Origin: Deroplatys truncata
Lineage: Eukaryota; Arthropoda; Insecta; Mantodea; Mantidae
NCBI GenBank assembly: GCA_030765065.1
Contig: CM060990.1
Span: 462,467,321-462,531,320 of the forward strand
Reading direction: 5' to 3'
DNA length: 64,000 nucleotides
Below the pieces are notes generated by a model. That model did not search any database, was not told where the DNA came from, and saw only the letters and a list, made by a program, of their open reading frames with translations. Every line of letters starts with the position of its first letter. Position 1 is the first letter of the stretch. A program made the translations under genes and the position numbers. Positions 1 through 64,000 of the stretch are shown here, piece by piece.

Positions 1-985
1 CGTGACAGAGAAAGCAAAAAGTTCCTCTACATCAGTAAGCATACAAAATACACTTACTTTTGAATAAGAAGAATTTAGAAATAACAGAAATGAGCATTGG
101 TGGCAACTGGGTTGCCTGACCACTGGTACAGAATAACATTTGGTCGGTTTAAACGTTTCTGGTGACCCGCCTGCAATCCCAATCTCCTGCAACACAGACC
201 GTCGCAGCTTTGCTGGGTCAGTAAACAACTCTCCGACAAGCTTGTTTATCATTTGCTGCCGTTACTGCTGTTGTTTTCAAACTTCGTGAAACTGTTGGCG
301 TTGCTATAACCATAGTAAACAAATGGCAAATTCTTTGTTTACCGTTAAGCACGAAAGTTTGATTGGCTCTATGACACTGCTGTACAAAGGTTTGTCCTGC
401 CAGAGTTATCTTGCCACCAGCGACCAACCAATCAAAACTGTGCAACAGTAAACAGAGAAAGAAGCAACTGAATTCACCGAGAGTTACCTTACAGTGGTTG
501 ACGTTACAAAGAGCTGAATAACTCTTGGGTTTTGGTGGAATAAGAATCTTTACTTTATTTTGCTAAAATAAACCAGTTGCATATTGTATAGAGTGCCTGT
601 GAAATTAGTGTACAGATTTTTCCTGTGGTGCAAGTGAATACCCGTGTGCGCATTTTAATATAGTGAACCATTAGTTGCAGATCCAGTGTTAAATTACTAA
701 ACAACGCAAATTACATGCGCTTAACGGAAACAGCGTGGGGGGAAAAGAAGAAAAAAAGAAAGTAAGAAAAAATGAATGAAAAAATACAATATGCAAATTC
801 GCACATGCAATTTGTTGCCAAAATTGCCAATGTTCTTTTTTCCCAACCTTAAATTGCAATACAGCTACTTGGTATTGCATAAGCTAATCCTTATCCTCTA
901 GCCCACATTTTAAGAAATATTGTAACGTTATAACGAGTGTTAACTGCTTGCGCTTTACTGTTGGCGTTGGTCAGTGTGGTTTATT
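1..985. other. No gene recognised
   Basis: AT-rich sequence with only short chance-like open frames. The longest, on the minus strand at 218-445, shows no motif I recognise. No repeat family or RNA gene was identified here. Confidence 0.4.
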
Positions 986-992
986 TGTGTTT

Positions 993-1498
993 ATGATGTC
1001 AGTGAAAAGAAAGCGTACTGTAATGAGCACTGAACAGAAACCCGAAGCGATACAGTGACAGCAGATGGGGGATCATTACAGTTAGGTAAGCCTACAAATT
1101 CTTATTCATATCTTAACGGAAAATATTGAATTACGGTATTATCAATAACAAAAAGCCATTTGTTTTTAGGTAGCCTTGTGTTTTGTAAAACAAAATAGTG
1201 AAACAGCACCAACCAATGCTTATCAAACGGTGGCGCGATTTAGCCGCTCGCATGCGTTGAGAGAAGAAAGTTCAGAATAAAGAACCACCGATTTTATGAA
1301 ATAGTCTTTGTAGATACTGTAATGCATATTTTGATACTGTACACTGCAGTAATTTTTATTAAACATTACTAAATACATTTTGAATTCAATTAAATTCTTC
1401 CTTTCGCTGCTTAAAATCGTTACCATGGATTATCCGAAAACATGGTGTTATCCGAAACGGCTCTGCGCCTTTTAATTCGGTTAAGCGGGGTTCTACTG
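993..1498 (+). mobile_element. Decayed pogo/Tigger-type DNA transposon remnant
   Basis: An ATG at 993 opens a 21-codon frame ending in TGA at 1056-1058. Its basic start (MMSVKRKRTVMSTEQK) resembles the N-terminal psq/CENP-B-like DNA-binding domain of pogo/Tigger transposases; family proteins continue with a helix-turn-helix that is lost here. About 400 bp downstream, 1471-1498 reads as the reverse complement of CAGTAGAACCCCGCTTAACC, a sequence of the kind found at Tigger-like termini and ending in CTG. I could not find the matching left terminus, and the DDE core is absent, so this is a deletion remnant. The family assignment rests on a short motif plus one terminus. Confidence 0.5.
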
Positions 1499-1499
1499 T

Positions 1500-3512
1500 G
1501 CTTGCACCAAAAATCACATTCGTCCATTGTGTTTATAACGACCATTCAAATGACTTGGTTGTATAACTCTTGGCATATCACTATGGACTGATGAACACGA
1601 ATTAGCATTTTAGCAAAACACTATCCTCGGCGATAGCTGTACTCATGTAGTCAAATACCGTGCCGAAAGTAAACCATAATAAAAGTGCCAGTTTTGCTTT
1701 TCAGGCCAATAACTAAACAGTTTTGTATTGGATCATAAACCTCCCAACCATTCTGAACACAAGACACACGCATCACAAACATGAAAACACGTGATTTTAT
1801 GAAGTGAATTGTCTTTTATAAGTTGGGTTTAAGCGTCTTAATTGTTCCTGAAAAGAGGCCATTGTACAGCAAAAGCCAAAGAACTTAACTTTTTTTAGCA
1901 TCATTAGGTTTTCTTTGACAAGTTGTTTATTCTGCTACGAAGTATAACATATTTGAAATTTACCTAATATATTTCCTTGGTGTAAAAATCAACAGGATAC
2001 TTTCTCAAAAAATAAATTTGTGCCATATCCCTTATTGTGCTAAGCCCTGCACTTACAGCATGATATACTATGGAACACATTCGCGAACTAAGAATTCATC
2101 ACACTGACAGTAAAATCCAAAGGTAGCTGCTTTTCTACGATAATGCAAGATCGCAAATCGGCGAGCAGCTGTTTTATATACTGATTAATAACAAATTGGA
2201 AAACGCGTGCTTCACCAGGTTGTAGTCCAAATATGAGTCCCTGTTATTATCAGCTTTTCCGCAAACTTAAAAATCCATTTCGCTATCTGCGTTATACAAC
2301 GTTAAAATTGCCTGTATACGGTTCTGACCTAATGCATCCGAAGGTTAAATTTCAAAGGAATATTAGCCCTAGCCAACATATGCCTACCACAGCGTCGGGA
2401 AGCAGTGATTAAATCCCATGGGGATTATTTCGAACGAAGTTGATATAACCCTGGACTGAGTATGTCTTTCTGCGTACCGTCCGTGCAGACCCCAGGGGAA
2501 AATGCTAGTTATTATTAGGTCACTTGAAAAACAATGGTTCTAATCTAAGTAAATGTCTTCCGAGTCTTTTAAAAACAAACACATTTAAAATTTGAGGACT
2601 GCATGTATCATGGAAATAAAACAAAAACAGTTATTATAAGCACTAATTATTCTATGTATATATGTAGTTAAGTGTATTTTACTGTAAGTTATGATCAAAA
2701 TCATTTAGCCTCAAGCGCTACATGAACATAACACCATTCATAAAAGCACGTATTCGATTGTAGTTTGTTCATTGTTTATAATACGGAAGCGATTTTCACA
2801 CGTAATCACGCTATACTTATATTGGAAAACCATGGAATGATCACATTTCTAGATTAGCAAAGTTTGATTGAATCCATTCCAGTGCAATACAGCAGATCAA
2901 ATAGTCATGTTTCCTACTTGATCGGTAGCTTGACAGTAGTTAGAACAATAATCATTTACCTTCTGGTTGCCGATTTCATTAGTACTTCCCAATTATTTTT
3001 TTATAACTTCAATGGTAAAGCTAAGGCTGTGTGTTTGGATCTCAGTTACCTTTTTAACTTCACCATATTCTCAGGTGTTCAACCACCTATTTCTACCATT
3101 TCATACTCAGGTTGTAGCCATTTTTTTCAATTAACGTAAAAGATTGTGTTGCTTACAAATCGTCTGCGATTTTATCTTCACTATCATCGTCATTCCTTTC
3201 TTCTCAATTTCATTGCCTGTTTCCGGATGCACCTCAAAATTATCTCCTGTTTCGAAGCCTTAAACCAATTCATAAAATTCGCCTTTATCTTCTATCTCTC
3301 ATAAAGCTGATGTCATTTTGTCCTCAAAAGCTGGAATATCAGCTAAAAGACTATATTAAGCTGATGGTGGGAGCCACACAGTAAAATTTTTGCTGCATAC
3401 TTAAGGTGTAACAAGCATACCTTTGGCCGAGTTTAATTTCTACAGGTGTGTTACTTTTCGAGTTATTAACATTTGCATATTGAAACACCTGTATTTTTCA
3501 AAATGAAAAAAA
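1500..3512. other. No gene recognised; flank of element E1
   Basis: AT-rich intergenic sequence. The plus-strand open frame at 2864-3139 begins at TTG rather than ATG and carries no recognisable motif, so it is not called. The stretch ends at the target duplication of E1. Confidence 0.4.
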
Positions 3513-3518
3513 GCTGTC
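3513..3518. repeat. Left target-site duplication of E1 (GCTGTC)
   Basis: Six bases GCTGTC directly abut the AG-starting terminus and are repeated exactly at 20432-20437 after the CT-ending terminus. A 6-bp duplication is characteristic of Polinton/Maverick integration. Confidence 0.8.
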
Positions 3519-3584
3519 AGTAGTAATAAAATGATGGTTCACGGCCACTTAATATGCAGGAATGTGCAATTAATATGCTAATAA

Positions 3585-3619
3585 GCCCCGCCCCCTCCCC
3601 TCCCCCCCGCCCTCCCCGC
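3585..3619 (-). promoter_or_regulatory. G-quadruplex-prone tract near E1 left terminus
   Basis: The plus strand is nearly pure C with runs of 4-7, broken by single G or T bases; the minus strand therefore has at least four G-runs. The mirror copy lies at 20331-20363. Each tract sits about 65-70 bp from an element end, so it could affect end processing or replication; that role is inference. Confidence 0.55.
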
Positions 3620-4494
3620 AGTGCCTTGGTAGTTTTAGTTGCAGCTGAGGGTCATAAATCTTGTTGAGTACAATGGAAGCTTGACAGTTAAGCAATTAAG
3701 GTTATCCTTCACCTGTCAAAACGAACAAAGGGGCCATAAATTTAAGGTTCTGTAACAAAGGCGAGATGTTTTTCCTACCCATTCCACATCAGGCCACTTC
3801 TGCACCTGTTGCAGTTACCCACCCCCATTTCCATTGTTTGTCGAACACGTGCGGGACCAAAGAGCTTACTGGACAAAGGAAGGGATTTCTATTGTGTGCC
3901 TTTCTATTGTCCGGGACAAGGCTACTTTCTGGCATACTCATTCCACTAGCTTTTAACAAAAGAACAATGCTTACCCTTCAGCTGTCAAAATGAACAAAGC
4001 CCATGATGAATTAGGGTCGTGACAAAGAGAACCTAAAGCCAGTTAACAGAGAAACAAGTTCTATTGTCCGGGGCAAGCCTTTATTTCTCATTCCACTGCC
4101 CCATAACAAAGCCGGTCCCTTGCAATTGTTTCTCGAGCACTGCTAGCTTAACAAAAGAATCTGAAGGTGGCTTCATGCTCGTCCTGTCCTTGTTCGCGTG
4201 AAAGAGAGAGAAGCTTGTTTACCAGCTATGCGTAAACAACGTCAGAGTCGGCCATCATTATTTTTGCCCTGAGGGGCTGTTCTCTCCGATGTTTTACGAG
4301 ATCCTACGAATATATCCGAGAATAGTTAAACAAGCTCTCTGTTTATGTGGTTGACTTTTCAATCGCGATATGAAAATGTATTTAACCTATGTAATTACAA
4401 GCATTAAACCTCTGCGTGGATATCCATAGATCGGTGTTCGATTCTTACTGTAATCAAAAGTTTATTGCTAATGAGAAATTAATGATTGATATTA

Positions 4495-6535
4495 TATCAT
4501 TACCTTAATTAATAAAAGGGCGTTCAGAGGATTGTAGCTCGAATCTTACCCAGCGAAACTTTAATGCTTAATAAATATTAAACTATGCAAGGTGTGATTA
4601 AAATGCATTTAACAAATATAATTTAATTTTTCATACATCATTACCCTAATTAATGAAAGGGTGTTCAGAAGGTTCTAGCTTGAATCTGCGAAACTCTAAT
4701 GCTTAATAAATATTAAACTATGCACGGACAGATTAAAACGTATTTAACAAATATAATTTAATTTTTCATACATCATTACCCTAATTAATGAAAGGGTGTT
4801 CAGAAGGTTCTAGGTCGAATCTGCGAAACTCTAATGCATAATAAATATTAAACTATGCACGGCCAGATTAAAACGTATTTAACAAATATAATTTAATTTT
4901 TTATACATCATTACCCTAAATAATGAAAGGGTGTTCAGAAGAATATAGCTCGAATCTACGAAACTCTAATGCTTAATAAATATTAAACTATGCACGGCCA
5001 GATTAAAACGTGTTTAACAAATATAATTTAATTTATACGACATTACAATGTTTAACGAGCTGTATTCTTAGAAACCCAGAGGACCCTAGTTCAAATCTTG
5101 CCCTGCGAAACGCTATAAAACTATTAAGTTATTGAAGCAGGGGGCGGTCGGATTAAAATTGCATTTAAAAACTATCATTGTTTATATTAAACCACCGCGT
5201 ATATTTAGATATCCCGATGCCTAGACACCATTCTTTCTTCTTCTCCTCTCTTTTTCTTTCTATCTATCTCTTTCTTTCTCCACGACTTGTACACATTCAG
5301 GCGTTCACATATGCACGAGCACTTGTACACACATCAGCAAACATACACCAGTACACGCACACACGCACACAAACGCACACGCGCAAGCACATACACACAC
5401 GCGCAAACACATACACACGCACATACATACACCAGCACACACGCATACATACACCAGCATACACGCATTCACGCATCTCATACGTACACATACATACACC
5501 AGTGCTCTTACACTCACACATACATATACATGGACACACGCACACGCATACACACACATACACGCACACACACTCACATGCATACATACATACGCCGTTA
5601 CACTTGCACATACGCACACGACCACACACACACGCGCGCGCGCAAGCACATATGCCTGTTCTATTACACCCAGCAGCACCAATCCACACACGCACACGCA
5701 TACACACGCACACACCAACTCACGCGCATGTCCTGAATGAAAAGAGACAAAATGATGCAATAAAAACTAATTATAGTTTGGGATGCAAGGCACATTTACG
5801 AATTGTTCGAAACTGGTCTGGATGCATGGGTTCGAATCCTAGGAGTGATTACAAATTCATCTTCTAATAACTCCAAAACTAATTAAAATAAAGACGGTAA
5901 ATAAAGTTTAGTACTTTTATGCCATTAGCCCGTTTCTTCTGCATGTATATTAGAGTACCAGGTGTCATGGGTTCGATCCTTAATTTTAAAAATCTCAATT
6001 ATCTCAGAAACTAACCTGGATAGAGGAGCGGACCAAAGCATGATTGTTAGCTCCTATGATGGACAATTAATGCCTTATATAATTTCCAATCAGTTGTCCC
6101 TAGCTCGAATCCCGATCTTTCAGTGACTTCCTTAATTTTCCAGTGTACACTAGAATATATCACTTAGATCGATGCTGTAACTGCATACAGGTCTTTTAAA
6201 CACGTCAAACTAATATTATAAATAATTTTGTTTCTGGTGTTCCGAGTTCGAATACCGATTCAATGAAATTTGCTTATAAATTTAATAACATAGTAAATAA
6301 TTAAGATAAAAGTCACCTAATAAACCTTATTACGTTTATGTCATCAGTTAGTATCTTGCGGGTATATATTCGGGTACCTGACGTCCAGGGTTCGATTCTT
6401 AAGTTTAAATCTCAATTATCGCAGAAACTAGCAGAGATAAGGCCGCGGACGAAAGCATGTTTGATAGCTCCTACAATGAACAATTAATGCTGTATATAAT
6501 TTCCAATCAGTTGCCCCTAGTTCGAATCCCGATCT
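4495..6535 (+). repeat. B-box/tRNA-like repeat array, left arm of E1
   Basis: Eleven copies of a GGTTCGAATCC-like motif (a tRNA T-arm or Pol III B-box shape) occur near 4540, 4680, 4816, 4950, 5090, 5833, 5973, 6116, 6248, 6393 and 6523. Spacing is mostly 130-145 bp. The first four lie in a clear tandem repeat of about 135 bp whose units share AATGCTTAATAAATATTAAAC. Later units are more diverged and share blocks such as CAATCAGTTG next to the motif. I do not see complete cloverleaf tRNAs. They may be decayed tRNA-like sequences or arrays of TFIIIC-type sites. Confidence 0.5.
5327..5722 (+). repeat. CA-rich, Z-DNA-prone imperfect repeat, left arm
   Basis: Degenerate (ACAC/CATACA) sequence containing a GCGCGCGCGC core near 5634-5643. 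It creates long spurious histidine/threonine-rich open frames in several phases, which are not called as genes. The right-arm copy is 18254-18650. Confidence 0.85.
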
Positions 6536-6789
6536 TTCAATGACTTTCTTAATTTTCCTCTGTACACTAGAATGTAACTGCATGCAGCTTTGTGTAAAGA
6601 CATTATGGATGTACTCTGAGAGTGAGAGCGAGAGAGAGCGGGAGGAAGTGAAACAAGTAGGGATAGAAGTGCCGAGAGCCTCTGCGCATGCGCAGCAAGA
6701 GATGATGTCATTGGCTGCAATAATCACGTGAGTGTAAGCATCACAGCAATGATGACTTGCCGGCATCGCCTGGAGGGGGTTTAGATCCG

Positions 6790-6797
6790 TATATAAA
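6790..6797 (+). promoter_or_regulatory. TATA box of the arm gene (left copy)
   Basis: TATATAAA, identical in the mirror copy at 17203-17210. It lies about 130 bp upstream of a consensus splice donor (CAAG|GTGAGT, intron from 6928) and about 840 bp upstream of the 115-aa reading frame. Conservation in both arms and the downstream donor support a Pol II promoter. Confidence 0.6.
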
Positions 6798-6927
6798 CAG
6801 ATATCTGCTCATGTTAGAACTTTTGTGTACTTATTAACTTTACATTTAAGTTTTAAAGAACTTTAAAAGCAACGCAAGGTGCAGGCCATCTACACGTACA
6901 GCGCATATCAACACATAACAATGCAAG

Positions 6928-7630
6928 GTGAGTTTTTTACATAACTATACAAAATCACTGTTGGCTTTTACAATACATTTAATTTTGTTTAAACTTTTCA
7001 GTACGTGAAAGACGATTTGTTGCAAAGAGCATCATATTTTCTAATCTGTGCTTTACATTCACATGGATTTCACTGCGTACTCTTCTCCAGTTCACATGAT
7101 TTTCGCCGCACATTCTTCTTACATAAACATTCATACGATTTCCCCCCCTCATTATTTGTTTCACTATACACTCACATGATTTACTCTACTCATTCTTTGT
7201 TCCCCTGCAGGTTCATGCTCTGTTAACATTCACACGACTTTTTCTGCACATTCTTTGCTTCCATTAACATTCACACGATCTTCGCTGCACATTCTTCGTA
7301 CATAAACAATCATACGATTTTCCCCACTCATTCTTTGTTTCACTATACATTCGCACACGATTTCCTCTACTCATTCTTTGGTTCTCTGCTGGCTCATCTT
7401 CAATGAACATTCACATGATTTTCTGTACTTATTATTTGTTTCTCTACACATTCATACGATTTTTGCTGCACATTCTTCTATTAATATTCACACGATTTTC
7501 TCCATTCGTTCTTTGTTTCTCTACACATTCATAGGCATACTTACAAAACATGCACACACCCTAGTTCTAATATAAAGAAGTGTATAACATGTTCTTCAAC
7601 TTGAATAATGTAGTGAAAATAATAATTCAG
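6928..7630 (+). other. Predicted 5' intron with internal tandem repeat
   Basis: Donor GTGAGT at 6928 and acceptor TTCAG at 7626-7630 frame a 703-bp intron. Most of it (about 7050-7560) is a diverged tandem repeat with recurring blocks such as CATTCACACGATTTTC and TCATTCTTTGTTTC. The ATG just before the donor is not in frame with the main coding region after splicing and would give only a short upstream ORF. The right-arm intron is only about 444 bp, so the repeat has expanded or contracted since duplication. Confidence 0.55.
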
Positions 7631-7634
7631 GACA

Positions 7635-7982
7635 ATGTCTGTTACAGATTGTATAGCTGATAGACTTAACAAGATGGTTGAAGAGCGTGGTTTCCTACCG
7701 ACTCGTCGAGTTCAAGATCTCGAAATAGGTCTTAACTATGAGATAAAGTCCTTAAAGAGAGTTCAAACAAGATATGGTACCAGGATCGTATCTTCGCTGG
7801 AGGATTGTCAAGTGTTCTTGCCAGAGCGCTATTATTCGTTAACCAGTCAAGAGATTGCAGAAATACCTGGGAACGTATACCTCCAGTATAACGATATGGC
7901 AGAGATGGGGAAATTTAAGACATGTAAATTGTCTTTTTTACATGCAAAGAAGGTGCGTAGAAGTGTCAAACTTAAGTATTGA
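7635..7982 (+). CDS. Small virus-like accessory protein, possible OB-fold (left-arm copy)
   Basis: An intact 115-residue frame starts at ATG 7635, five bases after a consensus acceptor. The protein is charged, with a basic C terminus (KKVRRSVKLKY). The middle has a beta-strand-rich pattern: a stretch ending in YEIKSLKRVQTRYGTRIV, then a VFLPERY motif, then a YLQYN segment and a final hydrophobic/basic strand. This pattern resembles short proteins often found beside virus-like genes in arthropod mobile elements, and I infer a possible nucleic-acid-binding OB-like fold. No catalytic residues are visible. The near-identical mirror copy at 16276-16623 shows the frame has been kept open in both arms, unlike the capsid-like genes. 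Transcription runs toward the centre of the palindrome. Function is not established. Confidence 0.6.
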   Translation: MSVTDCIADRLNKMVEERGFLPTRRVQDLEIGLNYEIKSLKRVQTRYGTRIVSSLEDCQVFLPERYYSLTSQEIAEIPGNVYLQYNDMAEMGKFKTCKLSFLHAKKVRRSVKLKY

Positions 7983-8344
7983 ATGTTCTCCTATTTCACA
8001 ATGAAAAATTCTAAATAAAACAACTGACTCATTGATATTACATATAAAGATACAAAAGATGCATATTATAGAATTTTATAAAAAATTTACGAAATCACAA
8101 TATCACATGCTTTGAGTTTAATTATATCTAGCGCATTGAAATAACTCTAAATATCCGAATGTTTATACAAATCTTTGTGCTTCATTTTACATGTATCATA
8201 TGCTTCATTTTACATGTATCATAACAAAAAATGTAATTCTTTTCAGGTTGCCTTTACTTGACCAAGATAGTTTTCTAAGACTTTCATTGTGCAATGTTTC
8301 AGGGTGTGCAATAAGAGGAAGAAGAAGAGGAACAGCCTGCTGCC

Positions 8345-9703
8345 ATGCAAAGGATGCTGACGCTATTGGAGGGTAGAATAAGCACCATCGGCACCTACAA
8401 GAAACATTTCGGCAAGAAGCGGGTGCTGAGACATCTACATCACCGAAACACGTTAAGACAGGATCCTTATACAACATTACAGGTGTAACGGTATTACTTA
8501 CAAATGTTATTTATTGTGATGTTTGTGTATGTGTGTTTACTTCATGTAAAGCCATCTTGTGACGTCATTCATTTGTTCGGTTTGTAGCTCCATCTGGTGT
8601 TAGCTATTTGCGGCAGTATTAGTTTTTGTTTGAAAGAATTTTAAATTTTTATTTAATTCTGTTTCACTGTCCTCCGGCTAGCTATTATTTCTCGGTCGAA
8701 CATGTTTCTTGATCAGGGTGTGTAAACGGAAAGGAATCTTTTATCCAAATATAACTGATGAAGAAATTTGTTTTACACATTTATTGTCGAACACGTTAAC
8801 TATCACATTTATACATTGATCTTAACACTTGCCAAACTGAAACTGTTATAATAACTTCTTACTGATCACTCTTAATTTGCGTACTTCAACTTTTTGTATA
8901 ATTAACCTTACAACACTTTAGATTATTCATAATTCTGCTGCGCGTAACTTGTGAATCGATACCCGACGTTTGCCGTACAAATACTTTCGACGAACTGACT
9001 GACTGAAGACGACGTGTAGTGTACAAGATTTTTGATGAACTGAACGACTTTACCTCAAACCTACCCTATTTATACTCCTACACACCGATATGCCTAAAGA
9101 TTATAACTGAACTGCAATTGGCTAATAAAACGCGCCAACATTAGCGTCTATTTTTATATCCAATGAAAATTATGAATACATATGCTCTAGGGAAACGTTC
9201 CAGAAGTTTCTCAAGGAAACAACGCGCCAATATTACGTAACTTCCTCGTTTCCAATACTGATAAACAGCTCACCCCCTCGCTGCATTATTGCACTATTAT
9301 TGACAGTTTCAGTAAGGTCGTATAAACTTACTTATCAACAATAATTACAGTCAAGAAACATCTCAAATCAATGTCACATAAAAATGCATATTCATATTAC
9401 AATCATTATTTACATTTAAGTAATTTGTGATACAAATTACTGCATCACAGGGTATACGATGAAAAAATACGGACAATTTTGTATACAATTCAATGCATAG
9501 CTGAGAGTTAGCTTGAACGAGTCTCCCTATATTGACTGAAATTATGCATTGTGAGCAATAATTTAAGTGACTGTGAAAATACTTTAAGTAATGGTGAAAT
9601 TTGTATCCTAAAAGACTTGAGCCCTGTATACATTAACAGCATTAAGACTGTTTGCCACGCTGGAATACAAATTATGAAAATAAAAAGACTTTCATATAAA
9701 TAA
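8345..9703 (+). pseudogene. Gene X, left-arm copy, split by a solo LTR
   Basis: The left counterpart of the right-arm gene at 15553-15935. Starting from the ATG at 8345 the frame matches the right copy only briefly. A small indel near 8373-8380 changes the frame, and at 8484 a 964-bp LTR interrupts it. The distal part resumes at 9452 and runs to the TAA at 9703. It lies downstream of, and on the same strand as, the 115-aa gene. Product unrecognised; clearly non-functional here. Confidence 0.5.
8484..9447 (+). mobile_element. Solo LTR inserted in E1 left arm
   Basis: The insert begins TGTAACGG and ends TGCATCA, so it has TG...CA ends, and is flanked by the 4-bp direct repeat CAGG (8480-8483 and 9448-9451). 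Removing the insert plus one CAGG restores exactly the uninterrupted right-arm sequence around 15809. It therefore inserted after the arms existed. Internal blocks (CCTCCGGCTAGCTATT near 8672 and CAGCTCACCCCCTCG near 9267) recur in the related sequence at 26590-27395. No protease, reverse transcriptase or integrase is present, which fits a solo LTR. Confidence 0.8.
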
Positions 9704-10009
9704 TACAGAAATTTGCATAACCTGCTGTTACAAGTGTAATGACATATACAGAAACAATGAGTCGGATGAGAAACTGATGGAAATGTTAGATAAATAATAA
9801 CAATAAAAGAATTAAGGTATGCTTTTACATAGTGTTTTTATTCATTAAAAATCCTTGCATTCCTAATGAAAAATAAATCATTACAATGATTAGTTTAAGT
9901 TATGTCACAATGATCAAAAAGAGAACCGTCTTTAGATGCATTACTCGATCTTAAGTCAGAGCACCAAAAAATGACAAATCACGGCTTCTCCATTTTAGAT
10001 GTGGTGTCA

Positions 10010-10352
10010 CTATTCAGGTAAATCCCTGTAACACAGCAGGTTGAGTATGCAGATCCATGATCCTAAATGGTGAAACAGAGTCTTATCCAGCTTAACAGTC
10101 TTGAGGATCTCAGCATCAGAAAGTCGAATCACAGGCCTTCTCCACTCGATGAGTACAGGTTTAACAACAGCCTTCTCTTCACCCTGAGACGGTGTAAAGT
10201 ATATAAATGTTCAACTTGACAAGGGATTCTAAACTCGTTGTTAGAGTCCAGAACTGATGTATTATATGGTGAAAACACATGTTCCTCTTCTTAGTGATCT
10301 TGTCGTCGAATCTCGGTGTCAATGAGGTTTGGGTAACATTGAAGATGCCCAT
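10010..10352 (-). pseudogene. Frame-broken capsid-like (hexon/MCP) fragment, left-arm copy
   Basis: Minus-strand mirror of 14904-15246. It starts with an ATG at 10350-10352, only two bases after the stop of the preceding gene, and the first frame ends at TGA 10179-10181. Later conserved-looking segments continue in other frames. Motifs include MGIFNVTQTS at the start and an EWRRPVIRLSDAEILK segment near the end. These resemble the N-terminal part of major capsid proteins encoded by arthropod Polinton/adintovirus-type elements. The rest of the capsid gene is missing because the arm moves directly into gene X on the other strand. The frame breaks are the same as in the right arm. The assignment comes from recalled family patterns, not a search. 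Confidence 0.5.
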
Positions 10353-10354
10353 GA

Positions 10355-10708
10355 TTATAGGATTCTGAAGCCCAATAACTGTAGGAACTGCTGATTGCGT
10401 GATGTTAACCTGATGGGTGTCAAGGGCAGAGCATGATGTGTGCGTCGAATCATTCCATTATTATATCCTCGACGTCGTTGACTTCTTCTAAAATCTATAG
10501 GCATTATGCTTATATCCTTGTTTCTAAAGGCAATGATATTGCTGTTACGCTCCCCTGTTTCCTCTATGAAGCTGATGTTTATGAACAACAGGTAAAATTT
10601 GATTTGATGGTTCCTGTGAAATACGGTATCCAGCCGTAACAGATGGGAAAACTGATAGATGGTGTGTCCGCTTTTACTGTAGAGGAAGGAGACTGATGCA
10701 ATACTATG
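10355..10708 (-). CDS. Virus-like structural-region protein of unknown function (left-arm copy)
   Basis: An open frame of 118 codons lies between TAG at 10709-10711 and the stop at 10355. In-frame sequence of the same character continues upstream of that TAG, so the gene is probably longer and interrupted. The C-terminal half is basic (RRSQRRRG) and ends in LTPIRLTSRNQQFLQLLGF. Similar C termini occur in proteins placed just before capsid genes in arthropod adinto-like elements. No ATG begins the open segment. The gene sits between the pX-like gene (upstream, minus strand) and the capsid-like fragment (downstream), as expected for a late structural cluster. I cannot name the protein. It is near-identical to the right-arm copy. 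Confidence 0.5.
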   Translation of the reverse strand, partial: HSIASVSFLYSKSGHTIYQFSHLLRLDTVFHRNHQIKFYLLFINISFIEETGERNSNIIAFRNKDISIMPIDFRRSQRRRGYNNGMIRRTHHALPLTPIRLTSRNQQFLQLLGFRIL

Positions 10709-10862
10709 CTAAATTCGTATGATGCTCAACCTAAATATATTCACTAGAAAATCAGATTCAGACAGCTGATTAGATGGAATAACTTTGTCACTGAAGGGCC
10801 ACAGAACGTTCCTATAGAACAATCACTGGAAAAAATCAAGAGTAAAAGGACATTTTAATGAC

Positions 10863-10864
<2 letters not shown>

Positions 10865-10908
<44 letters not shown>
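10865..10908 (+). repeat. (TTA)n microsatellite in E1 left arm
   Basis: About 15 TTA units. The mirror site in the right arm at about 14374-14391 has only a few units, so slippage followed arm formation. Confidence 0.9.
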
Positions 10909-10910
<2 letters not shown>

Positions 10911-10990
10911 CTGATCTAATAAAGAAGACATTCGCATCCTAATATGAGGAATCTTAAAACATTGGACATACAAGACGGGATCTATGTTAA

Positions 10991-11497
10991 TTAATGATTT
11001 TTCAGGGACAAGTATAGCCCTCTGGCAGAGTTTTTGAATTCCCTTTCTAGATCTGTTCCCCTCTTCGATTCGATGTTCCTGCCCTTATTCTTCTTCACTC
11101 GTAGGCCTTTCCCTCTTGATTCAATTTCTTTGTTACGTCTCATCATTTCAGCAAGTTGTTTATCCGCAGCTTTTTTCTTATTTACAGCTGTAGCAATCTG
11201 TGATGCACCTCCAGCGGCGGCTCCTAGTGCTGCAATAATTGGTATGAGCGGAAGAAATCCTCCTCGTTTCTTCTTTTTGGACCCACCGCCAATAGATACC
11301 TTTCTCTCAATTTCTCTCTTCTGCCACATCATTTCGGTAATTTGTTTATCCCCAGCTTTTTTCTTATTTACAGCTGTAGCAATTTGGGCTGCATCTCCAG
11401 CAGCAGCGCCTAGAGCTGCAATAATTGGTATGAGAGGTAGAAATCCTCCTCGTTTCTTCTTCGTGGTTCCTACACCTGGAGCTACCTTTCCCTTCAT
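10991..11497 (-). CDS. pX-like membrane-active protein with duplicated hydrophobic module
   Basis: A 168-aa frame starts at ATG 11495-11497. It contains two near-identical modules, each a basic stretch (KKKRGG) followed by a Gly/Ala-rich hydrophobic helix (FLPLIPIIAALGAAAG) and then a basic NKKKA linker. They fall at roughly residues 13-60 and 75-125. The tail is Lys/Arg-rich (KGLRVKKNKGRN). This composition matches the hydrophobic pX/VI-like part of proteins in adintoviruses and Polintons, which usually has a single module and sits C-terminal to a phospholipase A2-like domain. That domain survives in pieces immediately upstream (11540-11765). The internal duplication is unusual. The stop lies about 35 bp from the end of the left arm, so the gene marks the palindrome junction. 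Confidence 0.65.
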   Translation of the reverse strand: MKGKVAPGVGTTKKKRGGFLPLIPIIAALGAAAGDAAQIATAVNKKKAGDKQITEMMWQKREIERKVSIGGGSKKKKRGGFLPLIPIIAALGAAAGGASQIATAVNKKKAADKQLAEMMRRNKEIESRGKGLRVKKNKGRNIESKRGTDLEREFKNSARGLYLSLKNH

Positions 11498-11539
11498 AAT
11501 TGCTGTTACTAGTCACGCTGCCAACTTTTTCACCTAATG

Positions 11540-11765
11540 TAACATCAGATGTTTGCGCTCTTTTCCAAGTCGTTTCAGCCAGATCTTGTCAGCAATGTTT
11601 CTCGAAGCAGAGACCTTAGGCTGAGCGTAGGCAATGTCGCTAATATTACACGATTCGTCTAACGGAAGGATTCCAGGGTCTCCTCTCTTTAATTTTTCTC
11701 TAGCTTTACCCCAGTTCCTCAGTATATGTAACCAGGTAAATGTACTTCAACGGTTGCAGGCTAGT
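11540..11765 (-). pseudogene. Decayed phospholipase A2-like domain upstream of the pX-like frame
   Basis: Minus-strand coding traces run into the pX-like gene but are broken by stops and a frame change. Recognisable pieces are a GDPGILPLDE stretch and a core reading ISDIAYA (about 11626-11646), followed by ASRNIADK. In the parvovirus-type PLA2-like proteins of arthropod elements this core normally has a His-Asp pair; here the His position is Ser. One of the stops falls at the cysteine position of the expected calcium-loop region. I read it as an inactive remnant. Assignment is from family patterns I recognise, not alignment. Confidence 0.5.
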
Positions 11766-12041
11766 GAGAGAGTTAATTAAACCGAAACCTCTTGCGAGCT
11801 TAACCACCTTAGGTCTCACGTTATACTAATCGATTTTATTCGGGATAGTTCTTTTATACCTTCTCATTAGCGTATATACAATAAGAACGATTTATTTTAT
11901 TTTAGCTGTCAACCTAGAGCGGATGAAACAAGAATGCTCACAGCCTATTCATATGTTAGACTTTGAAAGCGACTTTAGACGTGAACTTAGTGGAAAACTG
12001 TTTCATGTCAATGTTCTAGACATGCCCATCACGTAACCCAT

Positions 12042-13296
12042 TCAGGGAAAAGGTGACTCGCTCAGGCGAAAAGGTGACTGCTCAGGGAAAAAGGTGACAT
12101 GCAACGGGAAAAAGGTGACCAGCAAAAGGGAAAAAGCTGACCCGCAAGGAGAAAAAGGTGACCAGTAAAGGGAAAAATGTGACCAGCAAAGGGGAAAAAG
12201 GTGACCTGCAACGGAAAAAAGGTGACCAGTAAAGGGAAAATGTGACCAGCAAAGGGAAAAATGTGACCAGCAAAGGGAAAAAGGTGACCAGCAAAGGGAA
12301 AAAGGTGAACAGTAAAGGGAAAAATGTGACCAGCAAAGGGAAAAAGGTGACCAGCAAAGGGAAAAAGGTGACCATCAAAGGGAAAAATGTGACCAGCAAA
12401 GGGAAAAAGTGACCAGCAAAGGGAACAATTTGACCAGCAAAGGGAAAAAGGTGACCAGTAAAGGGAAAAATGTGATCAGCAAAGGGAAAAATGTGACCAG
12501 CAAAGAAAAAAAGGTGACCAATAAAGGGAAAAATGTGACCAGCAAAGCGAAAAAGGTAACCAGCAAAGGGAAAAAGGTGACCAGCAAAGGGAAAAAGGTG
12601 GCCAGCAAAGGGAAAAAGGTAACCAGTAAAGGGAAAAATGTGATCAGCAAAGGGAAAAAGGTGACCAGCAAAGGGAAAAAGGTGACCAGTAAAGGGAAAA
12701 ATGTGACCAGCAAAGGGAAAAAGGTGACCAGCAAAGGGAAAAAGGGGACCAGTAATGAGAAAAAGATGACCAGCAAAGGGAATAAGGTGACCAGCAAAGG
12801 GGAAAAGGTGACCAGTAAAGGGAAAAAATGTGACCAGCAAAGGGAAAAAGGTGACCAGTAAAGAAAAAATTGTGACCAACAAATGAAAAAAGGTGACCAG
12901 CAAAGGGAGAAAGGAGACCAGTAAAGGGAAAAAGGTGACCAGCAAAAGGGAGAAAGATGACCAGCAAAGGGAAGAATCTGACCAGCAAAGGGAAAAAAGG
13001 TGACCAGTAAAGGGAAAAAAGGTGACCAGCAAAGGGAAAAATGTGACCAGCAAAGGGAAAAATGTGACCAGCAAAGGGAAAAAGGTGACCAGCAAAGGGA
13101 AAAAGGTGACCAGCGAAGGGAAAAAGGTGACCAGTAAAGGGAAAAATATGACCAGCAAAGGGAAAAATGTGACCAGCAAAGGGAAAAAGGTGACCAGCGA
13201 AGGGAAAAAGGTGACCAGTAAAGGGAAAATGTGACAGCAAAGGGAAAAAGGTGACCAGCAAAGGGAAAAAGGTGGCCAGCAAACGGAAAAAGGTAA
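12042..13296 (+). repeat. 21-bp minisatellite in E1 loop
   Basis: About 60 copies of a 21-bp unit, GTGACCAGCAAAGGGAAAAAG, with point variants (GCAAAGGG/GTAAAGGG, AAGG/AATG). Because 21 is a multiple of 3 it leaves long open frames on both strands (LLVTFFP-type on minus, SKGKKVT-type on plus). These are by-products of the repeat and are not called as genes. The array lies between the pX-like gene and the zinc-finger gene and is not part of the mirrored arms. Confidence 0.95.
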
Positions 13297-13696
13297 CCCG
13301 CTCTCGCTAAAGGCTCTCAGATGCGTGTGCCATTTCGCTAAAGGATGATACATGAGCTTCAGACTCGTGCTAGCTAGACCAGTATCTCACTCAACTCTCG
13401 CATTCTCTGTGCTAACTATCAAGAAAACTTGTACTCTTACCTCTATGAATCCATTTCATACTACTTGAATCTGCTTGTGTTTAATGCGATAGTTATAATT
13501 AACGGAATTACAAGTATTATGTCTGAATGCTACAATATTTTGCTTAGTCTAATTCGGATATGACTGTTTATATGCATCAAAGCCTGAGAACATATATAAA
13601 TACATAAATGTTGAAAAAATAGTTCAGTCTCGTGTTATTGTATACGAATTCAACATCTACAGTATACATTGAATAGTTTATATATACTTCTTGACC

Positions 13697-14245
13697 ATGA
13701 ACACTCACAAAGACGGACAATTACAGTCAATTTACGAGAATCTTGATTTTTCGTATGTTTCCCAAGGGGGGAGTAATCGCTTTGTTAAGTGCTGCATATG
13801 TAATAGAACTTTAAAAAACAGGACAATTTCAAGGCTTAAGCAACATAGGAGAAGATGCTGTAAAGCGATGATCAGCTGTGCATTGACTACAACACCCAAA
13901 CGAGATCCTGAAATCTTCTCAAGTTCCGAAGAGAGGGGTTCAAGATGTACCGTACTTGGAACCAGTTCAAGTGATCCTGTAATAACGTCAAGAGCTACCA
14001 CCAATGAAACAATGAGAGCAGTTTCTTTGAATGAGCAAGCTCTGAATAAACACACCAATGAAAGCAAGCATACTAGTGTCAACTCACGTAGATTAGAAGA
14101 TATATCCAAAGCGAATACAGAGGAGATGCTATACCGCTACACCGATCCTAATGATTTGGTAAACATGCTAAGGGTACTAATGATGTTTCATAACCTGATA
14201 AAAATGACTTTTCCGATGCGATTAGCGACATTATTCAGAATTTAA
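13697..14245 (+). CDS. BED-like zinc-finger protein in E1 loop
   Basis: 182 codons from the ATG at 13697 (an upstream in-frame TTG at 13691 is not needed). Residues about 28-55 contain CCICNRTLKNRTISRLKQHR followed by a basic RRCC, giving a C-x2-C...H-x4-C arrangement like a BED/C2HC finger. The middle is Ser/Thr-rich and probably disordered. The C-terminal part has a short motif DPNDLVNMLR, also found as NPNKLVNILR in the arm genes of E2. A TATA-like run lies at about 13679-13686. Homology to the zinc-finger genes of E2 (40111-40542 and 40891-41314) links the two palindromes. A likely role is DNA binding, perhaps of element ends, but that is inference. Confidence 0.6.
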   Translation: MNTHKDGQLQSIYENLDFSYVSQGGSNRFVKCCICNRTLKNRTISRLKQHRRRCCKAMISCALTTTPKRDPEIFSSSEERGSRCTVLGTSSSDPVITSRATTNETMRAVSLNEQALNKHTNESKHTSVNSRRLEDISKANTEEMLYRYTDPNDLVNMLRVLMMFHNLIKMTFPMRLATLFRI

Positions 14246-14547
14246 AGCTGGGTGGTTTTATAGCGTGATTAGCATCTGCAGAACCTTGAAACCAGGAAAA
14301 AGTTAGAAAGATTCCTAATATTAGGAAGATTCCTCATATTAGGATGCGAATGTCTTCTTTATTAGATCGGTGAATAATAATAATAATAAAAATGTCATTA
14401 AAATGTCCTTTTACTCTTGATTTTTTCCAGTGATTGTTCTATAGGAACGTTCTGTGGCCCTTCAGTGACAAAGTTATTCCATCTAATCAGCTGTCTGAAT
14501 CTGATTTCCTAGTGAATATATTTAGGTTGAGCATCATACGAATTTAG

Positions 14548-14901
14548 CGCAGTATTGCATCAGTTTCCTTCCTCTATAGTAAAAGTGGACACACCATCTA
14601 TCAGTTTTCCCATCTGTTACGGCTGGATACCGTATTTCACAGGAACCATCAAATCAAATTTTACCTGTTGTTCATAAACATTCGCTTCATAGAGCAAACA
14701 GGGGAGCATAACAGCAATATCATTGCCTTTAGAAACAAGGATATAAGCATAATGCCTATAGATTTTAGAAGAAGTCAACGACGTCGAGGATATAATAATG
14801 GAATGATTCGACGCACACATCATGCTCTGCCCTTGACACCCATCAGGTTAACATCACGCAATCAGCAGTTCCTACAGTTATTGGGCTTCAGAATCCTATA
14901 A
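14548..14901 (+). CDS. Virus-like structural-region protein of unknown function (right-arm copy)
   Basis: Mirror copy of 10355-10708. Open from 14548, just after an in-frame TAG at 14545-14547, to TAA 14899-14901. The same frame reads on upstream of that TAG to about 14430, close to an acceptor-like TTTTTTCCAG, so the open segment is the C-terminal part of a larger, interrupted gene. It differs from the left copy by a few substitutions (for example QTGEH for ETGER). The stop is followed after two bases by the ATG of the capsid-like fragment. Confidence 0.5.
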   Translation, partial: RSIASVSFLYSKSGHTIYQFSHLLRLDTVFHRNHQIKFYLLFINIRFIEQTGEHNSNIIAFRNKDISIMPIDFRRSQRRRGYNNGMIRRTHHALPLTPIRLTSRNQQFLQLLGFRIL

Positions 14902-14903
14902 TC

Positions 14904-15246
14904 ATGGGCATCTTCAATGTTACCCAAACCTCATTGACACCGAGATTCGACGACAAGATCACTAAGAAGAGGAACATGTGTTTTCACCATATAATACATC
15001 AGTTCTGGACTCTAACAACGAGTTTAGAATCCCTTGTCAAGTTGAACATTTATATACTTTACACCGTCTCAGGGTGAAGAGAAGGCTGTTGTTAAACCTG
15101 TACTCATCGAGTGGAGAAGGCCTGTGATTCGACTTTCTGATGCTGAGATCCTCAAGACTGTTAAGCTGGATAAGACTCTGTTTCACCATTTAGGATCATG
15201 GATCTGCATACTCAACCTGCTGTGTTACAGGGATTTACCTGAATAG
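14904..15246 (+). pseudogene. Frame-broken capsid-like (hexon/MCP) fragment, right-arm copy
   Basis: Mirror of 10010-10352. The ATG at 14904 opens 57 codons to TGA 15075-15077. A second frame overlapping from about 15005 carries SNNEFRIP, and a third from about 15075 carries the EWRRPVIRLSDAEILK segment to TAG 15244-15246. Three consecutive frames with capsid-like motifs indicate at least two frameshifts. Both arms share these breaks, so decay either preceded the mirror duplication or was homogenised afterwards. Confidence 0.5.
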
Positions 15247-15552
15247 TGACACCACATCTAAAATGGAGAAGCCGTGATTTGTCATTTTTTGGTGCTCTGA
15301 CTTAAGATCGAGTAATGCATCTAAAGACGGTTCTCTTTTTGATCATTGTGACATAACTTAAACTAATCATTGTAATGATTTATTTTTCATTAGGAATGCA
15401 AGGATTTTTAATGAATAAAAACACTATGTAAAAGCATACCTTAATTCTTTTATTGTTATTATTTATCTAACATTTCCATCAGTTTCTCATCCGACTCATT
15501 GTTTCTGTATATGTCATTACACTTGTAACAGCAGGTTATGCAAATTTCTGTA

Positions 15553-15935
15553 TTATTTATATGAAAGTCTTTTTATTTTCATAATTTGTATTCCAGCGTG
15601 GCAAACAGTCTTAATGCTGTTAATGTATACAGGGCTCAAGTCTCTTAGGATACAAATTTCACCATTACTTAAAGTATTTTCACAGCCACTTAAATTATTG
15701 CTCACAATGCTTAATTTCAGTGAATATAGGGAGACACGTTCGAACAAACTCTCAGCTATGCATTGAATTGTATACAAAATTGTCCGTATTTTTTCATCGT
15801 ATACCCTGTAATGTTGTATATGGATCCTGTCTTAACGTGTTTCGGTGATGTAGATGTCTCAGCACCCGCTTCTTGCCGAAATGTTTCTTGTAGGTGCCGA
15901 TGGTCAGCATCCAATAGCGTCAGCATCCTTTGCAT
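15553..15935 (-). pseudogene. Gene X, right-arm copy, with one frame break
   Basis: Minus strand. ATG at 15933-15935 opens 59 codons to TAG at 15756-15758. A second frame, overlapping from 15777, continues to 15553. The offset is consistent with a one-base change near the six-A run at about 15790. The first part has acidic and charged helices (DADHRHLQE), the second a helical stretch with regular leucines (VSLYSLKLSIVSNNLSG). It resembles hypothetical proteins from arthropod virus-like elements but I cannot name it. It is convergent with the capsid-like fragment. Confidence 0.45.
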
Positions 15936-16275
15936 GGCAGCAGGCTATTTCTCTTCTTCTTCCTCTTATTGCACACCCTGAAACATTGCACAATGAAAGT
16001 CTTAGAAAACTATCTTGGTCAAGTAAAGGCAACCTGAAAAGAATTACATTTTTTGTTATGATACATGTAAAATGAAGCACAAAGATTTGTATAAACATTC
16101 GGATATTTAGAGTTATTTCAATGCGCTAGATATAATTAAACTCAAAGCATGTGATATTGTGATTTCGTAAATTTTTTATAAAATTCTATAATATGCATCT
16201 TTTGTATCTTTATATGTAATATCAATGAGTCAGTTGTTTTATTTATGAATTTTTCATTGTGAAATAGGAGAACAT

Positions 16276-16623
16276 TCAATACTTAAGTTTGACACTTTTA
16301 CGCACCTTCTTTGCATGTAAAAAAGACAATTTACATGTCTTAAATTTCCCAATCTCTGTCATACCGTTATACTGGAGGTATACGTTCCCAGGTATTTCTG
16401 CAATCCCTTGATTGGTTAACGAATTATACCGCTCTGGCAAGAATACTTGACAATCCTCCAGCGAAGATACGATCCCGGTACCATATCTTGTTTGAACTCT
16501 CTTTAAGGACTTTATCTCATAGTTAAGACCTATTTCGAGATCTTGAACTCGACGAGTCGGTAGGAAACTACGATCTTCAACCATCTTGTTAAGTCTATCA
16601 GCTAAACAATCTGTAACAGACAT
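16276..16623 (-). CDS. Small virus-like accessory protein, possible OB-fold (right-arm copy)
   Basis: Intact 115-codon mirror copy of 7635-7982, starting at the ATG at 16621-16623 that is conserved in both arms. An extra in-frame ATG at 16627-16629 exists only here, created by the same base change that turns the acceptor TTCAG into TTCAT. So this copy keeps its reading frame but has lost the predicted 3' splice site. Substitutions relative to the left copy are few (for example ERGF/DRSF, YYSL/YNSL), and the VFLPERY core is unchanged. Confidence 0.6.
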   Translation of the reverse strand: MSVTDCLADRLNKMVEDRSFLPTRRVQDLEIGLNYEIKSLKRVQTRYGTGIVSSLEDCQVFLPERYNSLTNQGIAEIPGNVYLQYNGMTEIGKFKTCKLSFLHAKKVRKSVKLKY

Positions 16624-16724
16624 TGTCATGAATTATTATTTTCACTACATTATTCAAGATGAAGAACGAGTTATACACTTCTTTATATTACAACTAGGGT
16701 GTGTATGTTTTGTATGTAAGCCTA

Positions 16725-16960
16725 TGAATGTGTAGAGAAACAAAGACCGAATGGGGAAAATCATGTGCATGTTCATTGAAGATGAGCCAGCAGAGAACCA
16801 AAGAATGAGTGGAGAAAATTGTGTGAATGTTTATGTAAGAGGAATGTGTAGCGAACATCATGTGAATGTTTATAGAAGAAGAATGTGTAGAAAAATCCTG
16901 TAAACTGGAGAAGAGTACGCAGAAAAATCCATGTGAATGTAAAGTACAGATTAGAAAATA
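16725..16960 (-). repeat. Contracted intron tandem repeat, right arm
   Basis: Mirror of the repeat at 7050-7560 but less than half as long. Blocks such as GAAAATCATGTGCATGTTC recur. Shows copy-number divergence between arms. Confidence 0.7.
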
Positions 16961-17202
16961 TGATGCTCTTGCAACGAGTCGTTTTTCATGTACTGTATCG
17001 TTTAAACAAAAATAAATGCATTGTAATACCATCATTGATTTTTGTATAGTTATCTAAATACCCACTCACCTTGCATTGTTTCCTGTTGAATGCTGCACGT
17101 GTAGATGGGTTGCACCTCTTCTTAAAATAAAACTTTGCGTTTTTTAGTTCTTAAAAGTTTAAATGTAAAGTACACAACAGTTCTAACATGAGCAGATATC
17201 TG

Positions 17203-17210
17203 TTTATATA
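17203..17210 (-). promoter_or_regulatory. TATA box of the arm gene (right copy)
   Basis: Reverse complement reads TATATAAA, conserved with 6790-6797. The donor GTGAGT is also conserved here, with the intron starting at 17070. Confidence 0.55.
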
Positions 17211-17439
17211 GGGATGCAAACCCCCTCCAGGCGATGCCGACACGTCAGCATGGCTGTGACTCACGTGATTATTGCAGCCAATGACATCATCTCTTGCTGC
17301 GCATGCGCAGAGGTTCTCGGCACTTCTATCCCTACTTGTTTCACTTCCTCTCGCTCTCTCTCTCTCTCTCAGAGTACATTCATAATGTCTTTACACAAAG
17401 CTGCATGCAGTTACATTCTAGTGTACAGAGGAGAATTAA

Positions 17440-19440
17440 GGAAGTCTTTGAAAGATCGGGATTCGAACTAGGGGCAACTGATTGGAAATTATATACAGCA
17501 TTAATTGTTCATTGTAGGAGCTATCAAACATGCTTTCGTCCACGGCTCTATCTCTGTTAGTTTCTGCGATAATTGAGATTTAAACTTAAAAATCGAACCC
17601 TGGACGTCAGGTACCCGAATATACACCCGCAAGACACTATCTGATGACATAAACCTAATAAGGTTTATTAGGTGACTTTTATCTTAATTATTTACTACGT
17701 TATTAAATTTATAAGTAAATTTCATTGAATCGGTATTCGAACTCGGAACACCAGAAACAAAATTATTTATAATATTGTTTTGATGTGTTTAAAAGACCTG
17801 TATGCAGTTACAGCATCGATCTAAGTGATATATTCTAGTGCACACTGGAAAATTAAGGAAGTCACTGCAAGATCGGGATTCGAGCTGGGGATAACTGATT
17901 GGAAATTATATAAAGCATTAATTGTCCATCATAGAAGCTAACAATCATGCTTTGGTCCGCTCCTCTATCCATGTTAGTTTCTGCGATAATTGAGATTCTT
18001 AAAATTAAGGATCGAACCCATGACACCTGGTACTCTAATATTAATGGGCAAGAAACGAGCTAATGGCATAAAAGTAATAAAGTTTATTTACCGTCTTTAT
18101 TTTCATTAGTTTTGGAGTTATTAGAAGATGAATTTGTAATCACTCCTAGGATTCGAACCCATGCATCCAGACCAGTTTCGAACAATTCGTAAATGTGCCT
18201 TGCATCCCAAGCTATAATTAGTTTTTATTGCATCATTTTGTCTCTTTTCATTCAGGACATGCGCGTGAGTTGGTGTGTGCGTGTGTGGATTGGTGCTGTT
18301 GGGTGTAAGTGAACAGGCATATGTGCTTGCGCGCGCGCGTGTGTGTGTGTGGTCGTATGCGTATGTGCAAGTGTAACGGCGTATGTATGTATGCATGTGA
18401 GTGTGTGTGCGTGTATGTGTGTATGCGTGTGCGTGTGTCCATGTATATGTATGTGTGAGTGTAAGAGCACTGGTGTATGTATACGCATGAGGTGCGTGAA
18501 TGCGTGTGTGTACTGGTGTATGTATGTGCGTGTGTGTATGTGTTTGCGCGTGTGTGTATGTGCTTGCGCGTGTGCGTGTGTGTGCGTGTGTGCGTGTACT
18601 GGTGTATGTTTGCTGATGTGTGTACAAGTGCTCGTGCATATGTGAACGCCTGAATGTGTACAAGTCGTGGAGAAAGAAAGAGATAGATAGAAAGAAAAAG
18701 AGAGGAGAAGAAGAAAGAATGGTGTCTAGGCATCGGGATATCTAAATATACGCGGTGGTTTAATATAAACAATGATAGTTTTTAAATGCAATTTTAATCC
18801 GACCGCCCCCTGCTTCAATAACTTAATAGTTTTATAGCGTTTCGCAGGGCAAGATTTGAACTAGGGTCCTCTGGGTTTCTAAGAATACAGCTCGTTAAAC
18901 ATTGTAATGTCGTATAAATTAAATTATATTTGTTAAACACGTTTTAATCTGGCCGTGCATAGTTTAATATTTATTAAGCATTAGAGTTTCGTAGATTCGA
19001 GCTATATTCTTCTGAACACCCTTTCATTATTTAGGGTAATGATGTATAAAAAATTAAATTATATTTGTTAAATACGTTTTAATCTGGCCGTGCATAGTTT
19101 AATATTTATTATGCATTAGAGTTTCGCAGATTCGACCTAGAACCTTCTGAACACCCTTTCATTAATTAGGGTAATGATGTATGAAAAATTAAATTATATT
19201 TGTTAAATACGTTTTAATCTGGCCGTGCATAGTTTAATATTTATTAAGCATTAGAGTTTCGCAGATTCAAGCTAGAACCTTCTGAACACCCTTTCATTAA
19301 TTAGGGTAATGATGTATGAAAAATTAAATTATATTTGTTAAATGCATTTTAATCACACCTTGCATAGTTTAATATTTATTAAGCATTAAAGTTTCGCTGG
19401 GTAAGATTCGAGCTACAATCCTCTGAACGCCCTTTTATTA
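17440..19440 (-). repeat. B-box/tRNA-like repeat array, right arm of E1
   Basis: Mirror of 4495-6535, including the 135-bp tandem units at about 18930-19430 and the more diverged motif-bearing units nearer the promoter. Confidence 0.5.
18254..18650 (-). repeat. TG-rich, Z-DNA-prone imperfect repeat, right arm
   Basis: Mirror of 5327-5722 with a GCGCGCGCGCGTGTGTG core near 18330-18348. Long open frames in it are repeat artefacts. Confidence 0.85.
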
Positions 19441-20330
19441 ATTAAGGTAATGATATAATATCAATCATTAATTTCTCATTAGCAATAAACTTTTGATTAC
19501 AGTAAGAATGGAACACCGATCTATGGATATCCACGCAGAGGTTTAATGCTTGTAATGACATAGGTTAAATACATTTTTATATTGCGATCGAAAAGTCAAC
19601 TACATAAACAGAGAGCTTGTTTAACTATGCTGGGATATATTCGTAGGATCTCGTAAAACATCGGAGAGAACAGCGCCTCAGGGCAAAATTAATGATGGCC
19701 CACTCTGACGTTGTTTACGCATAGCTGGTAAACAAGCTTCTCTCTCTTTCAGGCGAACAAGGACAGGACGAGCATGAAGCCACCTTCAGATTCTTTTGTT
19801 AAGCTAGCAGTGCTCGAGAAACAATTGCAAGGGACCGGCTTTGTTATGGGGCAGTGGAATGAGAAATAAAGGCTTGCCCCGGACAAAAGAGCTTGTTTCT
19901 CTGTTACCTGGCTTTAGGTTCTCTTTGTCACGACCCTAATTCATCATGGGTTTTGTTCATTTTGACAGCTGAAGGGTAAGCATTGTTCTTTTGTTAAAAG
20001 CTAGTGGAATGAGTATGCCAGAAAGTAGCCTTGCCCCGGACAATAGAAAGGCACACAATAGAAATCCCTTCCTTTGTCCAGTAAGCTCTTTGGTCCCGCA
20101 CGTGTTCGACAAACAATGGAAATGGGGGTGGGTAACTCCAACAGGTGCACAAGTGGCCTGATGTGGAATGGGTAGGAAAAACATCTCGCCTTTGTTACAG
20201 AACCTTAAATTTATGACCCCTTTGTTCGTTTTGACAGGTGAAGGATAACCTTAAGTGCTTAACTGTCAAGCTTCCATTGTACTCAACAAGACTTATGACC
20301 CTCAGCTGCAACTAAAACTACCAAGGCACT

Positions 20331-20363
20331 GCGGGGGGGCGGGGGGGGAGGGGAGGGGGCGGG
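20331..20363 (+). promoter_or_regulatory. G-quadruplex-prone tract near E1 right terminus
   Basis: At least five runs of 3-8 G on the plus strand separated by single C or A bases. Mirror of 3585-3619. Confidence 0.55.
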
Positions 20364-20431
20364 TCTGATTAGCATATTAATTGCACATTCCTGCATATTA
20401 AGTGGCCGTGAACCATCATTTTATTACTACT

Positions 20432-20437
20432 GCTGTC
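20432..20437. repeat. Right target-site duplication of E1 (GCTGTC)
   Basis: Exact repeat of 3513-3518 directly after the CT end of the right arm. Confidence 0.8.
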
Positions 20438-23400
20438 GATCGTGAATTTGTAATACATTGACTATTAATTCAAAAAAAATATATTTACATAAAATGCATA
20501 CCAAAATTCCCCTATGTTAACCCTCAGTAAACATTTATTTGTTTATTTCAATAAAAAACCTTAATCACATATTGTAGCGTATGAGTGTGCATTGTCACGT
20601 CGGACACATTATTGCTTTGTAGCATGACATTGTTGTGTATAATTATTTTGATTGGCGCATTTCTCTCCTCACTTCCTAGTCAGGAGTGAAGAGAGGAAAT
20701 GGGGTGAAGGCAAAGCGAGCGTTACTGCTTTCTTTGTTTAGTGGCGTCAGTCTTGTCAGTCTCTTCAGGGCGAGTGGATGTAGCGTGTGTGTCTCGTGTG
20801 AGTGTAGAACATCTTCCTCCAATGTTTGTCCTGTAATCTTTTGTGTATGATGTAGTGGCACCAAGGAAAATTTATAATAAACCACCGTTTAAATGTGAAT
20901 TTATGTGTATTTTGTTATGAATATCCCACTCCTTCTTTGAAATGTATTCTTAAGGTTCCTAGTCCTCTCGTTGCCACTGATGCTATGCTCCCCAATGTTT
21001 ACGCCGGGGTAACTAAATTTAACATCTAGCTTCAAAACCTTTTGGCCTCACCCCGGTATATAGCAATATTCCATACTCTACTTTTCTTGACATGATTTAC
21101 AAAATGTGCAGTTAGCATTTAAGCTTTCTAAACAAAATTATGTACTCTGTTTAGTTTCTAGTGAACACAAACACATTGCAAATTAAACAATGGCAAACTG
21201 GTCTTAAAATTTTATATACTCTTCATAATAAATAGGTGCAAGTCTCAAATATGATATGTTTATGGTACAAAAACACAAAAAGTGCACGATATTTTTAATA
21301 CAAAAAAGACAACTGACACTTCACGCTTTAACAAAAAAAAAATCCTCCGTTTCACCCATTATTCCCCTTAATTAACAAAACACGCGTCAATAGAAATGCT
21401 GCGTAATGTGAGCTCATTTCACTAGGCAACGTAAATGTTATTGCATGGAATATTTTAATGGTTCAAACATGAAATGACCCGATAAAATCAAATATGAACT
21501 CAGAAAATTCCTATCACAGGATAATTTATCGGAAATGACCTGTATATGAATTGCATTATATGCAAATATATTGATGTTTTTTTCACTCAGATGTAGGCTG
21601 TAGTATACTTCACAACATTGTATGACAGGATAAGCAAAATTTCACGACGAGAGTACAAAAATAGTCCAAACAGTTTTTGTTACGTTTGAGGCATGTTCAT
21701 CCTTATGAACTAATTACGTAAAGCAACTACGTAATATTTCTATAGAAAGCATATCATGCCTATTTTGGCATAGCGCTTGGCGACCAGGATAAGCTGTGGG
21801 CACTACACAAAGTATGTAGGATACGCATAGGACAACCACGGTATACAGGTGTGAAATTTGCTATACTTCCTCACAAAAATAGTAACATAAGAATGATGAG
21901 ATTTTTTGTTAGCACGCTTAGTGGTGAAGTAATTAAACAATATCAATGTTGTGTAAATGCTTAAGCTAAAAACTGAAGATTTAATTTAACATTTTCACCT
22001 AAACTAGTACGATAATTAATTAAACATTCATCTCTGTATTTATTCATATAGTTTTAATGAATGAAATTAAAAAAACATTAGTTTAAAAAATATAATTATA
22101 TTCTGCGGAGCTTTTATTTTTCATAACACTAAAAAAATAAGTAAATAAACAAATAAATGACACTATCTCGGGAACCAATTTGAACACATCCACGACATTT
22201 CCACGACATTGCATATGCATTAAAACGCTAAATGCTATATTAAACTTTAAAATGTATCTAACTAACATTTATTAGAAATTTCACAGATGGATATCCTTAA
22301 GTAATCTTTCATTTTCTTTGTGATTATTCTTATTGATCTATCGGGTATTTTTTATAGTTTTATTAAATTCTCTTATTCTAACAAACGTTTTCGTCCTACT
22401 CAATATTCATAATACTTCCTATGGAATGGTCGAAGTTATTTCCCAGTTGTTTTTATTGTTTCATTGAGTAATTCCGCGCTTGTTTGGATTATATGTTTAT
22501 CATGGCTAATAAAGTTCCCATGCACGTTTAAAAATATGCTTTCCATTACAGTAGTAACCAGTTAGATTTTAATGCAAGACAAAACTAAATTTCCTGTTGA
22601 AGCAGTGCTGATCCAACCTTTGTTGTCAGATGGCATCAATTTTGTGTATATTCCGAAACCGGGATACTAATTAATGTGTTTAAATGTTGTGTAACCCGCA
22701 ATATTTAAGCCTCTTCTGAGTTGTTCGCTTTTGAGCGGATATTTCACAGTTTCTGGTAGATTTTCTTCTTGTGTTCTTGGGCTTCTTCACCATGTGGTTT
22801 CAGGATTCCTTTAAATAATTTCTGCCGTTGCACGAAGCTCCAATTGTAATGCACATGCACTTATTTTCCTGATTTATATCACAAGTAGTAAACATTTTCC
22901 CCCTTTGCAGAAAGATCAGAAATATTATTACTTTGAATAAACTCAAACACAAAACTACTCCTGAAATGTGGCCGAAATTGATACGGAAAAACAATATACC
23001 TGATGATTAGGGATTCTATAACGTTATTATAAGGTTGCAAAGTAATTACGTAATATTAAGATATTGTTGCTAATTATAGAGCGTCAAGTTACTTAATTTA
23101 GGAGCGGGTCTTCTTAGGCAACAATGTTCCTATTTTTCATGAGTCTGTTTATCTTTCGCAAATGAGAAGCATAGTATATGCCATTTTTGTTTTGTTTTCC
23201 TATAGGAACTATCACAGCCATACACAGCACAATGACTCATTTTAAAATTTGTGCTCAACAGCAAAACAAAAGCTATCAATCCAGTCTGGGTGACATCGTA
23301 AATGTCCCATTAACGAGCATAAAACACTAATAATTAATTGTCACCAAGTGTGCTTGCAAGCAAGGTGACGTCACCTTCTCTCGCGTAGCTCCGCCATACA

Positions 23401-23440
23401 TGCGCAGTCCTACGCCTTTACTGATTCAACCATGGGTGTT
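20438..23440. other. No gene recognised
   Basis: AT-rich intergenic sequence. The somewhat GC-richer patch at about 20670-20880 and open frames at 22083-22268 and 22800-22994 have no motif I recognise. Confidence 0.4.
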
Positions 23441-23445
23441 CCCAC

Positions 23446-23575
23446 GTCTTAGATTTACGACACGTAAAAGAACCTCAAGCCTGATAAAGAGGCCTCTGAG
23501 AAACATTTCCGGTCTTTCACGCCCAATATATGTAGAATGGGATGCTAAGAACCATAGTAGTTAAAGAGCGTCCAT
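23446..23575 (+). mobile_element. SINE fragment lacking its tRNA-like head
   Basis: Matches the body and tail of the SINE at 26022-26290, including CGTAAAAGAACCTCAA, CTGATAAAGAGGC and TTAAAGAGCGTCC. The tRNA-like 5' part is missing or unrecognisable, consistent with a truncated copy. Confidence 0.65.
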
Positions 23576-23849
23576 AAATAAAACTCAATTTAATTTTAAA
23601 CCAAATACAGAAGGAATCTGATACAGAAATACCAATTTTTAAAATAAAAATTAAGTGTTGCTTTGATGTATATTTTGCAAAACAAAAACTGATAAATGAA
23701 TTCTTTTCCTACTGGAAATATGTTTGGTAGGTACTATCTAAAAGTGAAAAAATGAAAACAATTAACTTCCAAAATACAACAATAAAAAACTGACAGTGGT
23801 TCAAGAAGCCTATAAGAAACAAGAGAATATTTAGGACTCCTCTACATTT

Positions 23850-25480
23850 TCAATGAATTCGTTACAACTTTTTTAGAACACTGCATACAAATTAGGTTTT
23901 TGTATTGAGCATATAAGTAGCAGTGTTTCTTTTTATTTTTGGTCACAGGTAGAACAATATTTCCTGTGATTTCTAGGAGGCCCATCTTGTGCATCAGTTT
24001 ATGCCTGAGGTGCTATCTTAAAAAAACCCTGAAAATATCGATTCTTAGCTCTCTTGGTAAGTTTGTTTTCTGAGATCTTTCATGAAGAAGTGGTTCATAC
24101 AGTTGTTTGGCCAATAATTTAAAAAACTCGAGTCTGTGTAGCTTATCTGAGTTGCCGCATGATTGATGGATAGTGCATGCATTTACTGAAGACATATCCA
24201 CAAGCCTGTAAAACAAAGCCATAGGCCAGCGTTGCGTTCTTCTACTACAGGAATATTTACTGGTTTTTTTTTTCATCTGCTGCATCAACTCCAGATTTTG
24301 TATTATTATGAAATGCATTAATCCCAGCAAACCATCAATATCCCGTTTGGAGTGATGCATCAATGAAATCATGATAATAGTTTTGTTTTACTTTGGCACT
24401 CTGGAAATCAGTGTTTTATTACTTGTAAAGCCATACAGCGTGGAACCCGCTAGTTTTGTTTTGCTAGGTAGAAATTCTTTGAGTATATCTCTCTTGTTCT
24501 TTTTCGTAATTCCAACATAGGTAGGTTTATTTTTGAAAAGGCAGTCTACGAGATCTATTGAAGAATACTGGTTATCAAAGATAATATTTCTGCTGTTTAC
24601 AAATATAGGTTTACAGAGAAGAATAACAGCTTGTGTTAGAATGGAAAATCGTTTTCCTTCATCTATAAAATCCTCTAATAACATCCTTTGCCACAAATGA
24701 TGTGTTGAATATATAATAGATTCAAGTATCAACAAAGCATTGTACTTTAAAAGCATATTTTACTGGTTTGCTTGGCAAATACAGTTTAAATTTGCATCTG
24801 CCCCTAAAACTAATCAGCATTTCGTCCACAATTGCATTGGCTCCCAAAGAATTGGTACCCTGATTGGTACCTTTCAATAAGTATTTTGAAGATATGTGAT
24901 ACAGCTGCAGCTGGGTCAAGTTTTGCTCCTACCATTCTTTCTTCATGAGTATCAAACCTCAGTAGTAGCAGAAGTCCCAAAAAACATTTATTTCAGCCAA
25001 ATTTGTTTCCCTGCACTGATTGCGATACTGAATGTCCAATTTATTTTGAAATACCTGAATTTACAAATTAGTATAATGCACAATGGTATCAAGTATATAT
25101 TGGGAGAATATTTGCTCTCATCTTCCAGTGGTTCAATTATGGGCGGAGCATTTGTATTACGTGGCAACTTAAGTATATTGTGAATCGGTGTTCTAACATT
25201 TCGGGCTGGTTCAGCGACAGCCCATTTGTATCTGTTTTTTCCGTAGAAATTAGTTGAAAGCTCTTCACGTATCACTTTCCCGTTCACTTTCAACAGCCTG
25301 CACCCCATCATGGTCAGATTCATGTTACAAACTTCATTTGCTGTTTCGTGATCACTTGTGGTAGCATCCTTGGTAGTAATGTTGGTATCTCTATCACTAT
25401 CTTGGCTTTAAAACTCGCTGCCACATTCCACAAACCATCTTTGCACAATTTCATCAAAGTTAGGATCTGCAAGTTAAATT
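23850..25480 (-). pseudogene. piggyBac-type transposase pseudogene
   Basis: Minus-strand pieces follow the order of a piggyBac/PGBD transposase. The N-terminal part (about 25323-25150) has FYGKNRYKWAVAEPARN. Then comes IVDEMLISFRGRCKFKLYLP (about 24850-24770) with the first DDE-region aspartate. FDNQYSSIDLVDCLFKNKP and EFLPSKTKLAGSTLYGF follow (about 24590-24430), then RRTQRWPMALFYRLVD (about 24245-24190). A cysteine-rich tail with ICMQCSKKV (about 23890) fits the C-terminal zinc finger. The pieces are in different frames with stops between them, so the gene is dead. I did not identify its terminal repeats or TTAA duplications. Confidence 0.85.
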
Positions 25481-26021
25481 TTTTTTGATTCGTGAACTTA
25501 ATTGCTATGTCGGAAATGCTACACTAAGAGTGTTGCGGAGTCCCAGGGACTCTCAGGATCTTTGTTGACACAATTACTTTGATCACAGACAGTTGGCGAC
25601 TGAGCGCTTAGCAGGTCTCCGCTACCGTGGGAAGCTACTGAATAACACGCACGGTCTGCTGGAAAAACACAAAAGCTATTAAACGGTTTATTTTGCTAGA
25701 GTCCAAGGGTTCCGCAATGCCAGTTAAGAGTTAAAGGCTAAAGAATAGGAACCTCCTTTATAGGTATTTAGGTTTGTGAATGAATTCCGTCATTGCTTTT
25801 TAAAATTAAATAAAAATCATATGCCACGAAATTAATTAGGTAATGAATATTGGTTTCATTTCTACTCTGGCAAAACTCCTGATATAGTACAATGAAACCC
25901 ATTGTAGATTTAGATTCAGAACACCTGAAATAAGATTGTTCGCATCTCCAAGTTCATGCAATGATCGGAAAGTTAAAATTTGTTCCCGAGTGGTTTAATC
26001 AACTAGAACAGCAGTCGTATT
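25481..26021. other. No gene recognised
   Basis: Short AT-rich spacer between the piggyBac relic and a SINE. No motif seen. Confidence 0.4.
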
Positions 26022-26290
26022 CTGTGGTGTAGTGGTTATCATGCTAGCCTCTAGTTTCCGAAGTCGCGGGTTCAAACCCGGCGGAGGGCGATGGATTTTT
26101 TTCAGGCCTAAACATCCTTAGCATGGCTTCCTTCTAAAGGGAAGTAAGGCCGGTGGTCCCGTGTCGTAGATATACGGAACGTAAAAGAACCTCAAACCTG
26201 ATAAAGAGGCCCCTGAGCAAAATTTCCGATCTTTCAAGCCCAATATAGAATGGGGCGCTAAGGAACACAGCAGTTAAAGAGCGTCCAAAA
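26022..26290 (+). mobile_element. tRNA-derived SINE, near full length
   Basis: The first ~70 bases form a tRNA-like head with an A-box (TGGTGTAGTGG) and a B-box (GGTTCAAACCC in CGCGGGTTCAAACCCGGC). A unique body ending near GTTAAAGAGCGTCC is shared with 23446-23575. It would be transcribed by Pol III and mobilised by a LINE. A stand-alone tRNA gene is unlikely because the head lacks a clean acceptor stem and is joined to the shared body. Confidence 0.75.
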
Positions 26291-26589
26291 CTTAACTAGA
26301 GCAGCGATGACGAACCTTTTCCGTTAAGTGCGCTAGTTAAGACGGTTTATTATGTTTAATTGTGTATTGTGTCAGCTACTATTCTCCTTTAAGTAATGGT
26401 CAAGAAATCCCCAGTTTAATTCTAATTTCCAATCAGCTTTTACATAATGAATTATTTGGTTAAAATATAATGAATTATTTAGTTAATGAATTGGACCAAC
26501 TCTAAGTACATTGGAGTACTGGTTCCGTGATTTTATTTTGCTACCATAGTTATTACGTTTAAAACGCATTATGGGTTAAGATTTGTCGC

Positions 26590-27395
26590 AGTATCTCAGT
26601 GACCTCTTTGTCTTTATTTGTCGGGCGCTTGTTTAATTACTTTTAAATTTGGGTTCTTTGTCCTCCGGCTAGCTATTGTAACTCAGTCGAGCACGTATCT
26701 CTAAGCAGGGTGTGTAACGGAAAGGAGTTGTTAAAAGATAACACTGATGTAGAACATCTGAATCTAGACTTTTATTGCCGTCACGCTTAGTTTAAGTTAA
26801 TAACTGACATATTTAATGTTTCTACATGCCTGACTGAAACTGTTATATTTCTAAACGTAACTACAGTCCTTTTAGTTGCCGCGCACCAATTACTTCGCGT
26901 ACTTTACATTTGTAACTAACTCTGCGACGTGTGCCTCGTGAGAGATTCTTCAGAACTGTGTGACACTTCCTCATGACTCGAGAATATATACTCTTTCATC
27001 ACGAATTGCCTAAACATTCTAATATAATTCTTATTGGTTACCAAATTGCGCTAACTTTAGCGTCTCTTTTGGTCAGCCAATCACTAATACTGACATATAT
27101 GCTCTAGGGAAGATATTCCCTCCATTTCTGAAAAAGACACGCTACCGTGTGACCTCAATTCCGGCTTTCTCTTCTTGGTGACAAACAACTCACCCCCTCG
27201 GTTTATTGCTACCCAACTTCTATTGTCAGTTTCAGCTAGGCAGTGTAAACTTATTTCCTAACAAGTCCGTACAGTTAACAAACATCCAGAAGCATGTATA
27301 TACAATAATATTAATTTACACTATAATCACTCTGGCATTCACAGCATGTTGTAATATAAAATACTGCCTTAGATTAATAAATATTTTGCTTTAAC
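26590..27395 (+). mobile_element. LTR-like dispersed repeat related to the solo LTR in E1
   Basis: Shares ordered blocks with 8484-9447 in the same orientation: TTTGTCCTCCGGCTAGCTATT, the AGGGTGTGTAACGGAAAGGA block, TATGCTCTAGGGAA, and AACTCACCCCCTCGG, then a similar AT-rich tail. Exact ends and target duplication are not clear. No coding region adjoins it. Confidence 0.6.
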
Positions 27396-29005
27396 GTCAT
27401 ATAATTTTAAGAATAAAATAACCCCATGGTATTAATTGCGACAAAACTGTTTATTGATGCATAATGTAAGGAATAAATCAATGCTGCTGGTGGACAATAA
27501 ATGAAACATTATGTTTTCCCGAATTTAGTGTGAAATGTATTACTGAGCATACTAGCAATGATATTTACATAATAACTTGTTTGTTTTGCGTGTAGTTTGC
27601 CTTTTTGTAACTGAACCCTGTAATTTCTAAATTTGACGGCGAACAAACACTTACATGATTTGTAACGACGTACTCGTAAATCTATAATAACATCTCCAAA
27701 TGTGATTTTATCCCCTATTACTCGATATTGCGTTCTCCATAAGTACAAAAAGATGGTCCATATAGGAATGCGTCAATGCAAGTAAATATTGCAACTATTC
27801 CATCTTCCACGTGTTCTATCTCACCTTTTGGTTAATTCTAGCCACTTGTTTGACAGGTTTCTTACCGCATCGCAAACAATGGGCAGAAAGTAATATTACC
27901 AATGAAATGGTATATTCTTTTTAGTCGAGTACCATCAAAATAAAAATATGAATCACGATAACTGCAATAAGGATTAAGGGTGGCAATAGTAGTCCATTTG
28001 TTTATTGACGCTTTTTTACCGCTAGGGTCATAACAGCGTCATTATGCAACAACAACAGTAACTGTTAATTCTCAATTTTCTTCGTCTTCCTGATGATGAT
28101 TATTATTATTATCATCGTCATAATCGTTGTGCTGGTATTTCAATGGTTATGGTTAAAGGTAACGGCGGAGCGTGAATTAATTAATAGGGCAGACACTTTC
28201 ATTTTCTTCGCCTTCTCCTGTTTCGGGCAAAGCTTTTTTCGATGAACTACCTGTTTTCTCTGTTAAGTTGTCAACAAAGCCACACAAGGTCATTGACATG
28301 TCCACGCCTGAGATACCCTTGCTTTCCCAGAGAGTTTGAATACATAACGGTACGCCACTTAGTAAGAGCAGTTTCAGGGAGAGCTGTTATTTAAGAAATC
28401 CCGTTTTCGACACGTCCGCGTATACCTCTAGATTTGAATATATAGAGACAATGGATCAAAGTTCATTTGTTTTTGGCTAAGTTACGGGCCCATAGTTGTC
28501 AACGATTTCAAATGTATTCAAGCTATTCGCCTATAACATTATTATTAGCCAGTTTTTATATCTTTGGCGTATTCCGAATAAGGCTTTTTGTAAATATTAC
28601 TGCACTGCCTTTATGAAATGTCGACTAATGAAAAATCTCATAAAATTTTAAAAATAATTCTCACTCCTCTAAGATAAGGCCCACGTACTGATGATTGTGT
28701 TATAGATGATGCGCTCACATTACTAATAGCCAGAGATTAATCTTTAATAACTTAAATGGAACAACCGCGACTATGTTTTCCTTTATTATACTACAGAGTG
28801 TAAAACGTGGAAATGTGCACCGTTTAGTCTAATAATTTTATCACGACTTTAAGGTTAAGAATGGGTTAGAACTCTCTGCTTATAAATTATGTCATCACGT
28901 ACTAAATACGTAAAGCGTAACAGCAAAACAATATAGTTGCTTAAAAATACAAAAAGAAAAAAAAACATTATTCTACATTTTTGTGTGAACAGTTAACAAT
29001 ACAAC
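27396..29005. other. No gene recognised
   Basis: AT-rich. A stretch near 27985-28030 (GTAGTCCATTTGTTTATTGA) resembles one near 49640-49680, suggesting an unidentified dispersed repeat. No coding motif seen. Confidence 0.4.
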
Positions 29006-29009
29006 AATA

Positions 29010-30200
29010 AAAACCTAAACGACATTCTTGTAAATCAGCTCAAACCTCCTGTCCTTAATTTCAGCAAATATGTCTACCACTCTCGTCTTGAAGTCAGGTG
29101 TTCTACTAAGGTTTCAAAGGAGTTCCTTCTCTATAGCTAGAGTTCCCAAGTTAGTCTCTAATTGGTCATGGAATTTCTTAAATATGCTTTAACTCGTTTC
29201 AAGTTACTCATACTACGTTCGCTTGATAATGTCACAAGGACAGTCAGCATTAATTTAAGTTTTGTTGTTTCTGTATACACGTTCTGAAGTTCATTGTTAA
29301 GTATATAAGACAACAACAGGTGGAGTGGAATGTATTTTTCAGGATCGGAATAAATATTTATGAGTTCGTTTTTAAGTTGATTTGCATAGAAGAGTTTAGG
29401 ATATAAATGGACTAATTGGCTTAAATGGTGTTCTGGAAACTGGGAATGGTATAACCGTTAAATTTAGTTTCTTAAAGAAGTTCCACGAAAGTCAGGTGCT
29501 AGAAATTACCGAAACGTGTTTCCAGTTAAACCAGCATTGTATCAAGAATTACATAGGCAACTCTTCTTTGAACATGGTTGGCAATTATGGAATTGGAACA
29601 CAAAGCACTACACTCCTCTTCAATCTCTTTAATTAACTTGTACTTTCTAGGGACCTGATATTCTCTCTTGCAACCCTCACCTGTTTTATGCCCAAATTTA
29701 CACTAGAAGTGGTTTTGCATTATAGAATGTTAAAAAAAAATCGGCATAAACAAAAACCCTAGAAAATAGAGCAAGAACAAAAATCTATCACTGCTCAATG
29801 TTATCTGTTCCTATGGCTGTCTCAACTGATGCTGGATCCCAATTGTCAGAATTAACGATATGTTGGACTGCTGTTTCTAATTCAGAATGATACCTTTTTA
29901 CAGTCATAACAGACCGAGAATGAAATTGCCATCGTGTAGGAGAAGGGTGCGGAAGCTGAAACCTTCCTCTCTCAGCAATTCTGCTCGACGTGAGGAAAAA
30001 GAGAAGAGCCAATGAAGGATAGTTAAATTACAGATAAACAATGTCACCTCTTTTATAGTTTTAGCAGCATGAAGAAGAACCAGATTGAGTTGGTGGGCGT
30101 AGCAGTGTACAAAGATTGCAAGAGGATAAAACTGCCTTATAATTGCCTGAACACCACCCTTATGACGTGACATAACTGTAGCTCCGTCAGGCAATAAAAA
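29010..30200 (-). pseudogene. hAT-type (ZMYM-like) transposase pseudogene
   Basis: Minus-strand pieces match a hAT-family transposase of the zinc-finger MYM-like group. PDGATVMSRHKGGVQAIIRQ and IFVHCYAHQLNLVLLHAAK (about 30190-30060) are typical of the DDE-region core. RRAELLREEG and SPTRWQFHSRSV follow (about 30000-29910) in a shifted frame. A C-terminal dimerisation segment with LSSSERSMSNLKRVKAYLR appears near 29235-29180. Frameshifts and stops separate them. Termini and the expected 8-bp duplication were not found. Confidence 0.8.
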
Positions 30201-31871
30201 CAGAGAATATTTTGATCATTTCCTTCCCCAGTTCCACACAACCAATGGTATTTATTGTACCAGCTTTTTTGAAATTTTTGCACACATTTTGCATTCTGCT
30301 GAGATAAAGTTACGTCAGGCCGTTTCTACAATTTTTACGCAACTTATTGCTCCAACGAAAGTGATAAAATGCTACTGTTAAGCAGGTACAGAACTGCATC
30401 GAAGTCAGGACTGTTAGGCATAAATTTAGAAGCCACTGTCCTGGGCATCACACTGGATGACACACACAAGCACACGTGACAAGCACAACGCACACTTATT
30501 AATATTCTCTCTGACGAACTGAACACACTAAAGCAACAAAACCTACTAGCACAGCAGACCACCTTCCGGTTAAGAAATTGCTATCTCTGTGTTTCTTCAC
30601 CAATGTTGGCGGCAAAAACGTCATGTGCTTTTAGAGGTTAAGTTACAGTTTGTTAATTATATATAAGCTTATAATGCTTCTTATTTGCGCAGTGGCGTAT
30701 TATTTTGTATAGAATATGCTTTAAAATTTGGTCAGTCATTCAAATTAATTACTAAAACGTGCTTTAGAGGTAGCCAATTAGAGGGTCTCGCTCCAGCAGA
30801 ATTCAAGCACCACAGCCAATCACAGTAAAGAGAGACGAAAGCTAATCTGTCTACTAGGCGGAGAAATCTGGCTATAGGAAAACACGGTTTTACAGTTACC
30901 GCGCTCAGAAGACGTGTCTGTTTCCCTCATTCACAAACCCTGAAAAAATGCAGAGATGAGTGAACGTCTACCCCAGTGGGCCTCACATTTGTGTTTGTAT
31001 CAGAGACGTGCAAATTCCCAGAGAGAGTCTAAAATTTGCTAAGTGGAAAATATAGAAGCTCTGTAATGTGAACAGCACTCATTGACATAATAATGTAATG
31101 GAATTAAACAGATTTTCATTCATAAAGTATCCTGGGTGGACGCTGTCTACCCTGTCTTCCCTGATGCTTCGACCCTGGATAAGAGTAGTTATTGCAATTG
31201 AATAATTCATGAATACAATGGCCTCTTTCTTGAACACTTTTCCACCAAAGACATTCGGTGCCTCGAAGTGTCACACAGTTTAACCGACCTGGCAGCGTTA
31301 CATTCAGATTCGATGGTAGCAAATATTTTAGACTTCATTTTAATATGTACTTCAGAAGACGTGCTTGATATAAATACTGTGGTTGTTGTGTGTTTTATCG
31401 CTCACCCACCGCTACCCCTACAAGGATGAGTCATATTACATTGGACTAACACTTTACATAACCATTAAGAGAGGCAATTTCTGTCCCCTTCTTCGTTTGG
31501 TATGGAATATATCATTGCTCACTGATCAATGCTTGTATTTTGGAATTTGTTTCAAGTCATACACACAAGTTATAGGGCTGGGTGGAATCTAGTGTTAATG
31601 AGATAAATCTGGAAACCTTACGCAGAAACAGAACCATCATCACGTGCAGAGAAATGGTCAAATGTTGTTCCCTAGTGAAATTGTGTACAATGCAGCCAAA
31701 CCCAAAAAGTAATTCCAGAAAATAAAATGTGAATTTCCTTACTCTTCGCTTTCGATAGAGACCTACCAAACGTAATACAAAGTGTTTAATATGAAACTTG
31801 TTAAAAATATGATATGCAGCACATTTTCTTGTACAAAGTCTATGGAGGAATTATTAACAATATAAATGCAC

Positions 31872-31909
<38 letters not shown>

Positions 31910-34430
31910 GTAATAATAGTTCACGTTGCGTGCCACATAGTAACACACGCTTGTCAACCCTACATTACTTTACACGTGAAGTAATTACCAATATTACCAC
32001 ATACTATAGGGTGATCGGACACCAGCTAATGATTTTAACATCGTTAAGAATGAAGGGGGATATATTTCCAGGATAGGTTGCTCAGGAAACTTTGGGAGTA
32101 CGGATGGAATGCACGGAAACGAAAAGGAATTGTAATCACTTTAATGTATCAATAAATTTAGAAAGGACTGATGTCCACATAATATGCTATATGGAGTCTA
32201 GGAATGGAGATTAAGCAATCCTCCGTATTATTTCTGGGATCATCCCCGAAATTAGAAATCTCTACAAAGAGTTGTAGTTTATAGAGGGTATTTTTGCTTC
32301 TACTGCTCTGTAGTATATTATTTACGTGCCCGCCATATCAACGTTCATTTTCACAGAAATGTTTGAGAATTTCTCTTGTATTTATTAAACGAGGCATCTA
32401 AACGTCAGTTGACACGGGCTTGGCTTGCTATCTTCTATCATGTGCCTTAATTTAGAATTTTGTATAAAATGTATAGTTGCCACAAAAATTAGGGCCGCGG
32501 TACAAAAAAGGGGACTATATCAAGCGAACAATAAAATAAAAGAAAAACGTGGGGGTGGGTAGTGCCGGTTTAGGGGTAGGCTTCATCCGAGTGAGAAGTG
32601 CAATGCGTGTAGAAGGCTGAGTCCCTCTTATCTGTCTCTTCACAGCCGGGTGGTTGCACTGGAGCACTCTTGCGTGTGCCTCTGTGTTCCATACGCTTCT
32701 CTCCCGTACTTACCTCTGTCTGTATTAATGCTAATTTTATCCAGTGTGTATGCACTCGCTCGCGCGAAAATCAACAATGCCTTCTATTGAACTGCTATCA
32801 GTCATCTCTGTTTGCTAATGAAAAAAATAAAGGTTCGAGGTTTTGATAACCTTCTATCAGCAGCCATTCTGCGGTGTCATGATTCTCAGAGTAGAAGTGT
32901 TCAGTACTCTAAACACTAAGAACGCCACGCGCAAAATGACAGAAGGAAATACCGTGATTTATTTAGAATGCAACTCCACAGTCAACCTTTGCCCGAAACG
33001 CAAAAGATTGATGTTTGTTATAAATGTTTCTTCACACAGCGATTTTGTTTTATTTTTTATTTTTTTAAGTTGGCCATACACACAACACATTTTCTTTAAA
33101 TATCAATACACATTAATGTTAATTCTCTATAGTTTAACGCACTAATACAGTTTCAACCTTGTTTTATAAAGTTTTGTAGCAATTTTTTACAGTAACTTAA
33201 ATTATTGTTATTTACACTACATTGTTAAGAATCTCTATCTCCAAAATTTTTAAACCAAATTGCATGAACGTTTCCCCAAAATAGTCTATCTGCAATATAT
33301 GATGAAAAGCTCCTAACAATTTTGTTTAAACCTATTAAGAGTAAGAAGATCAAAAATTAAATTACTTTATAGCTTTCTTAAAATTCAAATTAACAAAATT
33401 ATTTAAGAAATTATTGAAATTACATTGTTATATCTATTATTTTCTCATACATTAGGGGCCATGCAGACATCCATTATCTTGAATTGAAATATATTATTTA
33501 TGCAAATATCTAGATCCTGGGAGAAGTTATTGCACTTTTAGGAATGAAAATATTCGAAAAATTACTTCAAGGTAAAACGCTAGCAAATATAGCAATAAAC
33601 TTCTATTTATATGACTGCTAGGATCCCATCAAAAACTTCCTGGTTCATATACAAGTCCTTCATTGGCGCTTGCACTTATTTCCCCATATCTTTTCCAGGC
33701 ATTGATTATAAAATAAAATAAAACAAAATAACTTATTATCGCCGCTAATTTCTTCACTAAGATTTGCAGTATATAGCTTTCTGTAAGACGTCTTTAGGTT
33801 ATGCTGATCATATGTATATTCAGTAGGCCTATTTGTACCTCCTTTCGTAGCTTCGCTTTCAAATACTGATTTCCATCAAACTGGCTCGGTTCTTGTTTTT
33901 CTTATTATTCTTTGCACTGGAAGTCATCTTCACTATATAAACAATAAAACGTTAATCTATGTTCACAAACACTTGCTAACACCACAGAATCGCTGTTTTG
34001 ATTTATTATAACCATGTGGTGTATGGTGTACTGCTATCACATTCAAATAAGTGAATACCAACATAATGAAAAATAACTATCAGTTAAAAATAAAAATTAA
34101 ATCAAATTTAGTTGGAAAAGAAATTACATATCTCGGTATACGGAATGTCTAAAAGCTGTTAGGCAGAACGGTCACACTGACAAACAATAAATAATTTATT
34201 TGTGTATAAAATGTTTGTGTTACACAAACAAGCCAGACAATTTTAACATTACAGACAATTTCCTCTTAAATGGAATAAAAAACAAAAATTGTGAAATCTG
34301 AAGACGTTTTGCATATGGCCACTTTAATATAACTGATTGCACGGCGAAGTGCTATACAAATTGCATATGTAAAAAATACACCAAATAACGCAAGACCAGA
34401 ATGAAAGTGGATGGCCCATTGGGAGTCGCA
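30201..34430. other. No gene recognised; includes an (AAT)n tract
   Basis: About 4.2 kb of AT-rich sequence between the hAT relic and E2. The clearest feature is an (AAT)n microsatellite at 31871-31918. Open frames at 30344-30562, 31116-31322, 32570-32755 and 32843-33145 have no recognisable motif. Confidence 0.4.
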
Positions 34431-34597
34431 AAAGTAGGATACTTATACAGCTACGGGAACAAAAGGAATGCCGACAATTAATGAACCTATAATCCGATTA
34501 GCTTAATCGATCGTATAATTATATTACACCTGTTTTAACACCTCGACGCTTTTGAGAGTACTTACGGCCAAAGGAGACGGCGTTTCTAATTGCTTGT

Positions 34598-34633
34598 CAC
34601 CTGTCAAACTTGATTGACAAGGGTTGACAGGTG
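34598..34633. promoter_or_regulatory. Hairpin near E2 left terminus
   Basis: Perfect 10-bp inverted repeat CACCTGTCAA ... TTGACAGGTG with a 16-bp loop, about 160 bp from the element end. Possible binding site or replication hairpin; mirror copy at 46357-46403. Confidence 0.5.
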
Positions 34634-36284
34634 ATGTATGTCATTAAAATCAATCAGATAACAATTGACATGGTATAATTATCTCTATTATTGACTTCAA
34701 AGGATGCAGCCGACGATAAAGCCTATGCTGCCCCCTATATCGGCTTGGATTCCCAGCCTTATGTTGTGATGAATGACTATTAGTATTTCAGTTGAAACAT
34801 TATAAATTATATAAATAACTTCAACCTTCAATGACCTTTCTATACGGCTGGAATCATACCAGATGCGATATTCTAATACAATATGCAGTAGAAATGCTTT
34901 ATAAGTACAGCCATTGATTGACAATACAATTATAAATTATATAAATAATTTCACGCTTTAAGAGTCCCGCCTTCCTGCCCATCCCTCCCTGTTTTTCCCT
35001 CTCTCATATCCTATCTTTAGATAGAATCTTGAAGCAGGAAAAAATGCACTCGACCGAACAGAAAAATAGAGCAGGTTCTGTAAACAAGTTAGCCACCCCA
35101 TCCTCCCACTATACATAAGCAGACTTACCTGGTTTCAAAAGGTTCAAAAAGAAGACCTGAAAGAATACTAATATTTAAAGGTAATACTATGGTGACTTGT
35201 TTACCTCCTCTGTATTCGTGATATACAATCACACACGCTCGCATATTTCTTTTAAGTACTGTTTATTTTACCATCTATTGAAAAATGGCTTAAAACCCCC
35301 AACCGAGCAAGGCAAGAATTTTTGTTTTCTAAGGTTTTTTTCGAGCTATGAGAAACAATTTATAATCCCCAAACTGAAAAAAGGTAAGTTATTGAAAAAA
35401 TATGTTTACAGCATAGGCGCACCCCACGAATTCTGAGAAATAATGAGTGTTTACTTCTGCCAGGAAAAAAACCCCTTGAAAGTGGAATAAATACACCCTT
35501 AAATATCACAATAGGAATTATTCCACAGCCCAGGAGTAGGGAGGACGACTATCCCCACACCCAAACACAGCGAGAAATATTTGTAAGCCAATGGAAAAAT
35601 GCTAATTCAGTAGCCAATACACATAAACCTGTAACAGTAGAATAGCCAACTAGATCGATCCATTTCTAGTTCACTGTGCATGCATAGGATACTATAAAAA
35701 GATGAAACTTGCATTTATATTTCACGGCGTGTAACAAGTACAACAGGTGTGTTTGCGCTTATTGTACTCCTCAAAAAAGAAAAGCGTCTACGTATTTTTG
35801 TGTTCGGCGTAAATCAATACATCATCGAAAACGTCTGGCGAGTAAGCTACAAACCTTACTTGTTTTATTATAATCATATTAGTACGGTCTGTAGGCAACC
35901 GTCTGTTTCAGTGTTAACTGCTTCATCTTAAATGGATATACAGAAATCGATGTTTAATGTATACAGTGTTTTTATCGTTTACTATTTTTAATTATTTATT
36001 CTCGAATGATCATAACAGTGCCCATTCTCCGTGAATAAGCTATTGTACCTATACAGCGGAAGAAAAATATTTCTAATTATCAGAACGTAAAAACTCTTTC
36101 TCATTCTCACCTTTAAACAAGAAAGCGAGGTTGTGATAAATAATGTATTAAGCTATTCCCCTAATAACGTGGAAATTGTGTGTAATTAAGAATCTCATTT
36201 CCTAAAAATGTTTGCTTTCAGTAAGCTGTTTTTCTTTTTACTTAATAATACATACAGACTGCGTCTTATTCCTTTGCTATGCTA

Positions 36285-37172
36285 CACTGTCGTTTGTGAA
36301 AATTGCAACACCAAGTAGGGAACGCACCGAATTCAATGAATTTAATACCACAGGTTAGGTGTACAACAAGTAACAAATGCTAAACATTTCAAATCTATAC
36401 ATGACCTTTGAGAAATAATATTCAGTATTTGGTGTGGCCTTCATGCGCTGCAATTAGAGCTGCTATACGCCGTGGCATTGAATCAAAAAGGTTCTGAATA
36501 AGTTCCTGAGGGATTTGCTCCACGCAGTTTGTATTCGAGCCCAAAAATCCGTGACATTGTTTACTGGAGGACCGTGATGCACCAAGTGTCAACCAACCAT
36601 ATCCCAGACATATTCGATGGGCAACATGTCAGGCGAACATGCAGGCCACCTGTTTCAGTGCTCCAGCGTCGAACCAACACTGTGGATGAAGCTGTATAGT
36701 CCGTTATGGCCATGCGGACAAGATGACGGCCATCCCGTGCTGTGATTATGTTCCGTGGTCCAGTACACGCTCTTCGCTGCGTACGACCTTCATCTATCCA
36801 CTGCTTCCACACACGCATCACTGTCTTAGCAGCATGCTCTTTACGAGCCGAAATGTCACGGTATGACATACCCGCTTCCCGGATAACGATCATTCTGCGC
36901 CGTTGGAACTCACTGACATGCCGATATGGCTCCCTTTGACGTCGACGAGGCATACTTGCACTCAAGTTTATTGTTTCCACCTTGTTTGACAGCTCTGCAC
37001 TGACTACACTGGCATAACACTGACCTTGTTGGACCGACACGAGAGGGCTCTGCTCGGCCTACGTGTACCCCATCTCTCTTCAAACCTAATCACTTATTGC
37101 TTGCACTTCCACCAAGTTTGGAGTTATTCGGGAAATTCTTCCTTGGTGTTGCAATTTTCACAAACGATAGTG
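36285..37172 (-). mobile_element. Internally deleted Tc1/mariner element in E2 left arm
   Basis: 888 bp bounded by inverted repeats starting CACTRTCGTTTGTGAAAATT and flanked by TA (36283-36284 and 37173-37174). The minus-strand frame from 37040 holds the N-terminal helix-turn-helix region of a Tc1-type transposase (RHVSEFQRRRMIVIREAGMS, then KTVMRVWKQWIDEG). A second piece, ending about 36426, holds the C terminus (LFDSMPRRIAALIAAHEGHT). The catalytic DDE core between them is missing, so it is non-autonomous. The right arm lacks it, so it inserted after the palindrome formed. Confidence 0.85.
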
Positions 37173-37489
37173 TATATTTAGTTGATACTCGAATGACAGC
37201 AATTTCAAGTTCAGTGATCGATTATAACATAATCCATCTCATGGATATGCTATTTTATCTATAAAAATGCAATAAAATATATTTTATTATCAGAATCTAA
37301 AAATTATGAAATATGAATATGATCCTGTATCTTTATATTCCAGCCTTACAGTTATCGTTTATTGAGGAACCAGACAAAAAGGAAGCTGAGTTTAGCACCA
37401 TGCCAAGGGTAGTTCATTTCGCGGGGTCCTCCATCACATTCCAAAGTAAGCATTTTATCCATTATTTTAGATGTATACGATGATGCAAA

Positions 37490-37494
37490 AAGCA

Positions 37495-37530
<36 letters not shown>
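37490..37530 (+). repeat. (ATT)n microsatellite in E2 left arm
   Basis: About 13 ATT units, mirrored by a shorter (AAT)n at about 43796-43820. Confidence 0.9.
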
Positions 37531-37534
<4 letters not shown>

Positions 37535-37765
37535 CTATTATTCAATTCATATCATCGTTTGCCGGCGAGCCGTCTGCCGTCCACAGGACTAGTGATGGGG
37601 GTGCAGCCTCCTACATTTTTCACCCAGCCAGGGTGGATGCAGTAGTCTCATATTCGAATGATAAGAAATCTTTATACATTATTTTCACGGTATCTTATGG
37701 GAAAATTAATTTCCTTTCCCTGCTGCTACTCTTATTATTATGATTGTGATTATTATTATTAAAAC

Positions 37766-37885
37766 ACACAAATTACTTAAAATAAGTTTTACTGTGGCAT
37801 AAGACGTTTCTGGGATATCCCTTATTAAAGATTCGAATTGTTCAATACTTGTCATTCTTTTAAAGTCTCTCCGACTTTCAGTTGT
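37766..37885 (-). CDS. Short conserved reading frame of E2 (left copy)
   Basis: A minus-strand frame containing RDFKRMTSIEQFESLIRDIP. The right-arm counterpart (43502-43582) keeps the first part with conservative changes and then meets a stop. Many changes preserve amino-acid type (I/V, D/N, S/T), which suggests past coding constraint. It may be one exon of a spliced gene. Family unrecognised. Confidence 0.35.
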
Positions 37886-38399
37886 TTCTCGCGAATGCAA
37901 GTGTGGAATTTAAGACAGCATAGCGTCCAGTTCTTACACGTTTGACTATCGCTGATCTCTTTGTAACTATAACGAAATGTTTAATGCATATATTTGTCAA
38001 GGTTTATTTAGATTAAGATGTAGTAGATAGAAAAATAAGCTATATTAAGCATAGTTTGTATACCCGCTTATAAAGATAGAGGTTAGAGAAAGGCATGTGT
38101 ATGTATCACATCAGATTCTTTAAAGGAGGCGTTCACAGAGCTTGTATTATATTGATAGAAACCGTTTTTCAAGAGCGATAAATTCACAAACACAATCATA
38201 ATTGAGTCTACACTATACAAATACGAATATGATTTTTATAACGATATATGCGGATGTGTGACTTTCTCTATCACGTGCATAGTAGACAGAGAAGGTATTG
38301 TATTCCACCCAAAAATTTGATATCGAGTTTGCACAGAAAATTCATGTTTTGAGCAACCCCTCCCTGAATAAGAAAAAGCATTTTAGAAAAAAAGTCCTG

Positions 38400-38560
38400 G
38401 TCGAATGTGAATAGCATAACACAAAAAACGAAAAGGTGGATAAATACCACACTTGGTATTTAGGTTCAGTACCTTCCAACGATGCCACACGAAGATTTTC
38501 AGGAAAGTTCCCCATCTCTTCATCTATGCTTTATATGCAACATTTCTCGAAGATTTTAAT
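38400..38560 (+). pseudogene. MPHEDFQ-type reading frame, left copy of E2
   Basis: Counterpart of 42745-42993. The start ATG has become GTG, and a TAG interrupts the frame (at the position of the Tyr codon in the right copy). The motif MPHEDFQE follows. Related segments occur at about 48550 and 52896 in decayed relatives. Product unknown. Confidence 0.4.
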
Positions 38561-38708
38561 TTTTTAAAAAACCGCAGTGTATTCTAATATACAAAAAATA
38601 ACTTATTATTATTATCATCATCAGAATAATAAGAAATCCTTGTACATTGTTTGCAGTGTATTTTATTACACAAAAATTAATTTCTTTTACCTGCATCTCT
38701 TATTATTT

Positions 38709-38822
38709 ATCTTTGAAGGAAATTGAAACATTTGAAAAGCAGGACAGTGAAATACCAATTACAGTGTTCGATATAGAAGAAAATACAGTTAGATTTGAGC
38801 TTTTATTCATCGATATGACATA
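38709..38822 (+). pseudogene. KEIE-type reading frame, left copy of E2
   Basis: Conserved with the minus-strand right copy (about 42680-42560): a charged segment (KEIETFEKQDSEIPITVF) followed by a TAA that the right copy does not have. Probably an exon or gene fragment; family unrecognised. Confidence 0.4.
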
Positions 38823-39119
38823 ATTATACGGTCATGCAAATGCTACCTCATTTACTATTTTATTTTATATTACCTTTATCACATCTATTCTTTTTATAAT
38901 TTACCTTAAGTCTAAGTTCCTTAACGAAATAATACTGAATCAATGGCCTTAAATATAGTTATCTAGCACATTTATCTGAATGAAATTAAGATTTTAAATT
39001 TTGTTAATCCGCTAGTTAAGACATTCCCCCTTTCACTTCTTAATAGATTAGCATACGCTATTTCGGATATGTGTCAGGAATGGTAAAGCTGTCTAATCCA
39101 TGCTTTTTATATGTTTATA

Positions 39120-39413
39120 GGAGTGAATTACCTTCGCCATTTGCAAGCCTACAACACTGCGGCATCATGTGATCGATACATAACGGAACAATTTTTAGAG
39201 GATACAGCTGAAAAGGAAAACAAGGTTCCAGGGTATAGCAACCCAGATGATTTGCCTATTGAAGTGCGATCATTGTCATCTTTACCATCATCATCGCTAT
39301 CGTCAACCCCCAGGACAATGACATCACAATCTACAATTCTGGTAATAGAACTTTCCCGACGCATTCCTCAAGACCCCTCCAATTTCCGAGAAATCATTGA
39401 CCTAACCGAATAG
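39120..39413 (+). CDS. NYLRHLQAY-type reading frame, left copy of E2
   Basis: About 97 residues after an acceptor-like TTTATAG at about 39119. Begins VNYLRHLQAYNTAASCDRYI, then an acidic stretch (EDTAEKENK), then a Ser/Pro/Thr-rich low-complexity tail and a final FREIIDLTE. The right-arm copy at 41930-42280 is about two-thirds identical and keeps its frame, indicating coding constraint. No methionine directly supports a start, so it may be a 3' exon. Function unknown. Confidence 0.45.
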   Translation, partial: GVNYLRHLQAYNTAASCDRYITEQFLEDTAEKENKVPGYSNPDDLPIEVRSLSSLPSSSLSSTPRTMTSQSTILVIELSRRIPQDPSNFREIIDLTE

Positions 39414-39689
39414 CCACCTCTAACATAGCAATCAAACCCGCCACCACAAACATCACATCAACACATCAATCATGAATATGCATTATCAGGCATTAGCTCG
39501 CTAGCATTATCACGCTACATAGGTATACACAATCACCGTAGACGCTCCATACGGAGGCGATTAATGTTTGACACCATGAACCCGGTCCTACTCCCTCTCC
39601 CGCCTTTAATTCGAATCCAAACCTATCAGAAGAGAGAATATTTACACAAAATACAATAAAATGTACAATCACATACACATGTACTCACT

Positions 39690-39722
39690 CACACCCACGC
39701 GTGCACACACACGCGCGCGCGC
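39690..39722. repeat. Alternating CA/CG tract, E2 left arm
   Basis: CACACACACGCGCGCGCG core, Z-DNA-prone; mirrored by a longer tract at 41711-41752. Confidence 0.8.
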
Positions 39723-39796
39723 ATTCATCCAGTTCATTCATTCCGCTTCACAGTTGATCCTATTCCAGCATACTAAGCAAAAACGTAGGAGAAACA

Positions 39797-39799
<3 letters not shown>

Positions 39800-39846
<47 letters not shown>
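39800..39846 (+). repeat. (TTA)n microsatellite, E2 left arm
   Basis: About 15 units; mirrored by interrupted (AAT)n at about 41575-41617. Confidence 0.9.
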
Positions 39847-39848
<2 letters not shown>

Positions 39849-40110
39849 GCATGTGATTATTTTCAGGAGTCGAGATAGATTTCAGAGCCATGTAATATTT
39901 AGGTGTATAGTAAGATTAATAAAAGAAGGCTGTATAACATAAACCAAATTTATTTTATATAAATTATCCTATTACAATCCTTCACAAATTAAACAGTGTA
40001 GCAATGCCTGGACAAGTCATTTTATGGTAGAAGTTCCTAGTAATCGTGATGTGTTTCAAAGTTTTTGTTAACTATCGTCGAAATTCATTTTAACCATTTA
40101 TGTGTGACTG

Positions 40111-40542
40111 TCATGGTATAGCTTTAGATGCTTTCAGCTTGCTTATAATTTGTTCAATCTCTTGCGTAGGGTTGCTACTACCGGCGTCTCTGGACGCGAT
40201 AAGCAGCCTTAGCATATTCATCCGTCTATTCGTATTTTCAAGCGTAGATATCACTGAACTATGACCACTATAGTCACCATATAGAGACTCCAAGTTAATA
40301 AACACACAATCTCCACTGTATTCGGCATCTTGTATACCTATGGATAGATCCTTTATCACATCAGCTTTTAATGCTTCTAATTCCTCACCCACAGGAGATT
40401 CAAGTGTGGGACAGCTAGTAGGTTCATTATAATATCTCCCTCTATGCATCTTAAGTCTCGACAAAGTTCGATTCTTCAAAATTCGCTTACATATACAATA
40501 CCTGAAGAATCGTTTTTTTCCGAGTGTGACGTATGACGTTTT
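40111..40542 (-). CDS. BED-like zinc-finger protein, left copy of E2
   Basis: The minus-strand frame is open from 40542 (after TGA at 40543-40545) to the stop at 40111. Near its start it contains YCICKRILKNRTLSRLKMHR, matching the finger of the E1 loop protein (ICNRTLKNRTISRLKQHR). The Cys/His spacing is similar, though the second half of the finger (RRCC in E1) reads GRYY here, so one zinc ligand appears lost. The C-terminal half ends with TQEIEQIISKLKASK. No ATG is visible at the 5' end; a homopolymer of seven A near 40512 makes the start uncertain. It is transcribed outward from the palindrome centre. Confidence 0.5.
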   Translation of the reverse strand, partial: KTSYVTLGKKRFFRYCICKRILKNRTLSRLKMHRGRYYNEPTSCPTLESPVGEELEALKADVIKDLSIGIQDAEYSGDCVFINLESLYGDYSGHSSVISTLENTNRRMNMLRLLIASRDAGSSNPTQEIEQIISKLKASKAIP

Positions 40543-40734
40543 TCATAGGCTGGGTGTAATGCTCCTCTGCCACAATAGCTCCTAGTTATTCTCTGAAGGA
40601 AATTAAATGTATACGCAGATGCAAACTGGTGAATGAATTAAAAGCAAAAGAATTAAATTAATATCTTTCAAATACTTATATATAATCGAAACCTTGTTAG
40701 ATATAAGCTAAGATAACATCTACAATTCATTCTA

Positions 40735-41314
<580 letters not shown>

Positions 41315-41710
41315 AATACATCATGATTACCAAGAACTTCTACTATAAAATGACCTATCCAGGCATCGCTGCATTACTTAATTTGTGAAGGATTATAATA
41401 GTATAATGTGTATAAAATAAATTTGGTTTATATTATACAGCCCTCTTGTATTAATCATATACACTTCATATTATACCATCAATTATTAGATGCCTCTGAC
41501 ATCTATCTCGACACCAGAAAAGAATTACATTTGTTAGATAAAAAGGAGAGAAGGGGTGGGTGATAGTAATGATGATGATAATAATAATAATAGTAATAAT
41601 AACAATAATAGTAATAAAGAAGTAACAATAATATTTTGATTCTCCTGAGCTTTTGCTTAGCATGTCGGAATAGATGCGATTGTGAATCTCAATGAATGAA
41701 TTGGTTGAAT

Positions 41711-41752
41711 GCGTGTGTGTGTGTGTGTGTGTGCGCGCGCGCGCGTGCGCGT
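41711..41752. repeat. Alternating TG/CG tract, E2 right arm
   Basis: About 11 TG units followed by GCGCGCGCGCG; Z-DNA-prone; longer than its left-arm mirror. Confidence 0.85.
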
Positions 41753-41929
41753 GTATGGTTGTATGTTTTTTGTATTCTGTTCAAATATTTCCTCTTCTGA
41801 TGGATTTGCATTCGAATTAAAGGCGAGAGTGGGGGTAGGGTCGGGTTCGTGGTGTCACAGTTTAATCGCCTCCATATGGAGCGTCTACGATGATTGTGTA
41901 TACCTCTGTAGCGAGATGATGCTAGCGAG

Positions 41930-42280
41930 CTAATGCCTGGTATTGATGATTAATGAGATATTTGTGGTGGCGGGGTTGATTGTAATGGTAAAGTCAATGA
42001 TTTCTCGGAAATGGGAGGAGTCTTGAGGAATGCGTGGGGATAGTTCTACTATCAGGTTTGTAGACTGTGCCGTTATTGACCCGTGAGTTGACGATGGCGA
42101 TAATGGTGAAGGTGATAAGGAGCACACGTCGATAGGTAAATCTTCTGAGTTGCTGCACCCTGGAATTTTGTTTTCCTCTTCAGCTGTATCATCTAAAAAT
42201 TGTTTCATTATGTACCGATCAAATGATACCGCAGCGTTGTGGGCTTGCAAATGGCGAAGGTAATTCACTCTTATAAGCAT
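41930..42280 (-). CDS. NYLRHLQAH-type reading frame, right copy of E2
   Basis: Counterpart of 39120-39413, with VNYLRHLQAHNAAVSFDRYI then an acidic and Ser/Pro-rich region ending FREIIDFT. The frame continues 16 residues beyond the left copy's stop. The ATG at 42280 precedes the conserved part in this copy, whereas the left copy has an acceptor-like TATAG at the equivalent place. Function unknown. Confidence 0.45.
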   Translation of the reverse strand: MLIRVNYLRHLQAHNAAVSFDRYIMKQFLDDTAEEENKIPGCSNSEDLPIDVCSLSPSPLSPSSTHGSITAQSTNLIVELSPRIPQDSSHFREIIDFTITINPATTNISLIINTRH

Positions 42281-42458
42281 ATAAAAAGCATGGATTAGAG
42301 AGGTTTACCATTCCTGACACACATTTGAAATGGCGTATGTTAATCTAATAAAAAGTGGAAGAGAGATTATCTTAACTAGTGGTGTAAGAAAATTTGAAAT
42401 CTGAATTTAAATCAGATAAATGAGCTAGATAGGCATATTTAAGGTTATTATTTCAGTA

Positions 42459-42690
42459 TTATTCGGTTAAGAAAGCTAGTTTTAAGTAAGTTATAAAATG
42501 AATAGACTTGATAAAGGCAATATAGAATAAAATAGTAAATGAGGTAGCATTTGCATGACCGTATAAATATGCCATATCGATGAGTAAACGCTGCTCAATT
42601 CTAACTATATTTTCCTCTATATAAAACACTGAAATTGTTACTTGACTGTCCTGCTTTTCAAAGGATTCAATTTCTTTCAATAATAAATAA
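42459..42690 (-). CDS. KEIE-type reading frame, right copy of E2
   Basis: Conserved segment KEIESFEKQDSQVTISVFYI continuing through DMAYLYGHANATSF. The left copy has a TAA shortly after IDM, so the right copy is the longer. The C-terminal part is hydrophobic (ILFYIAFIKSIHF). Upstream sequence in the same frame shows no clear conservation, suggesting an exon start near 42680. Product unrecognised. Confidence 0.4.
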
Positions 42691-42744
42691 TAAGCGGAGA
42701 GAAAACAAATTAATTTTTCTATAATAAAATACACTGATGATAAA

Positions 42745-42993
42745 TTACGGAGATTTCCTACCCTTCGAATAAAAACAATAATAATAGTGATAATATATCT
42801 TTGAGTAATGCAATACACTCGGTTTTTTAAAAAATCCAAAGTTTCGAGAAATGTTCCATGTAAAGGATAGTTGAGGGGATGGTGGAGTATCTTGAAAATC
42901 TTCGTGTGGCATCTTTGGAAGGTACTGAACATAAATACCAAGTGTGGTATTTATCCACCTTTTTTGTTTTTCTGTTATGCTGTTCATAGTCAT
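42745..42993 (-). CDS. MPHEDFQ-type reading frame, right copy of E2
   Basis: 82 codons from ATG at 42991-42993 (or 42985-42987). The conserved core is RWINTTLGIYVQYLPKMPHE followed by DFQD and a Pro/Ser stretch. The left copy is broken. Homologous sequence with the start M-x-H-x-DFQD recurs in relics at 48.5 and 52.9 kb. Function unknown; probably an element-encoded gene or leader exon. Confidence 0.4.
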   Translation of the reverse strand: MTMNSITEKQKRWINTTLGIYVQYLPKMPHEDFQDTPPSPQLSFTWNISRNFGFFKKPSVLHYSKIYYHYYYCFYSKGRKSP

Positions 42994-43501
42994 ACGTGGA
43001 CCTTTTTTTCTAAAAATTCTTAATTATCAAGGAAGGAGGGAGCTCAAAATATGAATTTACTTTGCAATCCCGGTATCGAATTTTTGGGTGGAATACAATA
43101 CCTTCTCTATCTACCATGCACATGGTAAAGAAAGTAAACATCCGCATATACCGTTATAAAAATCATATTCGTATTTCTATAGTGTGCATTTAATTATTAT
43201 TGTATTTATGCATTTATCACTCTTGAAAACAGTTTCTATTCGGCTAGACTTAGTAAAAGCTCTGTGAACGCCTCCTTTAAGAAATCCGATGTGATAAACA
43301 CACTTGATTATGTCTACCCTCTATCTTTATTAGTGGGTATACAAACTATTCTTAATAAAGCTTATTTACTACATCTTAATGCAAATAAACCTTGCAAAAA
43401 TAGATACATTACACATTTTGCTATAGATACAAGAAGACCAGCGATAGTCATATGTTTAAGAACTGAACACTAAGCTGGCTTAAATTCTACACTTGCAATT
43501 G

Positions 43502-43582
43502 CGAGAAGCAACTGAAAATAGAAGAAACTTTAAAAGAATGACAAGTGTAGAACAATTCGAAACTTTAATAAGGGATATTTAG
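43502..43582 (+). pseudogene. Right copy of the EQFE-type E2 reading frame
   Basis: Contains NFKRMTSVEQFETLIRDI then TAG at 43580-43582, where the left copy continues. Truncated relative to 37766-37885. Confidence 0.35.
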
Positions 43583-44450
43583 AAACGCCTTATACCGCAG
43601 AAAAATTCTTTTAAGTAATTTTTCTATAATACAATATAGGTAGTGGAAATGATGTGCAGACTTCTCACCATTCGAATATGAGACCACTACATCCACCCTG
43701 GCTGGGTGAAAAATGTAGGAGGCTGCACCACATCACTAGTCCCGTGAGCGGCAGACGGCTCGTCGGCAAACGATGATATGGATCGAATAATAGCATTAAT
43801 AATAATAATAATAATAATAATTGTTTTTGCATCATCGTATACATCTGAAATAATGGATAAAATGCTTACTTTGGAATGTGATAGAGGACCCCGCGAAATG
43901 AATTACCCTTGGCATGGTGCTACACTCAGCTTCCAGATTATCTGGCTCCTCAACAAACGATAACTCTAAGGCTGGAACATATCGATATCGGATCATAGTC
44001 ATATTTCATAATTTTTAGATTCTGATATTAAAATTATTTTACTGCATTCTTACAGATACAATAGCATGTTCATGAGATGGTCGCTGTTATGATAGATCAT
44101 TTAACTTGAAATTGCTGTCATTCGAGTATAAACTAAACACAGAACAGCAAACAAGTAAGAAGCAGTATGTGTGTATTATTAAGTAAAGAAAAAAACAGCT
44201 TACTCAGTGCAAATATTTTTAGGGAATGAGATTCTTAATTATACACAATTTTCACGTTATTAGGGGAATAGTTTAATGCATTATTTATCACAAGAGCACC
44301 TTCTTGTTTAAGGATGAGAATGCGCTTATTAAATAATTTTGACGTGCTGATAATTAAATATATTTCTTGCGCTCGTATAGGTACAATAGCATATTCACGG
44401 GGAATGGTCAGTGTTACGATCATTCGAGTAAAAACTAATAAAGAATAGTA

Positions 44451-44836
44451 TTCATTCATTCATTCATTATCTGTTTACCCTCCTCTTATGTAGGACTTAC
44501 ACCCCCCAGGACTTACAAGCGGATGCCTGGGGTCAGAGGCCCGTCGAGGAGCAGACACTCATGGATCAGACAGAGCATCCAGGATGGGTGATCAGCCCGA
44601 TGCCTGGTATGGGATGAAGGAAGTAGATGAAACGAAATGTTGGTGAAATGGATGAAAGGAAAGGTGATGATGGAGCAGTTGGTGGAATGAATGGCGGGGG
44701 AAACCGGAGAACCCGGAGAAAACCCGCCCAGACGCCGCTTCGTCCACCACAAATCCCACATGCAGGTCCCTGGGATTGAACCCGGGCCGCCTCGGTGGGA
44801 GGCGAGCGGTCTAACCACTCGGCCACGGCGCCGCCT
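44451..44836 (-). mobile_element. tRNA-Ser/Leu-like SINE inserted in E2 right arm
   Basis: On the minus strand, starting at 44836: GGCGGCGCCGTGGCCGAGTG is a tRNA-like head with A-box, and GGTTCAATCCC near 44776 is a B-box. A body containing the alternating CTCCGG repeats follows, with a (GAAT)n tail at 44451-44467. It is flanked by the 15-bp duplication TAATAAAGAATAGTA (44436-44450 and 44837-44851), proving retroposition. The E2 left arm lacks it. Confidence 0.9.
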
Positions 44837-46356
44837 TAATAAAGAATAGTAAAGGATAAAAAATCACTGAGTACATTAAACAAGGATTTGTGTATATCCA
44901 TTTAAGATGAGGCAGTTATGCGCTTTAACACTGAAGCATGCGGTTGCCTACCCACTATACTAATATGATTGTATTAGAACAAGTAAGGTTTCTAGCTTAC
45001 TCACCATAGTTTTTCGATGATGTATTCACTTCCACCGAAGACAAAGATGTAGACACTTTTCTTTTTTGACGAGTACAATAAGCGCAAACACACCTGTTGG
45101 AGTTGTACTTTGAGAACTATAATTGCAAGTTTTATGTTTTTATAGTATCCTATGCATGTGTAGTGAACTAGAAATGGATCGATCTGATTGGCTATTCTAC
45201 TTTTACAGATTTATGTGAATTGTCTACTGAATTAGCATTTTTCCATTGGCTTACAAATATTTTTCGCTGGGTTTGGCTGTGGGGATAGTCCTCCTCTCTA
45301 CTCCTGGTCTATGGAATAATTCCGTTTGTGATATTAAAGGTGTATTTATTCCTTTTTCAAGGGTTTTTCCCCTGGCAGAGGTAAACACTGAATATTTCTC
45401 AGAATTCTTGGGAGGTGCGTATGCTGTAAACACAGTTTTTTCAATAAATTACATTTTTCATTTGGGGGATTATGAATGGTTTCTCATAGCTCGAACAAAC
45501 CCTTAGAAAGCAAAAACGTTTATGTCTTGCTCGGTTCGGGGTTGTAGATAATTTTTCAATAGATGGTAAAGTAAACAGTACTTAAAATAAATATTCGAGC
45601 GCGTGTGATGGTACATCTTGAATACAGAGGAGGTAAACAAGTCACCATAATACAAAGTTTAAATATTAGTATTTTTCAGGTCTTCTTTTGAGCCTTTTGA
45701 AACCAGGTAGATCCGCTTATGTATAGTGGGAGGGTGGGGTGGCTAACCTGTTTACAGAATCTCCTGTATTGTTCTGTTCGGTCGAGTGCATTTTTTCCAG
45801 CTTTAAGATTTCATCTAAAGATAGGATATGAGATAGGGAGGAACAGGGAGAGATGTGTAGACGAAAGGAAAGGGTCTTTAAAGAATGAGATTACTTGTAT
45901 AATTTCCAATTTTATTGTCAACATGTATAATGTAGCACCTGGAATAATAATTATCATTCATCACAGCATAAGGCTTGTGACTTACTCCATCTTCAAGAAA
46001 ATTTACCTCGCCACCTTAGTCGCATTCTGTCGACATTTTAAGTCAAAGAGGTGTTAATTATACACACGTATAATACTCCTTATAATACTCTTGGTATTCT
46101 TTAATATAAATGGTAACTCACATGCGCAGTAACAACCAGGTGTGGGCGTCAATTAGTATACACTTAATTATATTAATCCATCATACTTTCGGAATTCTTT
46201 AATATTACATGGTAATACACATATACGATACTGGAAATCCAAGTCGTTATAGGGGGCGGCATAGGCTGTATCGCCGGCTTCAACCTTTGAAGTCAATGAT
46301 ACGAGATAATTATACGCACTTCAAATTGTTATCTGATTGATTGAAATAATATATAT

Positions 46357-46403
46357 CACCTGTCAACCCTTATCAAACTCCTGTCAATCAGGTTTGACGG
46401 GTG
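46357..46403. promoter_or_regulatory. Hairpin near E2 right terminus
   Basis: CACCTGTCAA ... TTGACGGGTG, one mismatch in the stem (A to G), loop longer than in the left arm. Mirror of 34598-34633. Confidence 0.45.
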
Positions 46404-46566
46404 ACAAGCAGTTAGAAACACCGGCTCCTTTGGCGATAAGTACCCTCAAAGGCGGCGAAATGTCAAAAAACGTGTGTAATCTAAGTATATGGTCAATTAA
46501 GCTAATCGGATTATACGCCTAATTAATTGTCGGCATTCCCTTTGGCCCCGTAGCTGTATAAGTACT

Positions 46567-47000
46567 GCACTCACAAAATCTGATCATTTGATGGGTGAAA
46601 AAATGTAAGTAATGCTTTCGGGGCATTTTGTCCTTAAGTGAATATGTATTGCGGTAAGCTTGGTTTGTTTCTAGGCGCAAAATCCATACGGTGCCGCAAT
46701 TGAAAGAAACTATATAGCCCTAGACTGCAAAAAATCCGCGATTCGAAGTGGAGATGTATTCATTGATGCTGGCTGTTACCAGATCGTGAAGATGTTGCAC
46801 ATCTTGCTATACCATGGTGCTTTCACAGATGTTGTCGACATCTTGTCCTCAAGCACCTGTAGGTGCTGAGTATTTTAAGAAGGTAGAAGAGGAGCTGTAA
46901 AGGAGGAGCTGGCCTATTTCGCCGGGATAAGAAGGGTATGTTTAGGGAATAGGGGAAGGATGATAAATTAATACTTTGGAAATAGATGGGGAAATTAAGG
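46567..47000. other. No gene recognised
   Basis: Flank of E2 grading into the 3' region of the LINE fragment. No motif seen. Confidence 0.35.
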
Positions 47001-47990
47001 GAACGAAATGGTGGAGTCCCGCACCTCCGTTAATGAACATGTATTTGCGAACAGGCCCAACAGTATTCGGGAGCGAGCAGAAGGAAATTCCTGGCCACTG
47101 CTATGACCGAGGTCCTGACAGCAGCCCAAGGAGTTAAAAGGTGTTGGTGTGTAGAACATTCATACGTTCTTGTTCAGTCCGAAGACGTCATCAAAATGCC
47201 ACTCTGGCTGTCAGCAGCTGAACGAAGGATGGCGTAGTTTTGGTTGGCCTTCCGGCATGGAGCTGGCGCGTCGTGGTGTAGGGCTTTTTGTTCCATGCGG
47301 ACTCTGATTTGGAAGCAGTTGCTTTCCAAATCTCAAAGAGTGCAGTCGATTGTGTCTAGTTGCTGTTGGGTGGATTCGGCGATGATGTGGTATTGTTGGA
47401 TTGACAAATCTGTTTCTCTCTGAAGGTCCTGAATGCGGTACTCCTGGGCTGTCAGCTTGGTTGTCAAATTCAGGACCTCCGTGTAGAAGTGCAGCTCCAT
47501 ATTGGGACTGGCATTCAGGAGGAGCAGCCGCAGAGTATTCTTATACAACAGCAAACCTCAAAGTTGTACAGAGATTGCTTAAGGCTAATGATAGAATACA
47601 GCTTCATGAGATGGAAATATGATGGCTTTAGCTTAGGAATGATGTGGATATGCCGGTGAACACATCAAGGTGAATGCCCAGATATTTGAGAGTTTGCTCA
47701 GAGGGCAACTAAGATATCTCGTGTTGTGGAGTCGAATATTGGCAGAGAAAGAGGCCTGCGTAATGTGAAGCTCCATGACTGACACTTGCCGTAATTGAAG
47801 GCAATGTGCCACCTAGACAACCAATGGGATTGTTGAGTAGGTTCTGCTGTATAAATGTACGAATGTGAAGTAAACATCACTGTACCGTCCGCTAACAGCA
47901 CAGTATTCGCTCTAGGAAATTGGGCCATGTCGACAGTACATACGTTGTAAAACCTCCTGGCAAGGATGCTACCCGTGTACAATAGCTAAA
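47000..47990 (-). pseudogene. 5'-truncated jockey-like LINE reverse transcriptase fragment
   Basis: The minus-strand frame 47982-47698 contains ANTVLLADGTVMFTS, the position of the catalytic FADD motif (here LADG), then WLSRWHIAFNYGKCQS and FTLRRPLSLP. These are standard blocks after the RT active site in jockey/R1-type LINEs. The next piece, ending in a KYLGIHLD-like stretch near 47680, is in another frame. A C-terminal helical region lies at 47554-47333. The active-site Asp-Asp is mutated and frames are broken, so it is dead. The 5' part, including the endonuclease, is absent. Confidence 0.75.
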
Positions 47991-48389
47991 ATAGAATGCG
48001 TGTGTACACACTAACTTGGAATGTTGAATCACACTTGAAATATTCAAGTCGGAAGTCCAGATTTTAAATTTTGGTTACTTTGATCATTCATGTCCTAGTT
48101 CAATTCTTTTGAATATCATTGTTGTAGTTACTAATATGTTGGGCTATCTCGCGACTGTTCTAGTCTTAACGAGCAAATAAGCGTCAACAATACATTTTTA
48201 TTTTCTAAGAAACAGGCTTTCTAGGAGTTTTGGTAGATAAAATGTTTCATGTTATGCACTTGTTATACATTTGAACGGAATGTTTCGCTTTAAGTACAGA
48301 AAATGTCAATTACTAGCCATAAACATCCTGATAAATGGATTTACATGTCATTCTGATTTTATCTACCATCTACTTATGTCAAGCAGAAG

Positions 48390-48620
48390 TGCTGTATCCC
48401 AACCAAAAATCGCGATATCGAGAAGTATTCGTGTTGAGGTCCACTATAACCCCAAAAATTATTCTTAAAAAGGAACGTCTGTTTGTCTGAAAATTAAGGT
48501 AAAATCAAATTTAGTACTTGTGTCAGACGCTGTTTAAGCATGCCAGACAAAGGTTTTCAAGAAAATTGCTCCACAGCAAACTACGCTTCATATGAAATAA
48601 TTTCATAATAAATATGAAAA
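48390..48620 (+). mobile_element. Decayed E2-like fragment (copy A)
   Basis: Aligns in order with 38305-38530 of E2: CCAAAAATCGCGATATCGAG matches CCAAAAATTTGATATCGAG, then an A-rich block, then ATGCCAGACAAAGGTTTTCA (MPDKGFQE) matching the MPHEDFQ segment. Heavily diverged, single short fragment. Confidence 0.5.
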
Positions 48621-50820
48621 ATACACGTTTTTCTTTTATTGTCGTTTTCGAAATATTCCAAGTTGCACACTTACACTTCCCTTAGTACACTCCAGTACAC
48701 AAAAGGTGGCCCATATACGGAACGTAGAGGTTTGTGTTGGCACTGACAATCTATCCGCTCCCTCTGCCAAAATGACCTCCTTCATTCCTCGTCACTTGAT
48801 TTGCAGTTACTTTACCTACCCGAGTTATGGCAAAACAACACCACAATTTGTCTGTTCTCAGTGTCAAAGCACCGTTAAGGCAAGGCTTCGATGAATGTTG
48901 GTGCAAAAATAAAATATTATATAATAAAAGAGTAGAAGTAAAGACGAAACTTAAGAAATTTTTTGTACCTTAATATGCTTTTACATTGTTTTTCATAATA
49001 CACTACCGTTTATTTAATGTCGGTCGTTTTAAAGCACTTAATGGACATATCAATGGACCTGGCCCATTGAGGCAACGTTCAGAAGCCTTAAATCTATTCG
49101 TTTTCAATTCAAAATGCTCTGAATACCAATGTTTTTTTTAAATTATCCTCATGCTTGAAATTTTTACAAAAGCGTTAGACATGAAGGAGTTAAAACTGCT
49201 GTGCAATGGTTAGCAAATATTAAACTATTCATTTGCAATAAAATTAAATATTTCCCACAACTTATATTCGTAACTTCAAAAAATTAATAGCAACTACACA
49301 AAACGGACGTGTTCCAATGCATTAATTACAATTAATAACTCCACAGCAAATTCTTTATTGGTATTTTAAGTTCAAAACAGAAATATGGAACAGATGTAAT
49401 AACACATTTAGTACACAGCATATTTTATATAAGTGCATAAAAGCGTTAAACTACTAATACGAATAATTGAGGTCTCAAAAATATTTGATATATTTTACTA
49501 ACATTTTGTACTTTCAGATTGTTTTATGGTCTGCCTGCATCGTTAAAACGTTCAAGATAATCAAAAGCGGCTTATGTTTAGTTTTATGAAATACATGGCC
49601 TTAAGTTAACAATAATAACGTTGATATTAGTACTACGTATAGTAATAGTCCATTTATTTAATGACCGTTTTTGCTGTTAAGCTTATAAAGCAGTGGCTGC
49701 AAACATTTCCATGACTATGAGCGTCTTTGGTTGAACTCTACACTGAATTTATCAAAAATTTTAAGGATTTTAATTACCGAGGTACACATTTAATAATAAT
49801 AATAATAGTAATATCATGATAAACATTTTTTTTAATTGTGATATTTTACTTCCAAGTTTACTTAGGTTTACACACATGTGTGGCACATGAGTAGCATATG
49901 CCGATGTTGCACGTTTATCTGCTATATATACGTACAGTAAAGGATTTTTAACTCCCAGTATGCCAAGGAACGCAACAAATGATGTCTTCTTAAGCAGAGA
50001 ATATGTTTTTATTTGTTTGTGTAAGGCAGACTGTTGTGGTCAGCAGCGCAACTATATCGACTGAACCACAACTTCCTGTCAGTTTCTTTTTACCACAAAC
50101 CAAACCGAAACTGCTCTCAAGGCAAAGACAAGTTACGTCAAAATTGTTTTCACCCATAACAGGGATGTAACAAGAGCCAAAAATCATATACAGTCCTAGT
50201 ATATCTGTTACATAGTAGTAGTGTTCAAGCCAACATATTTGTTTTTTAGTTTCTTATGGAGAATATCCTTGTTAATTAAAAGGCAACTTTTATATACTGC
50301 AATTTACAACCTTTTATTCCGCGGGGGATATTTCATTTTAGCCAAAATCTTGAATTTTCCATCTTCATGCCTAAAATATACTCTGAAGTTTTTCTTTCAC
50401 GTAATGTTATTAGTTTTACCCTATGGTTGTTTTTAAATCAACAGACGATTATTATAATCCAAAGTGCATGTAGCGTGTTACAGAATTCAACCGAGAAACC
50501 TTCAAGGTTTACAGAGGGATGGTATAGGAACACCTTGATACAGGACACCCATGCTCTGTGACGACAAACTTTGTAGTTACGTAATGATTTTTCGTTTGTA
50601 TATTCGTACTGATAGATGCAAAAAAGTAAAATAAATAAATAAATAGAAATAAAATAAAGTAAAAAATTATAAAAAATAACTTAATACAAATGTGGTATTG
50701 ATTTCCACTCTGAAACAGTTAATTCCTCTTTCGTAAGCGCGAAAATAGCCACCATTACAATATTTTTCGGTCAGCAAGGGCCAGTGCACCAATGATACCT
50801 CTACCTTCACATGGAGAATC
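48621..50820. other. No gene recognised
   Basis: AT-rich intergenic sequence with a short (AAT)n at about 49792-49810 and a possible unidentified dispersed repeat near 49640-49740. Open frames at 48706-48894, 49990-50187 and 50221-50436 have no recognisable motif. Confidence 0.4.
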
Positions 50821-50829
50821 ATAGTGTCA

Positions 50830-51065
50830 GAGATACAAACTGCTAGCTGTAGTAATATTGCAAACTTAGTGTGCTCGTCTATCAAGCAGATGGCACGGGT
50901 TCAAACTAGAGGTGTACAATTCTGCGATTTGTACTGCCTGCACCTGCCAGCCCCGTCAGGTAGTTTTCCCGGGGGCCAACCTAATCATAGGCAGGCAGTT
51001 TTCCTAAATGCTGGGCAGGTCAGGAAAATCCTGCCTTGTACTGCCTGACGGCAGGAACGAAGGTT
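50830..51065 (+). repeat. SINE-like / fold-back repeat
   Basis: A B-box-like GGCACGGGTTCAAACTAG at about 50891 is followed by a GC-richer patch. In it CTTGTACTGCCTG-type blocks occur twice (about 50930 and 51033), with complementary CAGGCAG/CTGCCTG and CCTGCC/GGCAGG segments able to fold. Could be a tRNA-derived SINE with a structured body. Ends not defined. Confidence 0.35.
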
Positions 51066-51365
51066 TAATGGGATTGAAAAATCTGTCTCTGATACCCTTG
51101 ACTGATACTGGTAAATAGGCTCAGCATTATTTCATACATAGCCTTACGATACAACAACCTAAGGTTAGTATTGTAAAATTAATGTGTTTTTCGTGGATTA
51201 AATGCTCCAAACTCCTAATGAAATAATAAAACATGCACTTTGGAGCTGCTCGGAAGGTTTTAATTGGGATTCTTTCAACCAATACGTTGAACAACCTTTT
51301 ACTGCACTTTTAAAATAGTTTGAAATATTTGCAAACATTTTAAAATTTTCAACTTGATTTATATG

Positions 51366-51398
<33 letters not shown>

Positions 51399-52735
51399 GT
51401 TATTAACATTGGTATACCCTTGTGCTTACAACTGTTCAAAATGTTTGCTTTTAAAAAAGCGCATAAATGACCTGTGTTTTTTTATTATTTTCAAAATTAT
51501 TTATTCGCTAGTTTTTTCTGTCATTAATTGTCGCCGGTTTAATAATACGCACTCCTATAGAAGATGATCTATTATTTTTGTCTCTGTCAGCGGAAGGCAT
51601 CTTTTTAAATTGAATGAAATCTAATAAGAGGGTCGAAAATGTGTAAGAATGTAAAAATTGTAAAAGTTCGAAACATTAAATTAAAGTAAACGTAAACCAT
51701 GTGATAATGTTCAAAAACATGTAAAAATGTCAAAAAATACACAATAATGTGGAAACCAGGAAATCATATTTAATGAAGTGTAGAAGGTTAAACGTTATAA
51801 AATTGTGGAAAATTATTTAAAAAGTGTTGTCAACAAGTATTAAGAAAATAAATCATTCTTGATACTGATGAGCTTCATGCATATATTAAGCTAGGATGAA
51901 AATGTAATAGAAACTTTTGCACTTCACTAACTCCTAATGTATCTTCAAAGTAAGCATTGTTTTACTCTATGTATACGTCCAACAAAGTTCCAGGTCCAGT
52001 AGGCATACTACGTCTGGATCGTACTGCACATTGAGGGGAAGTTTGTAGAAGATAAAATACTGCCTCCTCTCACCAGCACAAGATCTCGTGCAGGTTGTCT
52101 AACAAGCAGACGTAGGCAGAAATAGGTCAAAAAGTGTACAAACTGGTTCAAACAGTGTACAAGCGGTTAAACATTTGTTTTTCCAAACAGCTGAATAACA
52201 TACGTTTGAAGTAAACCCAATTTCAATTTCTCGCGCTTCTTTAAGCTTGAGTATATACTATGAAGGTTTTCAGATGGAGCATGGTCACGATTACCTGCAG
52301 GTAGGAGCAACTCCTGGAAGTTTTATTAGCGGCGTACTGGATCGATATTGATTTTGATCTATTGTAAATCACCATGAATTCGAAGATCATAAATGTTCTA
52401 TATTAAAGTGATCGCTCAACGCTCTTCTGTAACCCCTGAAAGTTTGTTGGTGAATTCTGTAACATTTTTTCCATATTTTTATACACTGAATGTTTCATAA
52501 ATTCAGAGTGGAAAAAGAAGCACAAAGGATCAAATTAAAGCAGAAGAAAGCTTGCTGAAACTAGCAATGGGAACAGAAGAAAGAAGTCCGAACGGGTAAC
52601 ATGGTGGAGATCTATTCCGAGATCAGTACACAATATTAAATCCTTAAATGCTACTCTGTTCGCTTGCTTTTTCTATTTTCTCTACCTCATACCTAGTAGG
52701 TAGAAAAAACATTGCATTTAATTCAACAGTTCGAT
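51066..52735. other. No gene recognised; includes (TTA)n
   Basis: AT-rich with a (TTA)n tract at about 51369-51402 and several diverged GTAAAAATGT-type repeats near 51640-51740. No coding motif. Confidence 0.4.
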
Positions 52736-52739
52736 AATG

Positions 52740-53220
52740 AAATTTAACCGGAAATATATGTTTTGAGGCCGCCCTCTGTGTCCAAAAACGCATTTTAGTA
52801 AAATATGCGCGCGCGCGCGCGTGTGTGTAAAAAGCCTAATTCCACAACGAAAAGTCAGAGAAATACCAAACTTTGTATTTACGTTCCGTAACTTCCATAG
52901 ATGAGACACAAAGATTTTCAAGATAATTCCTCCGCACCAGAGCACCCTTTACATGGATAATTGTTCCATATTTCTTATTTTCTCATAAACGGCTCTAATA
53001 ATTTTATTTAAAATACCATTGAGCTATTTATACGGCAAAAAATGTATATATTGAGTTTTATGGGAATAGTCTGAAGTTCTCATCATCCAGAAGTAATTCT
53101 GTACAACTGGTAAACCATAAGAGACAGCAAACAATTTACCATACAAAAACGTAGACATCTTTAAAACACACAATTTTTGTTTAAATAACCTTCTTGTGGC
53201 ATCAGCCATTTCCGAAATAT
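52740..53220 (+). mobile_element. Decayed E2-like element, left part (copy B)
   Basis: 52755-52960 aligns with E2 38330-38540: ATGTTTTGAG, a GCATTTTAG block, then AAATACCAAACTTTGTATTTA and ATGAGACACAAAGATTTTCA (MRHKDFQD), the homologue of the MPHEDFQ segment. A (GC)n(GT)n tract at 52807-52828 interrupts it. The MADATRRLF reading frame at 53024-53209 follows on the other strand and has an inverted copy at 54438, so this too was once an inverted-repeat structure. Confidence 0.5.
53024..53209 (-). CDS. MADAT-type small reading frame of E2-like relic
   Basis: 61 codons from ATG 53207-53209. Begins MADATRRLFKQKLCVLKMST, then an aromatic-rich stretch. An inverted homologue starting MAEATEKLF lies at 54438 on the plus strand, followed, after an insertion, by sequence matching the SYGLP part at about 55011-55027. 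Two diverged copies with the same start suggest a real former coding exon. Function unknown. Confidence 0.35.
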   Translation of the reverse strand: MADATRRLFKQKLCVLKMSTFLYGKLFAVSYGLPVVQNYFWMMRTSDYSHKTQYIHFLPYK

Positions 53221-53377
53221 CTGTTATTGTTGGTATTATTGGTTAGAGGTCATTTTTTAAAGTGCTCTCTATATTCACCTGTTTCTTTCGATGTCGTGGA
53301 AAGAGTATGGAATTTCAAGGCCAGTATATAGCAACTCGGTTTTAAAAATTGTTTATCGATTCGGTTTCGTTTATCCC

Positions 53378-53378
<1 letters not shown>

Positions 53379-53416
<38 letters not shown>
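53379..53416. repeat. (TA)n microsatellite
   Basis: About 19 TA units near the centre of the inverted pair of MADAT/MAEAT frames; cruciform-prone. Confidence 0.9.
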
Positions 53417-53422
<6 letters not shown>

Positions 53423-54359
53423 ATATCTGAAACTATTTCTACATAGGCTTACCTCGAGACTATATGGGCAGAAGATGGAAGCCGCAAAGCATATTGTTTG
53501 ATCTGAGGAACCAGAGAAGCGATTCTATATTTTTGAAATCTCTACACTATAAAGTGTTCAAAATCCTGCCGTAGGAAGAAAGTTCTTAAGCTAGCTTAAG
53601 TTACAAAACCCGAATACCTATAATGAGTAAACCGTTAAGGTTACAGAGTTCAACATGTCGGGATAACAGATATAATGTCTGAAACTATGATAAAATGTTG
53701 AAACTCTGGTTGAAACAAACTAACACTTAAAATAATGCTTCATTAACAGTTTCTCTTAACTTGCTCTTCTTCTGCAAGGGACGGGAAAGTACTTAAATTA
53801 GGAAAACTTCAGATTTTTACTCTTTATACAGAACATTAACTCACATGAGTTTGGCTTATATATATATGATCTCTACATAATTAATAAAATTGTGGTTATG
53901 GCAACCCTCGGTTTTGCAAGAATAACTGATACTAAAGCGTATAATAGGCCACCATGAAATAACAAAATTGCAATCTTTATAACTTGCTTACCTATGTGTG
54001 TGTTAACTTTTTAGGCAAGAACGTGGGCAGCCGTCTGTTGGGAAACTGGGTGTATAACACCGCTTAAGTCCCTGTTAGAACTTAGGATATATGGAATTTT
54101 AAATACCTACCTTCCCGAAGGAAATATGTTGTGCAAAATAAAAAAAATAGTATTATTACATTCACATGACAGCAACGTCTCTTTTTATATAGTTTCTATA
54201 AACTATTCTTGAAAAGCATATTTTCCTATCTACATTATGTTAATTGAGATAAACGTTAGCACAAATAGTTTCATTACACATTTCGTTGTTGGGACAAGGG
54301 TATACAAGAGACTACATGCTGGCTTTGAAATTTCATACTCTTTCCATGAAATCTCGTGA

Positions 54360-55110
54360 ACTAACTGAATGGTGACAGCACTTCAAAAAATTACAAAAGT
54401 ATTTAAAGTTCAAACCTATAACAACGAATACTTCGGAATGGCTGAAGCCACAGAAAAGTTATTTGAAATGAATTGTGTATTTTTAAAAGGATCCAGCTTG
54501 TTTGTGCAGCACGTTATTGTCTCTCTTTTACACCGAGCGAGGTGGTGCCATGCTAACATGTGCGACTCGCATTTGGGAGGTGCCCCCTCATTTCCTACAC
54601 CCATCATCTTCCTTGTCATCGGTTTCTGGGTTGTAGGACCAGGCGACGTGTTGAGCGAGTTACGGCCGGGCGCTGGATGTGCGCTCTGTAGAGATTTCTG
54701 GCGTCGTTGCGGAAATGCTCACTTAGGACTTACTTGTCTCCGGGTACTCTCGAGCGGGCGTGCGTCCCTTCAAGGGACCTCCGGAGGTTGGGGACCTGTG
54801 GGTGGGGCTGGGCGAATGTGTTCAATTTAAAAACATTAGGGACCCCGTCCATGTTTGCGGCCATCAGCATCCGGATTTGGTGTCCCTTCAGGTCTCAAAC
54901 CTCATCCCTCCCATCTCGGGGGTCACGGTAGAAGCAGAAAGGGCCGTTGTGGCCTATTTGCGATGCTCTGCCCCGGTTTGTGCCCCTCTGTTGGTTCTTT
55001 TAACTCTCTCTTACGGTTTACCAGTTTCAGAAAGGTATACAAAATTAATTGTGGATAAAGATGATTTCACAGTTTATTCGCAGAACCTTCAAGGTATACG
55101 TTTTATTATT
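54360..55110 (-). mobile_element. Decayed E2-like element, right part (inverted relative to copy B)
   Basis: 54430-54515 and 55005-55090 are inverted homologues of 53210-53130 and 53105-53030. Shared blocks include GGAATGGCTGAAGCCACA, TGTGTATTTTAAA-type sequence and CTCTTACGGTTTACCAG. A roughly 490-bp GC-rich insertion splits the two pieces. Confidence 0.5.
54525..55003 (+). mobile_element. GC-rich insertion with SINE-like start
   Basis: Inserted within the right part of the relic at 54360-55110. It starts ACCGAGCGAGGTGG with GCGACTCGCATTTGGGAGG shortly after, the head of a common insect tRNA-derived SINE in which the middle of the head is altered. The remainder (CGACGTGTTGAGCGAG..., GGGACCTCCGGAGG...) is much more GC-rich than its surroundings and is open in several frames. 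No protein motif was recognised. It may be a composite of a SINE head and other transposed sequence. Confidence 0.45.
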
Positions 55111-55169
55111 CTTGTAAATACATCTACATATGGTATTTTGATCAAAATCAGAACACGTGAAATATAAGT

Positions 55170-57420
55170 AACACAGAGAGAACGTGCGATGTTGATAGAG
55201 GTGGAGGGAGTGAAAAAGGGAGAGAGCGAGGGAAGGATACAGAGTGTAAAGAGCGGGAAACAAAGTGTGTGTGTGAGAGAGGAAGGGACATTGAGAGTGA
55301 AAGTGAGTGGGAGACAGACAGGTATCTCCACAATTAGCATAATAACGTGAGCAGAGCTGCCGGTTCTGCTAGTTTGTAATAAAGTCTCAAGTCCGCTTGG
55401 TTTGCATTCAAGGGTAGCCCAAACTTCCAAAGAGTGTAAGATAGTGGACACGCTGAAACATGTGTCCTGGAGACTTGCAGCAGTTTAGCTCAAAGAATTT
55501 TAATGGGGTTTTACAGTCCCTAATAGTCATATCCAGTATGTTTACATATTCGCCTTCTATTGTATAAGAGTGGATAGCATCACTTAACTTAATATCCACG
55601 TCCAAGAGATCCCATATTTTAACTGTGGACGCATTTTATCCGGTATGATCACCAAAAGCAAGAAAGAACATTTCATTCTCTTTGTACGCAAGCACTCCGC
55701 AAGAACAGTCAGAAATTTACTGGTATTAAGGCACAGTTGTTATTTCTGAGCACATGGATAGCATGCAGAAATGCTTCCAATAGCTCCAGGTAATAGTGCT
55801 GCTTTATTTTGTACTTATCCTGTATTTACCAGCAACAATATATGTGCACGTGACTTCAGTGAATTTGTGGTACTAATCACGTAGTTCTGGATGCTCAAAG
55901 CATATTGAAAATGTGGGATGGAATCAATGCTTTCTTTAGAGTGTTGTAATTTTAAGGAGAGTTAGTAATATTGCCGTATCCTTATGAAAAAATAATTTCT
56001 ATACGAAAAATTATAACATGTTAGCGCAATAGATTAGTAAATTTAGCTAAAAGTATAAATTGTTATCTCTGAAACATCATTTCAGGATTATTATGGGTAG
56101 AAAATGCAATTTTACCTTTAGGGAAATTATTCTAATTAGTAAGTCAGGGACCGCACAGGCACTTTCCTCCTTGGTACGTCAGAATGCAGTAGCATTTTGC
56201 TTTACAATATCCTTCGAGGACCCAGAGTTGTGAAGCTATTTTTAGCGAGACGGGCTACATTCGCATATTTCCAGCCAACCAAATTAGTCAGCTAAAGCAA
56301 AAACGATGGTGCGCTCAATTCATTCTGTGGGATATCTCAGTTCAAACCTAGTTTTTCGTTCCAGGAGAATCATCCTCTTGTCTGCAATCAATAACATTAG
56401 GATTTCATTCCAAAGACGGTGATACGTAATAGCTTCTACTTTATTAAAATAAGTGTTGTGTTGCACAATACACATCTTAGTTATAATGAAGGAATTCCAT
56501 TAATTTCTACCACACAATGAACGCCTATCCTAAAACCTACACTGAAGACCGGATATTCTATATAGGAGTAAAATGGTAAAGAGCATAAATACAAAGTGAA
56601 ATTAACAGTATGCACACCGAAATATGTAATAACAGGAATGAACGCAATCGTTTTCCAAATCCGGGCAACTGAAACATACTTGCAGTTAAATTCATACACC
56701 ACAGCTGAAGGCTTCCCAAATGGTAAATTCTATCTGGAAGTATTTAGTCGCAGAAGACATGTTTTACTGCTCGTTAGTAAATTGAATTTATACGCCAGCG
56801 ATACTGAAAATAGCCTTTCTTAGGGTTAAACACATTATGATGCAACGGTTGTGTTGTTAAATTTCTGAATTTAGCATTGAAAATACACTTGTTAAGGTTT
56901 TTCAGTTGCTTTCCCTCTGCAAATGCCGTGTGAGCCTAGAATTGCATTTGTAGTGGAAGATACCTACGAGGGGGGACCCTGCAAGCAATGTAAATAACGG
57001 GAAATCATAAATCAGTAACCAACATAGGAATGTGTAATAATATAACACTGAAAGCTAACTTGTACCATAAAGTATAGACAGATGTAAGAAACATTGTAGT
57101 TAGCTAGGAAGCAAGCTAGCAGAAGGGTTAAAAATCCACTTACATACGCACGCTAAAGAGCACAGGATTAGGCAGAATTATAAGGAGAGGTCCAAAGAGA
57201 AACAAGGACGGAGATAGGGGGACAATTCCTGGAAAGGCAAGGCAGTTAATAAGTCAGCAATTAGAAAGAGAAACATGAGTCGTGAGTGAGACAGAGATAG
57301 TGGGTTTTACCAAAGGAGTCAGACAGAAGCTTGACTTCTAAAAGTGAACGATTTCTTTCTCATAGCTCGCCAAGTATATAATCAACTGAAACAGAGTTTA
57401 GGTAAAAAGGCGCGTCATAG
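55170..57420. other. No gene recognised
   Basis: A purine-rich (GAGAGAG-type) patch at about 55170-55320 is followed by AT-rich unique-looking sequence. The frame at 56596-56823 starts at GTG and shows no motif. Confidence 0.4.
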
Positions 57421-57428
57421 CGGCGGAT

Positions 57429-57466
57429 TATAAAGGGAGGCCCGCCCCAGATTTCGACACTCATTC
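57429..57466 (+). promoter_or_regulatory. Candidate core promoter (TATA plus initiator)
   Basis: TATAAA at 57429-57434 in a locally GC-rich patch, with TCATTC (arthropod initiator consensus TCAKTY) at 57461-57466, about 34 bp downstream. An ATG at 57578 opens a 33-codon frame to TGA 57677-57679. No recognised product, so this may be coincidence. Confidence 0.25.
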
Positions 57467-57679
57467 ATATTCCCTCATGCGAGCTATTTGGTGACAGGTG
57501 CCGTAACGCGTGTGCGTGTGGGGGGATAGCTTGTGACACACAGCTAGATCGACTGCAACATTCAAAGTAACCGGAAGATGTACAATACAACTTATAGATT
57601 ACTTCATCATATTCAAAGGGGAACAGTTGCTAATCGCTTCCGTAAATTCTCGTTTAGCATAAATAAAGTCGTTAAATGA

Positions 57680-58492
57680 ATTCAGTTTATGAATTGTCTT
57701 CGCCCACAATGTCTTGAGATACAGATAGCTAGGAATAGGAATTTATTCATAGCTCGCGACTGGCAGCCGATGCAGAGAACTTCTGATAACTTCAATCTGG
57801 AATTCATCATCAAGGTGAGGTTTCACATGCATACTTGAAGCGCTGCACCCACCCGCTACACATTGCTTCGATAACCCAAACATTGTATATGAGACGTCAG
57901 AAGTTAGTTAAAGGATTTAAACATTATTTTATACGGATGATAACATTGATACAGATCAGAGCATTCCCATACCCTAAATAGTGCAAAGTTGATGTGTACT
58001 GTGCAGTCCCCCGCAAACCTTTAGTCGCATACGGAAGTGCTATTTTTCGCTGTTAAGGTGGTATAATATGTCACCCTTGATCTTTGAAGCAGAAATCCTC
58101 AATGCTAAACACTCTCACAAAGGAATGTGAGTTAGGTAACAATAGTAAACTTCCTTTGATTCTAAACGTTGCTTAAGCCAAATGACTTGAATGAACATTG
58201 TAAAAGTTGTATGAGATTATTCAACTGTCACATATATTCATTCTTTATAATGGGCATTAATTAGTAAAGTTAGAGCTGTTTAGTTTCACCGGTTGTGATA
58301 AGCAGGAATATGCGGTATAGCAGCTTAGTTCAGCGGCTTAATGAGACAGGCAAATCTGTGTTAGAGCTTATCATATACAAATATTGTTACGTAATGTTTA
58401 GAACCTTACAAGTAACTATTAAAAATGTAAAAATTGCTCCATTACAAAATGTTACCCTTTGTCATAAAAATACCTTTTGTTTTGCATATATG

Positions 58493-58532
<40 letters not shown>

Positions 58533-61075
58533 TGTATATATATATAATCTAAACTTCAGTTCTATAAACAGTACCTCTCGTTTAATAAACATATCTGCTA
58601 TGGTATTTTACATAACTTACCGGTTTAAGACGAGCATGTTTGAAACGCAGTTGAGTGATAAATGTTTTCTGTAAAAATAATACGCTTTCATTACTGCTGC
58701 ACTATTTGTTTATAGTTAGATTATAGCCATTGATAAGTCAAGATGAGTTTATTTATCTTTGATTTTCTGCTGATAAACCATGGGTTGGCCCATAACAATA
58801 CACTTCGTATTATACAGGGAAATATAAAAAATGTATTAACTATACTAAACAGAAATAAGAGACGAAGGGCCTTAGATGGTATTTTAATACCTAACAGGAA
58901 TCATAATTTTGAGCACGGTAAACAATATGCACCAAGCGTAATTTGAGGTACTGACGGCAAACTACGGACTCCTTTATCTGCCTACAGACATTAAAGAAGG
59001 TTATTTTGCCCAAGAATCCCTTCTGGCTTGGACGGAATTGCGAATCACTTTTTAACTCGTACATTAGCTGCGTACAAACTGATCTACTCCGTTTCCTTAT
59101 GCCACTGCTTGGATATAAAAGCATTATAATAATCGTTGCTTTTCAGAGCATGCCCTTCCTCCATTTACGCTTTGTGAAACCCTGGAAGGTGACGTGTCTG
59201 TCTGTTGCTTTTTGTACGGCAGGTTTTTTCCCCCCTTCTTTTTTAATCGACAACCGCTTTGTTCATAATTGACCGTCCACAAGATCGTTTCTACCTGCTG
59301 CCAGGTTTTATGGACGGAATTAAACCGAAGGAACGTGGACCTGAATGCGAACAAAGTGTATCATTTGATGCTTGTTTAAGCGCGTCACCTTGTACTTCCG
59401 TAAGCGCCCACAAAAGCAACTATAGTCATTACAATATACGATACGACCGTTGTACAGAACTTAACATGCGAGCGCTAACGACTTTGTAAATCGTGTGAAC
59501 ATGTTGAGTTTTTTTTAACGGTCGAACGTTGTATGACGTTTTATGGTATTTTGAATCGTAAATTTTAAAACGATATTAATTTCATTTCGCTTGTGCTTAG
59601 AATGATAATTGAAAAACGTTCTGGTTGTTTCGTGTTGTACCGGAATGTAGCGAACTTATGGCTGTTTTGTTTGGCAACAATGCGTGGTAAACAAAACTGT
59701 ATATACCAGTCAAAGATACCGAAAATGTTTGTGGAAAACAAAATTGTTTACCATGTACTACTGGTGAACATATTTATGTTTTTCCAGTAATTGCAACTGT
59801 TTGGATTAATTTTATATATTTGTTTTTTTTCATTTTTGCTCCCCTTAAGACAGATTTTATATAGGTTCCTTCTTAGAAGGAGCAACTAATTATTTTAAAC
59901 CATGAATTAACATACATCTAAAATTAGATGAGTAGATGATTCACACAAAGCATGTGAGAAATCGATATAACAAAGGTTTGACAATGCAGAAATTACGTTT
60001 GTCAAAATTCTTCTTCTGATAACAGAGTAGTTACAAATAAAAAATAGAGCTAATTTGTTAAAAAAAAAAAGCCCAGAAAAAGTTTCTCCGAAGAAAACCT
60101 CGTAAACCTAGGTAGTTTTCAAGAGCATTCGATTTGCCGATATGGAACGCTTTCCTTGGGAATATTGTCTTAAATGCTGGTCATTGGAAATATGCAAGCA
60201 GTCTTCCTGGGAAAATTTTTGGGTTGCAGTGTTCTAACACAACCACATGGTGGAGTATTTGCAAAATGCTTACCTTGACTGAGCACTTTTAGTTAAAATG
60301 TCCAACCAAATAGCTTATTATTACAGTAGTGAATCCTTATTTAAACTATTATCTGGACACCAACACCAATGTTTATCCTCAACAGTATAATTTGAATCTT
60401 AAAAAAGAACACCGTTAGTCAGTTAAGTATCGTAAATACTTAATATCGTTTAAATAGCGTTGTGTTTGCGTTTAGGGTAGAATAGCTATAAATTGCAAAT
60501 TCAACGATACTTTTTTTTTAGGTTCACCATAAATGAGCAATTTGTAGGTACCAGGTTATAGTTTATTGTACCTATATTTCTTATGAAGATCGGCGCTAAA
60601 CTATATTGCTTTTACGCACTTTTGTTGATTATTCTTACAATCGTAATTTATTTGTGTACATGCACAATGGAGATATTCTAGGAACACATCTGATACAGAA
60701 AACGTTTCTTATAAAGTTTCGTGCCTTTGAAGTAAACAAATGTAAGCTTTTTGCAACCTAAGAATATTTAAGCTGATAGTAACAGGGCTGTTTGTACTTC
60801 TTCTTCTTCTTGTTGTTATTATTATTATTATTATTTTATTCCGCGTTTTACTGATATATTAATATTTGGTTAAACAGTAACGCATTTTCCACACGCAAGA
60901 ATTGCTAAAAGTATTAACACATCTGTTAAAAATGCTCTTCTAGGGAACATTCCTGGTACACAATCTCTCAAATGTATCTGGGGGCCGTAAAACGCACAGC
61001 TGATCCAAGTACTTTGATCGCGCTTTCAATGGAAGTGGGTGGGGGGATCCAAAAATTAAGCACAGTTCTAGGCTG
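57680..61075. other. No gene recognised; includes (TA)n
   Basis: AT-rich sequence with a (TA)n tract at 58495-58529 and a short (TTA)n near 60815. Open frames here have no recognisable motif. Confidence 0.4.
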
Positions 61076-61257
61076 TCCGCTATGGTGTAAAGGGGAGCTA
61101 TATTGGTTGGCATTGCAGAGGTCGCGTGTTCTAGTCCGGGGATAGAATTTGTATTTTGGGGGGGAGGGCTAAATAAGCTGCCTCCGTGCCTTTTAGAAGT
61201 ATATAGTTGCTCGTTTTACATGATTGCGTTATATAAGCAATTTGACACATCAATGTC

Positions 61258-61258
61258 C

Positions 61259-61295
<37 letters not shown>

Positions 61296-61312
61296 GTTGT
61301 TGTTGTTGTTGT
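61258..61312 (+). repeat. Compound (ATT)n(GTT)n microsatellite
   Basis: About 12 ATT units running into about 6 GTT units; a second AAT/ATT patch lies at 61388-61432. Confidence 0.9.
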
Positions 61313-61894
61313 TGGCATTATTATATACAAAACCATGTGTATGTTCTATTTAGTGTATGTTTCTGTTAATGATGATATAATGTTATAATAATAATAATAG
61401 GTAATGCTAATAATATTATTATTAATAATAATGCCCCTTTTGTATTAAAACCTGACTTCCATTGAAGTTATTTGGCTGATGCTGGGCGTGAGAGGCATAC
61501 CACCAAGATTCTTTGTAAAATTCTGCAAACATTTCAAGCGGAATACTGATTTATAGCGTAATAGTTGCTGCTATCAAAGGTTTAATTGACATTTTCAACT
61601 ATTTGTACATACCTACATAATAACTATAGTTGTAATGTTTGTATTTATTTTACTTCGATTTTTCCTCTTCTCATTTCGTTTTATTTTTGGTACTTTCACT
61701 TTACGGTTTTATCACAACTGATTACTTATAACATTTTCACGTTTACATTGTGTGTTAGACTTAAACACAGTTTGTTTAATATGCTTTGTCACATTTGGCA
61801 GTCCTTTCTTGGAAAAGTGGAAAGAATTTATTGGTGTGTATACAGGTTTAGAGATAGAGTCAGATGGATTACATTCGATTGTGTTCGCGTCAGG

Positions 61895-61985
61895 CTACCA
61901 CGAGAGCTCAGTGGCAAAGCGTCGGCATGGAAAGTCAAAGATCTGTGGTTCCAATCCAGGCACTGATCTTGAATGTTTTCCATTA
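61895..61985 (+). mobile_element. tRNA-like SINE head
   Basis: CACGAGAGCTCAGTGGCAAA then GATCTGTGGTTCCAATCCAG: A-box-like AGCTCAGTGG and B-box GGTTCCAATCC about 45 bp apart. No long shared body in this window, so assignment is tentative. A similar start (CACCACAGTAGCTCTGTGC) appears at 63970 and is cut by the window end. Confidence 0.45.
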
Positions 61986-62328
61986 ATAATATAATGAAGT
62001 TATGATTATTATTCCCATTATAATCATAACTGTGAATTAAATAAAAATGAAACCTTCTATTTATTTATAGCGTTTAACGTTTCTTTTCACTAAACTAGCT
62101 TACAGAGACGGTAAACTGTGTTAAATACAAAGCTTAACATCGTGGAAATAATAGCACTAGTAGCACAAAAATAAACTTGTATATATTTTTAGAAATTAAA
62201 CATATCTTCCTTAACTCAACTCCACCAAATGTCAAATGCAATAACAATGTGTTTACAGTAAATGCAATAATAATAATAATAATAATAATAATACAAAACA
62301 TTTTTGGGTGCCCTAGTTTTTTATTTAT

Positions 62329-63270
62329 TTAATAAGACCACCAGCCTTGATTTTCAATGACCTCATTTAGCCTCCGAGGCATTGAGGAGGCTAAAGAGCT
62401 GCAGATTTCAGGTCGTATCCTCTTCTCTACCAGACTTCCCAGACATGTTCTCTCAGTGCCTCTTTGGTGCGTTCTTGACGTTGTTCCCAGTCCCGAATCA
62501 TTAATACCCAATCGTTCTCAATTGGATTAAGGCCGGAGACTTCGCAGACCATTCCAAAACCGAAATGTGTGGGTGCTGTTGAAGCCAAGCTTCTGTGGTC
62601 CGGGACGTGTGCACACTGTTGTTATCGTGCATGAAATCTATCACAGGCATTTCCTCTTTCGAGTAGATGGATGGCACCGTTGGGAGTACGCAATCTTTCA
62701 GGACTGCAACATATTCCTGGGAGTTCATGTTAGAGGAGACTTCAACAAGCTCCCCTACTCCAACGGCGCTTAACCAGTTCCATACAGCCAAGCTGATCCT
62801 GCCACCCCATGCAGTTGCAACAACCTGTTTATGGACTAAGCGAGTGTTGTCGGGTCGCCACAAAGACAGTCCCTCATCCTCGTCTGACGAAAATACTTCG
62901 TCAGGCCATATTATAATCTCCCAGAAGTCTTGACTTGCTGGCAGATGCAAGACGTAGATGGCCACGCCTATATTTTTGTTTAAGCGCACCCATTCTCGCA
63001 GGTCTGCAATGTCGGATGCCAGCAGCATGCAGTCCTCGACGGACCATCTGGGAGATTTAGACTTCTTGGTATTCTTGTCGTTGTAAGGAAAGGATTCTCA
63101 TTACGGACATCTAGAATAGCTCTGTCGTTCTCTGCCGTGGTCTTCTTTGGCTTTCCTTGCCTTTTCTTTGTCCTAAGACCCTCTTCACCCTCCTTAAACC
63201 TTTCACCATAACCGCACAGCCTCTTCTGCATGCCCAAATACTTGGCATATTCGGCCCACTGTGCGGTCAC
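62329..63270 (-). pseudogene. Decayed Tc1/mariner-type transposase
   Basis: Minus-strand pieces in family order. The helix-turn-helix region with RQGKPKKTTAENDRAILDV and ENPFLTTTRIPRSLNLP lies at about 63180-63050. The first catalytic-aspartate region, WPDEVFSSDEDEGLSLWRP, lies at about 62930-62860. VWNWLSAVGVGELVEV and the second aspartate region FMHDNNSVHTS are at about 62640-62600. NSPA-type sequence with SAKSPALI and a C-terminal SSMPRRLNEVIENQG follow, ending at 62329. Frame changes occur near 63000 and 62510. Terminal repeats were not identified. Confidence 0.8.
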
Positions 63271-63399
63271 ATTTCCACATTCCTACAATGCGGTCCTGAT
63301 TACCTCACTTGTGTATGGAATGGTGTAAGGAGTTTTAGAGTATGGGCTCCCAATACTGTCCGTGTACATCGTTTAGCATGCCATATTCCTCATTTGATG

Positions 63400-64000
63400 A
63401 TTGCTAGCTCGTAGGCCAATACAAACTTATGATAATGTCACATGATATCTAGGTCCTCTGATTTCACCCTACGAGCTTAAAGCAAATCATAAGGCATTTA
63501 GAATGGTCAGTGTGGTTACTTCTTTCGAGTAACTGTTAGAGTGATGGCTTATGAAATTAGGATTCCGGGTTTAGTTCAGTTCTGGAGGAGACTTTTATGA
63601 CCTTTAATTGTGTTTATTTCCTATTCTCCGAAGAGTAAAGAATAATTAAAGGCAATCATCATTTCTCTCTGGTTGAACGAAAGAGTAAAGTATGTTGTTA
63701 TCTTAATTTGACTGAGAACAAGTACTATAGAGCGTAATTTGCTGGTATTGCCTCTAAACTCTTGCTGTACAAGTAGTAAAGTAGGGGGGAAATTTGGGGA
63801 CAATCCAAATATTCCATTCGTGGATTCCTGGTCTTCCTTGTAGATGAATTTAGTTCTAGAAAGGAGAGTTTCGAATGTTTCTAGCGCCCTTATAAATTTC
63901 AAACATCAGAGATAGCCTAAAAGCAAGTCTCCCGAGCGTCAAATCTATAATGTGAAAGTCTATAGCTCGGCACCACAGTAGCTCTGTGCTAAAGTGCCGG
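63400..64000. other. No gene recognised; possible SINE start at window end
   Basis: AT-rich sequence. The last ~35 bases resemble a tRNA-like SINE head but are truncated by the window edge. Confidence 0.3.

Follow-up and report, generated by a model that had tools for sequence, protein, structure and literature searches.

Two families of giant palindromic elements, putatively non-autonomous Polintons, in the genome of Deroplatys truncata

The window analyzed here, a 64,000-nucleotide stretch of the Deroplatys truncata genome, contains two giant palindromic elements, E1 (positions 3519-20431, 16.9 kb) and E2 (34433-46566). We consider it probable that they represent two families of non-autonomous Polintons with a giant-palindrome genome, and that the model of founding, spread and replication in trans proposed below holds as a whole. 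Judged from their sequence, both appear to be non-autonomous derivatives with no detected polymerase or integrase. Polintons are regarded as virus-like transposons whose replication mode is known mainly by inference. If our reading is correct, a palindromic multicopy family records Polinton replication in its sequence: the founding end, the copying of arms and the movement of ends between defective and polymerase-bearing elements. It would also suggest that a defective-genome layout of protein-primed viruses, known as a transient by-product, can turn heritable and spreading, and the zinc-finger protein would offer a concrete entry point for studying dependence on helpers.

Structure of E1 and E2

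The features of E1 are as follows (L017 to L020 denote parts of two polymerase-bearing relatives, AUT1 [L017/L018] and AUT2 [L019/L020]; TSD, target site duplication):

3513..3518: left TSD, GCTGTC, read directly; identical to 20432-20437
20432..20437: right TSD, GCTGTC
3519..10955, plus strand: left arm, starting AGTAGT; aligns blockwise to the capsid end of L018/L019
14326..20431, minus strand: right arm, terminating ACTACT; aligns to the capsid end of the polymerase-bearing copies
~8484..9442 (968 bp): insert in the left arm only; partial similarity to 26632-27286
7626..7982, plus strand: open frame of the left-arm gene, inward-reading; the 115-aa gene spans 7635..7982
16276..16632, minus strand: right-arm gene, inward-reading, open frame; 90% identity to the left copy
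9898..10197, minus strand: double-jelly-roll capsid gene remnant, left arm; 86% DNA identity to L018:2205-2512
15059..15358, plus strand: double-jelly-roll capsid gene remnant, right arm; DNA alignment to the polymerase-bearing copies
10994..11497, minus strand: adenovirus-pX-like core protein, open frame with internal duplication; PF05829 6.1e-10, above cut-off
11534..11746, minus strand: decayed phospholipase-A2 (PLA2)-like part of the pX gene; PF08398 E 0.056, below cut-off; collinear with the open gene L018:444-1277
12044..13298: 21-bp minisatellite in the loop, ~60 copies
13691..14245, plus strand: zinc-finger gene, outward-reading; zf-BED 0.0088, below cut-off

The inverted arms of E1 are 96.7% identical across 6,092 aligned positions and flank a loop of 3.37 kb; their divergence of 3.3% shows that a single read was not assembled twice over. 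The element is bounded by AGTAGT..ACTACT, the Polinton end motif, and by a perfect 6-bp TSD. Its capsid DNA is decayed, with no open gene, and is homologous to the PF21738 gene of L018, while 35 of the 60 metagenomic homologues listed for its pX protein carry a PF08398 annotation. No Pfam match to a polymerase and no retroviral-type integrase was found in six frames of 6600-10955 or in the ORFs searched. A homologue search with the arm protein found none, as did IMG/VR scans with pX, the arm protein and a PLA2-pX alignment; a search of a phage collection gave no match, and NCBIfam gave none for six proteins. The predicted structure of the arm protein (pLDDT 42.7) was too low in confidence for use.

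E2 comprises the following features:

34433..40481, plus strand: left arm, starting AGTAGG
40893..46566, minus strand: right arm, terminating GTACT
36279..37176: insert in the left arm only (gap between arm matches)
44451..44836: insert in the right arm only (gap between arm matches)
40111..40542, minus strand: zinc-finger gene, left copy; finger motif present, no Pfam match of its own
40895..41314, plus strand: zinc-finger gene, right copy; finger truncated, C-terminal tail conserved
40735..40866, minus strand: mitochondrial COX1 fragment at the centre; PF00115 1.7e-10; also reads under the invertebrate mitochondrial code

The arms of E2 are 78% identical overall, a figure in which one-sided inserts are force-aligned, and 81-88% identical per 500-bp bin outside the inserts and the outermost bin. 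Arms of 5.7-7.4 kb at the identities observed in the window lie far outside chance. An ORF within the left-arm insert (36561-37040) has a weak helix-turn-helix match (PF13936 E 0.034, below cut-off). The frame in the loop was rejected as a viral gene, being the COX1 fragment. The ends of E2 meet the AGT/ACT end motif only in part, no TSD was seen in its flanks, and neither the PLA2-pX core protein nor the double-jelly-roll capsid gene gave a match within it.

The initial annotation had described two palindromes with short loops, distinctive termini and mostly different sequence, and these descriptions hold except that only the E2 loop (411 bp) is short. The outward-reading BED-like finger gene near the centre is likewise present in both, as a single copy in the loop adjoining the right arm of E1 and as one copy per arm in E2. 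Inward-reading arm genes, also attributed to both, are open in both arms of E1; no copy was detected in E2, although its relative p carries one in both halves. The proposed homology of the fingers is borne out by 51% identity over 49 aa (E 2.4e-10 in a small local search), and the finger is the only clear protein match between the elements, so the idea that a single element gave both E1 and E2 as near-duplicates was rejected.

Relatives in the genome and possible helpers

Across the 4.29-Gb genome there are 14 further pairs of E1-type ends, of which 10 were fetched. Eight are giant palindromes on the same plan as E1 (a, b, c, d, i, j, k and m) and the other two, AUT1 and AUT2, are polymerase-bearing, adintovirus-like Polintons; E1 and its eight palindromic counterparts sit on contigs C7, C8, C9 and C16. 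Both fetched pairs of E2-type ends (p and q) are also palindromes and carry the finger, in line with the mirror-image family envisaged at the outset. All nine palindromes of this family, E1 included, start and finish in AGT-type ends, although c has AGCAG on one side, and their TSDs are exact in seven of nine (E1, a, b, c, d, i, k) and match at 5/6 positions in j and m. Aligned arms in the eight copies span 4.9-6.5 kb, with ~1.4 kb more in d, k and m. The inner junction is identical within 2 bp in seven of the nine (E1, a, b, c, i, k, m), the alignments of d and j ending in a TTA tract at that point, and all nine form one clade in the arm tree (support 100). Together, the shared junction and the single clade indicate one founding event followed by spread to new sites with 6-bp duplications. 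A search with the inner arm found 41 places, including 12 inward-inverted neighbor pairs (that of E1 among them), none in the other orientation and 17 places without a scored partner.

The polymerase-bearing copies have terminal repeats of ~3.2 kb (3.1-3.3 kb). The polymerase frame of L020 matches PF03175 (1.1e-25); the frames of L017 read like it but have no PF03175 match. L018 carries PF08398 and PF05829 in the open PLA2-pX gene (444-1277), together with a capsid gene (PF21738, 3.7e-26); the only Pfam match of L018:1187-1603 is Josephin (0.026, below cut-off), and by eye this region resembles what we take to be an adenovirus-type protease. Both halves of E1 align blockwise to the capsid end of L017/L018 and L019/L020, whereas the polymerase end aligns only via the terminal repeat. 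Both ends of E1-family elements thus correspond to the same end of a polymerase-bearing Polinton, with its terminal repeat, its arm gene, its capsid gene and, on one side only, PLA2-pX; the polymerase end is absent, and the finger gene lies beside the centre. The arm gene occurs twice in all eight fetched palindromes and once in both polymerase-bearing copies. As both halves map to the capsid-gene end, E1 is, on this homology, a non-autonomous Polinton in which one end took the place of the other. The suggested relation to Polintons is thereby upheld for E1: the family has Polinton ends and 6-bp TSDs, and its DNA is homologous to that of elements encoding a PF03175 polymerase and a double-jelly-roll capsid protein. 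For E2, the link to Polintons would rest on the finger, on ends that read AGTA and on the arm gene that p carries. At E 1e-3, the AUT1 polymerase frames matched nothing in p, q or E2 itself; no integrase was found in the E2 ORFs searched, and the genome yielded no E2-type polymerase-bearing relative.

In a tree of outer ends, AUT1 and AUT2 are intermixed with the palindromes, so ends seem to have been exchanged between the two kinds of element. This putative exchange, along with the lack of detected enzyme genes, would fit a dependence of the palindromes on helpers. Candidates are 76 scored polymerase loci in the genome, many with open frames of 1,200-1,350 aa, one of them with an rve integrase (1.9e-16). 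The stretches of AUT1 that were searched, all between its terminal repeats, contained no integrase domain, so a different Polinton would have to supply the integrase; none bearing both an integrase and the ends of E1 was seen. Neither AUT1 nor AUT2 showed a TSD, and their flanks have an additional outer segment in common.

Origin, arm copying and the finger gene

We propose that protein-primed, strand-displacing replication gave rise to the founder through fold-back (snap-back) synthesis, by analogy with defective adenovirus genomes, and that Polintons elsewhere in this genome would have replicated its copies and integrated them in trans. Strands displaced in the process could form hairpins or panhandles in which one arm templates the other, and ends may be exchanged with helpers. 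That the palindromes are instead chromosomal inverted duplications, nested head-to-head insertions or assembly artefacts, and not mobile, is extremely improbable. Fold-back duplication of chromosomal DNA occurs commonly in other contexts and E2 lacks a TSD, but the AGT-type ends, the TSDs, the recurrent junction and the distribution over several contigs all speak against it, and TSDs with the shared junction led us to reject chromosomal duplication or nested insertion. As for arm similarity, both arms of an element are sisters in all nine E1-type (support 99-100) and all three E2-type palindromes, which suggests that arms copy each other. By raw identity, an element's own arms are closest in 6 of 7 palindromes for the terminal-repeat block, 8 of 9 for the arm-gene block and 6 of 9 for the capsid block, and the right arm of p is nearer the left arm of q in one block. 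Such similarity might stem wholly from gene conversion of one arm by the other once the element had inserted, as happens in palindromes of sex chromosomes, and would then say nothing about element replication; we hold this to be possible though not probable. Divergence between left and right arms is unevenly distributed in c, j and k (chi-square p<1e-5) and more weakly so in i (0.006) and m (0.04), and the inner arms of c, d, k and m are more similar than their outer ends, most plainly in d (93.7% in the outer 1.4 kb versus ~100% for ~5 kb inside). The patchiness in c, j and k and the contrast in d imply that later conversion or recombination is also at work. On the other side, left-right differences are evenly distributed in a (p 0.91) and b (0.37), the pattern predicted for arms that were inserted as identical copies and have drifted since, and conversion at single loci would not by itself account for ends held in common with polymerase-bearing elements elsewhere.

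The finger gene was present in all 12 palindromes examined, from both families, and in neither polymerase-bearing copy. Among 150 scored finger loci (a minimum that includes that of E1), ~128 lack a stop, in a scoring that favors intact copies; in the 12 contexts inspected, homologues did not lie mainly outside palindromes. Binding of DNA by its product is likely from the finger itself. The tail matches metagenomic proteins, with PF26634 (DUF8207), presumably a family of Polinton proteins, in 7 of 9 rows of precomputed annotation; at E 0.01, hmmscan detected no family in P0063, P0064 or P0067. We speculate that this PF26634-like tail may link satellite DNA to a helper protein in replication or packaging. 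Alternatively, the gene could do nothing for the element, as a neutral passenger or a fragment acquired from the host, which we consider unlikely. The E1 copy seems frameshifted near its end, and pN/pS is 0.73 among nine older copies (a weak test of 36 pairs, with j partly covered), indicating little constraint; old copies, though, record mostly neutral change after insertion, and the stop-free loci, the presence in both families and the metagenomic homologues P0061 and P0062 weigh against a passenger. Shared possession of the finger also bears on whether E1-type and E2-type elements descend from one palindromic ancestor that kept the finger but took new arms from another helper, or had two origins. 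A single ancestor is conceivable, although we do not favor it: both families have a finger near the centre and an arm gene in the arms, and ends were seemingly exchanged, but the E1 arm gene is 80-82% identical to those of polymerase-bearing copies versus 34-42% to those of p, making the arms of E1 younger than the split between E1 and E2, and no intermediate was seen. Beyond the non-autonomous Polinton reading itself, it is rather doubtful that these elements are true satellites of endogenous Polinton viruses, with hairpin-capable linear genomes, arm-from-arm copying, end swaps with helpers and a finger adaptor whose helper-mimicking tail recruits replication or packaging machinery; if they were, the two families, with 150 or more E1-type finger loci, would form a Polinton satellite system resident in an animal genome.

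Comparison with known systems

No palindromic non-autonomous Polinton was among the matches listed in literature searches, and phrases for non-autonomous, miniature or defective Polintons returned no match in the searches made. The portions of PMC8097293 consulted give (AGT)2//(ACT)2 ends and 6-bp TSDs for Mavericks, and terminal repeats of 46-1,447 bp for intact vertebrate ones. E1 resembles a Polinton/Maverick in its ends, TSD, size and capsid gene remnants, and differs in having no detected polymerase or integrase, two ends derived from one, an added finger gene and arms of 6-7 kb, beyond the vertebrate range of ~0.05-1.5 kb.

Adintoviruses are PLA2-pX-bearing Polinton-like viruses. The AUT-type relatives carry PLA2-pX, capsid and PolB genes, whereas E1 retains only capsid-end genes, including the Adintoviridae trait PLA2-pX with its pX part matched and its PLA2 part decayed, and E2 matches neither PLA2-pX nor capsid. 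Virophages keep their own capsid genes and parasitize giant viruses; the likeness to these and other satellite DNA viruses is a putative reliance on another virus-like element, here read from sequence alone. Fold-back transposons and Galileo-like elements have very long inverted repeats and a small centre; E1 differs from them by its 6-bp TSDs, Polinton ends and viral genes. Defective adenovirus genomes are transient by-products of protein-primed replication in which one end is duplicated in mirror image; the elements described here share that mirror-duplicated end and, presumably, the class of replication, but as palindromes integrated at many sites.

Architecture of the two window palindromes

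E1 and E2 are giant palindromic elements that each carry a BED-like zinc-finger gene (the finger). Their boundaries, and that of a mitochondrial fragment, are listed here.

Features of E1 and E2
3519-20431, E1, arms 3519-10955 and 14326-20431 (inverted-repeat alignment)
about 34433-46566, E2, loop of 411 bp (inverted-repeat alignment)
40735-40866, mitochondrial COX1 fragment at the E2 centre (PF00115, 1.7e-10)

Over 6,092 aligned positions the two E1 arms share 96.7% identity; they enclose a 3.37-kb loop that contains the finger gene, a 21-bp minisatellite and a gene for an adenovirus-pX-like core protein (pX; PF05829, 6.1e-10) whose phospholipase-A2 (PLA2) part has decayed. The element starts with AGTAGT, ends with ACTACT and has GCTGTC on either flank. 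The arms of E2 are 81-88% identical per bin (one-sided inserts and the outermost bin excluded), its termini read AGTAGG and ..GTACT, and no clear target-site duplication (TSD) was found at its flanks. A dispersed repeat found in both E2 arms (38373-38571, 42823-42995) recurs within the window at 52784-53180 and also next to copy a, an E1-type palindrome elsewhere in the genome. An IS4-type (DDE_Tnp_1_7) transposase fragment lies at 24388-24756 on the minus strand (E 1.4e-6).

Derivation of E1-type palindromes from one Polinton end

The 4.29-Gb assembly (window at C16:462467321-462531320) was searched with the terminal 1.9 kb of E1, giving at least 69 matches from the best 40 of 5,460 candidates scored. 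By manual count these represent at least 25 E1-type loci: E1, 14 more pairs of inward-facing ends with a spacing of 7-17 kb, and 10 single ends. Ten of the 14 pairs were fetched, as halves (L numbers). In eight (copies a, b, c, d, i, j, k and m) the halves form a giant inverted repeat around a loop of 2.4-4.3 kb, and two (AUT1, L017/18; AUT2, L019/20) have a polymerase-bearing interior and terminal repeats of 3.1-3.3 kb. The AUT2 half L020 matches PF03175 polymerase (1.1e-25); the polymerase frames of L017 read like those of L020, yet gave no PF03175 match. L018 encodes an open PLA2-pX gene (PF08398, 2.1e-14; PF05829, 1.5e-9) and a double-jelly-roll capsid (PF21738, 3.7e-26). No integrase was found in the searched stretches of AUT1, and neither AUT element had a visible TSD.

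Both halves of E1 align to the capsid end of AUT1/AUT2. In the left half the match consists of collinear blocks between 3546/3553 and 12003, separated by unaligned gaps; in the right half it begins at 20397/20404 and extends inward as far as 15059. Between the polymerase end and E1, similarity is confined to the terminal repeat (up to 6742). The small inward-reading arm gene is present twice in all eight fetched palindromes and once each in AUT1 and AUT2, pX is single in all 10 elements, and the finger is found in 8/8 palindromes (partially in j) but in neither AUT element. We conclude from sequence comparison that E1-type palindromes derive from one end of a polymerase-bearing Polinton.

Seven elements (E1, a, b, c, i, k and m) have the same inner junction to within 2 bp. 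For d and j, whose alignment ends inside a TTA tract, only the left side showed the junction sequence. A tree was built from three arm blocks of 22 arms (a_L and b_L without the first block, AUT arms without the third), and in it the palindromes form one clade (support 100). Together with the common junction, this points to one founding event followed by spread, and a single origin of E1-type palindromes is strongly indicated. The palindromes inserted as units, with exact 6-bp TSDs at E1 (GCTGTC), a (CAGGGG), b (CACACA), c (TATATT), d (CACTTA), i (CATCTT) and k (TCCATG), and agreement at five of six positions in j and m. The termini of copy a are about 480 bp longer and also start with AGTAG, while the left end of c is AGCAG. 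Copy a (L003/L004; about 480 bp), AUT2 (L019/L020) and the right end of L018 (AUT1) have in common additional outer sequence beyond the AGTAGTAGG site, so termini may be capable of moving inward to AGT repeats inside the element. A nearly loopless palindrome lies at C16:550157280-550159010, where about 0.12 kb separates an E1-type inner arm from a partial copy in inverted orientation.

Sister arms, probable end exchange and the E2 family

In the same tree, the left and right arms of each element are sisters in all nine palindromes, E1 included (support 99-100). Inner arms alone gave the same pairing in 9/9 and the outer 0.9 kb alone in 8/9, with c as the exception. Raw identity was less clean, same-element arms being closest in 6/7, 8/9 and 6/9 palindromes across the three blocks. 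Terminal 1.8 kb of E2 gave at least 73 genome matches (best 40 of 623 candidates scored), and two E2-type end pairs were fetched. Both are palindromes: p (L037/38) carries finger and arm gene in each half and has arms of about 7 kb (67-81% identity), and q (L039/40) has arms of about 4.7 kb (84-87%) with a single finger; the arm gene was not matched in q. Their arm tree again pairs arms within E2 (86), p (100) and q (99), with one block running otherwise, the right arm of p being nearer to the left arm of q. At the level of these trees the arms of one element are sisters, and arms appear to copy each other. An evenness test on seven elements (a, b, c, i, j, k and m; low-complexity and edge bins dropped) showed arm divergence spread evenly along a and b and in patches along c, j and k; conversion or recombination therefore also occurs at a later stage.

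In the outer-end tree, read without support values for these placements, AUT1 adjoins i, and AUT2 groups with d and the right end of c. From these positions among the palindromes, ends seem to move between element types, and exchange between palindromes and polymerase-bearing elements is strongly indicated. Neither the AUT1 polymerase and capsid frames nor PLA2-pX proteins matched anything in E2, p or q. The arm protein of E1 is 80-82% identical to that of AUT and 34-42% to that of p; E1 arms are therefore younger than the split between the E1 and E2 families. The COX1 fragment occupies the site where the 5' part of the right E2 finger copy is missing, and matches to that part occur in both halves of p. 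This arrangement suggests that the palindrome broke at its centre and was patched with mitochondrial DNA.

Abundance, protein relatives and a possible mechanism

At least 150 finger loci, E1 included, are present (best 150 of 4,858 candidates scored, all matching); about 128 lack a stop by manual count, with frames mostly of 190-198 aa. An inner-arm search (best 40 of 3,346 candidates scored) returned 43 matches, or 41 places after two very short ones were dropped. Among these listed places, 24 make 12 inward-inverted pairs, none pairs in any other orientation, and 17 are without a partner in the scored set. PF03175 polymerase loci number at least 76 (best 76 of 11,882 candidates scored), many with long open frames. 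These polymerase genes of Polinton type, dozens in all, lie on many contigs, some similar in length and score. Such long, similar frames suggest recent Polinton activity in this genome. One polymerase locus (L045/46) carries an rve integrase (1.9e-16); no pX, arm-gene or finger match was found there, nor terminal repeats in the stretch fetched. By manual count of the matches listed, C16, 16.5% of the genome, holds 13/25 E1-type (p 5e-5), 25/33 E2-type (p 9e-14) and 18/76 polymerase loci (p 0.07). C16 may be a chromosome on which old insertions persist.

Public searches returned 60 pX homologues at E<=1e-3 (961 candidates), with a PLA2-like domain annotation (PF08398) in 35 of them; one, P0055, is from an entomopoxvirus-associated virophage. 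The finger alignment search gave nine matches (3,991 candidates). P0061 and P0062 contain both finger region and tail; P0063-P0069 carry a PF26634 annotation, and the finger is absent from those read (P0063, P0064, P0065, P0067). The finger-gene tail is common to E1/E2-type proteins and public homologues, and the right finger copy of E2 matches P0063 at 71% over 41 aa (E 8e-14).

We propose that the palindromes would have originated by snap-back synthesis during protein-primed replication and would be replicated and integrated in trans, with the finger protein as a putative adaptor, a role we offer tentatively and consider rather unlikely. The explanation as a whole (one-end derivation, unit insertion, sister arms, single origin, end exchange, snap-back, trans replication) seems to us probable, slightly less so given that d and j show the junction sequence on one side. 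As far as the open-licence literature was searched, no earlier description of giant-palindrome nonautonomous Polintons was found; the closest published yardstick is a terminal-repeat range of 46-1,447 bp (PMC8097293).
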